This document shows positions 1 to 64,000 of a DNA stretch of 64,000 nucleotides, in pieces. This DNA comes from Pseudooceanicola sediminis (lineage in GTDB: Bacteria; Pseudomonadota; Alphaproteobacteria; Rhodobacterales; Rhodobacteraceae). The position numbers and the translations under genes are program-made. Below the pieces are notes generated by a model, which did not search any database, was not told where the DNA came from, and saw only the letters and a program-made list of their open reading frames with translations. The stretch spans positions 1-64,000 of the forward strand of contig NZ_QWJJ01000003.1 in NCBI RefSeq assembly GCF_003575965.1, written 5' to 3'. The stretch's first letter is position 1, and every line of letters begins with the position of its first letter.

Positions 1-1596
1 GCGGACAGCCCGGCGGCGGGGTTCGGCGCACGGCGCGGCGTGCTTGCCACTGCGCTGGATCGGGCGCTGGAGGCCGAGGGCGCGATGCAGCAGGCGGCCC
101 GCACCGCGGCGCGGCGCGCGACCTTGCTGGCGCGCCTGAAGGACGCGATGCAGGACGCGATGCAGGACGCGGCCCCGGGAACAGTCGAGGACGCGGGCGA
201 GGGAGCGGGCTGGCAGGAGAGCACTGGCGCACAGGACGCATCGCTGTCGCCAGACCGGATCTTGCCTGCGGCAGAGCGTATGCTGGCCGGGTTGGACCGC
301 ATTGCACAGGCGGCACAGGCACGGCAGGCAGCGTCGGCCAGCCTGGCCACGCTGACCCAGGCACGAGAGGCGGCAGCGCAGGCGTTGCAGGCGCACGAGG
401 CGGCGCTGGCACGGCTGACATCGGATGGCTGGGCGAAGGGTCTGGAGGCCGAGGCGATCCTGACGCGCCTGCCGGACCTTGAGACACTGGCGCAGATCGA
501 GAGTGAACGCAGCACCCTGGCACGGCGGATCGCGCGGATGGAAGCGGCGCTGGCCGCGTTCGAGGCGACAATGCAACCGCTGCGCGCACCGCTGGGCCTG
601 ACGACGACGGCAGAGGTCAGCGAAACCCTGATGGTGGCGCGTCAACGCGCGGCGGATGCTGCGGCGTTGCAGGCGCGGATTGGCGCCCTTGGCGAAGAGC
701 TGTTGGCGGCGCGTCAGGCCGAAGGGGCGGCGCAGGTCGCCCTGGCTGCCAGTGCCGCCGAGATTGCATCTGTCCTGGAGGGGCAGGCGGATGTGCCCGA
801 TGTCGCGCCCCGCGAACATGTCGGCGCCCTGGCCGCGCGCGATCAGATGCGCGCCGCTCTGGCCCGCCTGAACGAGGAGCACGCGCGTGCGGCGGGCGAT
901 CTGGAGCCGCAGGCGCTGGCGGCGGAGGAACAGGACACCGACCCGGCGCGGCTGGCGCGCCTTGGGGCCGAGCTGGCCGAGGCAGAGGCACAGCGCGACG
1001 CGGTGCTGCGCCGGTCGGGAGAGGCCGACGAGGCGCTGCGACAGGCGATGGCGAGCGGGGGCGGTGCGGAGATTGACCAGCGCCGCGCCACCGCGCTTGA
1101 GAGCCTGCGTGAAGAGGCTCGGCTGGCGGCAACCAAGCTGTTGGGCCTGATGGCGGCCCAAGGGGCCTTGCGCCGGTTCCGACAGGAACGTCGCGGCGAC
1201 ATGCTGACCGCGACCGAGGCGGCCTTTGCGCGGTTGACGCATGGCGAATGGCCGCGTCTGGAAACCCGGACCACCGGCAAATCGGAACGCCTGGTGGCCC
1301 TGCGCGACGGCGAGCCGGTGACGGCCGAGGGCATGTCGACGGGCACGCGGGGCCAATTGTACCTGGCGCTGCGCATTGCCGGCCATGCGGATTTCGTGGC
1401 CCGCAACGGGGCGCTGCCCTTTGTCACCGACGATATCCATGAAACGTTTGACGATCCGCGGGCGCGGGCCGCGCTGGAACTGGCCGGAGAGATGGGTCAG
1501 ATCGGGCAGGCGATCCTGTTCACCCATCATCGCCACCTGGTCGATCTGGCGCGTGACGTGCTGGGGGATGTGCGGGTGATCGAACTGACCAAGTAG
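1..1596 (+). CDS. C-terminal part of a YhaN/Rad50-like coiled-coil ATPase (5' end outside window)
   Basis: The reading frame is open from base 1 with no stop, so the gene starts upstream; the GTG at base 40 is only the first start-like codon visible. About 530 residues are present. Most form long Ala/Glu/Gln/Arg-rich heptad-like helices, typical of the coiled coil of SbcC/Rad50/YhaN proteins. The last ~110 residues hold the C-terminal half of an ABC-type ATPase head: a signature-like STGTRGQLYLALR, a Walker B LPFVTDD followed by IHETFDD, and a switch histidine in ILFTHH. YhaN-family proteins are large SMC-like ATPases, often encoded beside a metallophosphoesterase (YhaO) that forms a nuclease complex; the partner would lie upstream. 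The role in DNA end processing is family inference. Confidence 0.8.
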   Translation, partial: ADSPAAGFGARRGVLATALDRALEAEGAMQQAARTAARRATLLARLKDAMQDAMQDAAPGTVEDAGEGAGWQESTGAQDASLSPDRILPAAERMLAGLDRIAQAAQARQAASASLATLTQAREAAAQALQAHEAALARLTSDGWAKGLEAEAILTRLPDLETLAQIESERSTLARRIARMEAALAAFEATMQPLRAPLGLTTTAEVSETLMVARQRAADAAALQARIGALGEELLAARQAEGAAQVALAASAAEIASVLEGQADVPDVAPREHVGALAARDQMRAALARLNEEHARAAGDLEPQALAAEEQDTDPARLARLGAELAEAEAQRDAVLRRSGEADEALRQAMASGGGAEIDQRRATALESLREEARLAATKLLGLMAAQGALRRFRQERRGDMLTATEAAFARLTHGEWPRLETRTTGKSERLVALRDGEPVTAEGMSTGTRGQLYLALRIAGHADFVARNGALPFVTDDIHETFDDPRARAALELAGEMGQIGQAILFTHHRHLVDLARDVLGDVRVIELTK

Positions 1597-1798
1597 GCGG
1601 CGTCGGCCTGAAACCGGCGGCGGGGCCGCGTCTGCGCACAATCGCTGTTCGTGGGGGCGATGACGTGCGGTCTTGTTGCGCGGCGGTGCGGCCCATAGGT
1701 TCGGCACAATCCGCCCGCGGGGCGCCGTGCAAGGCGGCGCATCCCAAGGGCGCTGTCGCATTGTCTTGTACGACCCGCGCATCGGAGGCGCGTTCGCC

Positions 1799-2821
1799 AT
1801 GAAGAATATCGGTTTCCTGTCTTTCGGACATTGGAGCCCCGGTCGCGGGTCGCAAACCCAGACCGCCGCCGACACCCTGTTGCAATCCATCGACCTGGCC
1901 GTCGCGGCCGAGGAGCTGGGGGCCGACGGGGCCTATTTCAGGGTGCACCATTTCGCCCGTCAGCTTGCCTCGCCCTTTCCGCTGCTGGCGGCGGTTGGCG
2001 CGAAGACCAGCAAGATCGAGATCGGCACCGGCGTCATCGACATGCGCTATGAAAACCCGCTGTACATGGCCGAAGATGCCGGGTCGGCCGACCTGATCGC
2101 GGGCGGGCGTCTGCAACTGGGGATCAGCCGGGGATCGCCGGAGCAGGTGATCGAGGGCTGGCGGCACTTTGGCTATGCGCCGCCCGAGGGGGGCACGGAT
2201 GCCGATATCGGGCGCCATCACGCCAAGATCTTTTTCGACGTGCTGCGCGGCGAGGGGTTCGCCCAGCCGAACCCGAACCCGATGTTCCCCAACCCGCCGG
2301 GATTGCTGCGGCTGGAACCACATTCCGAGGGGCTGCGCGACCGGATCTGGTGGGGCGCGGGGTCGAACGCGACCGCCGTCTGGGCGGCGGAGCTGGGGAT
2401 GAACCTGCAAAGTTCGACCCTGAAGGACGATGAGACGGGCGAGCCGTTCCATATCCAGCAGGCCAAGCAGATCCGCGCCTATCGCGAGGCCTGGAAGGCC
2501 GCGGGTCACAAGCGCACGCCGCGTGTTTCGGTCAGTCGCAGCATATTCGCGCTGACCAACGACATGGATCGGGCCTATTTCGGGCGCGGCGAAAAGGGCA
2601 AGGATTCCGTGGGGTATATCGATGCCAACACCCGCGCCATCTTTGGCCGCAGCTATGCCGCCGAGCCGGACAAGCTGATCAAGGAACTGGCGCAGGACGA
2701 AGCGGTGGCCGAGGCGGATACGCTGCTGCTGACCGTGCCGAACCAGTTGGGGGTCGCGTACAATGCGCATGTGATCGAGGCGATCCTGACCCATGTGGCC
2801 CCGGGCCTCGGCTGGCGCTGA
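1799..2821 (+). CDS. LLM-class (bacterial luciferase-like) flavin-dependent oxidoreductase
   Basis: This 340-residue protein starts MKNIGFLSFGHW at an ATG preceded by GGAGG at 1784-1788. It has the TIM-barrel luciferase-like pattern: an N-terminal strand ending in FGHW, GADGAYFRVHHF, an EIGTGVIDM strand, a LQLGISRGSPEQV phosphate-binding region, and a C-terminal ADTLLLTVPNQLG strand. These enzymes use reduced FMN (or F420) to oxygenate or oxidise small organic substrates; the substrate cannot be told from sequence. It stands alone, about 200 bp after the ATPase gene, and is followed by a hairpin terminator, so it is probably monocistronic. An upstream in-frame extension exists but lacks a ribosome site and family-like sequence. 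Confidence 0.85.
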   Translation: MKNIGFLSFGHWSPGRGSQTQTAADTLLQSIDLAVAAEELGADGAYFRVHHFARQLASPFPLLAAVGAKTSKIEIGTGVIDMRYENPLYMAEDAGSADLIAGGRLQLGISRGSPEQVIEGWRHFGYAPPEGGTDADIGRHHAKIFFDVLRGEGFAQPNPNPMFPNPPGLLRLEPHSEGLRDRIWWGAGSNATAVWAAELGMNLQSSTLKDDETGEPFHIQQAKQIRAYREAWKAAGHKRTPRVSVSRSIFALTNDMDRAYFGRGEKGKDSVGYIDANTRAIFGRSYAAEPDKLIKELAQDEAVAEADTLLLTVPNQLGVAYNAHVIEAILTHVAPGLGWR

Positions 2822-2903
2822 CATCCCGCGCGGGAGGCTGAGGCGAGGCGCTTCGAGCACGACCCCGACTGAGGACTGTAAACGGCGCCTTGCAAGGCGT
2901 TCG

Positions 2904-2937
2904 ACCCCCTGGATGGCGCTGCCGTTCAGGGGGTTTT
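2904..2937 (+). terminator. Rho-independent terminator after the LLM oxidoreductase
   Basis: A perfect 8-bp inverted repeat, ACCCCCTG (2904-2911) and CAGGGGGT (2927-2934), encloses a 15-nt loop and runs into TTTT (2934-2937). It lies 83 bp past the oxidoreductase stop and before the marR gene on the same strand, so it separates two transcription units. Confidence 0.7.
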
Positions 2938-3108
2938 GCGTATGGCAGGGTGGATTTCGCGTCTTTTTCGCCCCGGCGGACATGAAACGCGATTCTATGA
3001 CTTTACATCATTACGGACCGATACTAATTGCACGCAGCCGACCGGCACGGGGCTGAGTCTCGCCCCCCGCTGGTCCCTCTGCCCGTTGGGGCTGTGAAGG
3101 GTGCTGCG

Positions 3109-3552
3109 ATGAATTCCATCGGTCTGATGCTTTATGAAGCCGCGACGCTGCTGAAACGCGAGTTCGAGCGGAGCGCGAAGCCCCATCGGCTGACGCTGAT
3201 GCAGTGGCGCGTGCTGGCCAGCCTGGCCGAACGCGATGGCGTGACGCAGACCGACCTCATGGCGGATCTGCGCACCGGCGCGATGACGATCAGCGACGTT
3301 GTCGAGCGGTTGGAGCAGGTGGGCCTGGTCACGCGCGAGGTGGATGCCAGCGACAACCGTGCCAAGCGTGTCTGCATCACCGCGAAAGGGTCCGCCCTGC
3401 GCGCCGAGATGCGCGTGCTGGCCGAACAGGTCTACGCCCGGACGCTGGAGGGAATAGACCCCGAAGAGCGCGCGGTCACCGAACGCGTGCTGACCCGGAT
3501 TGCCGAGAATTTACAGGACCGCAAGGCCCCGAAGAAGGAAATGAAGACATGA
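3109..3552 (+). CDS. MarR-family transcriptional regulator of the adjacent efflux operon
   Basis: This 147-residue winged-helix regulator starts MNSIGLMLYEAA. The ATG at 3109 fits the usual MarR length; an in-frame TTG at 3028 would add 27 residues that do not look like the family. The winged helix spans roughly residues 28-100 (LTLMQWRVLASL, TQTDLMADL, recognition helix MTISDVVERLEQVGLV), with a wing containing DASDNRAKRVCIT, the conserved D-x-R-x-K region. MarR proteins are dimeric repressors that release DNA on binding phenolic or drug ligands. Its stop overlaps the start of emrA by 4 bp, so it is co-transcribed with the pump and probably autoregulates it. Confidence 0.9.
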   Translation: MNSIGLMLYEAATLLKREFERSAKPHRLTLMQWRVLASLAERDGVTQTDLMADLRTGAMTISDVVERLEQVGLVTREVDASDNRAKRVCITAKGSALRAEMRVLAEQVYARTLEGIDPEERAVTERVLTRIAENLQDRKAPKKEMKT

Positions 3553-4667
3553 GCGTGGCCGAGAAGAAACCCGTCGATCCGACACCCGTCCCCGAGATCG
3601 CGCAAACCGCTGCGCCGCCCGCGGCAGCGCCGGCGCAGGGCAAACCGCGCGGCAAGGGGCGCCGCCGGGTGCTGATGTTTGCCGTTCCGGCGCTGCTGGT
3701 GCTGGGGGGCGCCTATGCCTGGCTGAGCGGCGGGCGCTACATGGATACCGACAACGCCTATGTGCATCAGCCGCTGGTGCCGGTGTCGGCGGATGTCGCG
3801 GGGCGCATCGTCGAGGTGAATGTGAGCGAGAACATGAAGGTCGCCGCCGGCGACGCGCTGTTCCGCATGGATTCGACACCCTATGACATTGCGCTGGCGC
3901 AGGCGGATGCCGCGCTTGCCGCTGCCCGGTTGTCGGTCGAGCAGCTGCGCGCGAACTATGCCACCGTCGCGGCCCAGCTGGAGGCCGCGAAGGGCATTCT
4001 GGATGTTCAGAAACGCGAGTTGGACCGCCAGGATTCGTTGTCGCAGAAGGGGCTGTCTTCGGCCACGACCTATGACGAGGCGGTCATGGACGCCCGGCAG
4101 GCGCAAAACAGCGTCACCGTCGCGCAGCAGCAGTTGAACGCGGCGGCGGCGGCCCTGGGCGGCGATCCGAAGATCGCCACCGACGATGTGCCATCGGTGC
4201 GCGCGGCCAAAGCGCAGCGCGATGCGGCGCTGCGCAACCTGGACAAGACCCGCGTGGTTGCCCCGATCGGTGGCGTGGTGTCGCAGATCGACAGCCTGAA
4301 CGTGGGGCAGTATCTTGGCACCGGGTCGACCGTGGCCAGCCTGGTGAACACCGACGACAGCTGGATCGAGGCGAACTTCAAGGAAACGCAGCTGACCAAG
4401 ATCGCGGTGGGGCAACCGGTCGAGATCGACGTCGATGCCTATCCCGACCTGCATCTGAGTGGCGTGGTCGAGAGCATCGGCGCCGCGACCGGATCGCAGT
4501 TTTCGCTGATCCCGGCGCAGAACGCGACCGGCAACTGGGTCAAGGTGGTGCAGCGCATCCCCGTTCGGATTCGCATCGACAGCGACAGCCGCGGCCTGCT
4601 GCGTGACGGGATGAGCGTTCAGACATCGGTGGACACGGGCAAGAGCCACCTGGACGACCTGCTATGA
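3549..4667 (+). CDS. emrA: EmrA/HlyD-family membrane fusion protein of a multidrug efflux pump
   Basis: This 372-residue periplasmic adaptor overlaps the MarR stop by 4 bp (ATGA). A cytoplasmic Ala/Pro-rich tail of ~40 residues precedes one membrane anchor (VLMFAVPALLVLGGAYAWL). A first lipoyl half-motif follows (VSADVAGRIVEVNVSENMKVAAGDALF), then a long alpha-helical hairpin rich in Ala/Gln (about residues 100-220), then the second lipoyl half (TRVVAPIGGVVSQ) and beta-barrel (SWIEANFKETQLTKIAVGQPVEIDVD). EmrA proteins link an inner-membrane MFS pump to an outer-membrane TolC channel. The next gene is the matching EmrB; no TolC gene is in the window, so it would be supplied elsewhere. Confidence 0.92.
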   Translation: MSVAEKKPVDPTPVPEIAQTAAPPAAAPAQGKPRGKGRRRVLMFAVPALLVLGGAYAWLSGGRYMDTDNAYVHQPLVPVSADVAGRIVEVNVSENMKVAAGDALFRMDSTPYDIALAQADAALAAARLSVEQLRANYATVAAQLEAAKGILDVQKRELDRQDSLSQKGLSSATTYDEAVMDARQAQNSVTVAQQQLNAAAAALGGDPKIATDDVPSVRAAKAQRDAALRNLDKTRVVAPIGGVVSQIDSLNVGQYLGTGSTVASLVNTDDSWIEANFKETQLTKIAVGQPVEIDVDAYPDLHLSGVVESIGAATGSQFSLIPAQNATGNWVKVVQRIPVRIRIDSDSRGLLRDGMSVQTSVDTGKSHLDDLL

Positions 4668-6208
4668 GCGCCAAGCCGGTCTATTCCGCGCCGGCGGTCC
4701 GTGTCGCGGCACCGGGCTGGCTGACCGCGTCGATCATGCTGGCGACGATCATGCAGGTGCTGGACACGACCATCGCCAACGTCGCCCTGCCGCACATGGC
4801 GGCGAGCCTGGGGGCGACGCAGGAAGAGGTGACCTGGGTCCTGACCAGCTATATCGTCGCTTCGGCCATCGCGACGCCGCTGACCGGCTGGGTGGCGGAC
4901 AGGTTCGGCCGCCGCGCGGTATTCGTGACGGCGATCGCGGGCTTTGTGCTGACCTCGCTGGCCTGCGGGCTGGCGGTTGGGCTGCCCGAGATGGTGGCCT
5001 TTCGCATCCTTCAGGGGATTTTCGGCGCGGTGATCATACCGCTGGCGCAGGCCGTTTTGCTGGATATCAACCCGCGCGAACGCATCGGGCAGGCGATGGC
5101 GGTCTACGGCGCGGGCATCATGATCGGTCCGATCATCGGCCCGACGCTGGGCGGCTGGCTGACCGAGGTGTTCAACTGGCGCTATGTCTTTTTCATCAAC
5201 CTGCCGGTGGGGATGATCGCCATGGCCGGGGTCTGGGCCTTTCTGCCCAAGGAAGACACCCGCAAGCGGCGCTTTGACGTGTTTGGCTTTGCGATGCTGG
5301 CGGTTGCCGTGGGGTCGCTGCAGTTGCTGCTGGATCGCGGGCAATCGGTCGATTGGTTCCATGCGGTCGAAAGCTGGATCTATCTGGGTCTGATCGTCGG
5401 TGGTACTTGGGTCTTTATCGTGCATTCGTTTACCGCCGCGGACCCGTTCGTCAATCCGCGCATGTTCGCGGACCGCAACTTTGCGATGGGGCTGATCTTT
5501 ATCTTTGTCGTCGGGCTGACGATGTTTTCCGGCCTCGCCCTGCTTCCGCCGCTGCTGCAAAAGCTGATGGGCTATCCCGTGATCTCGACCGGGATCGTGA
5601 TGGCGCCGCGCGGCGTCGGCACGATGGTGTCGATGATCCTGGTCGGGCGGCTGGTCAGCGTCATCGATTCCCGCGCGCTGGTGTGTTTCGGGCTGGCGGC
5701 GACGGCGGTGTCGATGTGGATGATGGCGGGGTTCAGCGTGGGCATGGATGCCCATCTGATCGTGATGTCGGGTATCCTTCAGGGTTTTGGGCTGGGCTTT
5801 GTCTTCGTGCCGCTGTCGACGCTGACCTTTGCCACCATCGACGCGCGGTTCCGGGGCGATGCCACCAGCATGTTCAGTCTGGTGCGCAACGTGGGGTCGG
5901 GCGTGGGCATATCGGTTGTGACGACGGTTCTGGCACGGATGAGCGTGGTCAACCACGAGGAACTGGGCGCCAGCCTGACCGCGACCGCGCCGCAGGTGCA
6001 AATGCAGATGCCGCAGCTGATTGGCGGATCACGGGGGCTGCTGGCACAGGCGGATCAGATGGTCAGCGCGCAGGCGGCGATGATCGGCTATGTCGATAAC
6101 TTTCTGCTGATGATGTACCTGACGCTGGCGGTGTTTCCCATCGTGCTGTTCCTGCGCAAACCCCCGGCGCATGGTCCCGCGCCCGAGGTCCATGCGGCGA
6201 TGGAATAG
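4664..6208 (+). CDS. emrB: EmrB-type MFS drug:H+ antiporter (DHA2, 14 TM)
   Basis: This 514-residue protein overlaps emrA by 4 bp. It shows DHA2 hallmarks: LDTTIANVALPHM in the first transmembrane helix, the cytoplasmic motif A GWVADRFGRRAVF, and antiporter motif C GAGIMIGPIIGPTLGGW followed by FNWRYVFFINLPVG. Hydrophobic segments are consistent with 14 helices, and the length matches EmrB (about 510). It exports hydrophobic toxicants using proton motive force together with EmrA. Being the last gene of marR-emrA-emrB and followed at once by a strong hairpin terminator, it is probably induced when the MarR protein binds a ligand. The specific drug range cannot be inferred. Confidence 0.93.
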   Translation: MSAKPVYSAPAVRVAAPGWLTASIMLATIMQVLDTTIANVALPHMAASLGATQEEVTWVLTSYIVASAIATPLTGWVADRFGRRAVFVTAIAGFVLTSLACGLAVGLPEMVAFRILQGIFGAVIIPLAQAVLLDINPRERIGQAMAVYGAGIMIGPIIGPTLGGWLTEVFNWRYVFFINLPVGMIAMAGVWAFLPKEDTRKRRFDVFGFAMLAVAVGSLQLLLDRGQSVDWFHAVESWIYLGLIVGGTWVFIVHSFTAADPFVNPRMFADRNFAMGLIFIFVVGLTMFSGLALLPPLLQKLMGYPVISTGIVMAPRGVGTMVSMILVGRLVSVIDSRALVCFGLAATAVSMWMMAGFSVGMDAHLIVMSGILQGFGLGFVFVPLSTLTFATIDARFRGDATSMFSLVRNVGSGVGISVVTTVLARMSVVNHEELGASLTATAPQVQMQMPQLIGGSRGLLAQADQMVSAQAAMIGYVDNFLLMMYLTLAVFPIVLFLRKPPAHGPAPEVHAAME

Positions 6209-6256
6209 CACCGGACGGGCCGGCGGCCCATCGACCGGCGGCTGGCGCATGATTGG

Positions 6257-6290
6257 CGGCCCGGAGTCTGACACAGGCTCCGGGCCGTTT
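6257..6290 (+). terminator. Rho-independent terminator of marR-emrAB
   Basis: A perfect 10-bp stem, CGGCCCGGAG (6257-6266) with CTCCGGGCCG (6278-6287), has an 11-nt loop and is followed by TTT. It sits between the convergent emrB and ABC-ATPase genes and may act in both directions, although only the plus side has a T run. Confidence 0.75.
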
Positions 6291-6295
6291 GCGTT

Positions 6296-7957
6296 TCACA
6301 CGGTCTCGGGGTGGGCGCGCGCGGGCGTGCCGGTCAGGCGCAGCGGCGCGCCCTTGGGCACGGCGGCCAGCAGGCGGCGGGTATAGGGATGCTGTGGCGC
6401 GCGCAGCACCTCGTTCGTCAGGCCGGTTTCGACGATCTCTCCCCTGTACATCACCGCGATGCGATGGCTGACCCGTTCGACCACGGCAATGTCGTGGCTG
6501 ATGAACAGGAACGACAGGCCTTCGGTGCGCTGAAGGTCTGCCATCAGGTCGGTGATACGCCGTGCGTTCGAGACATCGAGGGCCGAGACAGCCTCGTCCG
6601 CGACGATGATCGCGGGACGCACGGACAGGGCGCGGGCGATGCAGATCCGCTGGCGCTGGCCACCCGAGAACTGGTGCGGATAACGATCCGCGGCCTCTGC
6701 GGGCAGGCCGACGCGGGTCAGCAGATCGGCGGCCAGCGCGGCGCGGTCCGAGCCGCGCGCGACGCCGTGCAGAAAGGCGGGTTCGGTCACCAGATCGCGG
6801 ATGCTCATCCGCGGGTTGAGCGAGGCGTAGGGATCCTGAAACACCATCTGGATACGGGCGCGATGTGGTTTCAGCGCCTTGGGCGACAGGCCGGTGATCG
6901 GCGTGCCATCCAGCGCGACCACGCCCGAGGTCGGTTCGATCAGGCGCAGGACAGAGCGCGCGAGGGTGGATTTGCCACACCCGGATTCCCCCACCAGCCC
7001 AAGGGTTTCACCGCGCCCGAGGGTGAGGGAGACGTCGCGCACCACCGGCGTCGGCGCGGTGCGCGACAGCAGCGAGGTGCCGCCGAAACTGGTGCTGAGA
7101 TTGCGGACCTCCAGCAGGGTTCGGGCGCCTTTCAGGGGGGCGGGTGCGCCCGTTCCGAGACGGGGCGAGGCGTCGATCAGTTCCTGCGTATAGGCGTGGC
7201 GCGGGGCGGCAAACAGGGCCGGGGTGCGCGCCTCTTCGACCTTGCGCCCTTTCTGCATGACGACGACGCGGTCCGCGATTTCGGCCACCACGCCAAGGTC
7301 ATGGGTGATGAACAGCACGGCCATGCCCATGTCGCGTTGCAGATCGCGCAGCAGGGTCAGGATCTCGGCCTGGGTGGTCACGTCGAGGGCCGTCGTCGGT
7401 TCATCCGCGATCAGCACTTCGGGTTCGCAGGCAAGCGCCATGGCGATCATGACACGCTGGCGCAGGCCCCCCGAAAGTTCGTGCGGATACTGATCGAGGC
7501 GGCGGCCCGGATCGGGGATCATCACCCGGTCGAGGGCGGCACGCGCCGCCGAGCGCGCCTCAGCGCCGCCGAGGCCGCGATGCAGGCGCAGGGTTTCCAT
7601 CATCTGCTGACCGATCCGCATCACCGGGTTGAGCGAGGTCATCGGTTCCTGAAATACCATTGCGATGCGGTCGCCGCGCAGGGCACGCAGGGCGGCGGCG
7701 GGCAGGGTCGTGATCTCGACCGGGTCGATGGTGCCGAGGCGGATCGAGCCACCGTTGATGCGCCCGCCCTCGCGTTCGATCAGGCGCAGGATCGACAGGG
7801 CAGTGGCGGATTTGCCGGACCCGCTTTCGCCGACCAGCGCCAGGGTTTCGCCGCGGTGGATGTCGAAGGACAGCCCGTGCACGGCCTGCACATCGCCAAA
7901 GGCAATGCGCAGGTCCTTGACCGACAGCAGCGGCGGGTTGTGCGGGCGCAGGGTCAT
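6296..7957 (-). CDS. Peptide/opine-type ABC importer ATPase, DppD-DppF fusion
   Basis: This 553-residue protein carries two complete ABC ATPase domains in one chain, like the fused ATPases of Rhizobiales/Rhodobacterales dipeptide or glutathione-type importers. Domain 1 has Walker [10 protein letters not shown], signature [10 protein letters not shown] and Walker [12 protein letters not shown]. Domain 2 has [18 protein letters not shown] and [10 protein letters not shown], in which the usual Pro after the catalytic Glu is Ala. It is the last gene of a minus-strand operon (HAD, permease, permease, binding protein, metallophosphoesterase, this gene). Its ATG overlaps the phosphoesterase stop (ATGA). 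It powers the two permeases encoded upstream. Confidence 0.92.
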
Positions 7958-8796
7958 TCGGCGGCCAGACTTTGCAGGAAGGGGGCCAGAGGTGGGGTCC
8001 AGCGGCGGCCGGGCGTCAGGCGGGCCTCGAACGGGTCATCGCCAAAGACCTGCCAGTGCAGGGTTTTGCCAAGTGTCAGCATGCCCCAGGCGCGGGCGGG
8101 TTCGCCGCCGGTGGTGAAGCTTTCGGTCAGGCTCTGCTGGGTCATGTGCGGGATGCCATCGACGGTGGTGACGGTGTTCCAGTGGACGTGCCCGGCGATG
8201 CAGGCGACGGGGACACGGGCCTGCGCCAGTGCCTGACGCGCGCGATCCGCCTGCGGGTAGGTCGAGACAGAGGCGTTGCGCTGAAAGTAGTAGTTGCCGA
8301 TCTGGCTGTGGCCCGAGACGGGGACGTGGCTGGCCACCAGCGTCGGCTTTTCGGCCTGCTGGGCCATGCGCGACAGCCAGAGCAGATCGGATTCTGGCAG
8401 GTCGAAGCCGGGGGTGGCGGTGTTGCGATGGATCTTGGCATCGGCGCGCCAGAGCGCTAGCTGCCAGTCGCCCAGGTCGATGACCTGGCTTTGCAGGGGA
8501 GTGCCGAGGATCGCTTCGTTATCGGCCACGCCGAGGTGATCACGGTCGTGGTTGCCGCAAATGTGGTGGATCGGCGCGTCGAGGTGCGACAGGGCCTCAG
8601 CCACCTCACGCTCCAGCCGGTTGTCGGTGGGGGTGTCGATGTCGGAGATGCGGTCGCCCAGATCGAGGATCAGGTCGGGGGCCTCGGCGTTGGCCCATCT
8701 GGTGAAATCGGCCAGCAGGTCCAGCGCCGTATCGCCACGTTTCGTGTGCGATGGGGCGCCGTGGTGGATGTCGGTGACAATCGCGATGCGGGTCAT
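7954..8796 (-). CDS. Calcineurin-like metallophosphoesterase
   Basis: This 280-residue protein has all five dimetal phosphoesterase motifs: TDIHHG near the N-terminus (D-x-H), LGDRISD (GD), GNHDRD (GNHD), SHVPVSGH and GHVHWN (GHxH). There is no signal peptide, so it acts in the cytoplasm. The family hydrolyses phosphomono- or phosphodiesters such as cyclic nucleotides and glycerophosphodiesters. It is embedded in a peptide-type ABC importer operon between the binding protein and the ATPase, with a HAD phosphatase as first gene. Two phosphatase-fold enzymes in one import operon suggest the imported solute is a phosphate ester or is phosphorylated after entry. The exact substrate is unknown. 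Confidence 0.85.
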   Translation of the reverse strand: MTRIAIVTDIHHGAPSHTKRGDTALDLLADFTRWANAEAPDLILDLGDRISDIDTPTDNRLEREVAEALSHLDAPIHHICGNHDRDHLGVADNEAILGTPLQSQVIDLGDWQLALWRADAKIHRNTATPGFDLPESDLLWLSRMAQQAEKPTLVASHVPVSGHSQIGNYYFQRNASVSTYPQADRARQALAQARVPVACIAGHVHWNTVTTVDGIPHMTQQSLTESFTTGGEPARAWGMLTLGKTLHWQVFGDDPFEARLTPGRRWTPPLAPFLQSLAAE

Positions 8797-8830
8797 GGTT
8801 TTGTTCCGGGATGAGGGGGCGAGGGAGGTG

Positions 8831-8867
8831 AAAAGAGGGGGCCGGGCGACGCGATGCCGCCCGGCCC
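8831..8867 (-). terminator. Intercistronic stem-loop (attenuator/3' stabiliser) after the binding-protein gene
   Basis: A perfect 10-bp stem formed by 8839-8848 and 8858-8867 with a 9-nt loop is followed on the minus strand by CTCTTTT. It lies between the solute-binding-protein gene and the metallophosphoesterase gene of one operon. Such elements usually give the binding protein a higher mRNA dose than downstream genes. Confidence 0.6.
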
Positions 8868-8875
8868 GGCCACGA

Positions 8876-10429
8876 TCAGCTACCGGCGAGGGTGATGGAG
8901 CCGGCGCGGAAATCGAGCACGTAGGGGATGTGGCCCTGTTGCGGTGCCCAGTCGACCGACTGCTTCATGCCCCAGCTTTCAAACGGGCGGTACAGCGGCA
9001 GCACGGGCGGATCCTGCTTGATCCGCTCCATCAGCTCGGCGTAGGCCGCGCGGCGGGCGTCGACGTCTTTCGAAAAGCGGAAGCGGTCCCATTTTTCGGC
9101 ATAATCGGCATCGGTGTTGAAGCGGCCTTCGCCCTCGGACGGGCCGTCGGGCGCCCACATGACGCCGAAGCTGCCAAAGGGGTCGGCAAAGTACATCGGG
9201 TTCGACCAGTTGCGCGCCATCATCTCGGGGTCGTTGCCCGACCACTGATCCTGCACGTTGACGCGTCCGTTGATCCCGACGGCGGCCCACATTTCCATGA
9301 TCGCCTGCGCGGCCAGCAGACCGTTGGTGTAATAGGTCGCGGCGGTGTCATAGGTGATCTCGAACCCGTCGTAACCGGCCTCTTTCAGCAGAGCCTTGGC
9401 CTTTTCCGGGTCATATTCGAACGTCTTGAGGTCGGGCATGTAGAGATCGCCCATTTCCATCATGGTATGCGAGGACGGCACGATCGCCTTGCCCTGCCAC
9501 AGCGCCTGGTTCAGCGTGTCGCGGTCGATGGCCAGGCTCATCGCCTGACGGATGCGGGGATCGGCCAGCTTGGGGTTGTTCTGGTTCATGATCATGACAT
9601 GGAACAGCGCGGTGGCCGAGCCTTCGGTCTTGAGGCTGGGGTCATTGTCGATCAGGGCCAGCTGGTCCGGGGCGATATTGGTGACGATATCGGCCTCGCC
9701 CGTTTTCAGTGCGGTGATGCGGCTGGCGGTTTCCGAGATCTGCACGACCGTTGCGCGATCCAGCGGGGCCTTGTCACCCCAGAAGTCCTCGAAACGTTCC
9801 CAGACGATTTTCTCGCCCGGCATGAATTCGGCCACCTTGTAGGGGCCGGTGCCGACGGGGGCCATCGAGAAGGCCTCGTAGTCGCTGTCTTCGGCCACGT
9901 CGGGATCGCCGGTCAGGGCCTTGGTATAGTCTTCGGGGATGATCATGATCTGCTGGAGCGAGATCAGCGTTTCCCACAGGGGTTCTTCGCGCACGGCATG
10001 GATGCGGACGGTATAATCATCGACCTTTTCCGCGCCCGAGAAATTGCCCAGGCGATCCTTGGCGCGCACCGCGTAGGGCGCGAACGTCGCCTGGAACATC
10101 CGGTTGAGCGAAAAGACCACGTCATCGGCGGTCATATCCTCGCCGTTGTGAAACGTGACGCCCTGGCGCAGCTTCAGCTCCATCGTGGTGGGGTCGATCA
10201 GTTCCCACGACGTGGCGAGGGCGGGGACCCAGACCGACTCCAGCTTGGAATGGTCGCGGTCGATCAGGGTGTCGAAGCTGTTGTAGTAGAACTGCGATCC
10301 GACGTTGGAATGGTCACGGCCCGGATCGAGGTAGGCCGAGACGTTGGCGGCGCCGACGGTGATATCCGCGGCATAGGCCGCGGTTGTCAGGGCGGCCGAA
10401 AGGGCGGTGGTGAGCATCAGTCTGAACAT
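8876..10429 (-). CDS. ABC importer periplasmic solute-binding protein, family 5 (DppA/OppA type)
   Basis: This 517-residue protein starts with a Sec signal peptide (hydrophobic stretch ending TTAAYA before ADITVGAA). The ATG is preceded by GGAG. SBP_bac_5 features are seen: LDPGRDHSNVGSQFYYNSFDTLID near the N-terminus, WELIDPTTMELKLRQGVTFHNGEDMTADDVVFSLNR, and the VGTGPYKVAEFMPGEKIVWERF core. Length fits DppA/OppA proteins. It binds the imported solute in the periplasm and hands it to the two permeases encoded just upstream. Peptides, opines, nickel chelates and glycosides are all possible ligands for the family; the flanking phosphatase genes hint at a phosphorylated ligand. Confidence 0.92.
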   Translation of the reverse strand: MFRLMLTTALSAALTTAAYAADITVGAANVSAYLDPGRDHSNVGSQFYYNSFDTLIDRDHSKLESVWVPALATSWELIDPTTMELKLRQGVTFHNGEDMTADDVVFSLNRMFQATFAPYAVRAKDRLGNFSGAEKVDDYTVRIHAVREEPLWETLISLQQIMIIPEDYTKALTGDPDVAEDSDYEAFSMAPVGTGPYKVAEFMPGEKIVWERFEDFWGDKAPLDRATVVQISETASRITALKTGEADIVTNIAPDQLALIDNDPSLKTEGSATALFHVMIMNQNNPKLADPRIRQAMSLAIDRDTLNQALWQGKAIVPSSHTMMEMGDLYMPDLKTFEYDPEKAKALLKEAGYDGFEITYDTAATYYTNGLLAAQAIMEMWAAVGINGRVNVQDQWSGNDPEMMARNWSNPMYFADPFGSFGVMWAPDGPSEGEGRFNTDADYAEKWDRFRFSKDVDARRAAYAELMERIKQDPPVLPLYRPFESWGMKQSVDWAPQQGHIPYVLDFRAGSITLAGS

Positions 10430-10492
10430 GATAATCTCCGGTAAGGGGTTGAGAAGGTTGGCAGGGGCCGCTTTGGGCGGCTCTTGTTGGTG

Positions 10493-11365
10493 TCAGCGGT
10501 CGCGCAGGCGGACATCGGCGCGGTCACGCAACCAGTCGCCCAGGATCTGCACGGTGAAGGTCAGCAGCACGATCAGCCCGGCGGGGATCAGCACGATCCA
10601 GGGGGCGGTCGGCATGTAGTCGCGCCCCAGCCCCACCATCGAGCCGAGCGAGGGCGTGGGCGGCTGCACGCCGAGCCCGAGAAAGCTGAGCGTGCTTTCC
10701 AGGATGACGATGTTCGACAGCGCCAGCGTGAACTGCACCACGAGGGGCGAGACGATGTTGGGCAGCAGGTGACGCCGCGCGATATAGGCGGTGTCGCCCC
10801 CGGCGGCGCGCGCGGCCTCGATAAACGGTTGCGAGGCAAGGCGGCGGACCTCGGCGCGCACGATGCGGGCGTATTGTTCCCACCCGGCGATGCCGAGCAC
10901 GAAGATCAGCACGGTCAGCGACGAGCCGAGCAGCGCCAGCACCAGCAGGGCGACGAGGGTGAAGGGAATGGCGATCTGCATGTCGACCAGCGCCATGATG
11001 CCATCTTCGGCCCAGCCGGGGCGCAGGCCCGCGACAAGGCCCAGCAGGCCGCCGATGGCCAGCCCGATGACCGCCCCGCAAAAGGCCAGCGCAAGCGTCA
11101 GGCGCAGGCCATACAGCCCGCGTGAAAACACGTCGCGGCCCAGTTCATCGGTGCCGGCGAAATGGCCGGGGCTGTAGCGGTCAAACCCCAGCGGCGGGCG
11201 CAGGCGCGCGATCAGGCTTTGATCCAGCGGATCGAACGGCGCGATCAGCGGGGCAAGGATGGCCGCCCCGGCCAGCAGCACGGCCAGGCAGAGCGCGACC
11301 TTCTGGATGAGGTTGGTTGCGGCGGGGCGGCGCGTGCGGGTGATCGGATCTGCGAGCGTTGTCAT
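10493..11365 (-). CDS. ABC importer inner-membrane permease, DppC type
   Basis: This 290-residue protein is taken from the ATG reading MTTLADPITRTRR; a longer in-frame start 19 codons upstream would overlap the preceding gene and reads less like the family. It has the DppC N-terminal OppC region and the permease signature (HFAGTDELGRDVFSRGLYGLR, then IEAARAAGGDTAYIARRHLLPNI, the EAA loop that contacts the ATPase). Five to six hydrophobic helices are visible. It pairs with the DppB-like permease whose gene ends 16 bp upstream, forming the translocation channel. Confidence 0.9.
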   Translation of the reverse strand: MTTLADPITRTRRPAATNLIQKVALCLAVLLAGAAILAPLIAPFDPLDQSLIARLRPPLGFDRYSPGHFAGTDELGRDVFSRGLYGLRLTLALAFCGAVIGLAIGGLLGLVAGLRPGWAEDGIMALVDMQIAIPFTLVALLVLALLGSSLTVLIFVLGIAGWEQYARIVRAEVRRLASQPFIEAARAAGGDTAYIARRHLLPNIVSPLVVQFTLALSNIVILESTLSFLGLGVQPPTPSLGSMVGLGRDYMPTAPWIVLIPAGLIVLLTFTVQILGDWLRDRADVRLRDR

Positions 11366-11381
11366 GGGGATGGCTCTCTCT

Positions 11382-12308
11382 TCAGCTCTGCGCAAGGCGG
11401 ATGCGGGGATCGGCCAGCGCATAGGCGATGTCGGTGGCGGCGTTGATCAGCACGACGGCGACAGCGACGGTGATGACGCCGAATTGCAGCACCGGGTAGT
11501 CGCGCACGATGGCGGCGTTCACCAGAAGCTGCCCGATGCCGGGCCAGGAGAAGATGCTTTCCACCACCACGCTGCCCGCGGCGGCGAGCGAGGCGATCTG
11601 CAACCCGATGACCGAGATCACGGTGATCGAGGCATTGCCGAAACCGTGGCGCATGACGACCCAGAATTCCGACAACCCCTTGGCGCGGGCGGTGCGGATG
11701 TATTCCTGGCCCAGCACGTCGAGCATGGCGTTGCGGGTAAAGCGGGTCAGGGCGGCGATCAGCACCCCCGACAGGGCGATGGTGGGCATGATGAAGTGTG
11801 CGGCTGTGCCGTTTCCGACCACGGGCAACCAGTTGAGCGTGTAGGAAAAAACCAGGATCATCACGATGGCGAGGATGAAGGCGGGCACGGCGTAGCCTGC
11901 GAAGGCCACGACCATCACCACCGACCCGATCCAGCTTTTGCGGTAGACGGCGGCGAGGACACCGAGGGGGATCGACACCAGCAGCGTCAGGCCCACCGAG
12001 GTCAGCAGTAGTTGCGCCGAGGGCCAGAGGCGGTGTGCGACGACCTCGGTCACCGGGCGCCGTTCGACGAAGGACAGGCCGAAATCGCCCGAGGCCGCCG
12101 CCCGCAGAAAGGCCAGGTATTGGTGCCAGAGAGAGCGGTCGAGCTGAAAGTAGGCGATCAGCGTCGCGCGCCCCTCGGCCGTCAGACCTTCGCCCAGAAA
12201 GGTGTCGATCGGGTTGCCGGACAGGCGCGTGGCGATGAAGGTGATGGTCAGGATGGCGAACAGCGTGATCACCATCTTTACGAGGATTCTCAGCAGGTAA
12301 GCGGCCAT
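11382..12308 (-). CDS. ABC importer inner-membrane permease, DppB type
   Basis: This 308-residue protein starts MAAYLLRILVKMVITLFAILTIT, the typical DppB first helix. It has TRLSGNPIDTFLGEG, the DppB periplasmic loop, and the EAA motif EYIRTARAKGLSEFWVVMRHGFGNA. It ends with ATDIAYALADPRIR, the characteristic DppB C-terminus. The ATG shares its first base with the TGA of the HAD gene (TGATG), so the two are translationally coupled. A GTG one codon earlier is possible. Together with the DppC-like protein it forms the membrane channel. Confidence 0.92.
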   Translation of the reverse strand: MAAYLLRILVKMVITLFAILTITFIATRLSGNPIDTFLGEGLTAEGRATLIAYFQLDRSLWHQYLAFLRAAASGDFGLSFVERRPVTEVVAHRLWPSAQLLLTSVGLTLLVSIPLGVLAAVYRKSWIGSVVMVVAFAGYAVPAFILAIVMILVFSYTLNWLPVVGNGTAAHFIMPTIALSGVLIAALTRFTRNAMLDVLGQEYIRTARAKGLSEFWVVMRHGFGNASITVISVIGLQIASLAAAGSVVVESIFSWPGIGQLLVNAAIVRDYPVLQFGVITVAVAVVLINAATDIAYALADPRIRLAQS

Positions 12309-13072
12309 CACAGGGCCTCCTCTTGTACGGCGGCGGGACGTTGCAGATGCAGGAAAGGCAGGCCGGCGGCACGGGCGGCGCGGCCATCGGTGGCGGGATT
12401 GTCACCGACAAACATCGCTTGCGCAGGGGCGGTGTCACCAAGTGCGAGGGTCAGCATCAGCGGGTCCGGCTTGCCCGGGCTGTGCCAGCACAGGGCCGGG
12501 CGGATCGCCCGCAGCGCGGCCAGCAGCGCGCCGGTTTCCGCGATGGGCTGTCCGGAATGGCTGGGGTGGGACAGATCCTCGTTCGCGACCCAGAGCGGCG
12601 CGCCACGGGCGGCGAGGCTGAGCAGGGGCCCGAAATCATCGATCCCGAAGGCCGGATCGCGGCAGAGCAGGGCGGCCTGCGGCGCGGGATGCGTGGTGTC
12701 GAACCCGAGGTCGCGGGCCGCCGCGACCAGCGCCGGGCTGGCGTGCAGGCACAGACGTGTCACCCCGAGGCGGGCGATTCTGTGCAGCGCCACCTCGCCC
12801 GCCAGCAAGATGCGCCGCGCCGGAATATCCAGGCCGAGCGTGGCCAGTTGCGCGCTGAGCCGGGCACCGGTGGTGTCGGAATTGTTCGAGACAACCCAGA
12901 GCCGCGACCCGCATTCGGCAATGAATTCAGCCGCATCCGCATAGGGGCGCCCTTCGGAGATGAGGCAGCCGTCAAGATCGCAGAGCACGCGTTTCGCATG
13001 CGAAACATCACGGGCGTCGAGCGCCTGGCGCAGCAGGGTCGGCGGATATTGGGGGATCGTCGTGGCGTGCAA
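12308..13072 (-). CDS. HAD-superfamily phosphatase (subfamily IIA, NagD-like), TTG start
   Basis: This 254-residue protein has HAD motif I CDLDGCL, motif II VSNNS, a motif III lysine in SPGKPDPLM and motif IV VGDNPATD, with a central C2-type cap as in NagD and glycerol-phosphate phosphatases. The start is TTG at 13072, chosen because GAGGAG lies 8 bp upstream and no in-frame ATG is nearby. It is the first gene of the minus-strand importer operon and faces a LysR gene across a 131-bp divergent promoter region. It probably dephosphorylates a small metabolite related to the imported solute. It is cytoplasmic, with no signal sequence. Confidence 0.85.
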   Translation of the reverse strand: MHATTIPQYPPTLLRQALDARDVSHAKRVLCDLDGCLISEGRPYADAAEFIAECGSRLWVVSNNSDTTGARLSAQLATLGLDIPARRILLAGEVALHRIARLGVTRLCLHASPALVAAARDLGFDTTHPAPQAALLCRDPAFGIDDFGPLLSLAARGAPLWVANEDLSHPSHSGQPIAETGALLAALRAIRPALCWHSPGKPDPLMLTLALGDTAPAQAMFVGDNPATDGRAARAAGLPFLHLQRPAAVQEEAL

Positions 13073-13152
13073 GTCTCGGGCTCCTCGGATCTGGGCCGGG
13101 GTGTCCGGCTGTCTGAGGCCCCAAATGACCGGTCGCTGTGACGTGGCTGTAA

Positions 13153-13186
13153 CAAAGCAAAGCTAGAGTTTGGGCAAAGCAAAGCT
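13153..13186. promoter_or_regulatory. Two direct repeats, 22 bp apart, in the LysR/HAD divergent promoter
   Basis: The 12-mer CAAAGCAAAGCT occurs perfectly at 13153-13164 and 13175-13186, start-to-start distance 22 bp or two helical turns. It lies just upstream of the LysR start and in the divergent promoter of the importer operon, so it is a candidate LysR binding array. Confidence 0.5.
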
Positions 13187-13203
13187 GGCCTGCGAGGAAT
13201 GCG

Positions 13204-14097
13204 ATGTCCCTGTCGAATGTGCGTCTGGATGCGGTGCGATTCGTGGCGGAAACGGGGTCATACGCCGGCGCGGCGCGGGTGCTGGGTGTGACGCAGCCGA
13301 ATATCTCGCAGCAGGTGCGCAGCCTCGAGGCGGACTATGGTGTGCGGCTGTTTGCGCGGCTGGAGGGGCGGCTGGTCCCGACCGCGCTGGGTCAGAAGCT
13401 GTGCGATGCCGCTGAACGCATGGCCGAGGCGCGCGGCGATGCCGAGCGTTTGTTGCAAAGCCGGTCGTCGCTGGCGCGGGGAGAGATCACCATAGGGTTG
13501 GGAAATGCCATGCCGGGGATGGCGCTGGTGGCGGCGTTTCACAAGGCTTATCCCGGGGTTAGCATAAGGGTGGAAACCGGATCGCATGAAAAGATTACCC
13601 GCGCTGTGCTGAGCCATGGCGCCGATGTGGCCGTGTTGCCCGAGGTGCCGCAGGACCGCCGGTTCCGCCGCACGCACCTGGCGCGCACCGAGGTGGTGGC
13701 GATTGCGCCGCTGGCCCATCCGCTGGCCCGGCACGACAGCGTGACGGCCGATCAGTTGCGCCGCGAGCCGCTGATCTATCGCGCCAGCGGGTCATCGACG
13801 CAGCGGGCGGTGGACCGGATGTTCGCGCGCAGCGGTCCCGTGCCCGAGCCGTTCCTGACGCTGGATGCGCGCGATGGCTTGTACGAGGCGGTGGTCAGTG
13901 GCCTTGGCGTCGGGTTTTTGTGGCGCGACGGCACCTCGCGCGGGGATGGCATAAAGCGCCTGCCGATTGCCGAAATGGGGCGCGCCGAAACCCATGAGAC
14001 GGTCTTTGCCCTGCGCGAGACGACGGGCAAGATTGTCGACGCGTTTTTCGACATGGCGGCGCATTTTGAGGGGGCACCGTCGGCATTGGCGGGCTGA
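13204..14097 (+). CDS. LysR-family transcriptional regulator
   Basis: This 297-residue protein has an N-terminal helix-turn-helix (VRFVAETGSYAGAARVLGVTQPNISQQVRSLEADYGVRLFAR), a linker helix and a periplasmic-binding-like effector domain (from about residue 92, GEITIGLGNAMPGMALV). The ATG is preceded by GAGGAA. It is divergent from the HAD/ABC operon, the standard arrangement for a LysR protein controlling its neighbour, and is separated from it by the 22-bp-spaced direct repeats. Another possible target is the amidohydrolase gene downstream on the same strand. The ligand is unknown. Confidence 0.92.
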   Translation: MSLSNVRLDAVRFVAETGSYAGAARVLGVTQPNISQQVRSLEADYGVRLFARLEGRLVPTALGQKLCDAAERMAEARGDAERLLQSRSSLARGEITIGLGNAMPGMALVAAFHKAYPGVSIRVETGSHEKITRAVLSHGADVAVLPEVPQDRRFRRTHLARTEVVAIAPLAHPLARHDSVTADQLRREPLIYRASGSSTQRAVDRMFARSGPVPEPFLTLDARDGLYEAVVSGLGVGFLWRDGTSRGDGIKRLPIAEMGRAETHETVFALRETTGKIVDAFFDMAAHFEGAPSALAG

Positions 14098-14134
14098 TCC
14101 GGGCTAAGCCCCTGAAATGGCTGAATTCCAACGT

Positions 14135-14172
14135 CGGTATTTGAACGGTATCCGAACGGTAACTGAGCGGTG
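14135..14172. repeat. Four CGGTA motifs at exact 11-bp spacing upstream of the amidohydrolase
   Basis: CGGTA occurs at 14135-14139, 14146-14150 and 14157-14161, with CGGTG at 14168-14172. The middle two are part of an identical GAACGGTA and the last of GAGCGGTG. The exact one-turn spacing puts every copy on the same DNA face, in the 180-bp gap before the amidohydrolase start. It is probably a cooperative regulator site. Confidence 0.5.
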
Positions 14173-14277
14173 CCAAATTGGGCAGAATGCACCTGGCGTG
14201 TGCCGTTTGCGGGGTCGCGACTTGTGGCGCGCGTTCGGATCGGGAACCCTCCTGCCCGAGGCAAGGGGAGTATGGCG

Positions 14278-15486
14278 ATGGGTTTTGATCTGATCCTGCA
14301 AGGCGGTGTGGTGCTGGGGCATGGCGCCGTCGACCTGGGGCTGCGCAAGGGCCGGATCGCGGCAATTGCGCCGGGGCTGAGCGGCGGGCCGGTCAAGGTG
14401 CTGGCGGGCGCGCTGGTGACGCCGGGGCTGATCGAGACGCATATCCACCTGGACAAGTCCTGTCTGTCGGTGCCCGGTGCCGACGGGCTGGCGGATGCCA
14501 TCGCCAAGGTCTCGGCGTTGAAGGAGGCCATGAGCGTCGAGGACATCATGGCCCGCGCCCGCCGCACGCTGGAGCGTTGCATCCTGCAAGGCACGACGCG
14601 GATGCGCACCCATGTCGAGGTCGACCCCGCCATCGGGTTGCGCGGCATCGAGGGGGTGAAACGCCTGCGCGAGGAATATAGCTGGGCCATCGATATCGAG
14701 ATCTGTGTTTTCCCGCAGGAGGGTCTGTTCAACCGCCCCGGCACCGAGGCCCTGCTGATCGAGGCGCTGGAGGGCGGCGCCGAGGTGCTGGGCGGCTGTT
14801 CCTATGCCGACAGCGACCCCGGCGCGCATCTGCGAAAGGTGTTCGAGCTGGCGGTGCGGTACGGCGTCGATCTGGACCTGCATCTGGATTTCGACCTTGA
14901 TCCGATGGGGGCCGAGTTGCCGGAGGTCTGTGCGCTGACGGTGGAACATGGGATGCAGGGGCGGGTCAGCGTCGGCCATGTCACCAAGCTGTCGGCCCTG
15001 CCCGCGGATCAGTTGGCGGCGATGGCGGAGAGGATGCGCGAGGCCGGGGTTGCGGCGGTGATCCTGCCCGCCACGGATCTGTTCCTGACCGGGCGGGGGG
15101 TGGATCACAACGTGCCGCGCGGCGTCGCCCCGGCGCACCGGCTGGCGGCGCAGGGGGTGTGTTGCTGCCTGTCGACGAACAACGTGCTGAACCCGTTCAC
15201 CCCGTTCGGGGACGGCTCGCTGATGCGGATCGCCAACCTGTTCGCCAATGTGGCGCAGGTGGGGGATGCTGCGGGGCTGGAGGGGTGCTTTGGCATGATC
15301 TCAGCCCAGTCGGCGCGGGTGATGCGCCTGCCTGACTACGGGCTGGACGTCGGCGGGGTGGCGGATGTGGTGGTCTTCGACGCGGGCAGTGCGGCGTCGG
15401 CCGTGGCCGAGATCGCGGTGCCCTTGCTGGGGATCAAGCGGGGGCGGGTGGTGTTTGAGCGGGAGAAGGTGGGGTTGAAGTGGTGA
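14278..15486 (+). CDS. Metal-dependent amidohydrolase, cytosine-deaminase-like
   Basis: This 402-residue amidohydrolase-superfamily protein is started at the second of two close ATGs (14278) because AAGGGGAG ends 7 bp before it; the ATG at 14272 would be too close. Metal and active-site motifs are GLIETHIHLDKS (HxH), MRTHVEVD, DLDLHLDFDLDP, SVGHVT and a late LPATDLFL aspartate, followed by RGVAPAHRL. This pattern matches the CodA/AtzB-type deaminase branch, which acts on cyclic amidines or amides such as cytosine, isoguanine or N-alkyl triazines. It has no transporter of its own; the upstream phased repeats suggest separate regulation. The substrate cannot be fixed from sequence. Confidence 0.82.
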   Translation: MGFDLILQGGVVLGHGAVDLGLRKGRIAAIAPGLSGGPVKVLAGALVTPGLIETHIHLDKSCLSVPGADGLADAIAKVSALKEAMSVEDIMARARRTLERCILQGTTRMRTHVEVDPAIGLRGIEGVKRLREEYSWAIDIEICVFPQEGLFNRPGTEALLIEALEGGAEVLGGCSYADSDPGAHLRKVFELAVRYGVDLDLHLDFDLDPMGAELPEVCALTVEHGMQGRVSVGHVTKLSALPADQLAAMAERMREAGVAAVILPATDLFLTGRGVDHNVPRGVAPAHRLAAQGVCCCLSTNNVLNPFTPFGDGSLMRIANLFANVAQVGDAAGLEGCFGMISAQSARVMRLPDYGLDVGGVADVVVFDAGSAASAVAEIAVPLLGIKRGRVVFEREKVGLKW

Positions 15487-15517
15487 GGGGGGTTAAAATG
15501 GTCTGGAGGACAAAGTA

Positions 15518-16300
15518 TTGATTAATGAATCGATAAAGAAAGAAATGTATATCGAAGAAATCGACAGTTGCTTGGCGGCCAGTATGCAATTGGTTGATGC
15601 CTACGCCAAGTATCGCGGAATGATGGAAGGCATACAAGAAAACATAGATTGGCTTGACAAAGCGCCAATGCCTATAATCAGGCACGTGAATTCTGAGGTG
15701 GAGCTTATAAACTTTCAGTTTGTTATGCTTCCTTGGAGGCTTCTGGAGAAAAATAAAAAAGGTAAAGAGGCGCCGGGTGGGCTTGCAAGTTTAGAGGGGA
15801 AGGAGAAACGCGCCGATGGTGATCAAAACCAAACTCTAACACGTGTGTCGTGGTTGCTGAAGGACGGCCTCAGGAAGTGGCCAGATCTGTTTTCGACGCA
15901 ATATAAATCGACCAGAGTTGAGGGGGTAAAATACCGTAAAGAACTGAGCTGCGAAGCGCTTGAGGACAGAAAGACCAAGCTTCTTGAGCATTGCGCTACA
16001 GTGGAATCTTTAGGTTCTGATGATATTTACCAAAAAATCGATATAATTCGTAATGAAGGCTATGCGCACAGCACTGCCCTCTCACATAAGCGAATTCTTA
16101 GGCCGGAGGACGGGTGGCAAGGCGAGATGTTAGTCAAGGAACTTCTGAGTTTCGGAGACTCTGTAATGGATCTATGTATTTGTATTGATTGTTACTGGCG
16201 GAATATGTCTCAGGTATCTTTAGATATGAGGATTTATGCTTCCAAAGCTATGAGCTTAGAATACTGGAAAATAATCAAGGGTGCGTGTGGCGATGATTGA
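15518..16300 (+). CDS. AT-rich HEPN-like protein of unknown function (AbiU2-like motif), probably acquired
   Basis: This 260-residue, mostly helical and highly charged protein has a TTG start, supported by GGAGGA ending 7 bp upstream; the next in-frame ATG is at 15546. Around residues 176-185 it reads IIRNEGYAHS, which fits the RNx4H motif of HEPN ribonuclease domains (R178, N179, H184) and resembles the AbiU2/RNx4H group of abortive-infection and toxin proteins. No full family match can be claimed by eye. Base use is foreign: the row 15661-15720 has only 26 G/C of 60, while neighbours are clearly GC-rich, and A/T-ending codons abound. No obvious antitoxin or integrase gene is adjacent. Catalytic RNA cleavage is a hypothesis only. 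Confidence 0.6.
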   Translation: MINESIKKEMYIEEIDSCLAASMQLVDAYAKYRGMMEGIQENIDWLDKAPMPIIRHVNSEVELINFQFVMLPWRLLEKNKKGKEAPGGLASLEGKEKRADGDQNQTLTRVSWLLKDGLRKWPDLFSTQYKSTRVEGVKYRKELSCEALEDRKTKLLEHCATVESLGSDDIYQKIDIIRNEGYAHSTALSHKRILRPEDGWQGEMLVKELLSFGDSVMDLCICIDCYWRNMSQVSLDMRIYASKAMSLEYWKIIKGACGDD

Positions 16301-16464
16301 GGGAACCGTCGTTCCGCTGTGATTTTTGGTTTTGTTTAATAGTATGACGATTTGATCGCCCCAAGCCTGGCGCGCGCTTGTCAGTGGGGTGGCCTCTGAC
16401 CGTTCAGCGGAGCGCTTAATGGCGGCAATAGACCTCCCAGAGCCCCGCCCCGACTGCAAATGGC

Positions 16465-16496
16465 AAAAGCGCCAGCCCGTGGGGACGGGCAGGCGC
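16465..16496 (-). terminator. Rho-independent terminator of the kdgD-gci-gli operon
   Basis: On the minus strand, GCGCC-T-GCCCGT pairs with ACGGGC-T-GGCGC around a 4-nt loop (11 bp with one mismatch) and is followed by TTTT (16468-16465). It lies ~75 bp past the gli stop. Otherwise the gap 16301-16568 holds no recognisable gene. Confidence 0.75.
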
Positions 16497-16568
16497 GCCC
16501 GGCGCTTTCGGCTTTGCTCCGGCGGGGGGGCTGTTGGGGTGGTCAGCGACTTTGCGGGCCGCTCTCGC

Positions 16569-17432
16569 TCAGAGGCGGAAGAGGGCTTCGGGGGTGGTGA
16601 CGAGGGCGAGGTGGCGTTGCTCGGGCGTCAGCCAGCCGAGGACGGTGTCGAGGAGGGCCGCGTCGTTGGGGTATTCTTCGGTCGTTTTCGCAAGGTTGTG
16701 CGGCCAGTTGGTGCCCCAGATCAGACGCTCGGGCGCGTGGGCGGCGAGGGCGCGGGTGTTGGCGGCGATGTCGGTGTAATCAGGCCCGCCGGTCTGGCTG
16801 CTCTCATATCCGCCGGTCAGTTTGAACCAGCAATTGCCCTTGTCGATCAGGCGCTTGGTGGCCGCGATCTCAGGCCCGTCGGGGGCGGCGCCGCGAAAGA
16901 ACTTGCCGTGGTGGTCGAAGACCCAGTTGCTGCGCAGGGCGGCGAGGCGGGGTTCGTGGTCGAGGATGTCGGAGCCGTCGAATTGCACGGCCAGCACCCA
17001 GTCGTGATCGGCGCAGATCGCGTCGAGGTCTTCGAGCGCAGAGAGGCCGATGGCGCCGCCGGGCAGGTCCATCAGGCGGGCACCGATGACCCCGGCGTCG
17101 GAGAGGCGCTGCATCTCGGCCGCGGAGGTTTCGGGGGTGATGACGCAGACGCCTCGGGTTGTGACACCGGCGGCGGTCATGTCGGCAAGGCAGGCGAGGA
17201 GGTTTTCGTTATCGGCCTGCTGGGCGTTGCCCTGGGTGACGATGGTGCGCGAGATGCCGAGCCAGCCCATCATTTCGCGGTATTGCGCAGGCGTCGGGGT
17301 TTCGCCGCCGGGGTTTGGCGGGCCCCCGGGCAGGGCGGGAAAGCCGGGCAGGTACATGTGACACTGGCAGTCGACGGCCCCGGCGGGCAGCGTGATCTGC
17401 GGCGCGGGGCCGGTGAGGGTGCGGGTGATCAT
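16569..17432 (-). CDS. gli: D-galactarolactone isomerase (amidohydrolase superfamily)
   Basis: This 287-residue TIM-barrel amidohydrolase of the LigI/Gli branch opens AVDCQCHMYLPGFPALPGGP, close to the N-terminus of Agrobacterium Gli as I recall it, where the first metal-site His of ordinary amidohydrolases is also Gln. Other landmarks are VTQGNAQQADN, GARLMDLPGGA, VQFDGSD, VFDHHGKF and WGTNWPHN. Gli interconverts the 1,4- and 1,5-lactones of galactarate, extending the substrate range of the cycloisomerase encoded directly upstream. The ATG overlaps the gci stop (TGATG). It is the last gene of a kdgD-gci-gli operon, closed by a hairpin terminator. Confidence 0.85.
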   Translation of the reverse strand: MITRTLTGPAPQITLPAGAVDCQCHMYLPGFPALPGGPPNPGGETPTPAQYREMMGWLGISRTIVTQGNAQQADNENLLACLADMTAAGVTTRGVCVITPETSAAEMQRLSDAGVIGARLMDLPGGAIGLSALEDLDAICADHDWVLAVQFDGSDILDHEPRLAALRSNWVFDHHGKFFRGAAPDGPEIAATKRLIDKGNCWFKLTGGYESSQTGGPDYTDIAANTRALAAHAPERLIWGTNWPHNLAKTTEEYPNDAALLDTVLGWLTPEQRHLALVTTPEALFRL

Positions 17433-18568
17433 CAGGTGTCCTTGGGGGCAAAGTCGCGCAGGGCGTCGCGGTTGATCTCGATCCCGATGCCGGGGGCGTC
17501 GGGGATGGTGACGACGCCGTTCACATGCTCGATCGGGTGGGTCAGCACGGCCTGGCGGAAGGGGTTGTCGGTGCGGTCGAATTCCAGGATCGGCTCAATC
17601 GGGTTGACGCGCACGGGGTTCGGGATCATCGCGGCCATGAATTGCAGCGACGCGGCGATCTGTACGCCGGTGCCCCAGACGTGGGGAACGACGCGGATGT
17701 TGTGCAGGGCGGCCATGTCGGCGATGCGCTTCATCTCGGTAAAGCCGCCGCAGCCGCAGAGGTCGGGCTGGATGATGTCGACCGCCCGGGTTTCGATCGG
17801 TTCGCGCATGCCCCAGCGGGAATGCCATGTTTCGCCGCCCGCAACGGGGATCGGCTGTTTTTCCCGGATTTCGCGATAGGCGGCGAGGTGTTCGGGGGTC
17901 ACGGGTTCCTCGAACCAGTCGATGCCGTAATCAGCGGCGGCGCGGCCAACCCTGATCGCCTCGATGGTGTCATAGCCGTGGTTGCCGTCGATCATCAGGC
18001 GCATGTCGTCGCCCATGGCGTCGCGGACGGCGCGGATGACGGCCATATCCTCGTCAAAGCCGAAGCCGATCTTGATCTTCATGGCGTGGAAACCGGCGGC
18101 GCGGTGGCGCGCGGCCTCTTCGGCGTTGTCCTGCACCCGGTCGACACCGTCACGCTTGAAGGCGCCGGTGGCATAGGCGCGCACCGTGTCGCGGAAACGG
18201 CCCCCCAGAAGGGTGGAGACGGGCACGCCGAAATGCTTGCCCTTGATGTCCCAGAGCGCGACGTCGATGCCCGACAGGGCCGTCAGGGTCAGGCCACGCT
18301 GACCCTGATCGCGCAGGGCGTTGTAGAGAACGGCCCAGACTTTTTCGGTTTCCAATGGGTTCATGCCGATCAGCCAGTTGGCATAGGCCTGCACCACGGC
18401 ACGGTTCGGCCCGGCGGGGCCGAGGCATTCGCCCCAGCCGACCGTGCCATCGTCGCAGATCACCTCGACCAGGATATGCACGCGCTTGTCGAAGCGCATC
18501 GAGGCGCTTTCAAACGCCTTGTCGAGGCGGTGTTCGAGCAGGTGTGTCTTGACGGCTGCAATCTTCAT
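17432..18568 (-). CDS. gci: D-galactarolactone cycloisomerase (enolase superfamily)
   Basis: This 378-residue mandelate-racemase-group enolase superfamily member aligns from memory almost residue for residue with Agrobacterium Gci (KTHLLEHRLDKAFESASMRF, DQGQRGLTLTALSGID). Catalytic elements are present at the expected places: KIK around residues 164-166, metal ligands D194 (LMIDGNHGYD), E220 (WFEEP) and E246 (AGGETWH), and H296 (VVPHVWG). The enzyme opens D-galactaro-1,4-lactone to 3-deoxy-2-keto-L-threo-hexarate. It sits between kdgD and gli, the enzymes after and beside it in the pathway, and has the same operator-bearing promoter through kdgD. Confidence 0.92.
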   Translation of the reverse strand: MKIAAVKTHLLEHRLDKAFESASMRFDKRVHILVEVICDDGTVGWGECLGPAGPNRAVVQAYANWLIGMNPLETEKVWAVLYNALRDQGQRGLTLTALSGIDVALWDIKGKHFGVPVSTLLGGRFRDTVRAYATGAFKRDGVDRVQDNAEEAARHRAAGFHAMKIKIGFGFDEDMAVIRAVRDAMGDDMRLMIDGNHGYDTIEAIRVGRAAADYGIDWFEEPVTPEHLAAYREIREKQPIPVAGGETWHSRWGMREPIETRAVDIIQPDLCGCGGFTEMKRIADMAALHNIRVVPHVWGTGVQIAASLQFMAAMIPNPVRVNPIEPILEFDRTDNPFRQAVLTHPIEHVNGVVTIPDAPGIGIEINRDALRDFAPKDT

Positions 18569-18574
18569 CTGCGC

Positions 18575-19553
<979 letters not shown>

Positions 19554-19557
19554 TGAG

Positions 19558-20280
19558 TCAGGCGGTATTGCGGATCAGGGCGCGATAACGTTCCTGGCTG
19601 CCTTTGAGGTGGTGGCGCATGGCATCACGCGCCGCGTCCGCCTCGCCCGTGGCAATGGCATCGGCAATGGCGCGGTGTTCGGCGCTGATCATCGCGATGT
19701 AGGATTCGGGGCTGCGGGTGTTGCCATCACCTTGCAGCTTGGCGCGCGGGATCAGGGCGATGCCCAAAAGCTCAAGAAACTCACGAAACCGCGGGTTGTT
19801 GGAGGCGTCCGCGATGGCCAGGTGAAAGGTCAGGTCGGCCTCGGACGTGGCTTCGCCCGCTGCGGCGTGGCGCCGAATCTCGGCTTCGGCTTGGTAAATC
19901 GCCTCTTCCTGGGCGGGGGAACGGCGCGATGCGGCGAGGTATGCGGCCTCCATCTCGACCGCGACGCGCAGTTCCAGCATTTCGAGTATCTGCGAAATTC
20001 GGGCGGAATCGACCATCTGAAACGGGCGCTGCACCTCTTCCAGCGGCGGCAGGACGAAAACGCCCGCGCCTTGCCGCGGTTCGACCAGGTGATCGGCGCG
20101 CAGGGTGGCAATCGCTTCGCGGATGACGGTGCGAGAGACGGAGAATTCGGTGGTGAGCTGTGATTCGGAGGGCAGCTTGTCACCCGGCTGAAAGGCACCA
20201 TCGGTAATCTGGCTGCGCAGATGACCGGCGACCGAGGCCACGAGATTGCGTTTGCCGCGCGGTGTTACCTGCTGTGCCAT
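19558..20280 (-). CDS. GntR-family (FadR/FCD type) regulator of galacturonate genes
   Basis: This 240-residue regulator has an N-terminal winged helix (VAGHLRSQITDGAFQPGDKLPSE, SVSRTVIREAIATLRADHLVEPRQGAGVFV) and an FCD effector domain with likely metal ligands in DLTFHLAIADASNN and AEHRAIADAI plus MRHHL. FCD regulators bind sugar acids or their lactones and are released from DNA. It lies between the kdgD operon (same strand, downstream) and the divergent TRAP-udh operon. TCATACA motifs occur at both promoters, so it is the likely repressor of the whole galacturonate module. Confidence 0.92.
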   Translation of the reverse strand: MAQQVTPRGKRNLVASVAGHLRSQITDGAFQPGDKLPSESQLTTEFSVSRTVIREAIATLRADHLVEPRQGAGVFVLPPLEEVQRPFQMVDSARISQILEMLELRVAVEMEAAYLAASRRSPAQEEAIYQAEAEIRRHAAAGEATSEADLTFHLAIADASNNPRFREFLELLGIALIPRAKLQGDGNTRSPESYIAMISAEHRAIADAIATGEADAARDAMRHHLKGSQERYRALIRNTA

Positions 20281-20343
20281 AAGTGCTTCCCTTCAGATTC
20301 CATAAGGACGATTGACGCGCGGATGTCAATTTCTGACAGCATA

Positions 20344-20384
20344 GATCATATGTGTTGACAGGTGATCATACAACTTGTCATACA
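20344..20384 (+). promoter_or_regulatory. TRAP operon promoter with repeated operator-like motifs
   Basis: TTGACA at 20355-20360 is a good -35 element; CATACA at 20379-20384 gives a weak -10 at 18 bp. TCATACA cores occur at 20366-20372 and 20378-20384 (12 bp apart), and a related GATCATA at 20344-20350 repeats at 20364-20370. The array overlaps the promoter, as expected for a repressor. Confidence 0.5.
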
Positions 20385-20433
20385 TCTTTCCGTCGGCGGT
20401 ATGTGCCGCCAAGGACGATTGGGAGGAGAGACC

Positions 20434-21408
20434 ATGACGTTCACCCGCTTTGCGCTGTCAGGCGCGTTGGCTGCCTTGATCGCTGTTCCGGCTGTTGCCG
20501 AGGATTGGCGCGGCTGGAATATTCACCCCGAAGGTTACCCGAACACGGTTGCGCTGGAGTCCTTTGCCAAGGACGTGGCGGAAAAGACCGATGGCCGGAT
20601 CGAACCGACGGTCTACAACAACGCCACGCTGGGCGACCAGCCCGATGCCATCGAACAGGTGCGCAACGGCGGCCTGGATTTCGCGAACTTCAACATGGGT
20701 CCGATGGGCGAGATCGTGCCCGCGACCAACGTGCTGTCGCTGCCCTTCATCTTTCGCGATGTCGAGCAGATGCACACCGTGATGGACGGCGAGATCGGCC
20801 AACGCTTTTCCGATGCCCTGTCCGAGGCGGGGCTGGTCGCGCTGAGCTGGTTCGACAGCGGATCGCGCAGCTTTTACAACACCAAGCATCCGATCAAGAC
20901 ACCCGCCGACATGGACGGGCTGAAGTTCCGCGTGATGAGCAACGAGCTCTACGTGAACATGGTCGACGATCTGGGCGGCAACGCCACGCCGATGGCCTAC
21001 GGCGAGGTCTATCAATCGCTGAAGACCGGCGTGATCGACGGCGCGGAAAACAACTATCCGTCCTTTGAGAGCTCGAACCACTACGAAGTGGCCAAGTATT
21101 ACTCGATCACCAACCACCTGATCATCCCCGAGTGCATCTGCGTGTCCACCGCGACATGGGATGCCACCTCGGAGGAGGACAAGGCGATCGTGACGCAGGC
21201 TGCGGTCGACGCGGCGGTGTTGCAGCGTGAGCTGTGGGCCAAGCGTGAGATGGAGAGCCGCGCCAAGGTCGAAGCGGCCGGTGTCGAGATCAACGAGGTC
21301 GAAGATCCCAAGGCCTTCCAGGATGCAATGGCACCGGTCTATGCCGGTTTCCTGGAAGCAAACCCGGATCTGGAGCCGCTGGTCAAGGATATCCAGGCCA
21401 CCGAGTAA
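20434..21408 (+). CDS. dctP: TRAP transporter periplasmic substrate-binding protein (DctP family)
   Basis: This 324-residue protein has a Sec signal peptide (MTFTRFALSGALAALIAV..., cleaved near AVAE). The ATG follows GGGAGGAGAG. DctP features are VALESFAKDVAEKTDGRIEPTVYNNATLGDQPDAIEQV, the SLPFIFRD and HPIKTPADMDGLKFRVM region with the conserved substrate-carboxylate arginine, and GEVYQSLKTGVIDGAENNYPSFESSNHYEVAKYY. It captures the organic acid, here most likely D-galacturonate or a related uronate given udh at the operon end. A 9-bp hairpin separates it from the membrane genes. Confidence 0.93.
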   Translation: MTFTRFALSGALAALIAVPAVAEDWRGWNIHPEGYPNTVALESFAKDVAEKTDGRIEPTVYNNATLGDQPDAIEQVRNGGLDFANFNMGPMGEIVPATNVLSLPFIFRDVEQMHTVMDGEIGQRFSDALSEAGLVALSWFDSGSRSFYNTKHPIKTPADMDGLKFRVMSNELYVNMVDDLGGNATPMAYGEVYQSLKTGVIDGAENNYPSFESSNHYEVAKYYSITNHLIIPECICVSTATWDATSEEDKAIVTQAAVDAAVLQRELWAKREMESRAKVEAAGVEINEVEDPKAFQDAMAPVYAGFLEANPDLEPLVKDIQATE

Positions 21409-21427
21409 TCGTCAGCACACCGCAAAG

Positions 21428-21451
21428 CGCCGGGCCAGAAATGGCCCGGCG
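21428..21451 (+). terminator. Intercistronic hairpin between dctP and dctQ
   Basis: A perfect 9-bp stem, CGCCGGGCC (21428-21436) and GGCCCGGCG (21443-21451), has a 6-nt loop and is followed by a poor T-run. It is probably a partial terminator or mRNA stabiliser that keeps the binding protein in excess over the membrane subunits. Confidence 0.6.
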
Positions 21452-21531
21452 TCTGAGTTTCCGGTGCCGGTGTTCCGGCGCGCGGGCTGGCGTGGCCCGA
21501 AAACCTCAACGCCGATAAACGGCCGGCTGAC

Positions 21532-22092
21532 ATGGCCGAGCTGAAAACCAAGGGGGCGGAATTTACAGGCATGTCCAATCTTTCACGCAAGACAGAACCA
21601 CGCACCGGGACGGTCGATGCGGTTCTGGCGCTGCTGGCCCAGGTCTGCATGGTCGTGGCGGGTATTTTGCTGGTCGCGCTGATCGTGATCTTCGGCTGGC
21701 TGGTCTTTGGCCGCTACGTGTTGAACGACACGCCGACGTGGGTCGAACAGGCCGCGCTGCTGATGGTGGTCTGGATCACGTTTCTGGGCGGCGCCGCCGG
21801 GGTCTGGGCAAAGGCGCACCTGTCGATCGATTTCGTGCGCGAGATGATGCCCCCTGCGATCTGCGTTCCGCTGCGCTGGCTGGCGGTCATCGGCGTCATC
21901 GTCTTTGGTGCCTACCTTGGCTGGTACGGGTTGGAGCTGGCGCAGAAGACATGGCAGCGCAGCATCCCGATGCTGGGCTTTTCCGAGGGCTGGCGCGCCG
22001 TGCCGATGTCGATCTGCGGCTTTCTGTCCGTGCTGTTTTCCCTGTCACACCTCGCTGCGCTGTTTCGTGGCGAAGACCCCGCGGAGGGCTGA
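21532..22092 (+). CDS. dctQ: TRAP transporter small membrane subunit (DctQ family)
   Basis: This protein of up to 186 residues has four hydrophobic helices and the DctQ signature around the second and third helices (FGRYVLNDTPTWVEQAALLMVVWITFLGGAAGVWAKAHLSIDFV). The start is uncertain: ATG 21532 has no clear ribosome site, and ATG 21571 (MSNLSRKTE) would give 173 residues, a more usual length. It pairs with DctM to form the sodium-driven membrane part. Its stop abuts the dctM start (TGAATG), indicating coupled translation. Confidence 0.88.
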   Translation: MAELKTKGAEFTGMSNLSRKTEPRTGTVDAVLALLAQVCMVVAGILLVALIVIFGWLVFGRYVLNDTPTWVEQAALLMVVWITFLGGAAGVWAKAHLSIDFVREMMPPAICVPLRWLAVIGVIVFGAYLGWYGLELAQKTWQRSIPMLGFSEGWRAVPMSICGFLSVLFSLSHLAALFRGEDPAEG

Positions 22093-23370
22093 ATGGGCCT
22101 TATTCTGTTGTTCGGCACCTTTTTCATCGGGTTGATTTCGGGGATGCCTGTGGCCTTTGCCCTTGGGCTTGCCACCGTCGCCGGGTTCACCTTTGAAGGC
22201 TTGCCGCTGTTCATCGCGTTTCAGCGCGTCATGTCCGGTATCTCGGTCTTTTCGCTGCTGGCGATCCCGTTCTTCATCTTTGCGGGCGAGTTGATGTTGC
22301 AGGGCGGCATCGCGGCCCGTCTGGTGCGGCTGGCCGCCAGTGTCGTGGGCCGGTCGCGCGGCGGGCTGGGCGTGGTCAACGTGGCCTCTTCCATGCTGTT
22401 CGGCGGGATTTCCGGGTCTGCCGTGGCCGACACATCGGCCCTTGGCGCGATCCTGATGCCGGTGATGAAGGAAAAGGGCTATGACGCGGATTATGCCGTC
22501 AACGTGACGGTAACATCCTCGGTTGCGGGGGTCGTGATCCCACCAAGTCACAACATGATCCTGTTCGCGGTGGCCGCCGGGGGTGTCTCGGTGTCGCAAC
22601 TGTTCATCGCGGGGATCATTCCGGGCATCCTGATGTGCCTGTGCCTGGGTGTCGTGGCCTGGGCCGTGGCGGTCAAGCGGGGCTACCCGCGCGAGGATTT
22701 TCCGGGCTGGAGCGCGCTGGCCATCAGCTTTGTCGTCGCCCTGCCGGGGCTGCTGACGGCGGTGATCATCGTCGGCGGTGTGCTGTCGGGTGTCATGACC
22801 GTGACCGAAAGCGGTGCGTTCGGGGCGATCTGGGCCTTTGTCGTGACGCTGCTGGTGTACCGGGAAATGAGCTGGCCTGGGTTCAAGCTGGCCGTGATCT
22901 CGGCCGTGCGGACGACTGCGCTGGTGATGCTGCTGGTCGCAACGGCGTCGTCCTTTGCCTATCTGCTGGCGCTCTACCGGGTGCCGGAAACGCTGGCGAC
23001 GGCGATGACCTCTATCTCGGACAACCCGATCGTCATCCTGCTGTTGCTGAACCTGACGCTGCTGCTGCTGGGCATGATCATGGACATGGCGGCGCTGATC
23101 CTGATCTGCACGCCGATCTTCCTGCCCGTCGTCGTCGGCATCGGCATGGATCCGGTGCAGTTCGGGGTGATCCTGATGATGAACCTCGGGCTGGGGCTGT
23201 GCACGCCGCCGGTGGGGGCCTGCCTGTTTGTCGGCTGCGTCGTGGGCGGGATCAAGATCGAACATGCGGTGCGCACGATCTGGCCATTCTACCTGGCGAT
23301 CCTGGTGTCGTTGCTGCTGGTGACCTATGTGCCCGCGTTCTCGATGTTCCTGCCCAGCCTGTTGAAATAA
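22093..23370 (+). CDS. dctM: TRAP transporter large membrane subunit (DctM family)
   Basis: This 425-residue, very hydrophobic protein has about 12 helices and the DctM family hallmarks: ISGMPVAFALGLATVAG near the N-terminus, FAGELMLQGGIAARLVRLA, SSMLFGGISGSAVADTSALGAILMPVM, the VIPPSHNMILFAV sodium-site region and NLGLGLCTPPVGACLFVG near the end. Length fits the family. The ATG follows the dctQ stop directly. It carries out Na+-coupled uptake of the acid delivered by DctP, and the adjacent udh gene makes a uronate the likely substrate. Confidence 0.94.
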   Translation: MGLILLFGTFFIGLISGMPVAFALGLATVAGFTFEGLPLFIAFQRVMSGISVFSLLAIPFFIFAGELMLQGGIAARLVRLAASVVGRSRGGLGVVNVASSMLFGGISGSAVADTSALGAILMPVMKEKGYDADYAVNVTVTSSVAGVVIPPSHNMILFAVAAGGVSVSQLFIAGIIPGILMCLCLGVVAWAVAVKRGYPREDFPGWSALAISFVVALPGLLTAVIIVGGVLSGVMTVTESGAFGAIWAFVVTLLVYREMSWPGFKLAVISAVRTTALVMLLVATASSFAYLLALYRVPETLATAMTSISDNPIVILLLLNLTLLLLGMIMDMAALILICTPIFLPVVVGIGMDPVQFGVILMMNLGLGLCTPPVGACLFVGCVVGGIKIEHAVRTIWPFYLAILVSLLLVTYVPAFSMFLPSLLK

Positions 23371-23392
23371 TGACGAATCTGAGGAGACTTTC

Positions 23393-24184
23393 ATGAAACG
23401 ACTGCTGATCACCGGCGCGGCGGGCAATCTGGGCAAACTCGCCCGCGCCCGTCTGGGGCATCTGGCAGAAGTGCTGCGGCTGTCGGATATTGCCGAGATG
23501 GCACCCGCCGCCGCGAACGAGGAGGTCGTGCAATGCGACCTGTCCGACGCCGCCGCGGTGATGGATCTGGTCAAGGATTGCGACGCCATCCTGCATTTGG
23601 GCGGCGTCTCGGTAGAACGCAGCTGGGATCTGATCCAGGCGGGCAATATCACCGGCGTCTACAACCTGTATGAGGCCGCGCGCGCCCATGGCCATCCGCG
23701 GATCTTTTTTGCCACGTCGAACCACACGATCGGATATTACCGCCAGGATCAGGTTCTGGATGTCACCGATCCGATGAAGCCGGATGGCCTCTACGGTGTC
23801 TCCAAGTGCTTTGGCGAGGCGATGGCCTCGCTCTATCATTCCAAGTTCGGGCAGGAGACGGCGCTGATCCGCATCGGGTCGTGTTTCGAGAAACCGCGCG
23901 ACCGGCGGATGATGGCGACATGGATGTCGCCGGACGATTTCGTGCATCTGGTGGAATGCGTGTTCCGGGTGCCGATGCTGGGCTGTCCGGTGATCTGGGG
24001 CGTGTCGGACAACGACGCCTGCTGGTGGGACACCTCGACCGCCAAGCTGATCGGCTGGCGGGCCAAGGACAACTCCGAAGTCTACCGCGACGAGATCGAG
24101 GCGGCAGAGGCCTGTCCCGCCCCGGATGCGCCGCAATCGGTCTATCAGGGTGGCATGTTCACCGCCGAGCCGATCCACAAATAG
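23393..24184 (+). CDS. udh: Uronate (galacturonate/glucuronate) dehydrogenase, NAD+
   Basis: This 263-residue extended-type SDR has GAAGNLG at residues 8-14 for NAD binding, the active-site Ser in FATSNHTIGYY (about 109) and the catalytic pair Y134/K138 in YGVSKCFGE. The FGQETALIRIGSC and WWDTSTAKLIGW stretches are the ones I recall from Agrobacterium Udh (265 aa). It oxidises D-galacturonate to D-galactaro-1,4(1,5)-lactone, the substrate of Gci/Gli encoded on the other side of the regulator. It is the last gene of dctPQM-udh and converges with the racemase gene, only 3 bp apart. Confidence 0.92.
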   Translation: MKRLLITGAAGNLGKLARARLGHLAEVLRLSDIAEMAPAAANEEVVQCDLSDAAAVMDLVKDCDAILHLGGVSVERSWDLIQAGNITGVYNLYEAARAHGHPRIFFATSNHTIGYYRQDQVLDVTDPMKPDGLYGVSKCFGEAMASLYHSKFGQETALIRIGSCFEKPRDRRMMATWMSPDDFVHLVECVFRVPMLGCPVIWGVSDNDACWWDTSTAKLIGWRAKDNSEVYRDEIEAAEACPAPDAPQSVYQGGMFTAEPIHK

Positions 24185-24187
24185 GCA

Positions 24188-24835
24188 TCAGCCCAGGGTG
24201 ATCATCGCCCCGGCCAGCAGGGCCGAGGCGGCGACCCCATCGATCAGCGGCAGCGGCGCGGTCGCCGCCAGGTCGTTCTTGAGGTGTGCCATGCCCGCGC
24301 ATCCCAGCACGACCGAGGCGGCGCCCTCAGCATGGGCGGCGGCAATTTCCGTGCCAAGGCGGGCCATGACGGCGGGGCCACCGGCCTCGACCGTCAGCAC
24401 CGGCAGGTCGCTGGGCCGCACCGACACGCAGATGTCGGAAAACCCGTAGCCATCGATGTTGGCCGCGATCACCGGAACCGAGATCGGCAGCGTGGTGACA
24501 ACCGAAAAGCCACCCCCCAAGAGGGCCGCCATGTGGAATGCGGCCTGCCCGATTCCGATGACCGGGCAATGGGCGGCAGCGCGCACCTGGGCCAGTCCGG
24601 TGTCGTCGAAACAGGCGATCACGATGACCTGCGCGCCGATCCGCGCCGCGCCGGGCAGCAGGGCCAGCAGGCCGGGCACCGCGGCGGCCCCATCGGCGGG
24701 ACCCTGTATCGCGGGCGGGCCGTCGTGGTTGGTCCAGCCGATCACCTCGGCCTGCGGCAGGGCGGCGCGCGCAGTGGCGACGACGGTGTCGGTGACGGCC
24801 TCGGTCGCGTTCGGATTGATATAGAGCAATCGCAC
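24188..24835 (-). CDS. Aspartate/glutamate/hydantoin racemase-family protein
   Basis: This 215-residue protein starts at GTG (VRLLYINPNATE), one base after the TGA of the upstream permease; a longer upstream reading runs through that gene. The INPNATEAVTD start, VIACFDDTGL and VLGCAGM supply the two facing active-site cysteines of the Asp/Glu racemase superfamily, and the pattern best fits hydantoin racemases. It ends a five-gene minus-strand operon with a polyamine/opine-type ABC importer, so it probably racemises the imported amino-acid-like compound or a derivative. The true substrate is unknown. Confidence 0.82.
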   Translation of the reverse strand: MRLLYINPNATEAVTDTVVATARAALPQAEVIGWTNHDGPPAIQGPADGAAAVPGLLALLPGAARIGAQVIVIACFDDTGLAQVRAAAHCPVIGIGQAAFHMAALLGGGFSVVTTLPISVPVIAANIDGYGFSDICVSVRPSDLPVLTVEAGGPAVMARLGTEIAAAHAEGAASVVLGCAGMAHLKNDLAATAPLPLIDGVAASALLAGAMITLG

Positions 24836-24836
24836 C

Positions 24837-25673
24837 TCAGACGCCCTTGCCCGCGTCCGAGCCGAGCCGCGCGCGCCGCTTGCCCATGGTCCACACCACG
24901 ACCAGGAAAACCCCGATGATGGCAAAGGAAAACAGCGTCGTCAGCGACCCGAGGGCATAGATCACCGGGGTCGTGACGTTGGTGGTCATCCCGAAAATCT
25001 CAAGCGGCAGGGTGTTGTAGCTGCCGGCGGTCAGCAGCGTGCGGGCGAATTCGTCGTAGGACAGGGTAAAGCCGAACAGCGCCACCCCGATCAGCGACGG
25101 CGCGATGATCGGCAGCACGACATGCCAGATCGTCTGCCATGCGGTCGCGCCCTGATCGCGCGCAGCTTCCTCGTAGCTCGCATCAAAGCGGTTGAAGACG
25201 GCGAACATGATCAACAGGCCGAAAGGCAGCGTCCAGGTCAGCTGCGAGCCGAAGCCGGACGTCGCCCAATGCACCTTGAACCCCAGCTGGTTGAAGATCA
25301 GCCCGACCCCCAGCGAAATCAGGATCGACGGGATCACCAGCGAGGTGATCGTCAGGTAGAACAGCACCGCCGATCCGGCGAACCGCTTGCGAAATGCCAG
25401 TCCGCCCATGACCGAAACGACGACGGTGGTGACCATCACCATCAGCCCCAGGGCGGCACTGCGCCGGAACGCACCCCAGATGTCGCCGACCGCCTGCTCC
25501 ATGAACAACTCGCGGAACCAGTTCAGCGAGACCCCCCGCATCGGGAACGTCAGGCCGCCGCCGGGGCCCTGAAAGCTCAGCACGCCGATGGTCAGGGTCG
25601 GCCCATAGAGGAACAGGACGAACAGGGCGAAAAACGCGGTCAGAACGTAAAAGCTGCGCGGACGCGGTTCCAT
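24837..25673 (-). CDS. ABC importer permease, PotC type (spermidine/putrescine family)
   Basis: This 278-residue integral membrane protein has about six helices: MEPRPRSFYVLTAFFALFVLFLYGPTL first, a periplasmic GVSLNWFRELFM loop, and the EAA ATPase-contact loop SYEEAARDQGATAWQTIWHVVLPIIAP. The FTLSYDEFARTLL stretch is typical of PotC/PotI partners. Its ATG is one base past the PotB stop, and the racemase GTG follows its own stop, so the operon is translationally coupled. It forms the channel with the PotB-like subunit. Confidence 0.92.
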   Translation of the reverse strand: MEPRPRSFYVLTAFFALFVLFLYGPTLTIGVLSFQGPGGGLTFPMRGVSLNWFRELFMEQAVGDIWGAFRRSAALGLMVMVTTVVVSVMGGLAFRKRFAGSAVLFYLTITSLVIPSILISLGVGLIFNQLGFKVHWATSGFGSQLTWTLPFGLLIMFAVFNRFDASYEEAARDQGATAWQTIWHVVLPIIAPSLIGVALFGFTLSYDEFARTLLTAGSYNTLPLEIFGMTTNVTTPVIYALGSLTTLFSFAIIGVFLVVVWTMGKRRARLGSDAGKGV

Positions 25674-25674
25674 C

Positions 25675-26571
25675 TCAAAGCTCCTTTCGGATGTTGACGA
25701 AGCGCAGCAGGATGCCGATCACGATCAGCACCGTCAGCAGCAGCACCACGGCGGTGGCCGCGGCAGATGGATACTGCAACAGCCCGATATCGTTGGAAAT
25801 CAGGCGGCCGACGTTGGCCCGCTGCGATCCCGACATGAAGCGCACGGTGATGAAATCCCCCATCACCAGCGTCAACACGAAGATCGTGCCGATCATGATG
25901 CCGGGCTTGGTCAGCGGAATGATCACGTGCACCAATGTCTGAAACCCGCTCGCCCCGTTGTCGCGCGCCGCCTCCAGCAGGGACTTGTCGATGCGCATCA
26001 TGGTGTTGAAGATCGGCACCACCATGAACAGCGTATAGAGATGCACAAAAGCCAGGATCACCGAGAAATCGGAATAGAGCAGCCACTCCAGCGGTTCGTC
26101 GATCACGCCCCAGCTGATCAGCATCTGGTTGGCGATGCCATTGCGCCCCAGGAACGGGATCCACGAGATCATGCGGATGATGTTCGAGGTCCAGAACGGG
26201 ATCGTGCAGATCAGGAACAGCGCGATCTGAACCGGCTGGCTGCGAATGTGGAAGGCCAGGTAATAGGCCACGGTGAATCCGATCGACAGGGTAAAGGCCC
26301 AGGTCAGAAAGGCATATTTGAACGTCGCGCCGAACACCCGGTAGGTCACCGGCGACCCAAAGAGAAACTCGTAGTTCTCAAGGGAAAATGCAGGAATGAT
26401 TGAAAACTCGGTGGCCCGCCAAAAACTGACGATCACGATCGTGATGATCGGCAAGATCAGGAAGGCGATCAGGATCAGGCTCAGCGGCGCCGCCTGCAAC
26501 CAGCCCGTCACGTGGCGGTTGCGCAACACTGCCAGACCGCCCAAGGATCTTTTTGCGGTGCGTTCACTCAT
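25675..26571 (-). CDS. ABC importer permease, PotB type
   Basis: This 298-residue membrane protein has six predicted helices, the PotB-type loop FWTSNIIRMISWIPFLGRNGIANQ and the EAA loop LLEAARDNGASGFQTLVHVIIPLTKPG. The downstream VMGDFITVRFMSGSQRANVGRLISNDI matches the PotB/PotH end. It is separated from the binding-protein gene by 208 bp containing a strong stem-loop but no gene, and followed within 1 bp by the PotC-like gene. Confidence 0.92.
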   Translation of the reverse strand: MSERTAKRSLGGLAVLRNRHVTGWLQAAPLSLILIAFLILPIITIVIVSFWRATEFSIIPAFSLENYEFLFGSPVTYRVFGATFKYAFLTWAFTLSIGFTVAYYLAFHIRSQPVQIALFLICTIPFWTSNIIRMISWIPFLGRNGIANQMLISWGVIDEPLEWLLYSDFSVILAFVHLYTLFMVVPIFNTMMRIDKSLLEAARDNGASGFQTLVHVIIPLTKPGIMIGTIFVLTLVMGDFITVRFMSGSQRANVGRLISNDIGLLQYPSAAATAVVLLLTVLIVIGILLRFVNIRKEL

Positions 26572-26731
26572 GTCGGCATCACTCTCCGCCCTGCGGCGGG
26601 CAACCCGCCGGAATCATGGGAAAACCGCGCACGGTATCCCGTCTGCAACCTGTCGGCTTCACGTCGGTGCCGCGCTGCGGCATTCGCGCCGCGGCCTCCC
26701 TGTCATCTGGCCGGAAATACCCTCGGGGGGT

Positions 26732-26756
26732 GTGGGGGGGCTGACAGCCCCCCCAC
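26732..26756 (-). other. Strong stem-loop between binding-protein and permease genes
   Basis: GTGGGGGGGC (26732-26741) pairs perfectly with GCCCCCCCAC (26747-26756) around a 5-nt loop, right after the binding-protein stop. No T-run follows on the minus strand, so it is more likely an RNA stabiliser than a terminator. A second 7-bp hairpin (26594-26610) lies closer to the permease start. Confidence 0.55.
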
Positions 26757-26779
26757 CCTTTGTCATCTCGCGCGCCCGG

Positions 26780-28045
26780 TCAGGCGGCGATGAACTCGTT
26801 CCACTTGCGTACCATGTACTGGTTCTCGTCCATGACGGCGTTCCAGCAGGCGACGCTGCCCATGCGGTCATAGAACGACCCGCCGTCGCGCAGCTCGCCG
26901 GCCTGGGCCAGCGTGTCACCGGTGGGCGAGGTGATGACATCCGTCGCGGGCTTGCCCTCGAACCAATAGCCCCACTCGTTCTCGCTCATGTAGTCCTTCG
27001 AGGTTTCGGGCACGGCCGAATAGTAGCCCTGGCGCATCAGATAGCCGCCGACCCAGCCCGACAGGTACCAGTTGATGTACTCATAGGCCGCATCCAGCTC
27101 CATGCCCGACAGCGACGACGACAGGCCCAGGCCGCCGCCCCAGCTGCGATAGCCTTCTTTCAGCGGCTGGTAGACGCACTCGATACCGCGCGACTTGACG
27201 GCGGTGATGGCGGGCGACCACATCGACTGGATGACGACCTCGCCCGACGCCATCAGGTTGACGCTCTCGTCGAAGGTCTTCCAGAAGGCGCGGAACTGGC
27301 CGGCCTTCTTGGCCTCGGTAAAGATCGCGAAGGTCTTGTCGATCTCTTCGCGGGTCATGTTGCCCTTGTCGCCATACTGAATCTCTCCCATCGCCTCGCA
27401 GACCATGGCCATGTCCATGATGCCGATCGAGGAAATGTCGAGGATCGATGCCTTGCCCTTGAACTCGGGGTTCAGCAGCTCGGCCCAGGTGTTGATCGGG
27501 CGACCGATCAGGTCGGGGCGGATGCCCAGCGTGTCGGCGTTGTAGATGGTCGGGATCAGCGTCATCCAGTTGGTCTGCTCGTCCGCGAAACTGGTCGCGC
27601 CCGGCTCTTCGATGAAACCGACGGTATGCGGCGCGGTGCCCTGTGCAATCTCGCTCTCAGGGGTCAGCTTGCCGGATTTGAAGATGCCGACGATCTTGTC
27701 GTAATTGGCGATCTTGCTGACATCCATGGCCTGCAGGTTGCCGGTCGGCCAGACCTTCTTGCAGATCCAGTATTCGATATCGGCGATGTCGAAGCTGTCG
27801 GGCTGGGTGGCGGCGCGCTGTGTGACACTGTCGGAATCCAGCGCGGTCATTTCCAGGGTAAAGCCCAGGTCTTCCTTCACCTTCTTGCCGACGTCGTTCA
27901 GGTTCGACACGCCCGTGCCGAACTGGCGCAGGGTGATGTCCTTGATCTCCTGCGCCCAGACCATCGGCGCCGGCAGCGCAGACGCGGCAAGGGCGGCGCC
28001 CCCGGCTTTCAACATGGAGCGGCGGCTATAGCGCATCTTGCTCAT
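26780..28045 (-). CDS. ABC importer solute-binding protein, PotD/family 1 type, Tat-exported
   Basis: This 421-residue protein begins with a twin-arginine signal (YSRRSMLKAGGAALAASALPAP, cleavage near VWAQE). Export in folded form is unusual but not rare for this family. Binding-protein features include LRQFGTGVSNLNDVGKKVKEDLGF, FDIADIEYWICKKVW and WGGGLGLSSSLSGMELDAAYEYINWYLSG. It is longer than PotD (about 350), matching the opine/polyamine-like clade of Rhizobiales and Rhodobacterales. It is the second gene of the operon, after the ATPase. Confidence 0.9.
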   Translation of the reverse strand: MSKMRYSRRSMLKAGGAALAASALPAPMVWAQEIKDITLRQFGTGVSNLNDVGKKVKEDLGFTLEMTALDSDSVTQRAATQPDSFDIADIEYWICKKVWPTGNLQAMDVSKIANYDKIVGIFKSGKLTPESEIAQGTAPHTVGFIEEPGATSFADEQTNWMTLIPTIYNADTLGIRPDLIGRPINTWAELLNPEFKGKASILDISSIGIMDMAMVCEAMGEIQYGDKGNMTREEIDKTFAIFTEAKKAGQFRAFWKTFDESVNLMASGEVVIQSMWSPAITAVKSRGIECVYQPLKEGYRSWGGGLGLSSSLSGMELDAAYEYINWYLSGWVGGYLMRQGYYSAVPETSKDYMSENEWGYWFEGKPATDVITSPTGDTLAQAGELRDGGSFYDRMGSVACWNAVMDENQYMVRKWNEFIAA

Positions 28046-28102
28046 TTTCTCAGTTCCTCGCTGTTGTCGTGTTCTTGGTTGGGTGGGGTGGCCCGCGATC
28101 GA

Positions 28103-29098
28103 TCAGGCCTGAAGGCGGTGCAGCCGCCCTTCGTCCCAGGCAAGGCCGACGGCATCGCCTGGGTTTTTCGGGTCCGCAAAGAAGGTCTCTTCGGGGATCA
28201 GGGCCAGCACTTCGGTGTTCTCGCCCATAGTGGTCATGGACGAGGTGACGGCGACATGGCTGCCCTGGTATTCGATGGTGCGCACGATGGCGGGAACGGC
28301 GGCGGGCAGGCCAGCAGGGGCAAAGTGCACCCCGTCGGCGCGCAGCGCATAGCGCGCCCCGTCAAGGTCGATCACGTTGTGGCCGCCCATGAAGCGGGCA
28401 ACGAATTCGGTGCGTGGGTGGCTGAATACCTCGCGCGCGGGGCCGGATTGTTCGATGACAGCGTTGTTCATCACGACGCATTCATCGGCCAGCGCCAGCG
28501 CCTCGTCCTGGCCATGGGTGACGTGGATGAACGAGATGCCAAGCTCGCGTTGCAGGCGCTTGAGCTCTCCGCGCACGCGGATGCGCAGGAAGGGGTCCAG
28601 CGCCGAGAGCGGTTCGTCCAGCAGCAGCACGCGGGGTTTCGTCACCAGCGCACGGGCCAGTGCGACGCGCTGTTGCTGGCCGCCAGACAGTTGCGCGGGC
28701 AGGCGGTCGGCCAGGTGGATCATGTCGACCAGGTCGAGCATCTCGTTCGCGGCGCGGTGGCGTGTCGCCTTGTCCTGGCCCTGCATGCGCAGGGAAAACG
28801 CCACGTTGTCGCGAACGCTGAGATGCGGAAACAACGCGTAGCTTTGAAACATCATGGCGGTGCCGCGTTTGGCGGGGGGCAAATGGGACACATCCGTCCC
28901 GTCGAGGATGATCGAGCCTTCGCTGATCGTTTCGTGCCCGGCGATCATGCGCAAGGTGGTCGACTTGCCACAGCCCGATGGCCCCAGCAGGCAGACATAG
29001 GAGCCATTGGTGAAGACGTGGTTGATGTCGCTGACCGCAACGGTATGCCCGTAGCGCTTTGTCACGTGGCTGAGTTCCAGATCCTGGCCTGTCCGCAT
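28103..29098 (-). CDS. ABC importer ATPase, PotA type
   Basis: This 331-residue protein, taken from ATG 29098 (MRTGQDLELSH) after AGAGGGGAC, has Walker A LLGPSGCGKST, Q-loop MMFQSYALFPHL, signature LSGGQQQRVALARAL, Walker B LLLDEPLSALD and the H-loop VTHGQDEALALAD, in which the usual D after TH is G. A C-terminal TOBE-like domain covers about residues 240-330. A far longer upstream reading frame runs into a 16-bp tandem repeat and is not believed. It is the first gene of the operon with PotD/PotB/PotC-like proteins and a racemase, divergent from a GntR gene. Confidence 0.92.
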   Translation of the reverse strand: MRTGQDLELSHVTKRYGHTVAVSDINHVFTNGSYVCLLGPSGCGKSTTLRMIAGHETISEGSIILDGTDVSHLPPAKRGTAMMFQSYALFPHLSVRDNVAFSLRMQGQDKATRHRAANEMLDLVDMIHLADRLPAQLSGGQQQRVALARALVTKPRVLLLDEPLSALDPFLRIRVRGELKRLQRELGISFIHVTHGQDEALALADECVVMNNAVIEQSGPAREVFSHPRTEFVARFMGGHNVIDLDGARYALRADGVHFAPAGLPAAVPAIVRTIEYQGSHVAVTSSMTTMGENTEVLALIPEETFFADPKNPGDAVGLAWDEGRLHRLQA

Positions 29099-29111
29099 GT
29101 CGTCCCCTCTG

Positions 29112-29175
29112 AAAGCCTGTGCCCCGTGAAGCCCGCGCCCCGTGAAGCCTGTGCCCCGTGAAGCCTGTGCCCCGT
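29112..29175. repeat. 16-bp tandem repeat, four copies, just upstream of the ATPase gene
   Basis: The unit GAAGCCTGTGCCCCGT is repeated from 29112 to 29175. Copies 3 and 4 are identical, copy 2 differs at two bases and copy 1 at the first base. The array begins 14 bp before the ATPase start, within the leader of the minus-strand operon. Confidence 0.8.
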
Positions 29176-29335
29176 GCCCGGCGGCTGGCGGCGGGCGAGG
29201 CGCAGTCGATGCAGCTGAGCCTGGGGCAGCTTTGCGTTGCAGGCGCAGCAAAAAATGCAACCGCGCCACCGGAAACACGATTTGCCTGTTCTTGCATCGG
29301 TTGCGCTGGCCTTGTGCACAATTTTCAACACATAA

Positions 29336-29345
29336 TTGTATACAA
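29336..29345. promoter_or_regulatory. GntR/FCD-type operator palindrome TTGTATACAA
   Basis: A perfect 10-bp palindrome lies in the divergent region between the ATPase operon and the gntR gene, 100 bp before the latter. TTGTATACAA is a common operator form of FadR/FCD-type GntR proteins. It is the likely site of the adjacent regulator. Confidence 0.65.
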
Positions 29346-29444
29346 CACTGTCGCATTCGGGGCGTTCCCCCTGCCGGCGGCGAGACCTGTTGCCTTTCGC
29401 GGCCCGTGGCGCGAAGAATCGGACATGGGAACAGGGCGCGACGC

Positions 29445-30158
29445 ATGATGGATCGGAAGAACGGACAAACGGCCGCCAAGGACACCACCCGTGACGGCGC
29501 GAGCGAGCGCGTGGTGGCCGAGCTGGCGCTGGCCATTCATGAACACCGTCTGCAACCGGGCGCCAAGCTGAGCGAGGACGAGGTCGGCGCGATCTACGGT
29601 GTCAGCCGAACCGTGGTGCGCGCCGCCCTGCAACAATTGTCGCACGACCGCCTGGTCGAGCTGCGGCGCAATCGCGGGGCCTATGTGGCGCAGCCCAGCG
29701 TGCGCGAGGCGCGCGAGGTCTTTGAGGCGCGCGCCCTGCTGGAGCCGCGCACGGCGCGGTCGGCGGCAGAGCGCGTGACCGAGGCGGATATCGTCGCGCT
29801 GCGCCGCCATATCGCGGATGAACACGCGGCGCTGGACCGGGGCGAGCCGGGGCGCGCGCTGCATCTGTCCGGCTTGTTTCATATCGAGATCGCGCGGATT
29901 GCCAATCAGGCCACGATCGAGGATTTCATTCGCCAGTTGATTGCGCGGTCGTCGCTGATCATCGCGCTGTACTGGCAGCGGCGCACGGCCATGTGCGAAA
30001 GCCATGCCCATGACGCGTTGCTGAATGCGCTGGCCAGCGGCAATGGCGATCTGGCCGAGGACCTGATGAAGAGCCATCTGCTGGACCTGCTGTCATCGCT
30101 GGATCTGCGCAACGTCAATTCGGCACCCCGCACCCTGCAAGAGGCGCTGGGGGGATGA
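29445..30158 (+). CDS. GntR-family (FCD) transcriptional regulator
   Basis: This 237-residue regulator starts at a tandem ATGATG (MMDRKNGQ). Its winged helix is AIHEHRLQPGAKLSEDEVGAIYGVSRTVVRAALQQLSHDRLVELRRNRGAYVAQPS. The FCD domain follows, with metal-ligand-like histidines in GLFHIEIARIANQ and HDALLNALASGN plus MKSHL. It is divergent from the PotABCD-type/racemase operon, with a TTGTATACAA palindrome between them, so it probably represses that importer. Its stop overlaps the following acetyltransferase gene by 4 bp. Confidence 0.92.
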   Translation: MMDRKNGQTAAKDTTRDGASERVVAELALAIHEHRLQPGAKLSEDEVGAIYGVSRTVVRAALQQLSHDRLVELRRNRGAYVAQPSVREAREVFEARALLEPRTARSAAERVTEADIVALRRHIADEHAALDRGEPGRALHLSGLFHIEIARIANQATIEDFIRQLIARSSLIIALYWQRRTAMCESHAHDALLNALASGNGDLAEDLMKSHLLDLLSSLDLRNVNSAPRTLQEALGG

Positions 30159-31012
30159 TCCGCACGGCGCAGCCACAGGACCTGCATATGCTGCTGGACT
30201 GGGCGGCCGAAGAGGGTTGGAACCCCGGACTGGGCGATGCGCAGGCGTTCCATGCCGCCGACCCGGGCGGCTTTTTCATCGCGGAGCGCGCGGGGGCCCC
30301 GGTGGCGGGTATCGCGGTGATCAACCACAACCCGCGTCAGGCGTTTCTGGGCCTGTACCTGTGCCGCCCGGAATGGCGCGGTCGGGGCGTCGGCTTTTCG
30401 CTATGGCAACACGCGGTGGCCCACGCCGGTATGCGCAGCATCGGACTGGACGGGGTGGCGGCACAGCAGGAGAATTATGCCCGATCCGGGTTTCTCCGCC
30501 AGGGCGCAACACAGCGTTTTGAAGGGCGGTTCGAGGGCCACTTCGAGGGAAGCGGCGGCGGCGCCCCGCCCGGGGAACAGCCGACGCGGCAGGGCATCCG
30601 CCCGCTGGCCGCAGGTGAAATCAAGGCGATGATCGCGCTGGACGCCGCCGCCGGAGGTGTGCCGCGCCCGGCGTTCCTGTCGGGATGGCTGGGCCGGTCA
30701 TCCGTGCGACGTACGGTCGTGCGGGACGATCTGGGCGGCTTTGCCACGATCCGCCAGTGCCGGAACGGCGTGAAGATCGGGCCTGTCATCGCCCCGAATG
30801 CCGCCGCCGCAATGATGTTGATCCGGGCCGCCTGTGCCGAGCTGCCGGGTGCGCCCGTCACGGTGGATCTGCCCGAGGCCAATGAGGGCCTGCGCGCGCT
30901 GTTGCTGGCCGCGGGGTTCGTCATGACCTTTGAAACCGCGCGGATGTACCGCGGGGCACCGCCCGAAGGCGACGCGCGGATGCAGGCGATTGCCACGATG
31001 GAGCTGGGCTAA
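30155..31012 (+). CDS. GNAT-family N-acetyltransferase, probably two-domain
   Basis: This 285-residue protein overlaps the gntR stop (ATGA). The N-terminal half is a GNAT fold: LDWAAEEGWNPG, FFIAERAGAPVAGIAV, FLGLYLCRPEWRGRGVGFSLWQHA with the acetyl-CoA pyrophosphate loop RGRGVG. A short repetitive linker (FEGRFEGHFEG) leads to a second, more degenerate GNAT-like half (IGPVIAPNAAAAMMLI, LLLAAGFVMTFETARMYRG). This matches the YjdN/F420-independent two-domain GNAT proteins of proteobacteria. Co-transcription with the regulator suggests it modifies the imported amino-acid-like compound. The final codons lie inside a 22-bp tandem repeat. Confidence 0.85.
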   Translation: MIRTAQPQDLHMLLDWAAEEGWNPGLGDAQAFHAADPGGFFIAERAGAPVAGIAVINHNPRQAFLGLYLCRPEWRGRGVGFSLWQHAVAHAGMRSIGLDGVAAQQENYARSGFLRQGATQRFEGRFEGHFEGSGGGAPPGEQPTRQGIRPLAAGEIKAMIALDAAAGGVPRPAFLSGWLGRSSVRRTVVRDDLGGFATIRQCRNGVKIGPVIAPNAAAAMMLIRAACAELPGAPVTVDLPEANEGLRALLLAAGFVMTFETARMYRGAPPEGDARMQAIATMELG

Positions 31013-31062
31013 AGCCGGGATGGAGCTGGGCTGAAGCCACGATGGAGCTGGGCTGAAACCGG
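30997..31062. repeat. 22-bp tandem repeat spanning the acetyltransferase stop codon
   Basis: GATGGAGCTGGGCT begins at 30997, 31019 and 31041, giving three 22-bp units with few differences and a degenerate fourth start at 31063. The first unit contains the last sense codons and the TAA of the acetyltransferase; the others duplicate that end, each with its own in-unit stop. Confidence 0.8.
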
Positions 31063-31077
31063 GATGGGGATCTGGCA

Positions 31078-31097
31078 ACCGGGCCGCCGGGCCCGGT
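31078..31097. terminator. Hairpin between convergent acetyltransferase and RidA genes
   Basis: ACCGGGCC (31078-31085) pairs with GGCCCGGT (31090-31097) around a 4-nt loop. There is no T-run on either side, so it is at best a weak bidirectional terminator. Confidence 0.4.
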
Positions 31098-31170
31098 CGC
31101 TTGGTCAAGCGTTCTGGTCACGTGGATCGGCTGTCAGGCCGTTTTCGTGCCTCTGGCGTGACGTGGTGTA

Positions 31171-31545
31171 TCAGCGCGGCAGGTGCGCGATGGCCTCGAC
31201 CTCGATCTTGAGGGCGGGGTCTACGAAGCCCGAAACCTCAAGCATGGTGGCGGCGGGCAGGGGCGCATCGGCAAAGGCTTCGCGCCGGGCCTGTGCCACG
31301 GCGGCGCGGTCGGCCATGTCGGTGACATAGACGGTGATCTTGGTGATCCGCGCATTCCCGGCGGCCCGGGCCAGCGCGACGACTCGGCCGATCGCGATCC
31401 GGGCCTGATCCAGCATGGCGTCGGGCACCGGATCGGGGCCACCGGCGTGCATGCCTGAAATATAGACGATACCGTCCGCGACGATGGCGTTGGAAAACAG
31501 GCCCGGAACCGGATCGGGGACGCCTGGAGCGGTGACTGCCTTCAT
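31171..31545 (-). CDS. RidA-family (YjgF/UK114) protein
   Basis: This 124-residue protein has the RidA fold landmarks: SNAIVADGIVYISGMHAGGPDPVPDAMLDQARIAIGRVVALARAAG, ITKITVYVTDMADRA, FADAPLPAATMLEVSGFVDPALKIEVEAIA. The conserved Arg of true RidA (R105 region) is replaced here by Met/Leu (PAATMLEV), so it probably belongs to an Rid subgroup rather than housekeeping RidA. Some subgroup members are 2-aminomuconate deaminases in aromatic amine catabolism. It overlaps the 118-aa gene upstream by 4 bp and lies divergent from the Rieske operon, which supports a role in imine/enamine handling in that pathway. Confidence 0.85.
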   Translation of the reverse strand: MKAVTAPGVPDPVPGLFSNAIVADGIVYISGMHAGGPDPVPDAMLDQARIAIGRVVALARAAGNARITKITVYVTDMADRAAVAQARREAFADAPLPAATMLEVSGFVDPALKIEVEAIAHLPR

Positions 31546-31898
31546 TCCGCCGCCCCCTGCGGGGCATTCTCGCCGGCGTCCTTGGCGCGTTTTTCAGCAT
31601 CTTCGCGGCCCAACCGGTCACGCACCGGGATGAAATCGTAGGTGGGAAAGAATTCGGTCGAGAAGACTCCCCAGGCGCGGCGCTCAAGCTCGACATTCAC
31701 TTTTGGCAGGATTTCGGGCGCCATGCGCAGCGTCACCACCTGGCCGATGCCCATCACGACATTCCAGCTGAGAATTTCGGCACCTTCTGGCGGGAAGCCG
31801 CGCCACCAGTCCTGATCCGACAGATGACTTTGAATTTGTTCAAGGTTCTTTGACTGGTCGTGCCTCAGAAATACGGTAAGCATCACGGTTTCTGTCAT
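31542..31898 (-). CDS. Uncharacterised 118-residue protein co-transcribed with RidA
   Basis: The ATG at 31898 (MTETVMLTVFLRHDQSKN) follows GAGGAC; an upstream ATG would add 13 residues. I do not recognise the family. The sequence starts with a strand TVMLTVFLRHDQ, then a helix, a WWRGFPPEG turn, LSWNVVMGIGQVVTLRM strands and VELERRAWGVFSTEFFPTYDFIPVRD. The order of strands, a ferredoxin-like pattern, resembles small dimeric alpha+beta barrel proteins, but this is a guess. Its stop overlaps the RidA start, and it faces the Rieske oxygenase operon across ~110 bp, so it likely serves the same pathway. Confidence 0.75.
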   Translation of the reverse strand: MTETVMLTVFLRHDQSKNLEQIQSHLSDQDWWRGFPPEGAEILSWNVVMGIGQVVTLRMAPEILPKVNVELERRAWGVFSTEFFPTYDFIPVRDRLGREDAEKRAKDAGENAPQGAAE

Positions 31899-32010
31899 CT
31901 TGTCCTCAGCTTTTTCAGGTCGGGGTCGGGAAAACACTTGCAGAGCATACCGTGAATCGGGTTTATTTCAAATAGGAACAGAGTGATCTTTATTGAACAG
32001 CGAGGACGAG

Positions 32011-32271
32011 ATGCAGGACCCGGCACTTCGAACCCAGTCAAAGGGGCGTGATCTGAACGCGGCGGAGACAACCTTTGCCGCCGCACTGGAGCGCATCTAT
32101 GAAACCGGCTGCCACGATTTCGCGCAGGTGGTCGAGCAGTTGAACGCACGCGGTGATGCGCGCCCTTCGGGAGAGACGGGCGCATGGACGCTGGACATCT
32201 TCGAGGCCGAGCTGAAGGCGATCAATGCCAGCCATGATGCTGCCCATGCCGAACACGGCATCGGCGCCTGA
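32011..32271 (+). CDS. Small recombinase-HTH-like protein at head of the oxygenase operon
   Basis: This 86-residue protein starts at ATG 32011 with GAGG 5 bp upstream; an in-frame TTG at 31993 is less likely. The second half, FAQVVEQLNARGDARPSGETGAWTLDIFEAELKAI, resembles the helix-turn-helix 'Recombinase' segment of serine recombinases (LNARG-x-P-x-G-x-W), but there is no catalytic domain and it is far too short. Such stand-alone recombinase-like HTH proteins appear beside Rieske oxygenases in other proteobacteria as I recall. It lies 21 bp before the oxygenase gene. It could be a DNA-binding or a protein-contact subunit; function is unknown. Confidence 0.72.
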   Translation: MQDPALRTQSKGRDLNAAETTFAAALERIYETGCHDFAQVVEQLNARGDARPSGETGAWTLDIFEAELKAINASHDAAHAEHGIGA

Positions 32272-32292
32272 GATAAAGAGGGAGTGATCGAA

Positions 32293-33345
32293 ATGGACAG
32301 CGCAGCCAATACCCGCGACCGCGTCGACGAGTATATCAACCGCGGGCTTCGCGGCTTCTGGGTGCCGGTGGCGGTTTCCGTCTCGGTCAAGGTGGGCAAG
32401 CCTTTTGCCACCAAGATCGCCGGAGAGAACCTTGTCATGTGGCGCGATGGCGCGGGCAAGATCCGCTGCGTCGAGGATTTCTGTCCGCACCGCGGTGCCA
32501 AGCTGAGCCTGGGCGTGGTGCAGGAGGGCAATATCGCCTGCCGCTATCACGGTGTGATGGTCGATGGCACCGGCACCGTCGCCCGCGTGCCCGCCATGCC
32601 CGATTGCGCGCTTGAGGGCCGCAAGGCGCTGACCGCCTATTCGGTCGAGGAATGCGCCGGTGCCGTGTTCATCTATCTGCCGTCCGCCGACCGCCCCGAG
32701 GCGCCGCCGTTCGAGCCGCCGGTGGAATTCACCAATGGCGAATGGGAAGTCTTTCCCTGCATGACGCGGTGGGATTGTTCCTATCGTCTGAGCCTGGACA
32801 ACGCCGCCGACCCGATGCACGCGATCTACCTGCATTCGGACAGCTTTACCCTGCAATACGGCGCCAAGCAGGACACGATGAACCTGGAACGCACCGAAAA
32901 GGGTTTCCTGATCGAGCGGATGGGCCAGAAGGGCGTGAACCTGGACGAAACCGAAGTCGTGATGGACGAAGGCACGATGTTCTTTCGCCTGGACATCCCC
33001 TATCCCGACGGGGCCGGCCCGGGTGGCCCGTTCCGCATCATCGGCTTTGCCACGGCGATCGACGAACATACCCACCACAGCTTTTTCTGGCGCTGCCGTC
33101 AGGTTACCGGGCTGGCGGCCGAGAGCTGGCGTTTCCTGTACCGTGCCTATCTGGAGGACCGTCACTGGTTCGTGCTGGAGCAGGACCGCGTGATGCTGGA
33201 GAGCATTCCCGAAGACAGCCGCCGCCGCGAGATGCTGTATCAGCATGACATCGGCGTCAGCCGTCTGCGCCAGATGATGGTGCGGCGCGCGAAAGAGCAC
33301 TTCAAGGCGCTGGACGCCGCCGAGGCCGGGAAGAAGAGCGCCTGA
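32293..33345 (+). CDS. Rieske [2Fe-2S] non-heme iron oxygenase, alpha (catalytic) subunit
   Basis: This 350-residue protein, started at ATG 32293 after GAGGGAG, has a Rieske cluster site C64-x-H66 (FCPHRGA) and C83-x2-H86 (CRYHG). The mononuclear iron site is in SLDNAADPMHAIYLH (D173, H176, H181), with D298 in LEQDRVMLE as the carboxylate ligand and bridging Asp/Asn at 169/170. The length matches single-subunit (alpha3) monooxygenases/demethylases of the vanillate or phthalate type. It would hydroxylate or demethylate the imported substrate using electrons from a reductase. FprA-like reductase and flavodoxin genes are found ~11 kb downstream in the same gene train. Confidence 0.93.
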   Translation: MDSAANTRDRVDEYINRGLRGFWVPVAVSVSVKVGKPFATKIAGENLVMWRDGAGKIRCVEDFCPHRGAKLSLGVVQEGNIACRYHGVMVDGTGTVARVPAMPDCALEGRKALTAYSVEECAGAVFIYLPSADRPEAPPFEPPVEFTNGEWEVFPCMTRWDCSYRLSLDNAADPMHAIYLHSDSFTLQYGAKQDTMNLERTEKGFLIERMGQKGVNLDETEVVMDEGTMFFRLDIPYPDGAGPGGPFRIIGFATAIDEHTHHSFFWRCRQVTGLAAESWRFLYRAYLEDRHWFVLEQDRVMLESIPEDSRRREMLYQHDIGVSRLRQMMVRRAKEHFKALDAAEAGKKSA

Positions 33346-33983
33346 TGCCTGATGCGCTGATCCCGATGACGGCCGACGCGGTGAAGGAGGCCCTTGCGGC
33401 CCCCTTCGCGGCGGGCCAGGCGCTGGATCTGACAGGGCGGCAGGTGACCGGCGCGCTGGATCTGAGCGGCTGCACCCCCTGCGGGTTCGATCTGAGCGGC
33501 AGCACGTTCGAGGGGCCGGTGCGGCTGGATGGTGCAATGTTCCGGGGGCTGACGTGGTTTCGCCACTGCAAGTTTCTGGGGTCTGTCAGTGCGACGGGCG
33601 CTGTCTTTGCCCATGATGCGCGGTTCGACGGCGCAGCTTTCAGCCGAGATCTGACACTGAGCCGTGCGGAGGCGCGTGGCACGCTGGTGCTGGATAACGC
33701 GGTGCTGGAAGGCGATGCCTGGCTGGACCGGATGCAGATCCTCGGCAGCCTGTCGATGGCGGGCACGGTGTTCGGGGCGGCCGTCTCGCTCGACGCGACG
33801 GAGGCTTACGGCGGGCTTTGGGCCGACGATACCGAGTTTCGCGCCCGCGTGTCGGCGGCGGGCATGGAAGTTCACGGGCGCAACTGGTTGCGGGGGGTGC
33901 GGGTCGCTGCGCCATCTGCGATCGGGGCGCCGACACAGCCGCTGGCGCGGCAGATCCGCAGCTTTGGTTACATCTGGGGCTGA
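33345..33983 (+). CDS. Pentapeptide-repeat-like protein of unknown function
   Basis: This 212-residue protein overlaps the oxygenase stop (TGATG). From about residue 25 it is made of short strands with recurring (A/S/T)xLxLSGxxFxG-type units (ALDLSGCTPCGFDLSGSTFEGPVRLDGAMFRGLTWF, ARFDGAAFSRDLTLSRAEARG, SMAGTVFGAAVSLDATEAYGG), which suggests a right-handed beta-helix of the pentapeptide kind, though many units are imperfect. There is no signal peptide. Known pentapeptide proteins act as DNA mimics or scaffolds. Its place between the oxygenase and the ABC transporter genes, with translational coupling, suggests a partner or assembly role in this pathway. Confidence 0.72.
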   Translation: MPDALIPMTADAVKEALAAPFAAGQALDLTGRQVTGALDLSGCTPCGFDLSGSTFEGPVRLDGAMFRGLTWFRHCKFLGSVSATGAVFAHDARFDGAAFSRDLTLSRAEARGTLVLDNAVLEGDAWLDRMQILGSLSMAGTVFGAAVSLDATEAYGGLWADDTEFRARVSAAGMEVHGRNWLRGVRVAAPSAIGAPTQPLARQIRSFGYIWG

Positions 33984-34012
33984 ACGGACATGACAACACA
34001 GGGCAGACAGAC

Positions 34013-34792
34013 ATGACATCACGGCTGGATCTACAGAACATCACCAAGGTGTTCAGCGACCGCAAGACGGGAAATTCGGTCACGGCGGTGACGGACATGT
34101 CGTTTTCCGTGGCCCCCGGCGAACTGGTGGCCGTCGTCGGGCCGTCGGGATGCGGCAAGTCGACCATCCTGAACATGGTTTCGGGCCTGTATGGGCCGAC
34201 CGAGGGCCAGGTTCTGATCGACGGAGAGAAGGTGACGGGCACCCGCCCCGAAGTCGGCTTCATGTTGCAGAAGGATCTGCTGCTGCCCTGGCGCAGCATC
34301 GTCGAGAATGTCGAGTTCGGGCTGGAGGAAAAACCGTTCAACAAGGCGGAGCGGCGCAAGCGCGCCCTGGCGGAATTGCAGCGGATGCAGCTGGCCGATT
34401 TCGCAGACAGTTATCCGCACCAGCTGTCGGGGGGGATGCGGCAACGCGCGGCGCTGGCGCGCACCCTGGCCATCGAGCCTGAGCTGGTGCTGCTGGACGA
34501 GCCGTTTTCCGCGCTGGATGCGCAGACCAAACTGGTGTTGCAGCGCCATTTCGCCCGGACCATCGCGGATGCCGGGGTGACCTGTGTGCTGATCACCCAC
34601 GATCTGAACGAGGCCGTGATCATGTCGGACCGCGTGGTGGTCCTGTCAGGCCGCCCGGGCCGGGTGGTCGACGAATTCGAAATCGACCTGCCGCACCGCA
34701 CGGACCCGCTGCAACGCAGCCTTGAGCCGCAATGCGGTGTCTATGTGAAACGGCTGTTCGATGCGCTGCATCTGGAAAACGAAGACGCCTGA
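34013..34792 (+). CDS. ABC importer ATPase, SsuB/TauB/NrtD type
   Basis: This 259-residue ATPase starts MTSRLDLQNITKVF. It has Walker A VVGPSGCGKST, Q-loop MLQKDLLLPWRS, signature LSGGMRQRAALARTL, Walker B LVLLDEPFSALD and H-loop LITHDLNEAV. LPWRS and the SGGMRQR form are typical of nitrate/sulfonate/taurine/pyrimidine-precursor importers. It energises the SsuC-like permease encoded two genes downstream. A 155-bp gap with palindromic repeats lies between it and the binding-protein gene. Confidence 0.92.
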   Translation: MTSRLDLQNITKVFSDRKTGNSVTAVTDMSFSVAPGELVAVVGPSGCGKSTILNMVSGLYGPTEGQVLIDGEKVTGTRPEVGFMLQKDLLLPWRSIVENVEFGLEEKPFNKAERRKRALAELQRMQLADFADSYPHQLSGGMRQRAALARTLAIEPELVLLDEPFSALDAQTKLVLQRHFARTIADAGVTCVLITHDLNEAVIMSDRVVVLSGRPGRVVDEFEIDLPHRTDPLQRSLEPQCGVYVKRLFDALHLENEDA

Positions 34793-34820
34793 GGATGCAA
34801 CGCCTACGGCAGACGGAAAC

Positions 34821-34880
34821 GCGGATGCCCGGCATCTGACGAAGGGAACGGCGGGTGCCCAGGCACCCGACGGAAAGACG
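34821..34880. repeat. Two 30-bp imperfect repeats, each a near-perfect palindrome, before the binding-protein gene
   Basis: 34821-34850 and 34851-34880 are similar 30-bp units. The first contains GATGCC-C-GGCATC (34824-34836), the second CGGGTGCC-CA-GGCACCCG (34852-34869). They lie between the ATPase and binding-protein genes. They may stabilise the binding-protein mRNA or serve as regulator or nucleoid-protein sites. Confidence 0.6.
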
Positions 34881-34947
34881 ACCAAAACAATCTGAACAAG
34901 CTGACAACAGCGTAGACACCACCCCATACCAACCGGGAGTTATACTG

Positions 34948-35937
34948 ATGAAAATGACCTTCATGAAAGCCGCCGCAGTGGCGCTTTCGGCGCTGGTCGC
35001 CGTGCCTGCCGCGCAGGCCGCCGATCTGGAAAAGATGACCTATCTCTATCCTGCCCCCGATTTCCTGCCGGCGTTCACGCCGTTTCAGGTGGCACGGACC
35101 AAGGGCTATTACGAGGACGAAGGCCTGGACGTGAACTGGGTGATCGGCAAGGGCGGCGCTGATGTGGCCAAGCAGGTTGCTGTCGGCAACGCGGAACTGG
35201 GCGGCGGTATCGGCGATACGCCGATCATCGTGCGCGCCAACGGTCTGCCGGTCAAAGGTGTGCTGCTGATGGGCGGCAAGGCCCTGACGCAGATGGTCAT
35301 CCGCAGCGACAGCGGTGCGACCGACATGACCAGCCTGAAGGGCAAGAAGGTCGGCGTGATCGCCTATCAGGACACCACCTATTACAACCTGCTGGCTGCC
35401 CTGGCCGCCAATGGCATGACCAAGGAAGACATCGACATTCAGGCGGTCGGCGCCGGTGGCATGGTGCAACTGATGATCTCGGGCGACCTTGACGCGATCT
35501 CGGGCACGCCCGACTGGGCCGCGGCGATCGAGGGTGCGGGCGTCGACGTGGCGGTCCAGCCGATCAACGACATGTTCCCGGCCATGGCGCAGGCGGTCCT
35601 GACGTCGGAAGACACGATGAAGAACAAGCCCGAGGTCGTCACCGGTTTTGTCCAGGCGACGCTGCACGGCCTTAAGGACGTCATGACCGACCCCGAAGGC
35701 AGCGCCAAGCTGCTGGCCGAGTCGATCCCGCAATATGCGGGCAAGGAGGCGTTCCTGCTGGAAGTCATGAACCGCTACAACAGCCTGGTCTATGCGGTCG
35801 ACGACATGGACAGCCTTGGCACCTTTGACGAGGCGCGCATGAAGGCGGTTGCCGAATTCTACCTCGACGCGGGCATCGTGTCCTCGGTTGAGCCTGCTGC
35901 CGACTACTACTCCAACGACTTCGTGACGGCAGAATAA
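34948..35937 (+). CDS. ABC importer solute-binding protein, NMT1/SsuA/TauA-like
   Basis: This 329-residue protein has a Sec signal peptide (MKMTFMKAAAVALSALVAVPAAQA, then ADLEK). The ATG follows GGGAG at 8 bp. The fold signature is of NMT1/THI5-like binding proteins: LYPAPDFLPAFTPFQVARTKGYYEDEGLDVNWVIGKGGADVAKQVAVGNAELGGG, then LKGKKVGVIAYQDTTYYNLLAALAANG and IQAVGAGGMVQLMISGDLDAISGTPDWAAAI. Family ligands include sulfonates, pyrimidine precursors, riboflavin and small aromatic acids. As part of the oxygenase operon it probably captures the pathway substrate. Confidence 0.92.
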   Translation: MKMTFMKAAAVALSALVAVPAAQAADLEKMTYLYPAPDFLPAFTPFQVARTKGYYEDEGLDVNWVIGKGGADVAKQVAVGNAELGGGIGDTPIIVRANGLPVKGVLLMGGKALTQMVIRSDSGATDMTSLKGKKVGVIAYQDTTYYNLLAALAANGMTKEDIDIQAVGAGGMVQLMISGDLDAISGTPDWAAAIEGAGVDVAVQPINDMFPAMAQAVLTSEDTMKNKPEVVTGFVQATLHGLKDVMTDPEGSAKLLAESIPQYAGKEAFLLEVMNRYNSLVYAVDDMDSLGTFDEARMKAVAEFYLDAGIVSSVEPAADYYSNDFVTAE

Positions 35938-35939
35938 CA

Positions 35940-36824
35940 ATGAGTGTTACCGCGGAAGAAACCCTGACTGTGGAGCGGCCGGTGGGCCGCTCTGCCACGA
36001 AGCCTGGAAAGGATACCGGCGTGAGCGAGACGAAAGTAAACCCCGTCAAGGGGAATGGATCGCGCGCGACCTTAGAGGTCGGCATGATGGTGGGCTTTGG
36101 CCTGCTTTTCCTGGCGGTCTGGGAATTCCTGCCCCCGGCCCTGGGTGTTCCGCGGTACATCATCCCGACGTTTTCCCAGTGCATGGCCGAATTCGCCCGC
36201 ATGTGGGCACAGGAGGATCTGGGGCCGAACTTCATCTCGACGCTGATCTCCTCCATCGTCGGCTTTGGCCTGGGCGCATTGCTGGGCGCGGGTGCCGGGT
36301 ATCTGCTGGGCATGTCGAAGCTGTGGGAGCGGGTTCTGGCCCCCTATATCCTGGCGCTGCAAATCGCGCCCAAGGTGGCGTTCGCGCCGCTGTTCATCAT
36401 GTGGTTCGGCTATAATTCGATCCCGAAACTGCTGGTGACCGTTCTTATCGTCTTCTTCCCGATCCTGGTGAACGTGCTGCAAAGCATGAAGACCGTGGAT
36501 CAGGACCTGATGAACCTGGCGCGCGTCTATTCCATGAGCCGCTGGAAGATGTTCCTGAAGATCGAGCTGCCGTCGTCGCTGCCGCAGCTGTTCGCGGGTC
36601 TGCGGATTTCGTCCACCCTTGCCGTGATCGGTGTCACCGTGGGTGAACTGGTGGGCGGCAACACCGGCCTCGGCTTTCTGATCACCTATGGCGAGGGGCA
36701 GGCGAATACCGCGATGGTGTTCGATGCGATCATCTTGCTGACGATCATCGGCGTGGCGCTGTATTTCGCCGTCGCCGCCGTGGAAAAACGCGTGCTGCAT
36801 TACCTTGAGCGCAACGATGGCTGA
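35940..36824 (+). CDS. ABC importer permease, SsuC/TauC type
   Basis: This 294-residue protein starts 2 bp after the binding-protein stop. A hydrophilic ~45-residue N-terminus precedes six helices. The EAA-like loop is MNLARVYSMSRWKMFLKIELPSSLPQLFAGLRISSTLAVIGVTVGELVGGNTGLGF, a classic SsuC/TauC C-terminal pattern, and AKVAFAPLFIMWFGYNSIPK matches the family's central loop (APKVAFAPLFIMWFG). It forms a homodimeric channel with the SsuB-like ATPase. Confidence 0.92.
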   Translation: MSVTAEETLTVERPVGRSATKPGKDTGVSETKVNPVKGNGSRATLEVGMMVGFGLLFLAVWEFLPPALGVPRYIIPTFSQCMAEFARMWAQEDLGPNFISTLISSIVGFGLGALLGAGAGYLLGMSKLWERVLAPYILALQIAPKVAFAPLFIMWFGYNSIPKLLVTVLIVFFPILVNVLQSMKTVDQDLMNLARVYSMSRWKMFLKIELPSSLPQLFAGLRISSTLAVIGVTVGELVGGNTGLGFLITYGEGQANTAMVFDAIILLTIIGVALYFAVAAVEKRVLHYLERNDG

Positions 36825-37659
36825 TCTGGCGACAGATACGGTGTTTCAGCCCGGCACGGCAGCGGGGGTGAGTTACCTGCGCCGTGCGGGCCGGGGCCCC
36901 GTGCTGGTCTGCCTGCATGGCATCGGATCACGTGGCGACAGCTTTGCGCCGATGCTGCCCTATCTGCCCGGGGACTGGGACGTGATCGCGTGGAATGCGC
37001 CGGGGTATGGCGCATCCGCCCCCCTGGACGCCGACTGGCCGGTCGAGGGCGATTATGCGGCGTCCCTGCTGGGGATGCTGGAGGCGCTGTCGCTGGGGCG
37101 GGTGACCCTGCTGGGGCATTCGCTGGGGACGCTGATGGCGGCGCGCTTTGCCGCCGATCACCCTGGCCGGGTCGACGCGATGGTGCTGGGCGCCTGTGCC
37201 TGCGGTCATGGCGGCGCGGTCGGGCAATTGTCCGACGCTGCCGCCGACCGGCTGAGCGCGCTTGAGAGCGAGGGCGCGGCGGCCTTTGCCGCCAAGCGTG
37301 CGCCGCGTCTGCTGGCCGATCCGGTGGGGCACGCGGAGGCGTTGGCGCGGGTCGAGCGCGCGATGGCGGCGGTCACGATGCCCGGCTACGGGCAGGCGGT
37401 GCGGATGCTGGCCTCGGGGAGGCTGGAGGCCAGCCTGGCCGAGGTGCGCGTGCCGACGGGCCTGATCTGGGGGGCGGGCGACGTGGTGACCCCACGCGCC
37501 CAGACCGACCGGGCGGCCACCGCGCTGCAAGGGCGCGCGCCCTTGCGGGTGATCGAGACCGCGGGCCATGCCCTGCACGCAGAGGCCCCGGAGGCGTTTG
37601 CCGGGGCGCTGAAAGAGATCCTGTCCGAACTGGACCAACCTGACACGAGGACGACATGA
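36817..37659 (+). CDS. Alpha/beta-fold hydrolase (meta-cleavage-product-hydrolase-like)
   Basis: This 280-residue protein is started at ATG 36817 overlapping the permease stop by 8 bp; an in-frame TTG at 36805 is less likely. It has an oxyanion HG motif in VLVCLHGIGSRGDSF, the nucleophile elbow LGHSLGT (S102), an acidic residue in LIWGAGDVVTP and the catalytic His in IETAGHALHAEAPEAF. The family includes C-C bond hydrolases such as BphD/TodF that act right after extradiol ring cleavage. An extradiol dioxygenase gene follows at once with a 4-bp overlap, so that role is the favoured inference, but esterase or lactonase activity is equally possible by sequence. Confidence 0.85.
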   Translation: MADLATDTVFQPGTAAGVSYLRRAGRGPVLVCLHGIGSRGDSFAPMLPYLPGDWDVIAWNAPGYGASAPLDADWPVEGDYAASLLGMLEALSLGRVTLLGHSLGTLMAARFAADHPGRVDAMVLGACACGHGGAVGQLSDAAADRLSALESEGAAAFAAKRAPRLLADPVGHAEALARVERAMAAVTMPGYGQAVRMLASGRLEASLAEVRVPTGLIWGAGDVVTPRAQTDRAATALQGRAPLRVIETAGHALHAEAPEAFAGALKEILSELDQPDTRTT

Positions 37660-38588
37660 GCGAGATCATCAGAGCAGGGCACCTGCGCGGCATCGTGATG
37701 CGGGCGCCCGGCATGACCAGCACCGTGAAATTCTATGAAAACAGCTGGGGCCTGAGCGTCGCGAAAGAGGCGGATGGCGTTGTCTACCTGCGCGGCACGG
37801 GACGCGAACCGTTCATCTATGCGCTGAAGGACGGCAAGGATTACGGTATCGAGTATATCCACATGGGGATGCCCGACCGCGCCGGGATCGACGCGCTGCA
37901 TGCGCAGGTCCTCGACAAGGGCGCGCATGTGCTGGGCAGCCCGGCAGTGTTCGACGATGCCATCGGCGGCTACGGCTTTGAAATGCTGGACCCCGATTTC
38001 CGCCGCTTGCGCTTTACCTGCGACCTGGAAATGCTGGAGCCGGTGGAGCGTTTCGCCTACCCGCAGAAGATCACGCATTGCGTGCTGAACACCCCCGACA
38101 TGGACGGCGTCGAGGCATGGTATCGGGATGTTCTGGGCTTTCGCATTTCTGATTATTCGGCGGATCAGATGGTATTCCTGCGCGCCGCGGCGGACGTGGA
38201 AGAGGGCGCGGACCATCATTGCATCGCGCTGGTGCGGGCGCCCTATGCCAGCGTCAATCACGTCGCCTTTGAGACCGGCAGCATCAATGCCTACATGCGC
38301 TCGATCGGGCGGATGCGGCAGAATGGTGTCGTGCCGTCATGGGGGCCGGGCCGCCATGGGCCGGGCGACAATTGTTTCGCCTATTTCGTGTCGCCGTCGG
38401 GCTTCGTGATCGAATTCACGTCCGAAGTGCAGAAGATTGACGAGATGACGCACGAACCGCAGGTCTGGCCGCGCGACGATCCCGAGAAGATGGACCAGTG
38501 GATGACCGCAGGACCGCCGACGGCGGCGCAACGCGCGGTGATGATGGGCCGCCCCGACCCGGGCTTTCCGCCCTCCAACGGGGAGTGA
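37656..38588 (+). CDS. Type-I extradiol ring-cleavage dioxygenase (VOC superfamily)
   Basis: This 310-residue protein has two VOC modules (about residues 8-125 and 137-262). The second carries the complete 2-His-1-Glu iron site: H141 in KITHCVLNTPDMDGVEAWY, H202 in SVNHVAFET and E253 in GFVIEFTSE. The first module is degenerate, as is usual for BphC/XylE-like enzymes. It probably cleaves a catechol-like diol or a hydroxylated heteroaromatic ring. It lies between the alpha/beta hydrolase and an SDR gene in the oxygenase operon. The conserved D-H-H-C segment (GADHHCIALV) near residue 186 may hold the catalytic acid-base His. Confidence 0.88.
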   Translation: MSEIIRAGHLRGIVMRAPGMTSTVKFYENSWGLSVAKEADGVVYLRGTGREPFIYALKDGKDYGIEYIHMGMPDRAGIDALHAQVLDKGAHVLGSPAVFDDAIGGYGFEMLDPDFRRLRFTCDLEMLEPVERFAYPQKITHCVLNTPDMDGVEAWYRDVLGFRISDYSADQMVFLRAAADVEEGADHHCIALVRAPYASVNHVAFETGSINAYMRSIGRMRQNGVVPSWGPGRHGPGDNCFAYFVSPSGFVIEFTSEVQKIDEMTHEPQVWPRDDPEKMDQWMTAGPPTAAQRAVMMGRPDPGFPPSNGE

Positions 38589-38592
38589 TCTG

Positions 38593-39384
38593 GTGGATCT
38601 GGGACTGACAGACAAGACGGTCGTGGTGACGGGTGCGTCTTCTGGCATCGGGCTGGCGGCGGTGCGGCAGCTGCTGGAGGAGGGCGCGAATGTCGCGCTC
38701 TGTGCCCGCGGGGCCGAGCGGCTGGCCGCCGTCGCGGAGGAGCTGGGCGCCGAATTCGGGTCCGGGCGCATTCTGGCGCAGCCCGTCGACGTGCTGAACG
38801 AGGCGGCGGTGAACGGCTTTGCCGAGGCGGTCGCGCAGCGCTTTGGCGGCGCGGTTGCGCTGATCAACAATGCCGGGCAGGGGCGGGTGTCGACGTTTGC
38901 CGATACCGACGACCAGGCCTGGCGTGATGAACTGGAACTGAAGTATTTCAGCCAGATCCGCCCCGTGCGCGCCTTTCAGGACATGCTGGCGGCCAGCGGG
39001 CAGGGCGCGATCGCCGCGACCAATTCGCTGCTGGCCTATCAGCCAGAACCGCATATGGTCTGCACCTCTTCGGCCCGCGCCGGGGTGCAGAGCCTGCTGA
39101 AATCGCTGTCGGTCGAACTGGCCCCGGCGATCCGCGTCAACTCGATCCTCGTCGGTCTTGTCGATTCAAACCAGTGGCAACGCCGCTTCGAGGCAAGGGA
39201 AGATCAGGGCCAGTCGCGCGACGACTGGTTCGGTGCCCTTGCTGCAAAAAAGAAAATCCCACTTGGCCGTCTTGGCAAACCCGAGGAGGCAGCGCGCGCG
39301 CTGGTCTTCCTCGCCAGCCCGGCTGCGTCCTATATCACAGGAGCTCAAATTGAAATCTCTGGCGGCGTTTCACGATACATCTGA
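38593..39384 (+). CDS. SDR-family protein with atypical active site (Thr/Arg in place of Tyr/Lys)
   Basis: This 263-residue protein has a GTG start at 38593. The nucleotide motif TGASSGIG (13-20) and NNAG (92-95) are intact and a Ser (S145) is present. But aligning TSSARAGVQSLLKSL with the usual YSASKAAV...L places T158 and R162 at the catalytic Tyr and Lys. Ends with FLASPAASYITGAQIEISGGVSRYI, a normal SDR C-terminus. Such TxxxR SDRs are a recognisable subset whose chemistry is unclear; they may bind cofactor but not catalyse the usual carbonyl reduction. It precedes the ThDP enzyme gene by one base. Confidence 0.85.
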   Translation: MDLGLTDKTVVVTGASSGIGLAAVRQLLEEGANVALCARGAERLAAVAEELGAEFGSGRILAQPVDVLNEAAVNGFAEAVAQRFGGAVALINNAGQGRVSTFADTDDQAWRDELELKYFSQIRPVRAFQDMLAASGQGAIAATNSLLAYQPEPHMVCTSSARAGVQSLLKSLSVELAPAIRVNSILVGLVDSNQWQRRFEAREDQGQSRDDWFGALAAKKKIPLGRLGKPEEAARALVFLASPAASYITGAQIEISGGVSRYI

Positions 39385-39385
39385 C

Positions 39386-41077
39386 ATGGCCATTGCACAG
39401 CCTGTCACCCCCGCAGAGCCGGAAATTGTCGGCGACCTGATTGCCGAGGCGCTGGCCGACCTTGGCGTGACTACCCTGTTCGGGGTGATCTCGATCCACA
39501 ACATGCCGATCCTGGATGCCATTGCGCGCCAGGGCCGCATCCGTTTCGTGCCCGCACGCGGCGAGGCGGGGGCAATGAACATGGCCGACGCCTATGCCCG
39601 TGTCTCGGGTAGTCTGGGCGTGGTCATGACCTCGACCGGTACCGCTGCGGGTTACGCCGCCGGCGGTCAGGTCGAGGCGCTGACGGCGGGCAGCCGTGTG
39701 CTGCACATCACCACGCAGGTCGATACGAAATTCGCCGACCGCGATCGTGCGCCGATCCACGACGTGCCGACGCAGCGCGAGATGCTGAAAGGCATCTCCA
39801 AGGCCGTGTTCCGCATCTGGGACAATCACGCGACGCTTGGCACCCTGAAAGCGGCGGTGAGCGCGGCGTTGTCCGCGCCCTCCGGTCCCGTCAGCATCGA
39901 AGTGCCGGTGGACGTGCAGCGTATGCCCGTTGCGGGTCGCGCCAAGATCGGCAAGCCCGCCGTGGTGAAACCGATTGCGGACCAGTCCGAGATCGAGGCG
40001 CTGGCCGCGCGCATCATGGCCGCCAAACGCCCGATGATCTGGCTGGGTGGTGGCGCCAAGGGCGCCGAGGAGGCCGCAACCGCGCTGGTCAATCGCGGTA
40101 TCGGTGCCGTCACCTCGACCAATGGGCGTGGTGTGGTGCCGGAGGACCATCCGGCAACACTGGGGGCGTTCAACATGACGCCCCATGCGATCCGCCTGTA
40201 CGAAAGCTGTGACCTGATGGTGGTCGTCGGGTCGCGCCTGCGCGGCAACGAAACCAAGGACAACGCCATGCCGCTGCCGCCGATCTGCCAGATCGACGCC
40301 GAGGCCAGCCAGGGCGGGCGCAACTATCCGGTCGACATGATGATCCATGGCGATGCCGCCGACACGCTGGACCGGGTGTTGGCGCTGCTGCCGGAAAAAC
40401 TGGATACCGACCCGAACCTGCGTCATGAAATTGCCGTCGCCCGTGCCACGGCCGAGGGCGAGATGCGGGCGATGCTGGGGCCGTACCGTACGGTCGCGGA
40501 TGCTTTGCAGGAACGCGTTCTTCCGGGGCGTCACCCCTGGGTGCGGGACGTGACGATCACCAATTCGACCTTCGGAAACCGCTATGTGCAGATTGCCGAG
40601 CCGCGCCTGGGCGTACATGCGCTTGGCGGTGGCATCGGACAGGGCATCGCGATGGGTATCGGGGCCGCACTTGCCTCGCTCGAAAAGCCCGGCGCGCCCA
40701 AGGCGATCACTCTGGTCGGGGATGGCGGCGCGATGCTGAGCATTGCCGAGCTGATCACCGCCGTGCAGGAAGAGGCCCCGCTGGTCTACGTGTTGATGAA
40801 CGACGCGGCCTACGGCGTGATCCAGAACATCCAGGACGCGCAATACGACAGCCGTCGTCATTATTCGGCGCTCAACACGCCCGACTTTGGCAAATTGTGC
40901 GATGCTGTGAACCTTCCGCACATGCTGGTGTCGGACATCAAGGAGTTCGCATCGGCGCTGGACGCGGCCATCGCGCGGCCCGGTCCGGTTGTCCTCGAAG
41001 TCGACATGTGCGCCATCGGTCCCTATGCGCAGTCCTTTGCCGGGCCGCCCGCCGGTGCGGCCGGCAAGGCAGAGTGA
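39386..41077 (+). CDS. Thiamine-diphosphate-dependent enzyme (acetolactate synthase/decarboxylase-like)
   Basis: This 563-residue protein starts at ATG 39386, 1 bp after the SDR stop. Three ThDP-enzyme domains are visible. The N-terminal PYR domain holds the catalytic glutamate in FVPARGEAGAMNMADAYARVSG. The central domain has MIWLGGGAKGAEEA. The C-terminal PP domain has GDGGAMLSIAELITAVQEE and NDAAYG (the GDG-N metal/ThDP motif, with MND where NN is usual). The family does 2-keto acid decarboxylation or carboligation. FAD binding as in acetolactate synthase cannot be shown. In this operon it probably decarboxylates a 2-oxo acid derived from ring cleavage. Confidence 0.9.
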   Translation: MAIAQPVTPAEPEIVGDLIAEALADLGVTTLFGVISIHNMPILDAIARQGRIRFVPARGEAGAMNMADAYARVSGSLGVVMTSTGTAAGYAAGGQVEALTAGSRVLHITTQVDTKFADRDRAPIHDVPTQREMLKGISKAVFRIWDNHATLGTLKAAVSAALSAPSGPVSIEVPVDVQRMPVAGRAKIGKPAVVKPIADQSEIEALAARIMAAKRPMIWLGGGAKGAEEAATALVNRGIGAVTSTNGRGVVPEDHPATLGAFNMTPHAIRLYESCDLMVVVGSRLRGNETKDNAMPLPPICQIDAEASQGGRNYPVDMMIHGDAADTLDRVLALLPEKLDTDPNLRHEIAVARATAEGEMRAMLGPYRTVADALQERVLPGRHPWVRDVTITNSTFGNRYVQIAEPRLGVHALGGGIGQGIAMGIGAALASLEKPGAPKAITLVGDGGAMLSIAELITAVQEEAPLVYVLMNDAAYGVIQNIQDAQYDSRRHYSALNTPDFGKLCDAVNLPHMLVSDIKEFASALDAAIARPGPVVLEVDMCAIGPYAQSFAGPPAGAAGKAE

Positions 41078-41082
41078 CGCCA

Positions 41083-41886
41083 ATGCATCTGGGACTGATC
41101 GGATACGGCAACATCGCGACCCTGCTGCCACGGATACTGGGCCAGCAGGGCGCCTTGCCGTCCCGCATAGACGTGCTGGTGCGCCCCGGGCGCGCCAGTG
41201 CTGCCCGCGCGGCCTTCGGGGATATCGCCGTGACGGTGCATGAGGACACCGGCGCGTTCATCGCTACGGCCCCGTCGCTGGTGGTCGAGGCCGCGACGCA
41301 CGCGGCGGTGAAAACCTCGGTGCTGGAGTGCCTTCGGGCAGGTCTGCCGGTGCTGATCGTGTCGGTCGGCGCATTGGCCGATGCGGCATTGGAAACGGCG
41401 GTGCGCGAGGCCGCCGAGGCGGGCCATACGCAGGCGCATCTTTCCAGCGGCGCGGTCGGCGGGATCGACATGCTGGCCGCGGCGCGCCTGTCGGGCATCA
41501 CCTCAGTGACCTATACCTCTCGCAAGCCGCCGATGGCGTGGCGCGGCACCCCCGCCGATGACGCGCTGGACCTGCCGGGCCTGACGCAGGCCACGACCTT
41601 TTACGAAGGCACCGCACGCCAGGCCGCCACCGATTATCCCAAGAACGCCAATGTCGCGGCCACCATCGCGCTGGCCGGGGCAGGGTTCGAGGCAACGCAG
41701 GTGCGCATGGTCGCGGATCCGACCGTCACGGCCAATATCCACGAATTCACCGTACGCTCCGGCGCGCTCGACTTCACGGTCACGCTTGAGGGGAAACCTT
41801 CGCCCGAAAACCCGAAAACCTCCGTTTCGACGGTTTACGCGCTGGCGCGGACGGTCCTGAACCAGACCGCCCCGATCACCGTTTGA
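41083..41886 (+). CDS. Aspartate-dehydrogenase-family (NadX-like) oxidoreductase
   Basis: This 267-residue protein has an NAD(P) motif LIGYGNIA at the N-terminus and ends with VADPTVTANIHEFTVRSGALDFTVTLEGKPSPENPKTSVSTVYALARTVL, the diagnostic end of L-aspartate dehydrogenase with its catalytic His and PENPKTS stretch. The central HLSSGAVGGIDMLAAARL also matches. Housekeeping members make iminoaspartate for NAD synthesis, but no nadA/nadC is nearby. Family members in catabolic operons probably act on imino or amino acids. Together with RidA at the operon start it points to a nitrogenous intermediate. Confidence 0.88.
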   Translation: MHLGLIGYGNIATLLPRILGQQGALPSRIDVLVRPGRASAARAAFGDIAVTVHEDTGAFIATAPSLVVEAATHAAVKTSVLECLRAGLPVLIVSVGALADAALETAVREAAEAGHTQAHLSSGAVGGIDMLAAARLSGITSVTYTSRKPPMAWRGTPADDALDLPGLTQATTFYEGTARQAATDYPKNANVAATIALAGAGFEATQVRMVADPTVTANIHEFTVRSGALDFTVTLEGKPSPENPKTSVSTVYALARTVLNQTAPITV

Positions 41887-41893
41887 GGATGCC

Positions 41894-43396
41894 ATGAAAG
41901 ACATGACCCACGCCCTGCCTGATGGCCGCCTTTTCGTCGCTGGCGAATGGGAGGACGGCACAGGCGCTGAAATCACTTCGACCTACCCGCATGACGGGTC
42001 GCTGAACATGGCGTTCAAGGGGGCCTCGCGGGCCGATGGGGAACGCGCGATTGCGCGGGCCAAGCTGGCGCAGGCCGATCCCGCGTGGCGGGGGATGCTG
42101 CCGCATGTGCGCGCACGCCTGCTGCATCGGATTGCCGACGGGATCGAGGCGAACATCGACCGCATTTCCTATGTGCAAAGCCGCGATACCGGCAAGACAC
42201 GTGGTGAGACGGCGGCGCTGGCGGGTTCGGCCGTGGGCACATTCCGCTATTTCGCGGCGGTGCTGGAAACCGCGGATGATGCGCTGACGGCGCGCCGCGC
42301 CACGGCGCTGACGGCCAGCGTGCATGAACCGATCGGCGTGGTCGCGGCGATCACACCGTGGAATTCGCCCATTGCCTCGGACGCACAGAAACTTGCCCCG
42401 GCGCTGGCGGCGGGCAATGCGGTGCTGCTGAAACCGTCGAGCTGGTCACCGATGGTCAGCTTGGTGCTGGCCGAAATCTGCGAAGAGGCGGGCCTGCCCA
42501 AAGGGTTGCTTTCGGTGCTGCCCGGCGCGGGACGCGAGGTCGGCAACCTGCTGGTCGAACACCGCGAGATCGGGCGCGTCGCCTTTACCGGCGGTACGGT
42601 GACGGGGCGGCGGCTGGCGGCGCAGGCGGGCGAAAAGCTGATGCCCGTTTCGTTGGAATTGGGGGGCAAATCCCCGACCATCGTGTTTGAGGATTGCGAT
42701 CGCAAACTGGCGATTGCCGGTATCCTGTTCGGCATCTTCTCCTCCTCCGGGCAAAGCTGCATCGCCGGGTCGCGCCTGTTCGTGCAACGCGCGATCTATG
42801 ACGATTTCGTGGCCGAGCTGGTGGCGGCGACAAAGGCGCTGATCGTCGGTGCGCCCGATGATCCGGCAACGCAGGTCGCACCGATGATCTGTGCCGAGCA
42901 CCGCGACAGCGTCGAGGCCTATATCGAGATGGCAAAGGCCGAGGGCGGCCAGATCCTCTGCGGTGGGACGCGCCCTGCGGGCGAGGCCCTGTCGCAGGGC
43001 AGCTACCTGATGCCGACCATCATTGCCGGCCTGAGCAATGACGCGCAGGTCTGCCGGGAAGAGATCTTTGGCCCCGTCCTGGTGGTCTTGCCGTTCGAGG
43101 ACGAGGCAGACGTCATCGCCATGTCGAACGACAACGATTATGGTCTGGCCTGCGGTATCTGGACCCGCGACTTTCCCCGCGCCTGGCGTCTTGCCGAGGC
43201 GATCCGGGCGGGCACCGTCTGGATCAACACTTACAAGCAATTTTCGATCTCGACGCCGTTTGGCGGCGACGGGGCCTCTGGCATGGGGCGCGAAAAGGGC
43301 CGCGACGGCCTGCGGGTCTGGCAGCGGCAAAAGGGGATCTACGCGGACCTGACCGGGCAACCGCACCCCTGGGCACGAATTGAAGGACAGTCATGA
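41894..43396 (+). CDS. Aldehyde dehydrogenase (NAD(P)+-dependent)
   Basis: This 500-residue ALDH superfamily protein has the N-terminal FVAGEWEDG, the catalytic asparagine in ITPWNSP, LELGGKSP with the general-base Glu, SSGQSCIAGSR with the nucleophilic Cys, EEIFGPVL and the final FGGDGASGMGREKG. It oxidises an aldehyde to an acid. In a pathway with extradiol cleavage and RidA it could be a 2-hydroxy- or 2-aminomuconic semialdehyde dehydrogenase, but the sequence alone does not decide. It overlaps the SDR gene that follows by 4 bp. Confidence 0.92.
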   Translation: MKDMTHALPDGRLFVAGEWEDGTGAEITSTYPHDGSLNMAFKGASRADGERAIARAKLAQADPAWRGMLPHVRARLLHRIADGIEANIDRISYVQSRDTGKTRGETAALAGSAVGTFRYFAAVLETADDALTARRATALTASVHEPIGVVAAITPWNSPIASDAQKLAPALAAGNAVLLKPSSWSPMVSLVLAEICEEAGLPKGLLSVLPGAGREVGNLLVEHREIGRVAFTGGTVTGRRLAAQAGEKLMPVSLELGGKSPTIVFEDCDRKLAIAGILFGIFSSSGQSCIAGSRLFVQRAIYDDFVAELVAATKALIVGAPDDPATQVAPMICAEHRDSVEAYIEMAKAEGGQILCGGTRPAGEALSQGSYLMPTIIAGLSNDAQVCREEIFGPVLVVLPFEDEADVIAMSNDNDYGLACGIWTRDFPRAWRLAEAIRAGTVWINTYKQFSISTPFGGDGASGMGREKGRDGLRVWQRQKGIYADLTGQPHPWARIEGQS

Positions 43397-44136
43397 TGTT
43401 GAACGGACGTAATATTCTGGTGACGGGGGCCGGGGGCGGCCTTGGGCGCGACATCGTGTTGGCCTGTGGTCGGGCTGGGGCGCATGTCATCCTGTCGGAT
43501 TTCAACGAAGAGCTGGGGGTGGCCAGCCTTGCCGCGCTGAAAGAGGCCGGCGGCAGCGGAGAGCTGCGCCTTGCCGATCTGTCCGACCCGGCCTCCATCG
43601 CCGCGCTTGGTGCTGGTCTGGACGGCCCTCTGCACGGACTGATCAACAACGGAGCGATTGCCACGGGCATCGGCGGTATCGGGTTTCGTGACATCGACAT
43701 CGCGGTCTGGGACAAGGTGATGCAGGTCAACGTCCGCGGCACCTGGCTGATGATCCGCGCCTGTTCGGATGCGCTGATCGCGTCGGGGTCGGGGCGGGTG
43801 GTGAACCTTGCGTCCGATACCGCCCTTTGGGGCGCGCCGAACCTGCTGACCTATACCTCGTCCAAGGGGGCGATCATGGCGATGACTCGCAGCCTGGCCC
43901 GCGAATTGGGACCGGATCAGGTGGGCGTGACCGCGATCGCGCCCGGTATCCTGACGACCGAGAGCACGGAATATGTGCCGCAGGCGCGCCATGACCTGTA
44001 CGAAACGGGCCGCGCCGTGCCGGGCAAGCAGGGCACGGGCGACGTGGCTGCGGTTGCCGCCTTTCTTGTTTCGCCACCCGCGATCACGCTGACCGGGCAG
44101 ACCATGCCGGTCGACAACGGTTTCGTGTTCAACTGA
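43393..44136 (+). CDS. Short-chain dehydrogenase/reductase (classical)
   Basis: This 247-residue classical SDR has NAD motif TGAGGGLG, NNGA (usual NNAG variant), active-site Ser in NLASDTALWG and the intact YTSSK catalytic pair. It also has typical IAPGILTTE and GQTMPVDNGFVFN at the end. The start is the first of two adjacent ATGs and overlaps the ALDH stop. It probably oxidises an alcohol or dihydrodiol to a ketone or catechol in the pathway. The contrast with the upstream SDR gene, which lacks Tyr/Lys, suggests the two have different jobs. Confidence 0.9.
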   Translation: MMLNGRNILVTGAGGGLGRDIVLACGRAGAHVILSDFNEELGVASLAALKEAGGSGELRLADLSDPASIAALGAGLDGPLHGLINNGAIATGIGGIGFRDIDIAVWDKVMQVNVRGTWLMIRACSDALIASGSGRVVNLASDTALWGAPNLLTYTSSKGAIMAMTRSLARELGPDQVGVTAIAPGILTTESTEYVPQARHDLYETGRAVPGKQGTGDVAAVAAFLVSPPAITLTGQTMPVDNGFVFN

Positions 44137-44151
44137 AGGGAGCGCCGCGTC

Positions 44152-45456
44152 ATGCCTAAGATCGCCATTGTCGGAGCGGGGCCTTCGGGTTGCTACGTCG
44201 CGCAGGCGCTGCTCAAGCTCGACAAGACGCTGGAGGTCGATATCCTCGACCGGCTGCCGGTGCCATACGGGCTGGTACGCTATGGCGTGGCACCCGACCA
44301 TCAGGGCACCAAGGCGGTATCGCGCCAGTTTGCGCGGCTGTTTGAACGGCAGGGCGTGCGCTTTATCGGCAACGTGACACTGGGTGAAACGGTGACGCTG
44401 GACGAGCTGCGGGCGGCCTACGACGTCGTGGTGCTGGCACTTGGCCTGTCAAAGGACCGCGAGCTGGATCTGCCCGGGCGCGATCTGGCCGGGATCACCG
44501 GAGCAGGTGCCGTGACGCGACACTGGAACGACCACCCCGACGAAGCCGCCCAGGTGCCGCACCTCGGAAACCGTGTCGTCATCGTGGGGCAGGGGAACGT
44601 GGCGATGGATGTATTGCGCATCCTTGCCAAGCAGGAGCCGGATTTCGACGGATCGGACCTGCATCCGCGCCACACCGATCACATCACCGGCGCGGGCGTC
44701 GCGCAGATCGACATCCTGGGCCGGTCGCCGGCGCATGAGGCCAAGTTCGATCCCGTCATGGTCAAGGAGCTGGCCAAGCTGGAGCATGTGCGCTTTGCGC
44801 TGGATGGGATCGAGCTGTCACAGGGGCACGACGATGATCCCCGCGTCGCCGCCGTGACCGCGCTGCCGCAGGACGTTCCCGTGGCCAGTCACGAGGTGAC
44901 CTTCCGCTTTGGTTGGAAGCCTGAGCGGCTGAGCGGCGAAGAGGGCCGTGTGAGCGCGGCCTACTTCAGCCGGGGCGACGAGGAGCTGGGCCTGTCGTGT
45001 GACAGCGTCATCACCGCCATCGGCTTTGACAGCCACATCCCCGGACTGCGCGACGATCTGCTGGCGCAGGCCGAGGATCGTGAAACCGGCGTGGTGGACA
45101 AGGGGCTGTACCTGGCCGGCTGGTTCTGTCGGGGCCCGAGAGGCACGATTCCCGATAATCGCCTTGCAGCGCAGGATCTTGCGACCCGCATTGTCGCGGA
45201 TCTTGCCACTGGACAGGCCACTGGGCAGACCACCGGGCAGGCCACTGGGCAGGGCGGTGAAAAACCGGGCCGCGCCGCGCTGGTCGCGACCCACCCGGAC
45301 CTGACCGATTACGACGGCTGGCTGCGCATCGACGCGGCGGAACTGGCGGCTTGCACTGACGGACGGGTCAGGGCAAAGGTCGCCGATCTTGAGACACTGC
45401 TGGCCCTGGCCTGTGCCCCGGCACCCGGCCCAGCAACACCGGAGACCGATGAATGA
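44152..45456 (+). CDS. Adrenodoxin-reductase-like (FprA-type) NADPH:ferredoxin/flavodoxin reductase
   Basis: This 434-residue flavoprotein has FAD motif IVGAGPSGCYVAQAL, the diagnostic RLPVPYGLVRYGVAPDHQGTK, NADP-binding VVIVGQGNVAMDVLRIL, ELDLPGRDLAGI and late GWFCRGPRGTIPDNR. This arrangement is that of adrenodoxin reductase/FprA, not the smaller plant-type FNR that normally serves Rieske oxygenases. A linker of four TGQ repeats (ATGQATGQTTGQATGQ) lies around residue 355, encoded by a 12-bp tandem repeat. Its stop overlaps the flavodoxin start, so the two form an NADPH -> FAD -> FMN electron chain for the Rieske oxygenase. Confidence 0.92.
   Translation: MPKIAIVGAGPSGCYVAQALLKLDKTLEVDILDRLPVPYGLVRYGVAPDHQGTKAVSRQFARLFERQGVRFIGNVTLGETVTLDELRAAYDVVVLALGLSKDRELDLPGRDLAGITGAGAVTRHWNDHPDEAAQVPHLGNRVVIVGQGNVAMDVLRILAKQEPDFDGSDLHPRHTDHITGAGVAQIDILGRSPAHEAKFDPVMVKELAKLEHVRFALDGIELSQGHDDDPRVAAVTALPQDVPVASHEVTFRFGWKPERLSGEEGRVSAAYFSRGDEELGLSCDSVITAIGFDSHIPGLRDDLLAQAEDRETGVVDKGLYLAGWFCRGPRGTIPDNRLAAQDLATRIVADLATGQATGQTTGQATGQGGEKPGRAALVATHPDLTDYDGWLRIDAAELAACTDGRVRAKVADLETLLALACAPAPGPATPETDE
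45205..45252 (+). repeat. 12-bp tandem repeat, four copies, inside the reductase gene
   Basis: Units of GCCACTGGGCAG run from 45205 to 45252; copies 2 and 4 are identical and the others differ at one or two bases. The unit length is a multiple of three, so copy-number change would alter linker length without a frameshift. Confidence 0.85.
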
Positions 45457-45914
45457 AAATTCAACTGCTGTATGGCACCGAGACCGGCAATGCCGAAATG
45501 CTGTGCGAAGATATCGAAACCCACCTGGCAGACGATCACGAGGTCGCCTTGGCCAATCTGAATGATATCGATCCTGCCGATCTGGATGCAGATACCTTTC
45601 ACCTTGTGGTCTGTTCGACCTACGGCGATGGCGATCTGCCTGCCTCGGCACAACCATTTGCAGATACGCTCGAGACGGCCGGGACAGATCTGTCCGCGAT
45701 CCGTTTCGCCATCTTCGGGCTGGGTGACAGCAGCTACGAGACGTACAATCAGGGGTCGGAAAAACTGGCCGCGCTGTTGGTGAAGCATGGGGCGAAACAG
45801 GTGGGCGATCGCGCCATCCACGATGCAATGGGGTCGGACATGGCCGAAGACCTGGCATTGCCCTGGGCCGATGACCGGATCGCGCAAGCCGCTGACCTGT
45901 TCGCGGAAACCTGA
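45453..45914 (+). CDS. Flavodoxin (MioC/CPR-FMN-domain type)
   Basis: This 153-residue protein has the FMN phosphate loop GTETGNAEM (about 8-16), CSTYGDGDLPASAQPF and FGLGDSSYETYNQGSEKL, the pattern of single-domain flavodoxins related to MioC and cytochrome-P450-reductase FMN domains. Very acidic overall, as expected for an electron carrier. It overlaps the reductase gene by 4 bp. No ferredoxin is encoded in the operon, so this flavodoxin is the likely electron donor of the Rieske oxygenase, an uncommon arrangement. Confidence 0.9.
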   Translation: MKIQLLYGTETGNAEMLCEDIETHLADDHEVALANLNDIDPADLDADTFHLVVCSTYGDGDLPASAQPFADTLETAGTDLSAIRFAIFGLGDSSYETYNQGSEKLAALLVKHGAKQVGDRAIHDAMGSDMAEDLALPWADDRIAQAADLFAET

Positions 45915-45941
45915 ACAGACATAACCCCCGAGGGCCCGGAT

Positions 45942-46751
45942 ATGAGCGACGAAACAGAAGAAAAAACAACGCTCTATACGGTGCCGCCGGTGACGCGCGC
46001 CATCAAGGTGCTGCGGCATGTCGGGGCAGGGCATGGCTGCATCAACATCAGCCAGACCTCCAAGACGCTGGGGATCAACCGCACCACCTTGATCCGGCTG
46101 CTGAATACGCTGGCCGAGGAACGGATGATCGAATGGGTGGATGACGCGCGCGGCTATGCCCTGGGCGTCGGTCTGCTGGGGTTGGCGGCCGAGGCGCTGT
46201 CGAACCGGGACATCCTGCGGGCGGCGCGGCCCCGGCTGGCCGCGCTGGCCCGGCGCACGCACCTGTCGGCGCACCTTGGGGTGCTGGATGGGCGGGACGT
46301 GGTATACCTGCTGCGCGAGGTCCCCGAGGCCCGTCTGGTCAGCAATGTTCGCGAAGGCACCCGCCTGCCAGCCCATGCCACGACCATGGGGCGCATGTTG
46401 CTGGCCCATCTGAGCGAGCCCGAGTTGTTCGGGCTCTACACCGGCAAGGCCATGCCGGAATATTCAGCCGCCACAGCGACTTCGCCCGAAGAGCTGCACC
46501 GCCAGTTGCAGCAGGACCGTGCCCGCGGCATCGTCTGGAGCGACGAGAATTTCGAACCGATGATCGGGTCCTGCGCCTGTCCCGTCCGCGATCATGCGGG
46601 CAAGGTGATCGCGGCGATCAACCTGTCGGGGTCGAATTCCGATTTCACACCGGGTACGGAGCAGGCCGAGCTGAACGCCGCTGCCATCCGCGCCTGCGCT
46701 GCCGAGATTTCCGAGGCATTGGGATGGCGCGCGCCGCAGGTCGCGGGCTGA
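45942..46751 (+). CDS. IclR-family transcriptional regulator of the oxygenase operon
   Basis: This 269-residue protein has an N-terminal winged helix (AIKVLRHVGAGHGCINISQTSKTLGINRTTLIRLLNTLAEERMIEW) and an IclR effector domain with HLGVLDGRDVVYLLREVPEARLVSNVREGTRLPAHATTMGRMLLAHL and a CACPVRDHAGKVIAAINLSG end. IclR members often control aromatic-acid pathways. It closes the 15-gene plus-strand train, 27 bp after flavodoxin, and converges with the tetR gene 29 bp further on. It probably senses the pathway substrate or an intermediate. Confidence 0.9.
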   Translation: MSDETEEKTTLYTVPPVTRAIKVLRHVGAGHGCINISQTSKTLGINRTTLIRLLNTLAEERMIEWVDDARGYALGVGLLGLAAEALSNRDILRAARPRLAALARRTHLSAHLGVLDGRDVVYLLREVPEARLVSNVREGTRLPAHATTMGRMLLAHLSEPELFGLYTGKAMPEYSAATATSPEELHRQLQQDRARGIVWSDENFEPMIGSCACPVRDHAGKVIAAINLSGSNSDFTPGTEQAELNAAAIRACAAEISEALGWRAPQVAG

Positions 46752-46780
46752 CCGGCAGGGTCAGAAACACCCGATACGGA

Positions 46781-47407
46781 TCATGTCGCCCCTGCGATCA
46801 TCCGGGCAATCGGGCGCGTCTGTATCGTGACGGTATCGCGTAGGTGTTGCAGCGTCATCGCGTCTGTCTTGACGAATTCGATGAACATCATGTTCAGGTT
46901 GTTGAATAGCAACTGGCCAAGTGCACTGGCGTCCAGATCGCGCTGCGCCTCGCCGCGCGATTGCAGCAGTCTGATCAGGTCCGTCACCTGGCCGCAAAGA
47001 CGCGCATCCAGATCCCAGTAGCGCCGCCCGTAGGGCGTATCCGGCGCCTCGATCGACAGGGCCAGCGCCTGCCGCCACATGTCCTTGGACAGGTATTCCA
47101 GCGAATGATCGTAATAGCCGAAGATCAGACCCAGCAGCGCCTGTTCAACATCGTGTGGCGGGGCTGACAGGATCTGACGGCCGTTCGCCAGAACTTCCTC
47201 CACCTCCATCGCGACGCAGGCGATCAGGATATCGCCCTTGGTGCGATAGTAATTATAGACCGTTCCGACCGAAACCTCGGCCATCTCGGCCAGATCCTCG
47301 ATTCGAACCGATCGGTAGTCCTCGGTGCGGAACAACGTGACGGCGGCGTGCAATATCCGTTCCTCGCGTGCTGCTTTCTGCCGCTCTCTTAATCCGGTCT
47401 TGGCCAT
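46781..47407 (-). CDS. TetR-family transcriptional regulator
   Basis: This 208-residue protein starts MAKTGLRERQKA; an ATG six codons upstream is possible. Its helix-turn-helix is ERILHAAVTLFRTEDYRSVRIEDLAEMAEVSVGTVYNYYRTKGDIL, a normal TetR N-terminus; the rest is an all-helical ligand and dimer domain. It is divergent from the ABC importer/MBL/ALDH operon at 47.5 kb, with an AT-rich inverted repeat between them. It therefore probably represses that operon. The convergent IclR gene ends 29 bp away. Confidence 0.9.
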   Translation of the reverse strand: MAKTGLRERQKAAREERILHAAVTLFRTEDYRSVRIEDLAEMAEVSVGTVYNYYRTKGDILIACVAMEVEEVLANGRQILSAPPHDVEQALLGLIFGYYDHSLEYLSKDMWRQALALSIEAPDTPYGRRYWDLDARLCGQVTDLIRLLQSRGEAQRDLDASALGQLLFNNLNMMFIEFVKTDAMTLQHLRDTVTIQTRPIARMIAGAT

Positions 47408-47441
47408 CCGTCCCGCTTTCCGCATCTCAGGTTGATTTGAT

Positions 47442-47469
47442 GTTGACTATAAAAATGAACCCATTCAAC
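47442..47469. promoter_or_regulatory. Inverted-repeat operator in tetR/importer divergent promoter
   Basis: GTTGA (47442-47446) and TCAAC (47465-47469) flank an AT-rich core with TATAAA (47448-47453) and TGAACCCATTCA. The region is the only AT-rich stretch between the divergent genes and likely holds both promoters and the TetR operator. The pairing is imperfect beyond the arms. Confidence 0.4.
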
Positions 47470-47528
47470 TTTTTTGTCAGGAGGGCCACGAAAGAATTGG
47501 CCACACCCCCCACAACAGGGAGATTGTG

Positions 47529-48584
47529 ATGATGAAACGTACACCACTGCTGCTGATGAGCACGGCGCTGGCCGGTCTGGCCGGGGCGGCGCAGGCGACC
47601 GAGGAACTGAATGCGCTGGTCTGGTGCGATCACACCGATCCGGCGCTGATCGAACCGTTCGAGGCAAAGTTCGACGTCAAGGTGAACCTGCGCGAATACG
47701 AAGGGACCGGCGCCGCGCTGGCCCTGCTGGAACAATCGCGCCCGGGCGACTGGGATGTGCTGGTCGTCGATGGTATCGACGTGTTCCGCGCGGTCGAGGC
47801 GGGCATACTGGCCCCGCTGCCTGCCGCCGATCTGCCCGAAGCCGATTTCTTTCCCGAAGTGGTGATGGAGGCCAACAACACCGTCGATGGCACCCCCTAT
47901 GCCGTGACCGAAAAATTCGGCTACAACACCATCAGCTACAACGCCGACAAGGTCGACGCGGCGGATATGCAGGACCTGGGCAAGGTCTGGTCCGACAAGT
48001 ATTCCGGCAAGATCTCGATCTATGACTATTACCTGCCGGTGATCGGGCTGGCGGCCATGGCCGACGGCATCAAGACAACCGATATCACCGCCGCCGATCT
48101 GCCCGCGTTGGGCGAAACCCTGGGCAAGATGCGCAGCGCGGCGGCCTCGGTCGCGGGTGTCGTGGCCGCGCAGACCGCGCTGGCGACAGGCGAGGTCGAT
48201 ATCGTCGTGGGCGGTGGTGAGTGGCTGACAGCGGTGCTGGAGGGCGAACAGCCCAACCTGACATGGACGATTCCGGATCAGGGCGCGGTGATGTGGTCGC
48301 AGAGCATTGGCGTGCTGGCCGACAGTGAACAGCCGGATCTGGCGCTGGAGTTCGTGAAATACATCGTCAGTCCAGAGGGGCAGGCGCGGCTGGCAACCTC
48401 GTCCTGCTTCTGGGGGATGCCGGCGAACAAGCTGGCCGGCGATCACCTGACACCGGACCAGAAAGAAACGCTGCGCTGGGACAGCCAGCCTGAATACCTG
48501 GCCAAGGCGCAGCTGTATCCCGCGCCCGATGCCGATCTGGATATCGAGATGCAGGACCTGTGGCTGGAGACCTTGCAACAGTGA
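47529..48584 (+). CDS. ABC importer solute-binding protein, PotD type
   Basis: This 351-residue protein starts at a tandem ATGATG (MMKRTPLLLM) with GGGAG 6 bp upstream, followed by a Sec signal ending AQA-TEE. PotD-like features are LNALVWCDHTDPALIEPFEAKFDVKVNLREYEG, DWDVLVVDGIDVFRAVEAGILAPL, GTPYAVTEKFGYNTISYNADKV and the late FVKYIVSPEGQARL. It delivers a polyamine-like or amino-acid-like cation to the permeases encoded next. The following permease begins at GTG overlapping its stop (GTGA). Confidence 0.9.
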   Translation: MMKRTPLLLMSTALAGLAGAAQATEELNALVWCDHTDPALIEPFEAKFDVKVNLREYEGTGAALALLEQSRPGDWDVLVVDGIDVFRAVEAGILAPLPAADLPEADFFPEVVMEANNTVDGTPYAVTEKFGYNTISYNADKVDAADMQDLGKVWSDKYSGKISIYDYYLPVIGLAAMADGIKTTDITAADLPALGETLGKMRSAAASVAGVVAAQTALATGEVDIVVGGGEWLTAVLEGEQPNLTWTIPDQGAVMWSQSIGVLADSEQPDLALEFVKYIVSPEGQARLATSSCFWGMPANKLAGDHLTPDQKETLRWDSQPEYLAKAQLYPAPDADLDIEMQDLWLETLQQ

Positions 48585-49432
48585 CCCTGAGCCGGGACAC
48601 CCTGCGGGGCTGGGGCTTTGCCGCCCCGGCCCTGTTGTGGACGCTGGCGTTCTTTGTCGTGCCCTTCGTCGTGATGGGCGCGATGAGCCTGGCGACGATG
48701 GAGGGGCGGACCCTGATCTGGGGGCTGCATCTGGACAATTACGCGGCGCTTGCGCAGAAAAAGTACCTCTGGCGGGCGATCATCGTGTCGCTGGAAATTA
48801 CCCTGACGGTGACGGTCGTTTCGGTTCTGCTGGCCTATCCGCTGGCCTGGATCATCGCGTTCCGCGTGCCGAAACGCTGGCAGCGGCTGGTGCTGTTGCT
48901 GTCGATCCTGCCGTTCTGGACCAGCTATGTCGTACGCTCCTACGCCTGGCTGCTGGTGCTGGCGCGCGAGGGGGTGGTGAACAAGGCGATGATCTGGCTG
49001 GGGATGATTGCCGAGCCGGTGACGCTGGCCAATACCCGGTTTGCCACGGTGACGGGGTTCGTGCATTTCTTCGTCATGCTGCTGGTGCTGACGATCTATG
49101 CCAACCTGATCCAGCTGCCGCCGAATTATCGCCGTGCCGCGATGGATCTGGGGGCAAGCGCATTTCAGACCTTTCGCCATGTCATCCTGCCGCTGACCCT
49201 GCCGGGGATCATGACCGGCGCCTTCCTGACCTTTGTGCTGTGCATCGGGGATTACATCACGCCGCAGATCCTGGGCGGCAATACCGAGCTGACGGTGCCG
49301 CAGGTCATCATGGTGCAACTGGGGCGACGGGCCGATTTCCCGCTGGCGGCGGCGCTGGCGCTGGTGCTGATGGGCATCGTGACACTGGCCTACCTGGCCT
49401 TTGCCCGCTGGCTGAGGCTGGATCGGATATGA
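48581..49432 (+). CDS. ABC importer permease, PotB type
   Basis: This 283-residue protein is taken from GTG 48581 (VTLSRDTLRGWGF), which overlaps the binding-protein stop; a GTG seven codons earlier is a poorer choice. Six helices, the PotB loop FWTSYVVRSYAWLLVLAREGVVN and EAA loop YRRAAMDLGASAFQTFRHVILPLTLPG are present, followed by LCIGDYITPQILGGNTELTVPQVI. It overlaps the next permease by 4 bp. Confidence 0.92.
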   Translation: MTLSRDTLRGWGFAAPALLWTLAFFVVPFVVMGAMSLATMEGRTLIWGLHLDNYAALAQKKYLWRAIIVSLEITLTVTVVSVLLAYPLAWIIAFRVPKRWQRLVLLLSILPFWTSYVVRSYAWLLVLAREGVVNKAMIWLGMIAEPVTLANTRFATVTGFVHFFVMLLVLTIYANLIQLPPNYRRAAMDLGASAFQTFRHVILPLTLPGIMTGAFLTFVLCIGDYITPQILGGNTELTVPQVIMVQLGRRADFPLAAALALVLMGIVTLAYLAFARWLRLDRI

Positions 49433-50196
49433 GGGTGCTGTCCGTTGCTTACCTGATCGCGGCCTTCGTGTTCATCTACCTGCCGGTGGGGGCGCTGGTG
49501 CTGTTCTCGTTCCAGTCAGGCAGTTTGCCGGTGCCGCCCTTCGACGGGCCGAGCCTGCAATGGTACGCCGCGATCCTGTCCGACGGCGACCTGATGCGCG
49601 CCCTGCTGCATTCGCTGCTGGTGGCCCTCTGCTCCTCTGCGGTGGCGGTGTCGCTCGGGTTCGGCGCGGCCTACGGGCTGGCGCGTCATGCCTTGCCGGG
49701 GTCTGCCCTGGTGCGGGGGCTGTTGATCGCGCCGATGACGGTCAGCTACCTGATCATCGGGCTGGGCCTGCTGATCGTGGTGCAGCGCCTCGGGTTGGGC
49801 CTGTCGCTGGTCACCGCCGGGGTGGGGCACGTGGTGATCAACCTGCCCCTGTGTTTCGCGATCATCTATGCCAGCATGGGCGCGCAACAGCAGAACGCCG
49901 AACGGGCCGCCCGCGACCTCGGCGCGGATGAGGCGCGGGTGGTGCTGCTGATCACCGTGCCGATGCTGATGCCCGCCATCGCGGCGGCATTCTTTCTGTC
50001 CGTCACGCTGTCGTGGGACGAATTCATCATCTCTTTTCTGCTGACCCGCTTTGACGTCACCTTGCCTGTCGAGATCTGGTCGATGCTGCGATCCGGCCTG
50101 TCGCCGGAACTGAACGCCATCGGCAGCCTCGTCTTTCTGGTGTCGGTGGCCATCGTGGTGCTGTTGGAAACGACCCTTTTGAAAGGCCGCAAATGA
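49429..50196 (+). CDS. ABC importer permease, PotC type
   Basis: This 255-residue protein starts MRVLSVAYLIAAFVFIYLPVGALVLFSF, the classic PotC first helix, with the ATG overlapping the previous stop. The EAA loop is AERAARDLGADEARVVLLITVPMLMPA, then LSWDEFIISFLLTRFDVTLPVEIW. Its stop overlaps the ATPase start. It forms the channel with the PotB-like partner. Confidence 0.92.
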   Translation: MRVLSVAYLIAAFVFIYLPVGALVLFSFQSGSLPVPPFDGPSLQWYAAILSDGDLMRALLHSLLVALCSSAVAVSLGFGAAYGLARHALPGSALVRGLLIAPMTVSYLIIGLGLLIVVQRLGLGLSLVTAGVGHVVINLPLCFAIIYASMGAQQQNAERAARDLGADEARVVLLITVPMLMPAIAAAFFLSVTLSWDEFIISFLLTRFDVTLPVEIWSMLRSGLSPELNAIGSLVFLVSVAIVVLLETTLLKGRK

Positions 50197-51239
50197 CTGC
50201 CTCTGTCACTGTCGAGGGCGTGAACCACTGGTTCGGCAGCTACCGCGCGCTGCGCGACATTTCCCTGGCCATCGGGGCGGGCGAATACGTCACGCTGCTG
50301 GGGCCGTCGGGCTGTGGCAAGACCACGCTGCTGTCGGTGCTGGGCGGCTTTCTGATGCCCGATCAGGGCCGTGTGCTGATCGGGAGCCGCGACATGAGCC
50401 GCGTTGCCCCCGCGCGCCGCCCCACGACCACCGTGTTTCAGGATTACGCGCTGTTCCCGCATATGTCGCTGCGCGACAATGTCGGCTTTGGCTTGCGCAT
50501 GGCGGGGCAGGGGCGGCGCCTCCGCCACGCCCGCGCCGACGAAATGCTGGCGCTGGTCGGCCTTGGTGCCGCTGCCTCCAAACGCCCGCATGAATTGTCG
50601 GGCGGCCAGCGTCAGCGCGTCGCGCTGGCCCGCGCACTGGCCGTGCGCCCCGAGGTGCTGTTGCTGGATGAACCTCTCGGCGCGCTCGACCTCAAGCTGC
50701 GCCGTTCGATGCAGGACGAGCTGAAGGCGATCCAGCGCGAGGTCGGTACGACCTTCGTGCACGTCACCCATGATCAGGAGGAAGCGATGGCAATCGCCGA
50801 CCGCATCGTCGTGATGAACGCGGGCCGGATCGAGGATCAGGGCCCACCCGCGCGCATCTATCGACAGCCCGCCAGCCTGTTCGCCGCTGGTTTCATGGGC
50901 GAGATGAACCGCATTCCCGCCCATGAAACCGCCGGGGTCGTGACCTGCGCCTTCGGTGCGGTGCCGCGACCGGCCCCCGCGTCCGGCCCACTGGTGCTGA
51001 CCCTGCGCCCCGAGGCGATCCGCATCGGGCAGGCCAGCGTTGACCGCCTGCACATCGGCCCGGCGCGGGTGCGCGACGCGGCCTTTTTCGGCACGCATGT
51101 GCGCGCGCACCTGGTGCCGCAGGCCGCGCCGGACATGGTATTGGTGGCACATCTGCCCCCCGATCATCTGCCCGGGCCGGACGACGTGCTGGACCTTGTG
51201 GCAGAGACAGGCGACCTTGGGCTATTTGCGGAGCCGTGA
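50193..51239 (+). CDS. ABC importer ATPase, PotA type
   Basis: This 348-residue protein has Walker A LLGPSGCGKTT, Q-loop TVFQDYALFPHM, signature LSGGQRQRVALARAL, Walker B LLLDEPLGALD and H-loop VTHDQEEAMAIAD, with a C-terminal TOBE domain (LTLRPEAIRIG). The start overlaps the PotC-like stop by 4 bp. It is followed by an MBL hydrolase and an aldehyde dehydrogenase in the same operon, so transport and the first catabolic steps are co-expressed. Confidence 0.93.
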   Translation: MTASVTVEGVNHWFGSYRALRDISLAIGAGEYVTLLGPSGCGKTTLLSVLGGFLMPDQGRVLIGSRDMSRVAPARRPTTTVFQDYALFPHMSLRDNVGFGLRMAGQGRRLRHARADEMLALVGLGAAASKRPHELSGGQRQRVALARALAVRPEVLLLDEPLGALDLKLRRSMQDELKAIQREVGTTFVHVTHDQEEAMAIADRIVVMNAGRIEDQGPPARIYRQPASLFAAGFMGEMNRIPAHETAGVVTCAFGAVPRPAPASGPLVLTLRPEAIRIGQASVDRLHIGPARVRDAAFFGTHVRAHLVPQAAPDMVLVAHLPPDHLPGPDDVLDLVAETGDLGLFAEP

Positions 51240-51241
51240 TC

Positions 51242-51973
51242 ATGCGACGGATGCCCCCCCAGGACTGGTACAGCGTCACGCGCAAGGGCGATGACGTCAC
51301 GCTGATCAGCGAACCTTTCATCAAGGAATTCTATCGCTGCAATTGCTGGCACGTGCGGGGCCGTGACCGCGACATGCTGGTCGACAGCGGCATGGGCGTG
51401 GTGTCGCTGCGCAGCTGGGTGCCGCTGGTCACCGAACGGTCGCTGACCGCCATCGCCAGCCATACCCATTTCGACCACATCGGCTGTCACCACGAATTTC
51501 CCGACCGGTGCGTGCACCGTACCGAGGCCGCGATCCTTGCCCATCCCGACAACCGCGCCACGCTGGCCGACCCCTACGTCAGCGACGATATCTTTGACGC
51601 GCTGCCCCCCGCGCCCTACGCTAGTTCCAGCTACGCGATCCCCGGTGCCCCGGCGACGCGCCTGCTGGAGGATGGCGATGTGATCGACCTTGGCGACCGG
51701 CACTTCGAGGTTATTCACACGCCCGGCCATTCCCCCGGCGGGATCGCCCTGTGGGAGGCGGCGCAGGGCATCCTGTTTTCCGGTGATATCGTCTATGACG
51801 GTCCGCTGATCGAAGACACCTATCATGCCGACGCGGGCGATTATCACCGCTCGATGGTGCGCCTGTTCGACCTGCCGGTGCGCGTGGTGCACGGCGGGCA
51901 TTTCCCCAGCTACGGGGCAGAGCGTCACCGCGCCATCATCCGCGCCTGGCTGGACGCGAAGGAGGCCGGGTGA
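51242..51973 (+). CDS. MBL-fold metallo-hydrolase
   Basis: This 243-residue protein is started at ATG 51242 because GGAG ends 8 bp upstream; a GTG at 51236 overlapping the ATPase stop is possible. Metal motifs are SHTHFDHIG (HxHxDH), HTPGHSPGG, SGDIVYD and VVHGGHFPS. There is no signal peptide. The family hydrolyses thioesters, lactones, phosphoesters or oxalate-like esters. Its place between a polyamine-type ATPase gene and an ALDH gene suggests hydrolysis of an ester or amide-like part of the imported solute. Its stop overlaps the ALDH start by one base. Confidence 0.85.
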   Translation: MRRMPPQDWYSVTRKGDDVTLISEPFIKEFYRCNCWHVRGRDRDMLVDSGMGVVSLRSWVPLVTERSLTAIASHTHFDHIGCHHEFPDRCVHRTEAAILAHPDNRATLADPYVSDDIFDALPPAPYASSSYAIPGAPATRLLEDGDVIDLGDRHFEVIHTPGHSPGGIALWEAAQGILFSGDIVYDGPLIEDTYHADAGDYHRSMVRLFDLPVRVVHGGHFPSYGAERHRAIIRAWLDAKEAG

Positions 51974-53415
51974 TGCAGGATCGCACGCGCTTTTTCATAG
52001 GCGGCGCATGGGTCACACCGGTTTCGGTCACGCGACTGGACGTGGAAAACCCCGCCACCGAAGAGGTGATTGCCGAAATTACCCTGGCCAGCCGCGATGA
52101 TGTCGACGCCGCGGTTGCCGCGGCAAAGGCTGCGGGCCCGGCTTGGGCCGCCACGCCGGTGGCCGAGCGTATCGCGATCCTGAAACGCCTGCTGGCCGTG
52201 ACCGAGGCGCGCCTCGATGATCTGGCCGCCGTGATCAGCGCGGAAATGGGTGCGCCGATCTCCATGGCGCGGTCCGATCAGGCGGCGGTCGGCACCGGGC
52301 ATCTCGAAGGCTTCCTCGAGGCGCTTGAAACCTATGCGTGGTCCGAAGGTCTGCCCAATGGCGACAGGGTGGTCAAGGAACCCGTGGGTGTCTGCGCTCT
52401 TGTCACGCCGTGGAACTGGCCGCTGAACCAGGTCACGCTCAAGGTGCTGCCAGCGCTGGCGGCGGGCTGTACCTGCGTGCTGAAACCGTCGGAACTGACA
52501 CCGCTGTCGGCCATGCTCTATGCCGAATTGCTGGACGAGGCAGGCGTGCCGCCGGGCGTGTTCAACCTGATCAACGGCACCGGACCCGTCGCCGGGGCAA
52601 CCCTGTCGCGCCATCCGGGGGTGCGCCTGATCTCCTTCACCGGCTCGACCCGCGCAGGGGTCGAGGTCGCGCAGGCGGCCGCCCCCACGGTCAAACGTGT
52701 CGCGCTGGAACTGGGGGGCAAATCGCCCAACCTGATCTTTGCCGATTGCGGCGACGCCCTTGAGACGCGTGTGCGCGCCTCGGTCGCGGAATGCTTTCTG
52801 AACACCGGCCAGTCCTGCGACGCGCCCACCCGGATGCTGGTCGAGGCGCGCGTCTATGACCGCGTCTGCGACATCGCGCGGACCGAGGCCGAGGCCACGC
52901 AGGTCGGCGATCCGTCGCGCCCGGGCGACCATATCGGCCCGTTGGCCAGCGGCGTGCAGTGGCAGCGCGTGCAGGGCCATATCGCCTGCGCCCTCGCCGA
53001 TGGCGCGCGCCTGCTGGCCGGGGGCGAGGGCATCCCCGATGGGCAGGATCGGGGGCATTTCGCGCGCCCGACGGTCTTTGCCGATGTCACGCCGCGCATG
53101 GCCATCTGGCGCGACGAAGTCTTTGGCCCGGTGCTGGCGATCACGCCCTTCGCGGACGAAGCCGAGGCGATCGCCCTTGCCAATGACACCGAATATGGCC
53201 TTGCCGCCTATGTGCAGACGGGCGACCGCGCGCGCGCCCTGCGCCTGTGTGCCGCGTTGCATGCCGGGATGGTGCATGTGAACGGGCAGGGGCTGGGCTG
53301 GGGCAGCCCGTTCGGCGGCTACGGCCTGTCGGGCAAGGGCCGCGAGGGCGGCGCGCATGGGCTGGACGAATTCGTCGAGATCAAGACCATCAGCCTGCCG
53401 GATGCGTGGCGCTAA
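51973..53415 (+). CDS. Aldehyde dehydrogenase
   Basis: This 480-residue ALDH is started at ATG 51973 (MQDRTRFFIGGAWV), overlapping the MBL stop (TGATG). Catalytic N in VTPWNWP, E in LELGGKSP, C in LNTGQSCDAPTRM and EVFGPVLAI are present; FGGYGLSGKGREGG is near the end. Substrate is unknown; amino-aldehydes or betaine-like aldehydes are plausible given the polyamine-type importer. Its TAA overlaps the TAG of the convergent Lrp gene by two bases. Confidence 0.92.
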   Translation: MQDRTRFFIGGAWVTPVSVTRLDVENPATEEVIAEITLASRDDVDAAVAAAKAAGPAWAATPVAERIAILKRLLAVTEARLDDLAAVISAEMGAPISMARSDQAAVGTGHLEGFLEALETYAWSEGLPNGDRVVKEPVGVCALVTPWNWPLNQVTLKVLPALAAGCTCVLKPSELTPLSAMLYAELLDEAGVPPGVFNLINGTGPVAGATLSRHPGVRLISFTGSTRAGVEVAQAAAPTVKRVALELGGKSPNLIFADCGDALETRVRASVAECFLNTGQSCDAPTRMLVEARVYDRVCDIARTEAEATQVGDPSRPGDHIGPLASGVQWQRVQGHIACALADGARLLAGGEGIPDGQDRGHFARPTVFADVTPRMAIWRDEVFGPVLAITPFADEAEAIALANDTEYGLAAYVQTGDRARALRLCAALHAGMVHVNGQGLGWGSPFGGYGLSGKGREGGAHGLDEFVEIKTISLPDAWR

Positions 53416-53846
53416 CCGGACACATGGCTCAGCAGCAGGCTGCTTTCGCTGTTCAGCACGCCGGGCACTTCGCGAATGTCGCGCAGAACGCGGTCGAAAC
53501 TGGCCAGGCTTTCCGCGCGGATCTCAACCACCAGATCCCAGGCGCCATTGGTCGAATGGATCGTCGCAACCTCGGGGATGCGCGCCAACGTGCGGGTCAC
53601 GGCGCGTGACATGCGGCCCTGAAGCTCTACCATCGTGATGGCCCGTACCTGTCCTTCGACATCCACATCCGTCTCGATGGTGAACCGCCGGATCCGCCCC
53701 TCGGCCAGCAGCCCGTCCAGCCGCGCCTTGACTGTGGTGCGCGAGACGCCCAGCATCTGCGAAAGTTCGGTGACCGAGGCACGGGCATCGGCGCGCAATG
53801 CGGCAATCAGCGCGCGGTCGGTGTCGGACAGCTCAGGTTTTGCCAT
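53412..53846 (-). CDS. Lrp/AsnC-family transcriptional regulator
   Basis: This 144-residue protein has the helix-turn-helix LIAALRADARASVTELSQMLGVSRTTVKARLDGLLAEGRI and the C-terminal RAM ligand domain (AITMVELQGRM, STNGAWDLVVEIRAESLASFDRVLRDIREVPGV). It is divergent from arginase and ornithine cyclodeaminase genes; three GATC-centred sites at 21-22 bp spacing lie between. It is probably the arginine/ornithine-responsive activator of that operon. Confidence 0.92.
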   Translation of the reverse strand: MAKPELSDTDRALIAALRADARASVTELSQMLGVSRTTVKARLDGLLAEGRIRRFTIETDVDVEGQVRAITMVELQGRMSRAVTRTLARIPEVATIHSTNGAWDLVVEIRAESLASFDRVLRDIREVPGVLNSESSLLLSHVSG

Positions 53847-53868
53847 TTTGTCGGATTAGCTTTCGATA

Positions 53869-53916
53869 TGATCAGAAATAACGCCATTTTGATCAATATA
53901 GCATGTGAAATTGATC
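53869..53916. promoter_or_regulatory. Three GATC-centred sites phased at 21-22 bp (candidate Lrp array)
   Basis: TGATCA (53869-53874), the perfect palindrome TTGATCAA (53889-53896) and TTGATC (53911-53916) have GATC cores at 53870, 53891 and 53913, that is 21 and 22 bp apart. They lie in an AT-rich divergent promoter between the Lrp gene and arginase. The two-turn phasing suits wrapping by an Lrp octamer. Confidence 0.6.
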
Positions 53917-53973
53917 TTTCCCACTGGCATGATGACCGCAATCCAAACCTATTCCCCAACCACGGAGCAGACC

Positions 53974-54900
53974 ATGACCCGCACGACAGCCCTTCTCGGC
54001 GCCCCCATCGAAACTGGCGCGTCGCAGCGCGGCTGCATCATGGGGCCGGACAGCCTGCGCACCGCTGGTCTGTTCGAGACGCTTGAACGGCTCGGCTGGC
54101 AGGTCAGCGACCTGGGTGACCTGACCATCGCACCGCAGACTCCGATGGCCCATGCCAACGGCGCGCTGCATCACCTTGCCGAAACCTGCGCCTGGATCGA
54201 GGTGCTGGAAAAGGCCGCCTACCAGGCCGCGCGCGATCACGACCTGCCGATCTTCATGGGCGGCGATCATTCGATGGCGGCCGGCACAGTGCCCGGCGTC
54301 GCGCGCCATGCCGCCGAACAGAACCGCCCGCTGTTCGTGCTCTGGCTCGATTCCCACCCCGATCTGCATACGCCCGAAAGCACCGAGAGCGGTAATCTCC
54401 ACGGCACGCCCATGGCCTATTTTACCGGCCAGCCGGGGTGCGATGCCTATCCGCCGCTGGCCCACGCCGTCGATCCCGAAAACATCTGCCTGATGGGCAT
54501 CCGGTCGGTCGACGCCGCCGAGGCGCAAAAGATCGACGACCTCGGGATCGACGTGAACGACATGCGCACCATCGACGAGGTCGGCATTCTCGCGCCGCTG
54601 CGTGCCTTTCTGGAACGTGTCCGCGCGGCCAACGGGATGCTGCACGTCAGCTTCGATGTCGATTTCCTCGATCCCGAAATTGCCCCGGCTGTGGGGACGA
54701 CGGTGCCCGGCGGCATGACCTTCCGAGAGGCGCACCTGATCATGGAAACCCTCTGCGACAGCGGCCTCGTCACCTCGCTCGAACTGGTCGAGCTGAACCC
54801 CTTTCTGGACGAATTCGGACGCACTGCCAAGCTGCTGCGCGACCTGACGGCCAGCCTGTTTGGCCGCCGCGTGCTGGACCGTCAGACCAAGAGCTATTGA
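53974..54900 (+). CDS. rocF: Arginase
   Basis: This 308-residue ureohydrolase, started at ATG 53974 after GGAG, has the dimanganese ligands in MGGDHS (H99), WLDSHPDLH (D126, H128, D130; usual form DAHADIN, here Ser-Pro-Leu-His variants) and SFDVDFLDP (D228, D230). TESGNLHGTPM is arginase-specific rather than agmatinase-like. It hydrolyses L-arginine to urea and ornithine. It is followed 10 bp later by ornithine cyclodeaminase, so the pair converts arginine to proline. Lrp regulation from the divergent gene is likely. Confidence 0.92.
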   Translation: MTRTTALLGAPIETGASQRGCIMGPDSLRTAGLFETLERLGWQVSDLGDLTIAPQTPMAHANGALHHLAETCAWIEVLEKAAYQAARDHDLPIFMGGDHSMAAGTVPGVARHAAEQNRPLFVLWLDSHPDLHTPESTESGNLHGTPMAYFTGQPGCDAYPPLAHAVDPENICLMGIRSVDAAEAQKIDDLGIDVNDMRTIDEVGILAPLRAFLERVRAANGMLHVSFDVDFLDPEIAPAVGTTVPGGMTFREAHLIMETLCDSGLVTSLELVELNPFLDEFGRTAKLLRDLTASLFGRRVLDRQTKSY

Positions 54901-54910
54901 GGATCACGCC

Positions 54911-55963
54911 ATGACCGACCGCCCCGAACCCTCTGCGCTGGCCTATGTGCCCTTTGTCAGCGTCGACAACATGATGCGCCTTGTGAATGCCACGGGGGTC
55001 GAGGAGTTCCTGCGCGGCCTCGCCGGGTATATCGAAGCCGACTTTCTGCGCTGGCCCGAATTCGACAAGACCCCCCGCGTCGCCAGTCACAGCAAGGATG
55101 GCGTGATCGAGCTGATGCCGACCGCCGATGCCGAAAACTACGGATTCAAATACGTCAACGGCCACCCGGCGAACATGCGCCAAGGGTATCAGACGGTGAC
55201 CGCCTTTGGTGTGCTGTCGTCTGTTGCCAACGGCTATCCGATCCTGCTGAGCGAGATGACGGTGCTGACGGCGCTGCGCACGGCGGCGACCTCGGCGCTG
55301 GTGGCCAAATACCTCGCGCCGAAGGATGCGCAGGTCATGGCGATGATCGGCAATGGCGCACAATGCGAATTTCAGGCGATGGCCTTTCGCGCCCTGTTGG
55401 GGGTCAACCGCCTGCGTCTGTACGACGTCGACCCGGCCGCCACGGAAAAGGCCACGCGCAACCTGGTCGCGCAGGGTTTTGACGTGACCGCCTGCGACAG
55501 CGCCATGCAGGCGGTCGAGGGTGCGCAGATCATCACCACCTGCACCGCCGACAAGCAATATGCCACCGTTCTGACCGACAACATGGTTGGCACCGGCGTG
55601 CACATCAACGCCATCGGCGGCGATTGCCCGGGCAAGACCGAGCTGCACCGCGACATCCTGATGCGGTCGGAGATCTTTGTCGAATACCCGCCCCAGACGC
55701 GGGTCGAGGGCGAGATCCAGCAACTTGCCCCCGATCACGCCGTCACCGAGCTGTGGCAGGTCATGCGGGGCGAGGTTCCCGGGCGCAAGGGCCCCTCGCA
55801 GATCACCCTGTTCGACAGCGTCGGTTTCGCGATCGAGGATTTCTCGGCGCTGCGCTTTGTCGCGGATCGGGTGGCCGGCACCGGATTCAGCCAGCCGCTG
55901 GATCTGCTGGCCGATCCCGACGACCCGCGTGATCTGTTCGGAATGCTGGGGCGTGCCGTCTGA
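54911..55963 (+). CDS. ocd: Ornithine cyclodeaminase
   Basis: This 350-residue ornithine cyclodeaminase/mu-crystallin protein, started at ATG 54911, has VSVDNMMRLVNATGVEEFL, KYVNGHPANMRQGYQTVTAFGVL, the substrate and NAD site SEMTVLTALRTAATSALVAKYL and AMIGNGAQCEFQAMAF (Rossmann), and NAIGGDCPGKTELHRDIL with the catalytic Asp. Length and HPAN/PGKTEL patterns fit true OCD rather than alanine dehydrogenase branch. It makes L-proline and ammonia from ornithine produced by arginase. No terminator is obvious; a 13-bp tandem repeat follows. Confidence 0.93.
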   Translation: MTDRPEPSALAYVPFVSVDNMMRLVNATGVEEFLRGLAGYIEADFLRWPEFDKTPRVASHSKDGVIELMPTADAENYGFKYVNGHPANMRQGYQTVTAFGVLSSVANGYPILLSEMTVLTALRTAATSALVAKYLAPKDAQVMAMIGNGAQCEFQAMAFRALLGVNRLRLYDVDPAATEKATRNLVAQGFDVTACDSAMQAVEGAQIITTCTADKQYATVLTDNMVGTGVHINAIGGDCPGKTELHRDILMRSEIFVEYPPQTRVEGEIQQLAPDHAVTELWQVMRGEVPGRKGPSQITLFDSVGFAIEDFSALRFVADRVAGTGFSQPLDLLADPDDPRDLFGMLGRAV

Positions 55964-55992
55964 GGCCCGTGTCCGCCCGCGGGCTCATAGGC

Positions 55993-56044
55993 GGGGGTAT
56001 CGGTAGGGGGTATCGGTAGGGGGTATCGGTAGGGGGTATCGGTC
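55993..56044. repeat. 13-bp tandem repeat, four copies
   Basis: GGGGGTATCGGTA is repeated at 55993, 56006, 56019 and 56032; the fourth copy differs only in the last base. It lies between the ocd stop and the receiver gene in a 202-bp gap with no other feature seen. Confidence 0.9.
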
Positions 56045-56165
56045 CCGAGCGATCAGTCAGGCGAGCGGGAAGAGAATTAGCCAATTTTAACCTCGTAAGC
56101 GTTGCGTGGTGTGCAACCATTGCGGTAGGACTGCTGTGTGAACGAGTTGGGACAAGGGCGCGCCA

Positions 56166-56579
56166 ATGGCCAGGATCCTGCTGATGGAAGACGATCAGGA
56201 TCAGGCCGAACTGCTTGCCATGATTCTGATCCGCGAAGGGCATGACGTGACGGTCACCGCAGATGCGGCGGCCGCCATTGATCGCGTCGGACAGGAACGC
56301 TTTGATCTGGTGGTCAGCGATCTGTTCGTGCGTCAAAAGGGTGTGCTGGTTTCAAATGGCGGGCTTCGGCTGATCGGCTATATCCGCAACGGGGCGCGCA
56401 AGGGCGAACAGGCCACGGCATTCGACGTGCCTGTCATTGCCCTGTCGGGTGTGATGGGCGGTCCCACGGACAGCCATTTCCTGAAGATCGCCGAGAGTGT
56501 GGGCGCGAACAGGCGGTTGGAAAAACCGGTCTCGCCCTCATACCTGAACGACGTCATAAACGAGCTGCTGGCCCCCTGA
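56166..56579 (+). CDS. Stand-alone response-regulator receiver protein
   Basis: This 137-residue single-domain receiver has the acidic pair MEDDQD (D9/D10), phospho-acceptor D52 in VVSDLFV, switch Ser in ALSGVMG and Lys in LEKPVSP. An insertion after the phospho-Asp (RQKGVLVSNGGLRLIGYIRNGARKGEQATAFDV) makes it longer than CheY. It has no output domain, so it acts by protein contact or as a phosphate sink. A hybrid kinase lies ~700 bp away on the other strand and may be its partner, though nothing ties them beyond closeness. Confidence 0.88.
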   Translation: MARILLMEDDQDQAELLAMILIREGHDVTVTADAAAAIDRVGQERFDLVVSDLFVRQKGVLVSNGGLRLIGYIRNGARKGEQATAFDVPVIALSGVMGGPTDSHFLKIAESVGANRRLEKPVSPSYLNDVINELLAP

Positions 56580-56667
56580 TGCTCTCGCCCCCCCTTCAGC
56601 AGTCATCAGGGGCGGTCTGGCGCGTTCCAGAATATCTTCTCCATCAGGATTGCATGCCGCATTGCGT

Positions 56668-56758
56668 CCTGAGCCCTGAGCCCTGAGCCCTGAGCCCTGA
56701 GCCCTGAGCCCTGAGCCCTGAGCCCTGAGCCCTGAGCCCTGAGCCCTGAGCCCTGAGC
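56668..56758. repeat. Heptamer tandem repeat CCTGAGC, 13 perfect copies
   Basis: Thirteen exact copies of CCTGAGC fill 91 bp. Being 7 bp long, any change in copy number shifts reading frames across it. It lies in the gap between the receiver gene and the histidine kinase gene. Confidence 0.95.
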
Positions 56759-57276
56759 CTCGGATTGCAGCGATGTGAAACGGTCGGCGGCAGACCCCGC
56801 GGAGCAATGGCGGTCGCGGGGCGTCGGTCGGTCCGTGACACTTGCCGTAACGCTGCCGCCTCTCGGGCGCGGTCGGAGGTCTGGTCCGACATGGGCACGC
56901 GATCACACCCCCGCCGTCATTGGTCATTTTTGCCATCGTGGTCACGGGCGATCTGCTGCCGCCGAACTGAGGGTCACCAACTAAGACGCAGTACAAGTCT
57001 CCGGCACTCTCGGCACCGGTCAAGGCAGCCCGACGCATCATGTCATGGCCGAAAGACCAATTCCGACGTCGCAATTGTATGGTCCCCAGCGGAATGGTCC
57101 GCAATGCCGTGCGCCGCGCGTGGAAGGGCCCCCAGTTGCAAGCCGCTAACGGCTAATGGCCCGCAAGGCAGTGGTGCGTAGCGCGCCGGGTCAAAGGGGA
57201 GCCGGTGCCGTGATCCTGCGCGAAATTCTAAGGGGCGCAGGCATGGACCAAACCCACTTGGCACGCAGCTGTCCGC
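56759..57276. other. Gap with no recognised gene
   Basis: About 520 bp between the heptamer repeat and the end of the kinase gene. Open frames exist on both strands but have random-looking arginine/proline-rich translations and no convincing ribosome sites. No RNA gene or terminator was recognised. Confidence 0.5.
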
Positions 57277-59175
57277 TCAGCAGGTACCCGCAGTTGCCGT
57301 CGGGGCCAGCGCGGCGGCAATTGCGTCCGACAGGCGGTCGGGCGGGCAGGGCTTGCGCAGAATCGGGGCCTTTACCGCGATGTTCCTGTCCAGCATCGGG
57401 CCGGCGTTGCCTGTCAGGTACAGGATCGGCACGCTGGGACGCAGTTCGCGCACCTGCCGGGCGAGCTCATAGCCATCGATCTTGCCCGGCATGACGATAT
57501 CGCTCAGCAGCAGGTCGAACTCCACCCCCGCCTTTACCATGTTCAGCGCCGCCTGGCCGTGTTCCGCTGCAATCACGCTGTAACCCATCTGTTCCAGCGT
57601 CACGCCCAGCAATTCACGCAATCCGTCCTCGTCTTCTGCCAGTAGCACGCGCTGGCCGCGCCCGGCGTCCAGGCCACGTGTTACCTCAAGCGCGTCGTGA
57701 TGTGATTTTTCCAGCCCGCGCGGCAGCAACAGTTGCACCGACGTTCCCTTGCCGGGGGCCGAAACGATCTGAACGTCGCCGCCCGCGCTCTGGGCAAAGC
57801 CATAGACGATCGACAGGCCCAGGCCGGTACCGGAATGCGCCGCCTTGGTGGTGAAAAACGGTTCCAGCGCCCGCTGGCGCACGTCATCGGGCATGCCGGG
57901 GCCGTCGTCGATCACCGAAAGCAGCACACAGGTGGTCGGATCTTTCATGGAGGGGCCACGGTCCGGGCCTGCGGTTTCGTAGACGCGCGCGGGGTGCACC
58001 GTGGTCGTCGACCTGGCGTCGTCGACAACGAAGTCGGGGCCGTGCAATACGGCGTGCAGGGTGATCCTGGTGCCCTTGCCCGACATTTCCATCGCGTCGC
58101 GACTGTTCAGCACCATGTTCAGGATCGCGTTTTCCAGTTGGGACTGGTCGCAATGCACCGTCAGGCCGGGGCGTTCCTCGGTGATGCGCAGCTGGATCGT
58201 GTCGCCCAGGTTCGGCAGCGCCAGTTCGCGCACGTTGTGAAACACTTCGCTGATCATCAGCGTCTTGGCGTTGCCGGGCTGCGGGCGGGCAAAGGACAGA
58301 AGGCGCGCGGTCAGGTCCTGGCCGCGTTCGATCGCTCTCTGGGCCGAATGCAGAAACCGGCGCGACGTCTCGGGGATGGTTTCGCCCAGTGTCAGGTCGA
58401 CCGCGTAATAGATGGTGGCCAGCAGGTTGTTGACGTCATGCGCAATGCCCGACGTCAGTTGGCCCAGCGAGGCGAGGCGATTGTGCAGCTCCGTCGACTG
58501 ACGCTCGCGTTCTCGCTGGGCAAAGTAGCTGACCATCACGAACAGGATCAGCACCGCGGCAATCGTAAAGAACATCACGGACAGGCCAAGCAGCTGAAGC
58601 CGTGATCGCGCCAGATCCTGGCGCAGCCAATCGCGCAGCGCAATCCTCACCTGGTCATGCAAGGCCTGAAGGTCCAGCGTCGCCGCATCGTCAGGCACCC
58701 GCACCAGGTCATCGACTTCGGCAATGCTCATTCCGTCGGCGGCGGCGCGGCGCGCGGCATCCAGGTTGCCCCTGTAGGCATCGAGCGTGCTTTTCAGGGC
58801 GGAAAAATCGAAACTGCGCCCGATGCTCAGGCCCAGCCCCTCGATCTCGTCCAGGGTCGCGATCGCGTCGTTGTAATCCGTCAGGGTCCGTTCGTAATAT
58901 TTCGGCTCGTCCGGTCGCAGGATCGCATTCTTGAAATTGTGGATGAACCCGGAATAGCCCAGTTCGCGTTCCAGCCGATGCAGGGCAAGGGGCAGTTCGT
59001 TCGCCGCGACCTGTGCCTGGGTTTGCTGGGACCGTGCGAAAAAGTTCAGGCCGGGAATGGCGATCATGCAGCACACTGCGACGATCAGGATGATCAGCCG
59101 CATCGACCGATCCTGAAACAGCTGCGACATGAGGTTGCGAAGACTGAATGTGGCCGCTTTTTGATCGGTGTTCAT
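57277..59175 (-). CDS. Hybrid histidine kinase with C-terminal receiver
   Basis: This 632-residue protein is started at ATG 59175 with AGAGGT 7 bp upstream. One transmembrane helix ([16 protein letters not shown]) precedes a ~150-residue helical periplasmic sensor, then a second helix ([21 protein letters not shown]), an HisKA domain with SGIAHDVNN (phospho-His near 250), and an ATPase domain with N-box [12 protein letters not shown]1 DDGPGM, F-box EPFFTTK and G2 GTGLGLS. The final ~120 residues are a receiver (LLAEDED, phospho-Asp in [14 protein letters not shown]). Phosphotransfer to an external protein is expected; the receiver encoded nearby is a candidate. Ligand is unknown. Confidence 0.93.
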
Positions 59176-59519
59176 TGGCACGTACCTCTACCGGATCGCC
59201 AGATCCGCACACACACAAGCGGTGGCAGGCCACGACCCCGCTCCCGCACGCTTGCAGCTATAACATGTACGAAAAAAACACGAAACAGCTTTAGCATGTC
59301 GGGCGTCATCCTGTACCTGTCCTCTTCGCGGCCGGGAAACGGCCCCTTGCGTGATCCGTGCTGGCGGTACGCCGCCCGATCTTCGGCCGGGTGGCGCCAA
59401 GCCGGACGGTAGAGGTCGGACCTTACCAAACGTATAACACCGCAGGCCCAGACGACCACACCCCGGAATGGCCGCCTGTCAGGCCATCGGTTGCACGGCA
59501 ATGGGCGGCACGACGGGTG
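59176..59519. other. Intergenic gap, no gene recognised
   Basis: Both flanking genes are on the minus strand. The gap contains the kinase leader and a 6-bp inverted repeat ATGGCC...GGCCAT (59468-59487) just after the glycosyltransferase stop, which could be a weak terminator. No ORF or RNA is convincing. Confidence 0.5.
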
Positions 59520-60797
59520 TCACAGCAGGCGCAGAATCGCCTCGGCCGCGCGGCGTGTCCCGGGATTGGCCTGCATCCGGCCCGAGATCGCGGCCAGACG
59601 CGTGCGCATCGCCTCATCGTCCAGCAGGCGCAGGATCGCGGTGCGCAGCGTCTCGCCGTTCCAGTCGGCGCGCCCGATCCGCATCCCCGTGCCGGTCGCT
59701 TCGGCGCGCTGCGCATTGTCGTGACCGTCCCAGCAATAGGGCATCACCAATGATGGCACCCCGTGATACAGCGCCTCGCAGAACGAATTGTTGCCGCCGT
59801 GATGGATGAACAGCGCGCTCTGCTCGACGACCGAGGGCTGGGGAAACCAATCGCCCAGATACACGTTGTCGGGCACATGATCATAGGCATCCAGAAAGCC
59901 GCCGACATTAACGACAAAGCGCGCGGGCAGGGTGGCGAAGACCGCGATCATCCGGGTGATCAGCGCGGTGTCGATGGCCCCCAGGCTGCCAAAGCCCAGG
60001 TACACCATCGGCCCCTCGGCCACCGGCAGACGCGGCAGGTCAAAGCGGCTCTCGGTGCGCACGCAGCCATCCAGATAGGCAAACCGATCCGCGGGCAGGG
60101 GGCGGGCGCGCTCATAGCGCACCGCTTCGGGCGACAGCAGCAGCGTCAGGTCGCCGTTTTCCAGAAAGATACCCTGTGGTAGCGGGGCGATCCCCTGCGC
60201 GCGGCGAAAGTCGTTGTAGCGGCGGTGCGCGGCGCGGGTGGCGCGGGCATACGCCTTTTCGAACCCTGCGCGCGCCGGATCATCGGCCGCCAGACCCGAC
60301 AGGTACGGCGGCACGTGGGCATCCGGCAGCTCGGTCTCGGCGCAGGACACGATGCGCACCCAGGGGCACCCGGCCCGTGCGATGGCGGGGAACATGATCA
60401 CGTTGTCCAGCACGATGGCGTCCGGGCGGATCTGGTCCAGCAGCGCGGCCAGCCCGGCCTCGGCGTCGATGGCGGTGTCGACGATCGCCTCCCATGTCGG
60501 GGCGACATAGGTGTCCAGCTGCGCCTGCGCATCAAGGTTGAAATGCGGCATATGGGTGTTGATGAACGCCTGCCAGTAATCGGCGCTGGCCTGCGCGCTG
60601 CCGCCGGGCGGTTCCGGCAGGTGGTATTCCTTGAACCCGTAGTCCGCAAAGACGCCGGTAAAGCCGGGATGGCAGACGAACACCGGCTCTGCCCCCATCC
60701 TCGCCAGCTCCTGTGCGATCCCGACACAATTCAGCGCGGCGCCGAAACTGGCCTCGGGGAAAAAGGCGATCACGGGGGCTTCATTGCGCCCCCTCAT
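59520..60797 (-). CDS. UDP-glycosyltransferase-like (GT1) glycosyltransferase
   Basis: This 425-residue GT-B protein starts at ATG 60797 (MRGRNEAPVIAFFPEASFGAALN), overlapping the regulator stop (ATGA). A longer upstream reading covers the regulator on the same strand in another frame and is rejected. The C-terminal half has the GT1 nucleotide-sugar site: MVYLGFGSLGA, VYLGDWFPQPSVV, IHHGGNNSFCEALYHGVPSLVMPYCWDGHDNAQ. The N-terminal acceptor domain has FVCHPGFTGVFADYGF. It probably attaches a sugar to a small hydrophobic acceptor, as macrolide or sterol-like UGTs do. The coupling to a GntR-type regulator and divergent polyamine importer is unusual. Confidence 0.87.
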   Translation of the reverse strand: MRGRNEAPVIAFFPEASFGAALNCVGIAQELARMGAEPVFVCHPGFTGVFADYGFKEYHLPEPPGGSAQASADYWQAFINTHMPHFNLDAQAQLDTYVAPTWEAIVDTAIDAEAGLAALLDQIRPDAIVLDNVIMFPAIARAGCPWVRIVSCAETELPDAHVPPYLSGLAADDPARAGFEKAYARATRAAHRRYNDFRRAQGIAPLPQGIFLENGDLTLLLSPEAVRYERARPLPADRFAYLDGCVRTESRFDLPRLPVAEGPMVYLGFGSLGAIDTALITRMIAVFATLPARFVVNVGGFLDAYDHVPDNVYLGDWFPQPSVVEQSALFIHHGGNNSFCEALYHGVPSLVMPYCWDGHDNAQRAEATGTGMRIGRADWNGETLRTAILRLLDDEAMRTRLAAISGRMQANPGTRRAAEAILRLL

Positions 60798-61726
60798 GCG
60801 TTCGGCCCCCGCATCAGCGGCACGATACCCCGGTTCGCGGCATCGGGGCGGCGAATCCGCGACCGGCGCAGGTGCAGTGTCATCAGATCGGCGGCCACGT
60901 CGAATTGCAGCTTTTCCAGGCTGTCGAGGATATCCATATGCTCCTCCAGCGACTGTCGCAGACGGAAATCGGGGATCGAGATATCCTTTTGCGTCGCCCG
61001 CCGCAGCCGGTGATGCGCCAGCAAGGCCCCGCGCGCAAATCGGTTGCCGGAACATTCCGCGATAAAGCCGTGGAATTCGGTGTCGATCCGCATGAAACTG
61101 GCCGACCCGATGCGCCCCTGCCGCGTCTGCAAATGCGCCTGCATCTGCGCGCGCAGCAATCCGGCCTTCTTTGACTCCAGCGCAAATCCGGGTGCCGTGA
61201 TTGCCTGAGGTTCCAGGATCAGGCGAAACTGAAGGCTTTCCTCGATGCTGCGCGGGGTGTCCAGAATCGGTTGGAACGCCCAGGACCGGCCGGGCAATTG
61301 CGTCACGATTCCGTCCCGGGCCAGTATTTTTAGCGCATTTAGAACAGTATTGCGTGACCTGCCATATCTTCGCACAAGGGCGCTGACCGATTGCACATCG
61401 CTGATGCGGCGCGCGGCACGATCCGACAGGATGCGCGTTGCCAGCGAATCCTCCATCTCCTCCAGTAGCTGCGCGGCTTCGGTCAGCCCGTCTTGTGGCC
61501 CGGTCTCAAGAAAGTATCCCTCTTCCTCGCGCCAGGACAGTATTTCGTTTTCTTCCAGTATCTTGAAGGCTGCACGCATGGGGGTGCGGGAAACGCCGCA
61601 GGCTTCGGAATAGACCTGCTCGGGCAGGTGCTCGCCGCTTTGAAGGCCGCGTTCCAGCGCGATGCCAATCACCTGCTTGGCCAGGGCCAGGTGGTTCTGG
61701 CGCGCGTTTCTGCGAGGCTCGGCCAT
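60794..61726 (-). CDS. GntR-family regulator with two winged-helix domains
   Basis: This 310-residue protein is taken from ATG 61726 (MAEPRRNARQNH). It carries a first winged helix (IALERGLQSGEHLPEQVYSEACGVSRTPMRAAFKILEENEILSWREEEGYFL) and, about 60 residues on, a second one (SDVQSVSALVRRYGRSRNTVLNALKILARDGIVTQLPGRSWAF). An FCD-like C-terminal domain follows (IDTEFHGFIAECSGNRF, HHRLRR, LEEHMDILDSLEKLQFDVAADLMTLHL). Two DNA-binding modules in one GntR chain are rare. It is divergent from the PotD-like gene across an inverted-repeat operator and co-transcribed with the glycosyltransferase. Confidence 0.85.
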   Translation of the reverse strand: MAEPRRNARQNHLALAKQVIGIALERGLQSGEHLPEQVYSEACGVSRTPMRAAFKILEENEILSWREEEGYFLETGPQDGLTEAAQLLEEMEDSLATRILSDRAARRISDVQSVSALVRRYGRSRNTVLNALKILARDGIVTQLPGRSWAFQPILDTPRSIEESLQFRLILEPQAITAPGFALESKKAGLLRAQMQAHLQTRQGRIGSASFMRIDTEFHGFIAECSGNRFARGALLAHHRLRRATQKDISIPDFRLRQSLEEHMDILDSLEKLQFDVAADLMTLHLRRSRIRRPDAANRGIVPLMRGPNA

Positions 61727-61795
61727 GAAATCTGTCCTGTGGGGCGCTGTCGCTGGCATCTGGCGGCGCCTGGCGCCAAAGGACAGCGAATACAA

Positions 61796-61842
61796 GTTGA
61801 CGTATTTTTCACGTCAACAATACTGACAATCATGACGGTCAT
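61796..61842. promoter_or_regulatory. Two inverted repeats in the gntR/PotD divergent promoter
   Basis: GTTGACGT (61796-61803) and ACGTCAAC (61811-61818) form a perfect 8-bp inverted repeat with 7-bp spacer. ATGAC-G-GTCAT at 61832-61842 is a second 5-bp-arm palindrome. Both contain the half-site (A/T)TGAC. They are likely operators of the adjacent double-HTH regulator. Confidence 0.6.
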
Positions 61843-61923
61843 CAAGAACCGCAGCTGAAAAGCATCACAAAAAGATCCCCCGCCAACCGGGGTGCATCCA
61901 ACAGAGCCAACAGGAGGACATTC

Positions 61924-62961
61924 ATGTTCCGCACACCTCTCACCGGTCTTGCGCTGATCGCCGCGCTGACCAGCGCCGCCAGTGCCGACGACCTCGTCAT
62001 TTCCAACTGGGATGGCTACATGGCCCCCGACGCCATCGACGCCTTCAACACCGACACCGACAATACCGCCGAACTCGTGCTGCACGGCACGAACGAGGAG
62101 ATCATGGGCAAGCTGATTGCCTCAAAGGGCGCGGGCTACGACGTGGTTTTCGTCTCCTCTCCCTTTGCCGAGGTGCTGAACAAGCTCGGCATCGCGGAAA
62201 CGCTGGATCATGCCAAGCTGCCCAATATCGCCAACCTCTATCCGGCTGCGAACGAACTCAAGCACGATCCGGGCAACGCCTTCTCCGTGCCCTACGCCTG
62301 GGGCACCACCGGGCTGTGCTACCGCGCCGATCTCATCGACGAGACGCCCGACAGCTGGTGGGATCTGCTGACCCCGCCGGATGATCTCAAGGACAAGGTG
62401 ACGATGCTGGCGACCGACCGCTGGCTGCTGGCCGCGGCGCAGCTGGCCAATGGCTATTCCGTCAACACGACTGACGAGGCCGAGCTGGCCAAGGTCAAGG
62501 AAGACCTGATTTCGGCCAAGCAGACGCTGCTGGCCTACGACGACACCACCTTCTACGCCAAGCTGGTCTCGGGCGAGGCGGACCTGGTGCAGGCATGGGA
62601 CGGCTGGTGCAACTACGGCATCGCGGAAAACGCCGACATCAAGTACGTGATCCCGGCCGAGGGCTCCGACCTGTGGGTCGACACCATGGTGATCATCAAG
62701 GGCAGCGAGCACAAGGACGCCGCCTATGCCTTCGTCAACTGGATGCTGGACGCCGAACACCACCGCTGGGCGGCGGAAAACATCCTCTACAAGGTGCCGA
62801 ACAAGGCCGCGATGGAGGGTCTTGACCCGTCGCTGATCGCGACCTTCCCGAACATGGGGATCACCCCCGAGGACCTGCTGGGCTACGAACAGCTGCTCGA
62901 CGTGGGCGAGGCACAGCGCGCCTATTCGCGCATCGTGTCCGAAATCAAGGCCGCCGACTGA
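61924..62961 (+). CDS. ABC importer solute-binding protein, PotD type
   Basis: This 345-residue protein follows GGAGGA at 7 bp and has a Sec signal (MFRTPLTGLALIAALTSAASA, then DDLV). PotD features are VISNWDGYMAPDAIDAF, YDVVFVSSPFAEVLNKLGIAETLDHAKLPNI, YAWGTTGLCYRADLIDE, DDTTFYAKLVSGEADLVQAWDGW and the final AYAFVNWMLDAEHHRWAAENI. The DLVQAWDGW segment carries the polyamine-site Asp/Trp. It heads an operon with two permeases, of which the second runs off the window. Confidence 0.92.
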   Translation: MFRTPLTGLALIAALTSAASADDLVISNWDGYMAPDAIDAFNTDTDNTAELVLHGTNEEIMGKLIASKGAGYDVVFVSSPFAEVLNKLGIAETLDHAKLPNIANLYPAANELKHDPGNAFSVPYAWGTTGLCYRADLIDETPDSWWDLLTPPDDLKDKVTMLATDRWLLAAAQLANGYSVNTTDEAELAKVKEDLISAKQTLLAYDDTTFYAKLVSGEADLVQAWDGWCNYGIAENADIKYVIPAEGSDLWVDTMVIIKGSEHKDAAYAFVNWMLDAEHHRWAAENILYKVPNKAAMEGLDPSLIATFPNMGITPEDLLGYEQLLDVGEAQRAYSRIVSEIKAAD

Positions 62962-62979
62962 GGCCTCCCTCCCCTGGCT

Positions 62980-63014
62980 CTTTGCCGCTCCGCCATGCGC
63001 GGGGCGGCGCAAAG
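62980..63014 (+). other. Stem-loop between binding-protein and permease genes
   Basis: CTTTG pairs with CAAAG (62980-62984 with 63010-63014) and, after a 2-nt bulge, CCGCTCCG pairs with CGGGGCGG (62985-62992 with 63000-63007; one G-T pair) around a 7-nt loop. No T-run follows. It likely protects the upstream binding-protein mRNA. Confidence 0.55.
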
Positions 63015-63022
63015 GTGCATTG

Positions 63023-63871
63023 ATGCGTGACCGCAGACCCCTCTACCTGATGACGCCCGCGCTGGGCTGGCTCACGGCCTTCATGGTGGTGCCCTGCCTG
63101 TTGATCCTCGGCCTCGCCTTCTTTCGGCGCGGGCTTTACGGCGGCATCGAATACACCCTGACCTGGGAAAACATCCGCCTGGTGTTCGACCCGCTCTATG
63201 CCGGCATCTTTCTGAAATCGGCCTGGATTGCCGGGCTGTCGGCGCTGATCGCGGTGGTGCTGGGCTATGCCGCCGCCTATGCCATCGCCGCCATGCCCCG
63301 CCGCCACCAGCCCCTGCTGCTGTTCTTTGCCGTGCTGCCGTTCTGGTCGAACTACCTGGTGCGCACCTATGCCTGGATCGTGCTGCTGAACCGCGAAGGG
63401 CTGATCGTCCACCTTGCCCGGCTTTTGGGGTTTGAGGGAGAGCTGCCCAGCATGCTCTATACCGAAACCGCCGTCGTCGTCGGCCTGGTCTACAATTACC
63501 TGCCCTTCGTGATCCTCGCCTGCTACGCGCCCCTGTCGCGCCTCAACCCCGAGGTGTCCGAGGCCTCGCGCGATCTGGGGGCGGGCGGCTGGACCACCTT
63601 TCGCCGCGTCGTGCTGCCGATGACCGTGCCCGGCATCGCCACCGGGTTCACCTTCGTCTTCGTGCTGTCCATCGGCAATTTCGTCACCCCGGCGCTGCTG
63701 GGCGGCGGACAGTTCCAGATGATCGGCAACCTGGTCTATGCGCAGTTCCTGACGGCGAATGACTGGCCCTTTGGCGCGGCGCTGTCGATCTTCCTGATCG
63801 CCATCATGATGGGCCTGCTGACGCTCCAGACCTTCGCGTCGGAAAAGGCCTCCGGTGGCCGCAATGCGTAA
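63023..63871 (+). CDS. ABC importer permease, PotB type
   Basis: This 282-residue protein starts at ATG 63023 (MRDRRPLYLMTPALGWLTAF) with AAAGGTG upstream; a TTG one codon earlier is possible. It has six helices, FFAVLPFWSNYLVRTYAWIVLLNREGLI and the EAA loop VSEASRDLGAGGWTTFRRVVLPMTVPG. The SIGNFVTPALLGGGQFQMIGNLVYAQF stretch is typical of PotB/PotH. It overlaps the next permease by 8 bp. Confidence 0.93.
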   Translation: MRDRRPLYLMTPALGWLTAFMVVPCLLILGLAFFRRGLYGGIEYTLTWENIRLVFDPLYAGIFLKSAWIAGLSALIAVVLGYAAAYAIAAMPRRHQPLLLFFAVLPFWSNYLVRTYAWIVLLNREGLIVHLARLLGFEGELPSMLYTETAVVVGLVYNYLPFVILACYAPLSRLNPEVSEASRDLGAGGWTTFRRVVLPMTVPGIATGFTFVFVLSIGNFVTPALLGGGQFQMIGNLVYAQFLTANDWPFGAALSIFLIAIMMGLLTLQTFASEKASGGRNA

Positions 63872-64000
63872 CGCCCCGCTGCCCCTGATGCTGGCCATCC
63901 TCGCCGCTGTCTTCGCTTTCCTCTACCTGCCGATCTCTGTCCTTGTCGCGCTGTCGTTCAACGACGGCGGCCTGCCGACCGCTTGGACCGGCTTTTCGAC
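63864..64000 (+). CDS. ABC importer permease, PotC type (truncated by window end)
   Basis: The first 45 or so residues are present, from ATG 63864: MRNAPLPLMLAILAAVFAF, then LYLPISVLVALSFNDGGLP, the PotC first helix and periplasmic turn. It overlaps the PotB-like stop by 8 bp. The rest of the gene, and probably an ATPase gene, lies beyond base 64000. Confidence 0.85.
   Translation, partial: MRNAPLPLMLAILAAVFAFLYLPISVLVALSFNDGGLPTAWTGFS

Follow-up and report, generated by a model that had tools for sequence, protein, structure and literature searches.

A 64,000-nucleotide stretch of the Pseudooceanicola sediminis genome (hereafter, the window) contains an operon of 16 plus-strand genes (positions 32011-46751) accompanied by a divergent minus-strand pair (31171-31898), as delineated by open reading frames, translations and Pfam/NCBIfam scans. 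We propose, giving the idea about an even chance, that its substrate is kynurenate (4-hydroxyquinoline-2-carboxylate) or a closely related quinoline-2-carboxylate, which would be taken up and then broken down along the classical 'quinoline pathway'. The operon itself is real, and its gene identities, the conserved co-occurrence of its members and their metal and cofactor motifs are established. A previous sequence-only reading had described a complete set of fifteen plus-strand genes, mostly joined by overlaps. However, there are 16 genes, and they overlap at only 5 of 15 junctions, with gaps of 1-29 nt at nine others and of 155 nt at one. Nor is the operon quite complete, since two recurrent cluster members, a cupin (contig positions 70457-71401) and an FAD monooxygenase (73389-74540), lie beyond the window on the same contig. 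The enzyme classes named in that reading were all confirmed by the same scans, and of the aromatic or N-heterocyclic substrates that it suggested, the N-heterocyclic kind is also the one that we favor.

The classical pathway proceeds through a ring dioxygenase, a diol dehydrogenase, an extradiol enzyme, a side-chain reductase, a 2-oxo acid decarboxylase and an aldehyde dehydrogenase. It was reportedly worked out for bacterial kynurenate by Hayaishi and co-workers. Judged by family, candidates for all six of these enzymes are encoded in this one locus, and the fit of the gene set to the classical step order is a point in favor of kynurenate. We infer both the substrate and each step assignment, as set out below; coordinates refer to the plus strand unless stated otherwise, and occurrence counts given out of 80 refer to named loci at set detection cut-offs.

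Uptake of kynurenate would fall to an ABC importer consisting of an ATPase (34013-34792; PF00005), an SsuA/NMT1-like substrate-binding protein (34948-35937; PF09084, with TIGR01728 below cut-off) and a permease (35940-36824; PF00528). Import would be the only source of kynurenate, since neither tryptophan dioxygenase nor the PF04199 cyclase/formamidase has a match in the window genome, a point against the kynurenate reading. The Rieske oxygenase alpha subunit (32284-33345; PF00355 and PF19112, VanA_C) carries both motifs by which this class was recognized, CxH/CxxH at 67 and DxxHxxxxH at 176, and its best solved relative is carbazole dioxygenase (87 bits). As a putative kynurenate 7,8-dioxygenase, it would form the 7,8-dihydrodiol using electrons from an FprA/adrenodoxin-reductase-like NAD(P)H reductase (44152-45456; best solved match FprA 1lqt, 177 bits), carried by a flavodoxin (45453-45914; PF00258); these latter two genes occur together in 25 loci. 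The first gene of the operon, which the earlier reading left unnamed, encodes a small 'recombinase-like' HTH_62 protein (32011-32271; PF20552). Standalone HTH_62 genes elsewhere had such a Rieske gene nearby, within the stretch examined, in all 14 other genomes. The dihydrodiol may then be converted to 7,8-dihydroxykynurenate by SDR2 (43393-44136; PF13561), a classical short-chain dehydrogenase whose catalytic YxxxK pair is present as YTSSK at 154 and whose gene directly follows the Rieske gene in many relatives.

Ring cleavage is assigned to a VOC-family protein (37656-38588; PF00903). The H141/H202/E253 iron site noted earlier is indeed present, and this 2-His-1-Glu triad of type I extradiol enzymes is conserved without exception in an alignment of 16 sequences, four of which belong to a second VOC form, 23-25% identical to the first. 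Extradiol catechol cleavage is a predicted activity, proposed here as a 7,8-dihydroxykynurenate 8,8a-dioxygenase that would yield 5-(3'-carboxy-3'-oxopropenyl)-4,6-dihydroxypicolinate. Saturation of the oxopropenyl side chain is attributed to SDR1 (38593-39384; PRK07062 above cut-off), found in 78 of the 80 loci. Two SDR genes had been claimed and two are present, but SDR1 is not a classical member, as neither Tyr nor Lys stands at the YxxxK position in any of 101 aligned rows (98 distinct). Two of these rows carry an unrelated YQPEK eight residues earlier. A ThDP enzyme (39386-41077; PF00205/02775/02776, PRK07064 above cut-off), with its Glu in RGEAG and a GDG...ND motif, may decarboxylate the resulting 2-oxo acid side chain to an aldehyde. 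Oxidation of this formylethyl group by the aldehyde dehydrogenase (41894-43396; PF00171, with ELGGK and GQSC motifs) would give 5-(2'-carboxyethyl)-4,6-dihydroxypicolinate.

The remaining steps would open the pyridone, a beta-dicarbonyl, and then split it, using the cupin outside the window and an alpha/beta hydrolase (36817-37659; PF00561, with GHSLG and GHALHAEAP motifs) that occurs in 68 of 80 loci and could act at the ring-opening or a ring-opened step. Hydrolysis between C4 and C5 would produce N-glutaryl-aminofumarate, and its splitting would release glutarate and aminofumarate/iminosuccinate. Iminosuccinate might then be captured by reduction to L-aspartate by an aspartate dehydrogenase (AspDH) family protein (41083-41886; PF01958 and PF03447), which combines an Asp_DH_C with an NAD-binding domain and scores above cut-off with the PRK13303 models NF009828/NF009827. 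A Klebsiella AspDH catalyzes amination with NADPH at 26.5 U/mg versus 3.42 for deamination (PMC5554190). By-eye comparison showed that the primers of that study match both ends of the AspDH of a K. pneumoniae cluster related to ours (L047), which is very likely the assayed enzyme. The window protein is about 41% identical to it, and its activity on aspartate/oxaloacetate is predicted from this relative.

The block for import, ring hydroxylation and extradiol cleavage, with its own electron chain, proved to be conserved across many other genomes, in line with the earlier description. Its gene families co-occur again in the Rhodobacterales, where shared synteny had been suggested as a check, and well beyond: in Hyphomicrobiales, Roseomonas, Burkholderiales, Acinetobacter, Klebsiella, Vibrio (with no Rieske gene within the stretch examined), marine gammaproteobacteria and Streptomyces. 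Among the named loci, the FAD monooxygenase is found in 37 (36 of these at 55% identity or more), a TRAP permease in 13, a sulfatase in 11 and an XDH large subunit in 3; XDH-type hydroxylase genes adjoin clusters L050, L083, L087, L112, L165 and L207. The FAD monooxygenase, sulfatase and molybdenum hydroxylase of these relatives might serve as entry branches (xanthurenate, its sulfate, quinaldate). The XDH-type neighbors speak for kynurenate, as do the best solved matches of the Nitratireductor copy of the FAD monooxygenase, which are tropone and 6-hydroxynicotinate monooxygenases. A 118-residue protein (U118) encoded by the divergent pair (31542-31898, minus strand) was detected in 10 of the 80 loci. 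It is conserved in a nine-sequence alignment and is predicted to adopt a ferredoxin-like alpha+beta fold (pLDDT 77.8), but it has no Pfam or NCBIfam match and no Foldseek match at E<=0.001. A pentapeptide-repeat protein (33345-33983; PF13576) is found in 28 of 80 loci. The operon ends with an IclR-family regulator (45942-46751; PF01614 and PF09339).

Bacterial destruction of kynurenate is said to have been described biochemically in the 1960s. The classical quinoline-pathway work is cited in PMC5610271 and PMC11354673, and PMC5610271 also states that degradation had been suggested in Pseudomonas fluorescens, with a citation on 7,8-dihydroxykynurenic acid; names of some pathway intermediates appear in PMC11364965, PMC10543884 and PMC8778235, in support of this reading. 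The literature searched yielded neither genes for the classical pathway nor, as the sequence-only reading had anticipated, any characterized pathway matching this gene set. Of the 15 genomes carrying a standalone HTH_62 gene, 9 encode tryptophan 2,3-dioxygenase, compared with 98 of the other 383 (Fisher p=0.006, uncorrected for relatedness), a weak genomic association in favor of kynurenate. Likewise in its favor, two related marine gammaproteobacteria among the loci scanned (L134 and L145) have kynureninase-like genes close to the cluster, and in genome G568, which was chosen for its nearby tryptophan dioxygenase match, that gene and a kynureninase-like gene are found some 10 kb away from the core. 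Several observations count against kynurenate. Kynurenine genes are missing from the large majority of the loci scanned. A search for glutarate genes next to the clusters found none; at one cluster, an adjoining CoA transferase/acyl-CoA dehydrogenase pair has a closer relative than glutaryl-CoA dehydrogenase, and the other clusters have no close copy of it. The L083 molybdenum hydroxylase resembles quinoline oxidoreductase less closely than it does 4-hydroxybenzoyl-CoA reductase. AspDH is missing at cut-off from 7 of 50 full-flank loci, and in one group (L057-L059) there is a CADD-like protein but no match to SDR2, VOC, AspDH or aldehyde dehydrogenase. Finally, the roles of U118, the cupin and the RidA-like, HTH_62 and pentapeptide-repeat proteins are left unexplained.

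The strongest competitor, which we consider possible but clearly less probable, is that the same modules act on another bicyclic heteroaromatic acid to which kynurenate is only related. The true substrate would then be an indole acid, a plant or algal aromatic, or a hydroxy- or sulfo-conjugated quinoline. The variable entry modules are consistent with this, and the two VOC forms could mean two substrates, but the terminal AspDH calls for a ring from which a C4 amino-dicarboxylate remains, and a ring with nitrogen beside a carboxylated carbon fits this. An aromatic amino acid route appears unlikely. Here, 2,3-dihydroxyphenylalanine would undergo extradiol cleavage and C-C hydrolysis to release L-aspartate for oxidation by AspDH, an activity known for a relative; the solved relatives of the hydrolase include meta-cleavage-product hydrolases, and the VOC protein shows similarity, below cut-off, to catechol 2,3-dioxygenase and HpaD. 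However, no dienoate hydratase or aldolase is present in the operon or in the Klebsiella and Acinetobacter cluster tables, the ThDP enzyme, aldehyde dehydrogenase, SDR1 and cupin would be left unexplained, and the Klebsiella AspDH is faster in the opposite direction. Among known systems, the homoprotocatechuate (Hpa) meta-cleavage pathway can also be compared: HpaD is the nearest NCBIfam model of the VOC protein and the aldehyde dehydrogenase is close to HpaE, both below cut-off, but the operon lacks the isomerase/decarboxylase/hydratase/aldolase set and has ThDP and AspDH enzymes instead.

Deamination of an amino-muconate-like intermediate by RidA, as suggested in the sequence-only reading, is very improbable. 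A RidA-like gene is present (31171-31545, minus strand; PF01042), such genes accompany the cluster in some lineages, and the aldehyde dehydrogenase resembles 2-hydroxymuconic semialdehyde dehydrogenase, below cut-off. However, all eight aligned RidA-like sequences have A or S in place of the canonical active-site Arg of RidA imine deaminases, and RidA turned up in no more than 7 of the 80 loci and not in the Klebsiella and Acinetobacter tables, which together weaken this idea. The nearest solved relative, P. aeruginosa PA3499 (2ig8, 59 bits), has S at this position, and two other solved relatives have R. Less probable still is a lumichrome/riboflavin pathway of the Lum type. The Lum pathway of Nocardioides simplex likewise applies a Rieske oxygenase, an extradiol enzyme, a ThDP decarboxylase and a cupin, sometimes with a molybdenum hydroxylase, to an N-heterocycle, but it differs in its P450 (LumU), alpha/beta Rieske subunits, split ThDP pair (LumK/LumL) and hydrolases. 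The operon's genes include neither a P450 nor a LumD-type second subunit, split ThDP pair or pyrimidine-ring hydrolase set, and the available parts of the Lum description mention no aspartate dehydrogenase (PMC12746152).

Other counterparts are the A. baumannii (L046) and K. pneumoniae (L047) clusters, which share with the window the Rieske oxygenase, SDR2, hydrolase, SDR1, AspDH, aldehyde dehydrogenase and ThDP enzyme, together with a VOC protein of the second form. Unlike the window, with its FprA-type reductase, flavodoxin and ABC importer, these systems use a Rieske ferredoxin, a BphA4-type reductase and an MFS carrier. The P. aeruginosa PA3498-PA3514 region is presumably a related system. 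For kynurenate degradation, the classical pathway needs the same six activities, for which genes are now proposed, together with an importer, AspDH, cupin, HTH_62 protein and flavodoxin chain.

Tryptophan gives rise to both kynurenate and xanthurenate, which are widespread, and PMC5610271 lists receptors for kynurenate. Tentatively, these clusters may represent the missing genetic basis of kynurenate and xanthurenate breakdown in soil, marine and host-associated bacteria, and may include a new ring-opening route to glutarate and iminosuccinate, with AspDH salvaging the second product as aspartate; an SDR that reduces a C=C bond without YxxxK; and a Rieske oxygenase whose HTH_62 partner has so far gone unrecognized and whose electron chains, one with a flavodoxin among them, are interchangeable. 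If so, the kynurenate pathway would become traceable in any genome, the aspartate dehydrogenases in catabolic clusters would be accounted for, and conserved genes that bear only general names (PRK07062, PRK07064, HTH_62) would gain a function.

ORF calls in the window place 16 plus-strand genes at 32011-46751, with a divergent minus-strand pair at 31171-31898 encoding a RidA-like protein and a 118-aa protein, U118. The plus-strand run opens with an HTH_62 protein, a Rieske oxygenase, a pentapeptide repeat protein, an ABC ATPase, an NMT1/SsuA-like binding protein and a permease; continues with an alpha/beta hydrolase, a VOC (extradiol) dioxygenase, an atypical SDR (SDR1, 38593-39384), a ThDP enzyme and AspDH; and closes with an ALDH, a classical SDR (SDR2), an FprA-like reductase, a flavodoxin and an IclR regulator. 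Five of its 15 junctions are overlaps, nine are gaps of 1-29 nt and one is a gap of 155 nt. Family scans and residue alignment confirmed the enzyme classes and VOC iron site given in the sequence-only reading, whose gene list held for the enzymes it named and left the HTH_62 and pentapeptide genes unnamed. The region at 46781-55963 is a separate amine/guanidine cluster with a TetR regulator and a polyamine-type binding protein, along with permeases, an ATPase, an ALDH, and agmatinase-like and ornithine-cyclodeaminase-like proteins assigned by eye only. Judged by eye, 13204-24184 (LysR and GntR regulators, amidohydrolase, mandelate-racemase-like, DapA-like, TRAP importer and epimerase-like genes) resembles a sugar-acid catabolic cluster.

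Residues H141, H202 and E253 of the VOC dioxygenase were invariant in all 16 aligned sequences, including four of a second form, and a motif check was positive for the window's Rieske oxygenase, ThDP enzyme, hydrolase, ALDH and SDR2. In an alignment of 101 SDR1 rows, 98 of them distinct, C, A or T stands in place of the Tyr of YxxxK and A or L in place of its Lys; none of the 98 distinct sequences has YxxxK at the catalytic position. Two of the 101 rows contain an out-of-register YQPEK, and an invariant Gln-Pro-Glu and Arg lie close to the catalytic position. SDR1 (PRK07062) thus belongs to a conserved SDR subfamily without YxxxK; because the catalytic motif is missing, its general oxidoreductase annotation is putative. 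All eight RidA-like sequences have A or S at the position where other RidA proteins carry the canonical active-site Arg. The structure model of U118 (pLDDT 77.8) had no Foldseek match at E<=0.001, and its predicted fold can be called at most 'ferredoxin-like'.

The same gene families occur together in many other genomes, the conserved synteny by which the sequence-only reading had proposed that the operon be checked. In the named-genome scan we analyzed the best 80 of at least 579 confirmed places, many of these 80 ending at contig ends, and scored presence by tblastn at 1e-10 unless stated. Among these 80, SDR1 was present in 78 loci, AspDH in 69, the alpha/beta hydrolase in 68, any VOC in 61, ALDH in 55, any cupin in 54, Rieske in 53, SDR2 in 50, HTH_62 in 48, a FAD monooxygenase in 37 (in 36 of them with at least 55% identity), FprA and flavodoxin in 24 each, U118 in 10 and RidA in 7; the closest named relative, Pseudooceanicola sp. 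HF7, has an identical gene order. Within the family of the window's organism, SDR1 was found at 1e-60 in 10 of 198 sampled genomes (9 of the 10 scoring at least 430 bits) and not in the one other same-genus genome of that sample: the trait is patchy. The ThDP enzyme matched 32 of 385 genomes of the class at 1e-60; besides the window's own match, 12 of the 31 lie inside a cluster and 19, some on short contigs, have none in the stretch examined; these 19 (L060-L078) are a paralogous family. A protein search of a plasmid collection with the same enzyme returned 29 records. The cluster was recognizable in 11 of the 12 examined, in some only in part, with Vibrio lacking Rieske in the stretch examined and Caballeronia pNK84 lacking AspDH; the twelfth, Variovorax SRS16, had no recognizable cluster.

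The HTH_62 family (PF20552) matched 29 of 398 genomes of the phylum, and 15 of these 29, the window's included, carry a standalone gene (at least 40 bits, frame of 83-129 aa). A Rieske gene of the cluster type lies near the standalone copy in all 14 other genomes, whereas two recombinase-sized frames taken for contrast (L210, L211) had none of the cluster's genes in their surroundings; a short frame below the family cut-off (genome G464) and the other long frames were left out of this comparison. Among the best 80 of at least 579 places, HTH_62 was found at 1e-8 in 52 loci and was missing from only 3, all short contigs, of the 53 with a Rieske protein above 40% identity. Because a Rieske gene accompanies each of these standalone copies and neither recombinase-sized frame, the small HTH_62 protein is probably an oxygenase partner, not a recombinase.

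Other parts of the cluster are exchangeable. The 72 Rieske loci among 104 annotated carry three alternative kinds of electron chain, none having two: FprA plus flavodoxin in 25, a PDR-type reductase in 13 and a ferredoxin/BphA4-type chain in 7 (one with the reductase only), with no chain within the stretch examined in 27. The importer is of ABC, MFS or TRAP type. A sulfatase (at least 50% identity) accompanies the cluster in 10 named loci of the best 80 of at least 579; most of these also have TRAP genes, and the FAD monooxygenase is often present as well. XDH-type hydroxylase genes lie beside six clusters (L050, L083, L087, L112, L165, L207). Their candidate role as quinaldate 4-oxidoreductase was checked on the L083 copy, which resembles 4-hydroxybenzoyl-CoA reductase more than quinoline oxidoreductase. 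In the window's organism, two of these recurrent parts lie beyond the window on the same contig: the cupin gene is on contig 28 (70457-71401, minus strand; 80% identity to the Nitratireductor copy), and a FAD monooxygenase match at 73389-74540 (minus strand; 65% identity to the Mameliella copy) is interrupted by one TAG and contains an open frame of 375 aa; IclR matches lie near both.

Several relatives have their own arrangements. In three marine gammaproteobacteria (L129, L134, L145; one labelled SUP05), the cluster forms a single compact gene run preceded by TRAP permease and sulfatase genes. The family of L057, L058 and L059 carries HTH_62, Rieske, cupin, hydrolase, SDR1, ThDP and a CADD-like protein (PF14518/PF03070), with an ABC importer in L057 and L058; SDR2, VOC, AspDH and ALDH were unmatched, and in L057 cobalamin-synthesis-like genes (by eye) follow the CADD-like protein. 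Caballeronia sp. NK8 pNK84 (L083) holds a second cluster of that strain, in which genes for ferredoxin, HTH_62, Rieske and ThDP are joined by a third VOC and by an XDH-type hydroxylase accompanied by a CoxG-like protein.

AspDH is the key clue to mechanism. Both ends of the AspDH from the K. pneumoniae cluster (L047), compared by eye, fit the primers of PMC5554190; the K. pneumoniae enzyme of that paper aminates oxaloacetate with NADPH at 26.5 U/mg and oxidizes aspartate more slowly, at 3.42 U/mg. Given this measured activity, the pathway is expected to end near iminosuccinate, oxaloacetate or aspartate. ThDP decarboxylation followed by ALDH oxidation of an extradiol product is unusual and would fit the kynurenate route. 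That route runs from the 7,8-dihydrodiol through 7,8-dihydroxykynurenate to 5-(3'-carboxy-3'-oxopropenyl)-4,6-dihydroxypicolinate, and then through the oxopropyl- and formylethyl- to the carboxyethyl-4,6-dihydroxypicolinate. In the proposed lower half, carboxyethyl-dihydroxypicolinate would be hydrolyzed both at C4-C5 and at its amide bond, yielding glutarate and aminofumarate, the tautomer of iminosuccinate; the mass balance holds (C9H9NO6 + 2 H2O = C5H8O4 + C4H5NO4). A similar N-acyl enamine is cleaved by alpha-(N-acetylaminomethylene)succinate hydrolase, and the solved enzyme matched the operon hydrolase at 49 bits, among its weaker relatives. Some of the route's intermediates are named in PMC11364965, PMC10543884 and PMC8778235, and PMC5610271 notes that degradation had been suggested for Pseudomonas fluorescens.

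Genomic context offers hints, suggestive only, for this substrate. Tryptophan 2,3-dioxygenase is present in 9 of the 15 genomes with standalone HTH_62 versus 98 of 383 others (p=0.006, kinship ignored); the window's genome had no match to it or to PF04199. Genome G568 (locus L212), chosen because a tryptophan dioxygenase had already been placed near its cluster, has dioxygenase and kynureninase-like genes ~10 kb from the cluster core. Independently of the choice of G568, kynureninase-like genes also lie near the cluster in the related L134 and L145, and near no further locus among the 212 scanned, a set with many short stretches and many loci that are no clusters. Glutarate as product was assessed through two genes beside the Pseudosulfitobacter cluster that pair a CoA transferase with an acyl-CoA dehydrogenase. 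The best solved matches of this dehydrogenase were other acyl-CoA dehydrogenases (292 bits, versus 200 and 128 bits for two glutaryl-CoA dehydrogenase groups), and no close copy was present in any other cluster; the result is negative.

No characterized pathway with this gene set was found in the literature, mostly that outside subscription journals. The lumichrome pathway, as given in the available parts of PMC12746152 and its commentary PMC12752717, has a different gene set. Available text of PMC5757984 reports A. baumannii A1S_0954 and A1S_0956-0958 up 2-4 fold with mucin and assigns them no pathway there; by product names only, these correspond to the A. baumannii cluster (L046). The operon is real, widely conserved, catabolic and apparently uncharacterized, and belongs to Rieske/extradiol catabolism. 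Where the sequence-only reading had proposed an aromatic or N-heterocyclic compound, the best-supported substrate is kynurenate, with roughly an even chance of being the right one.
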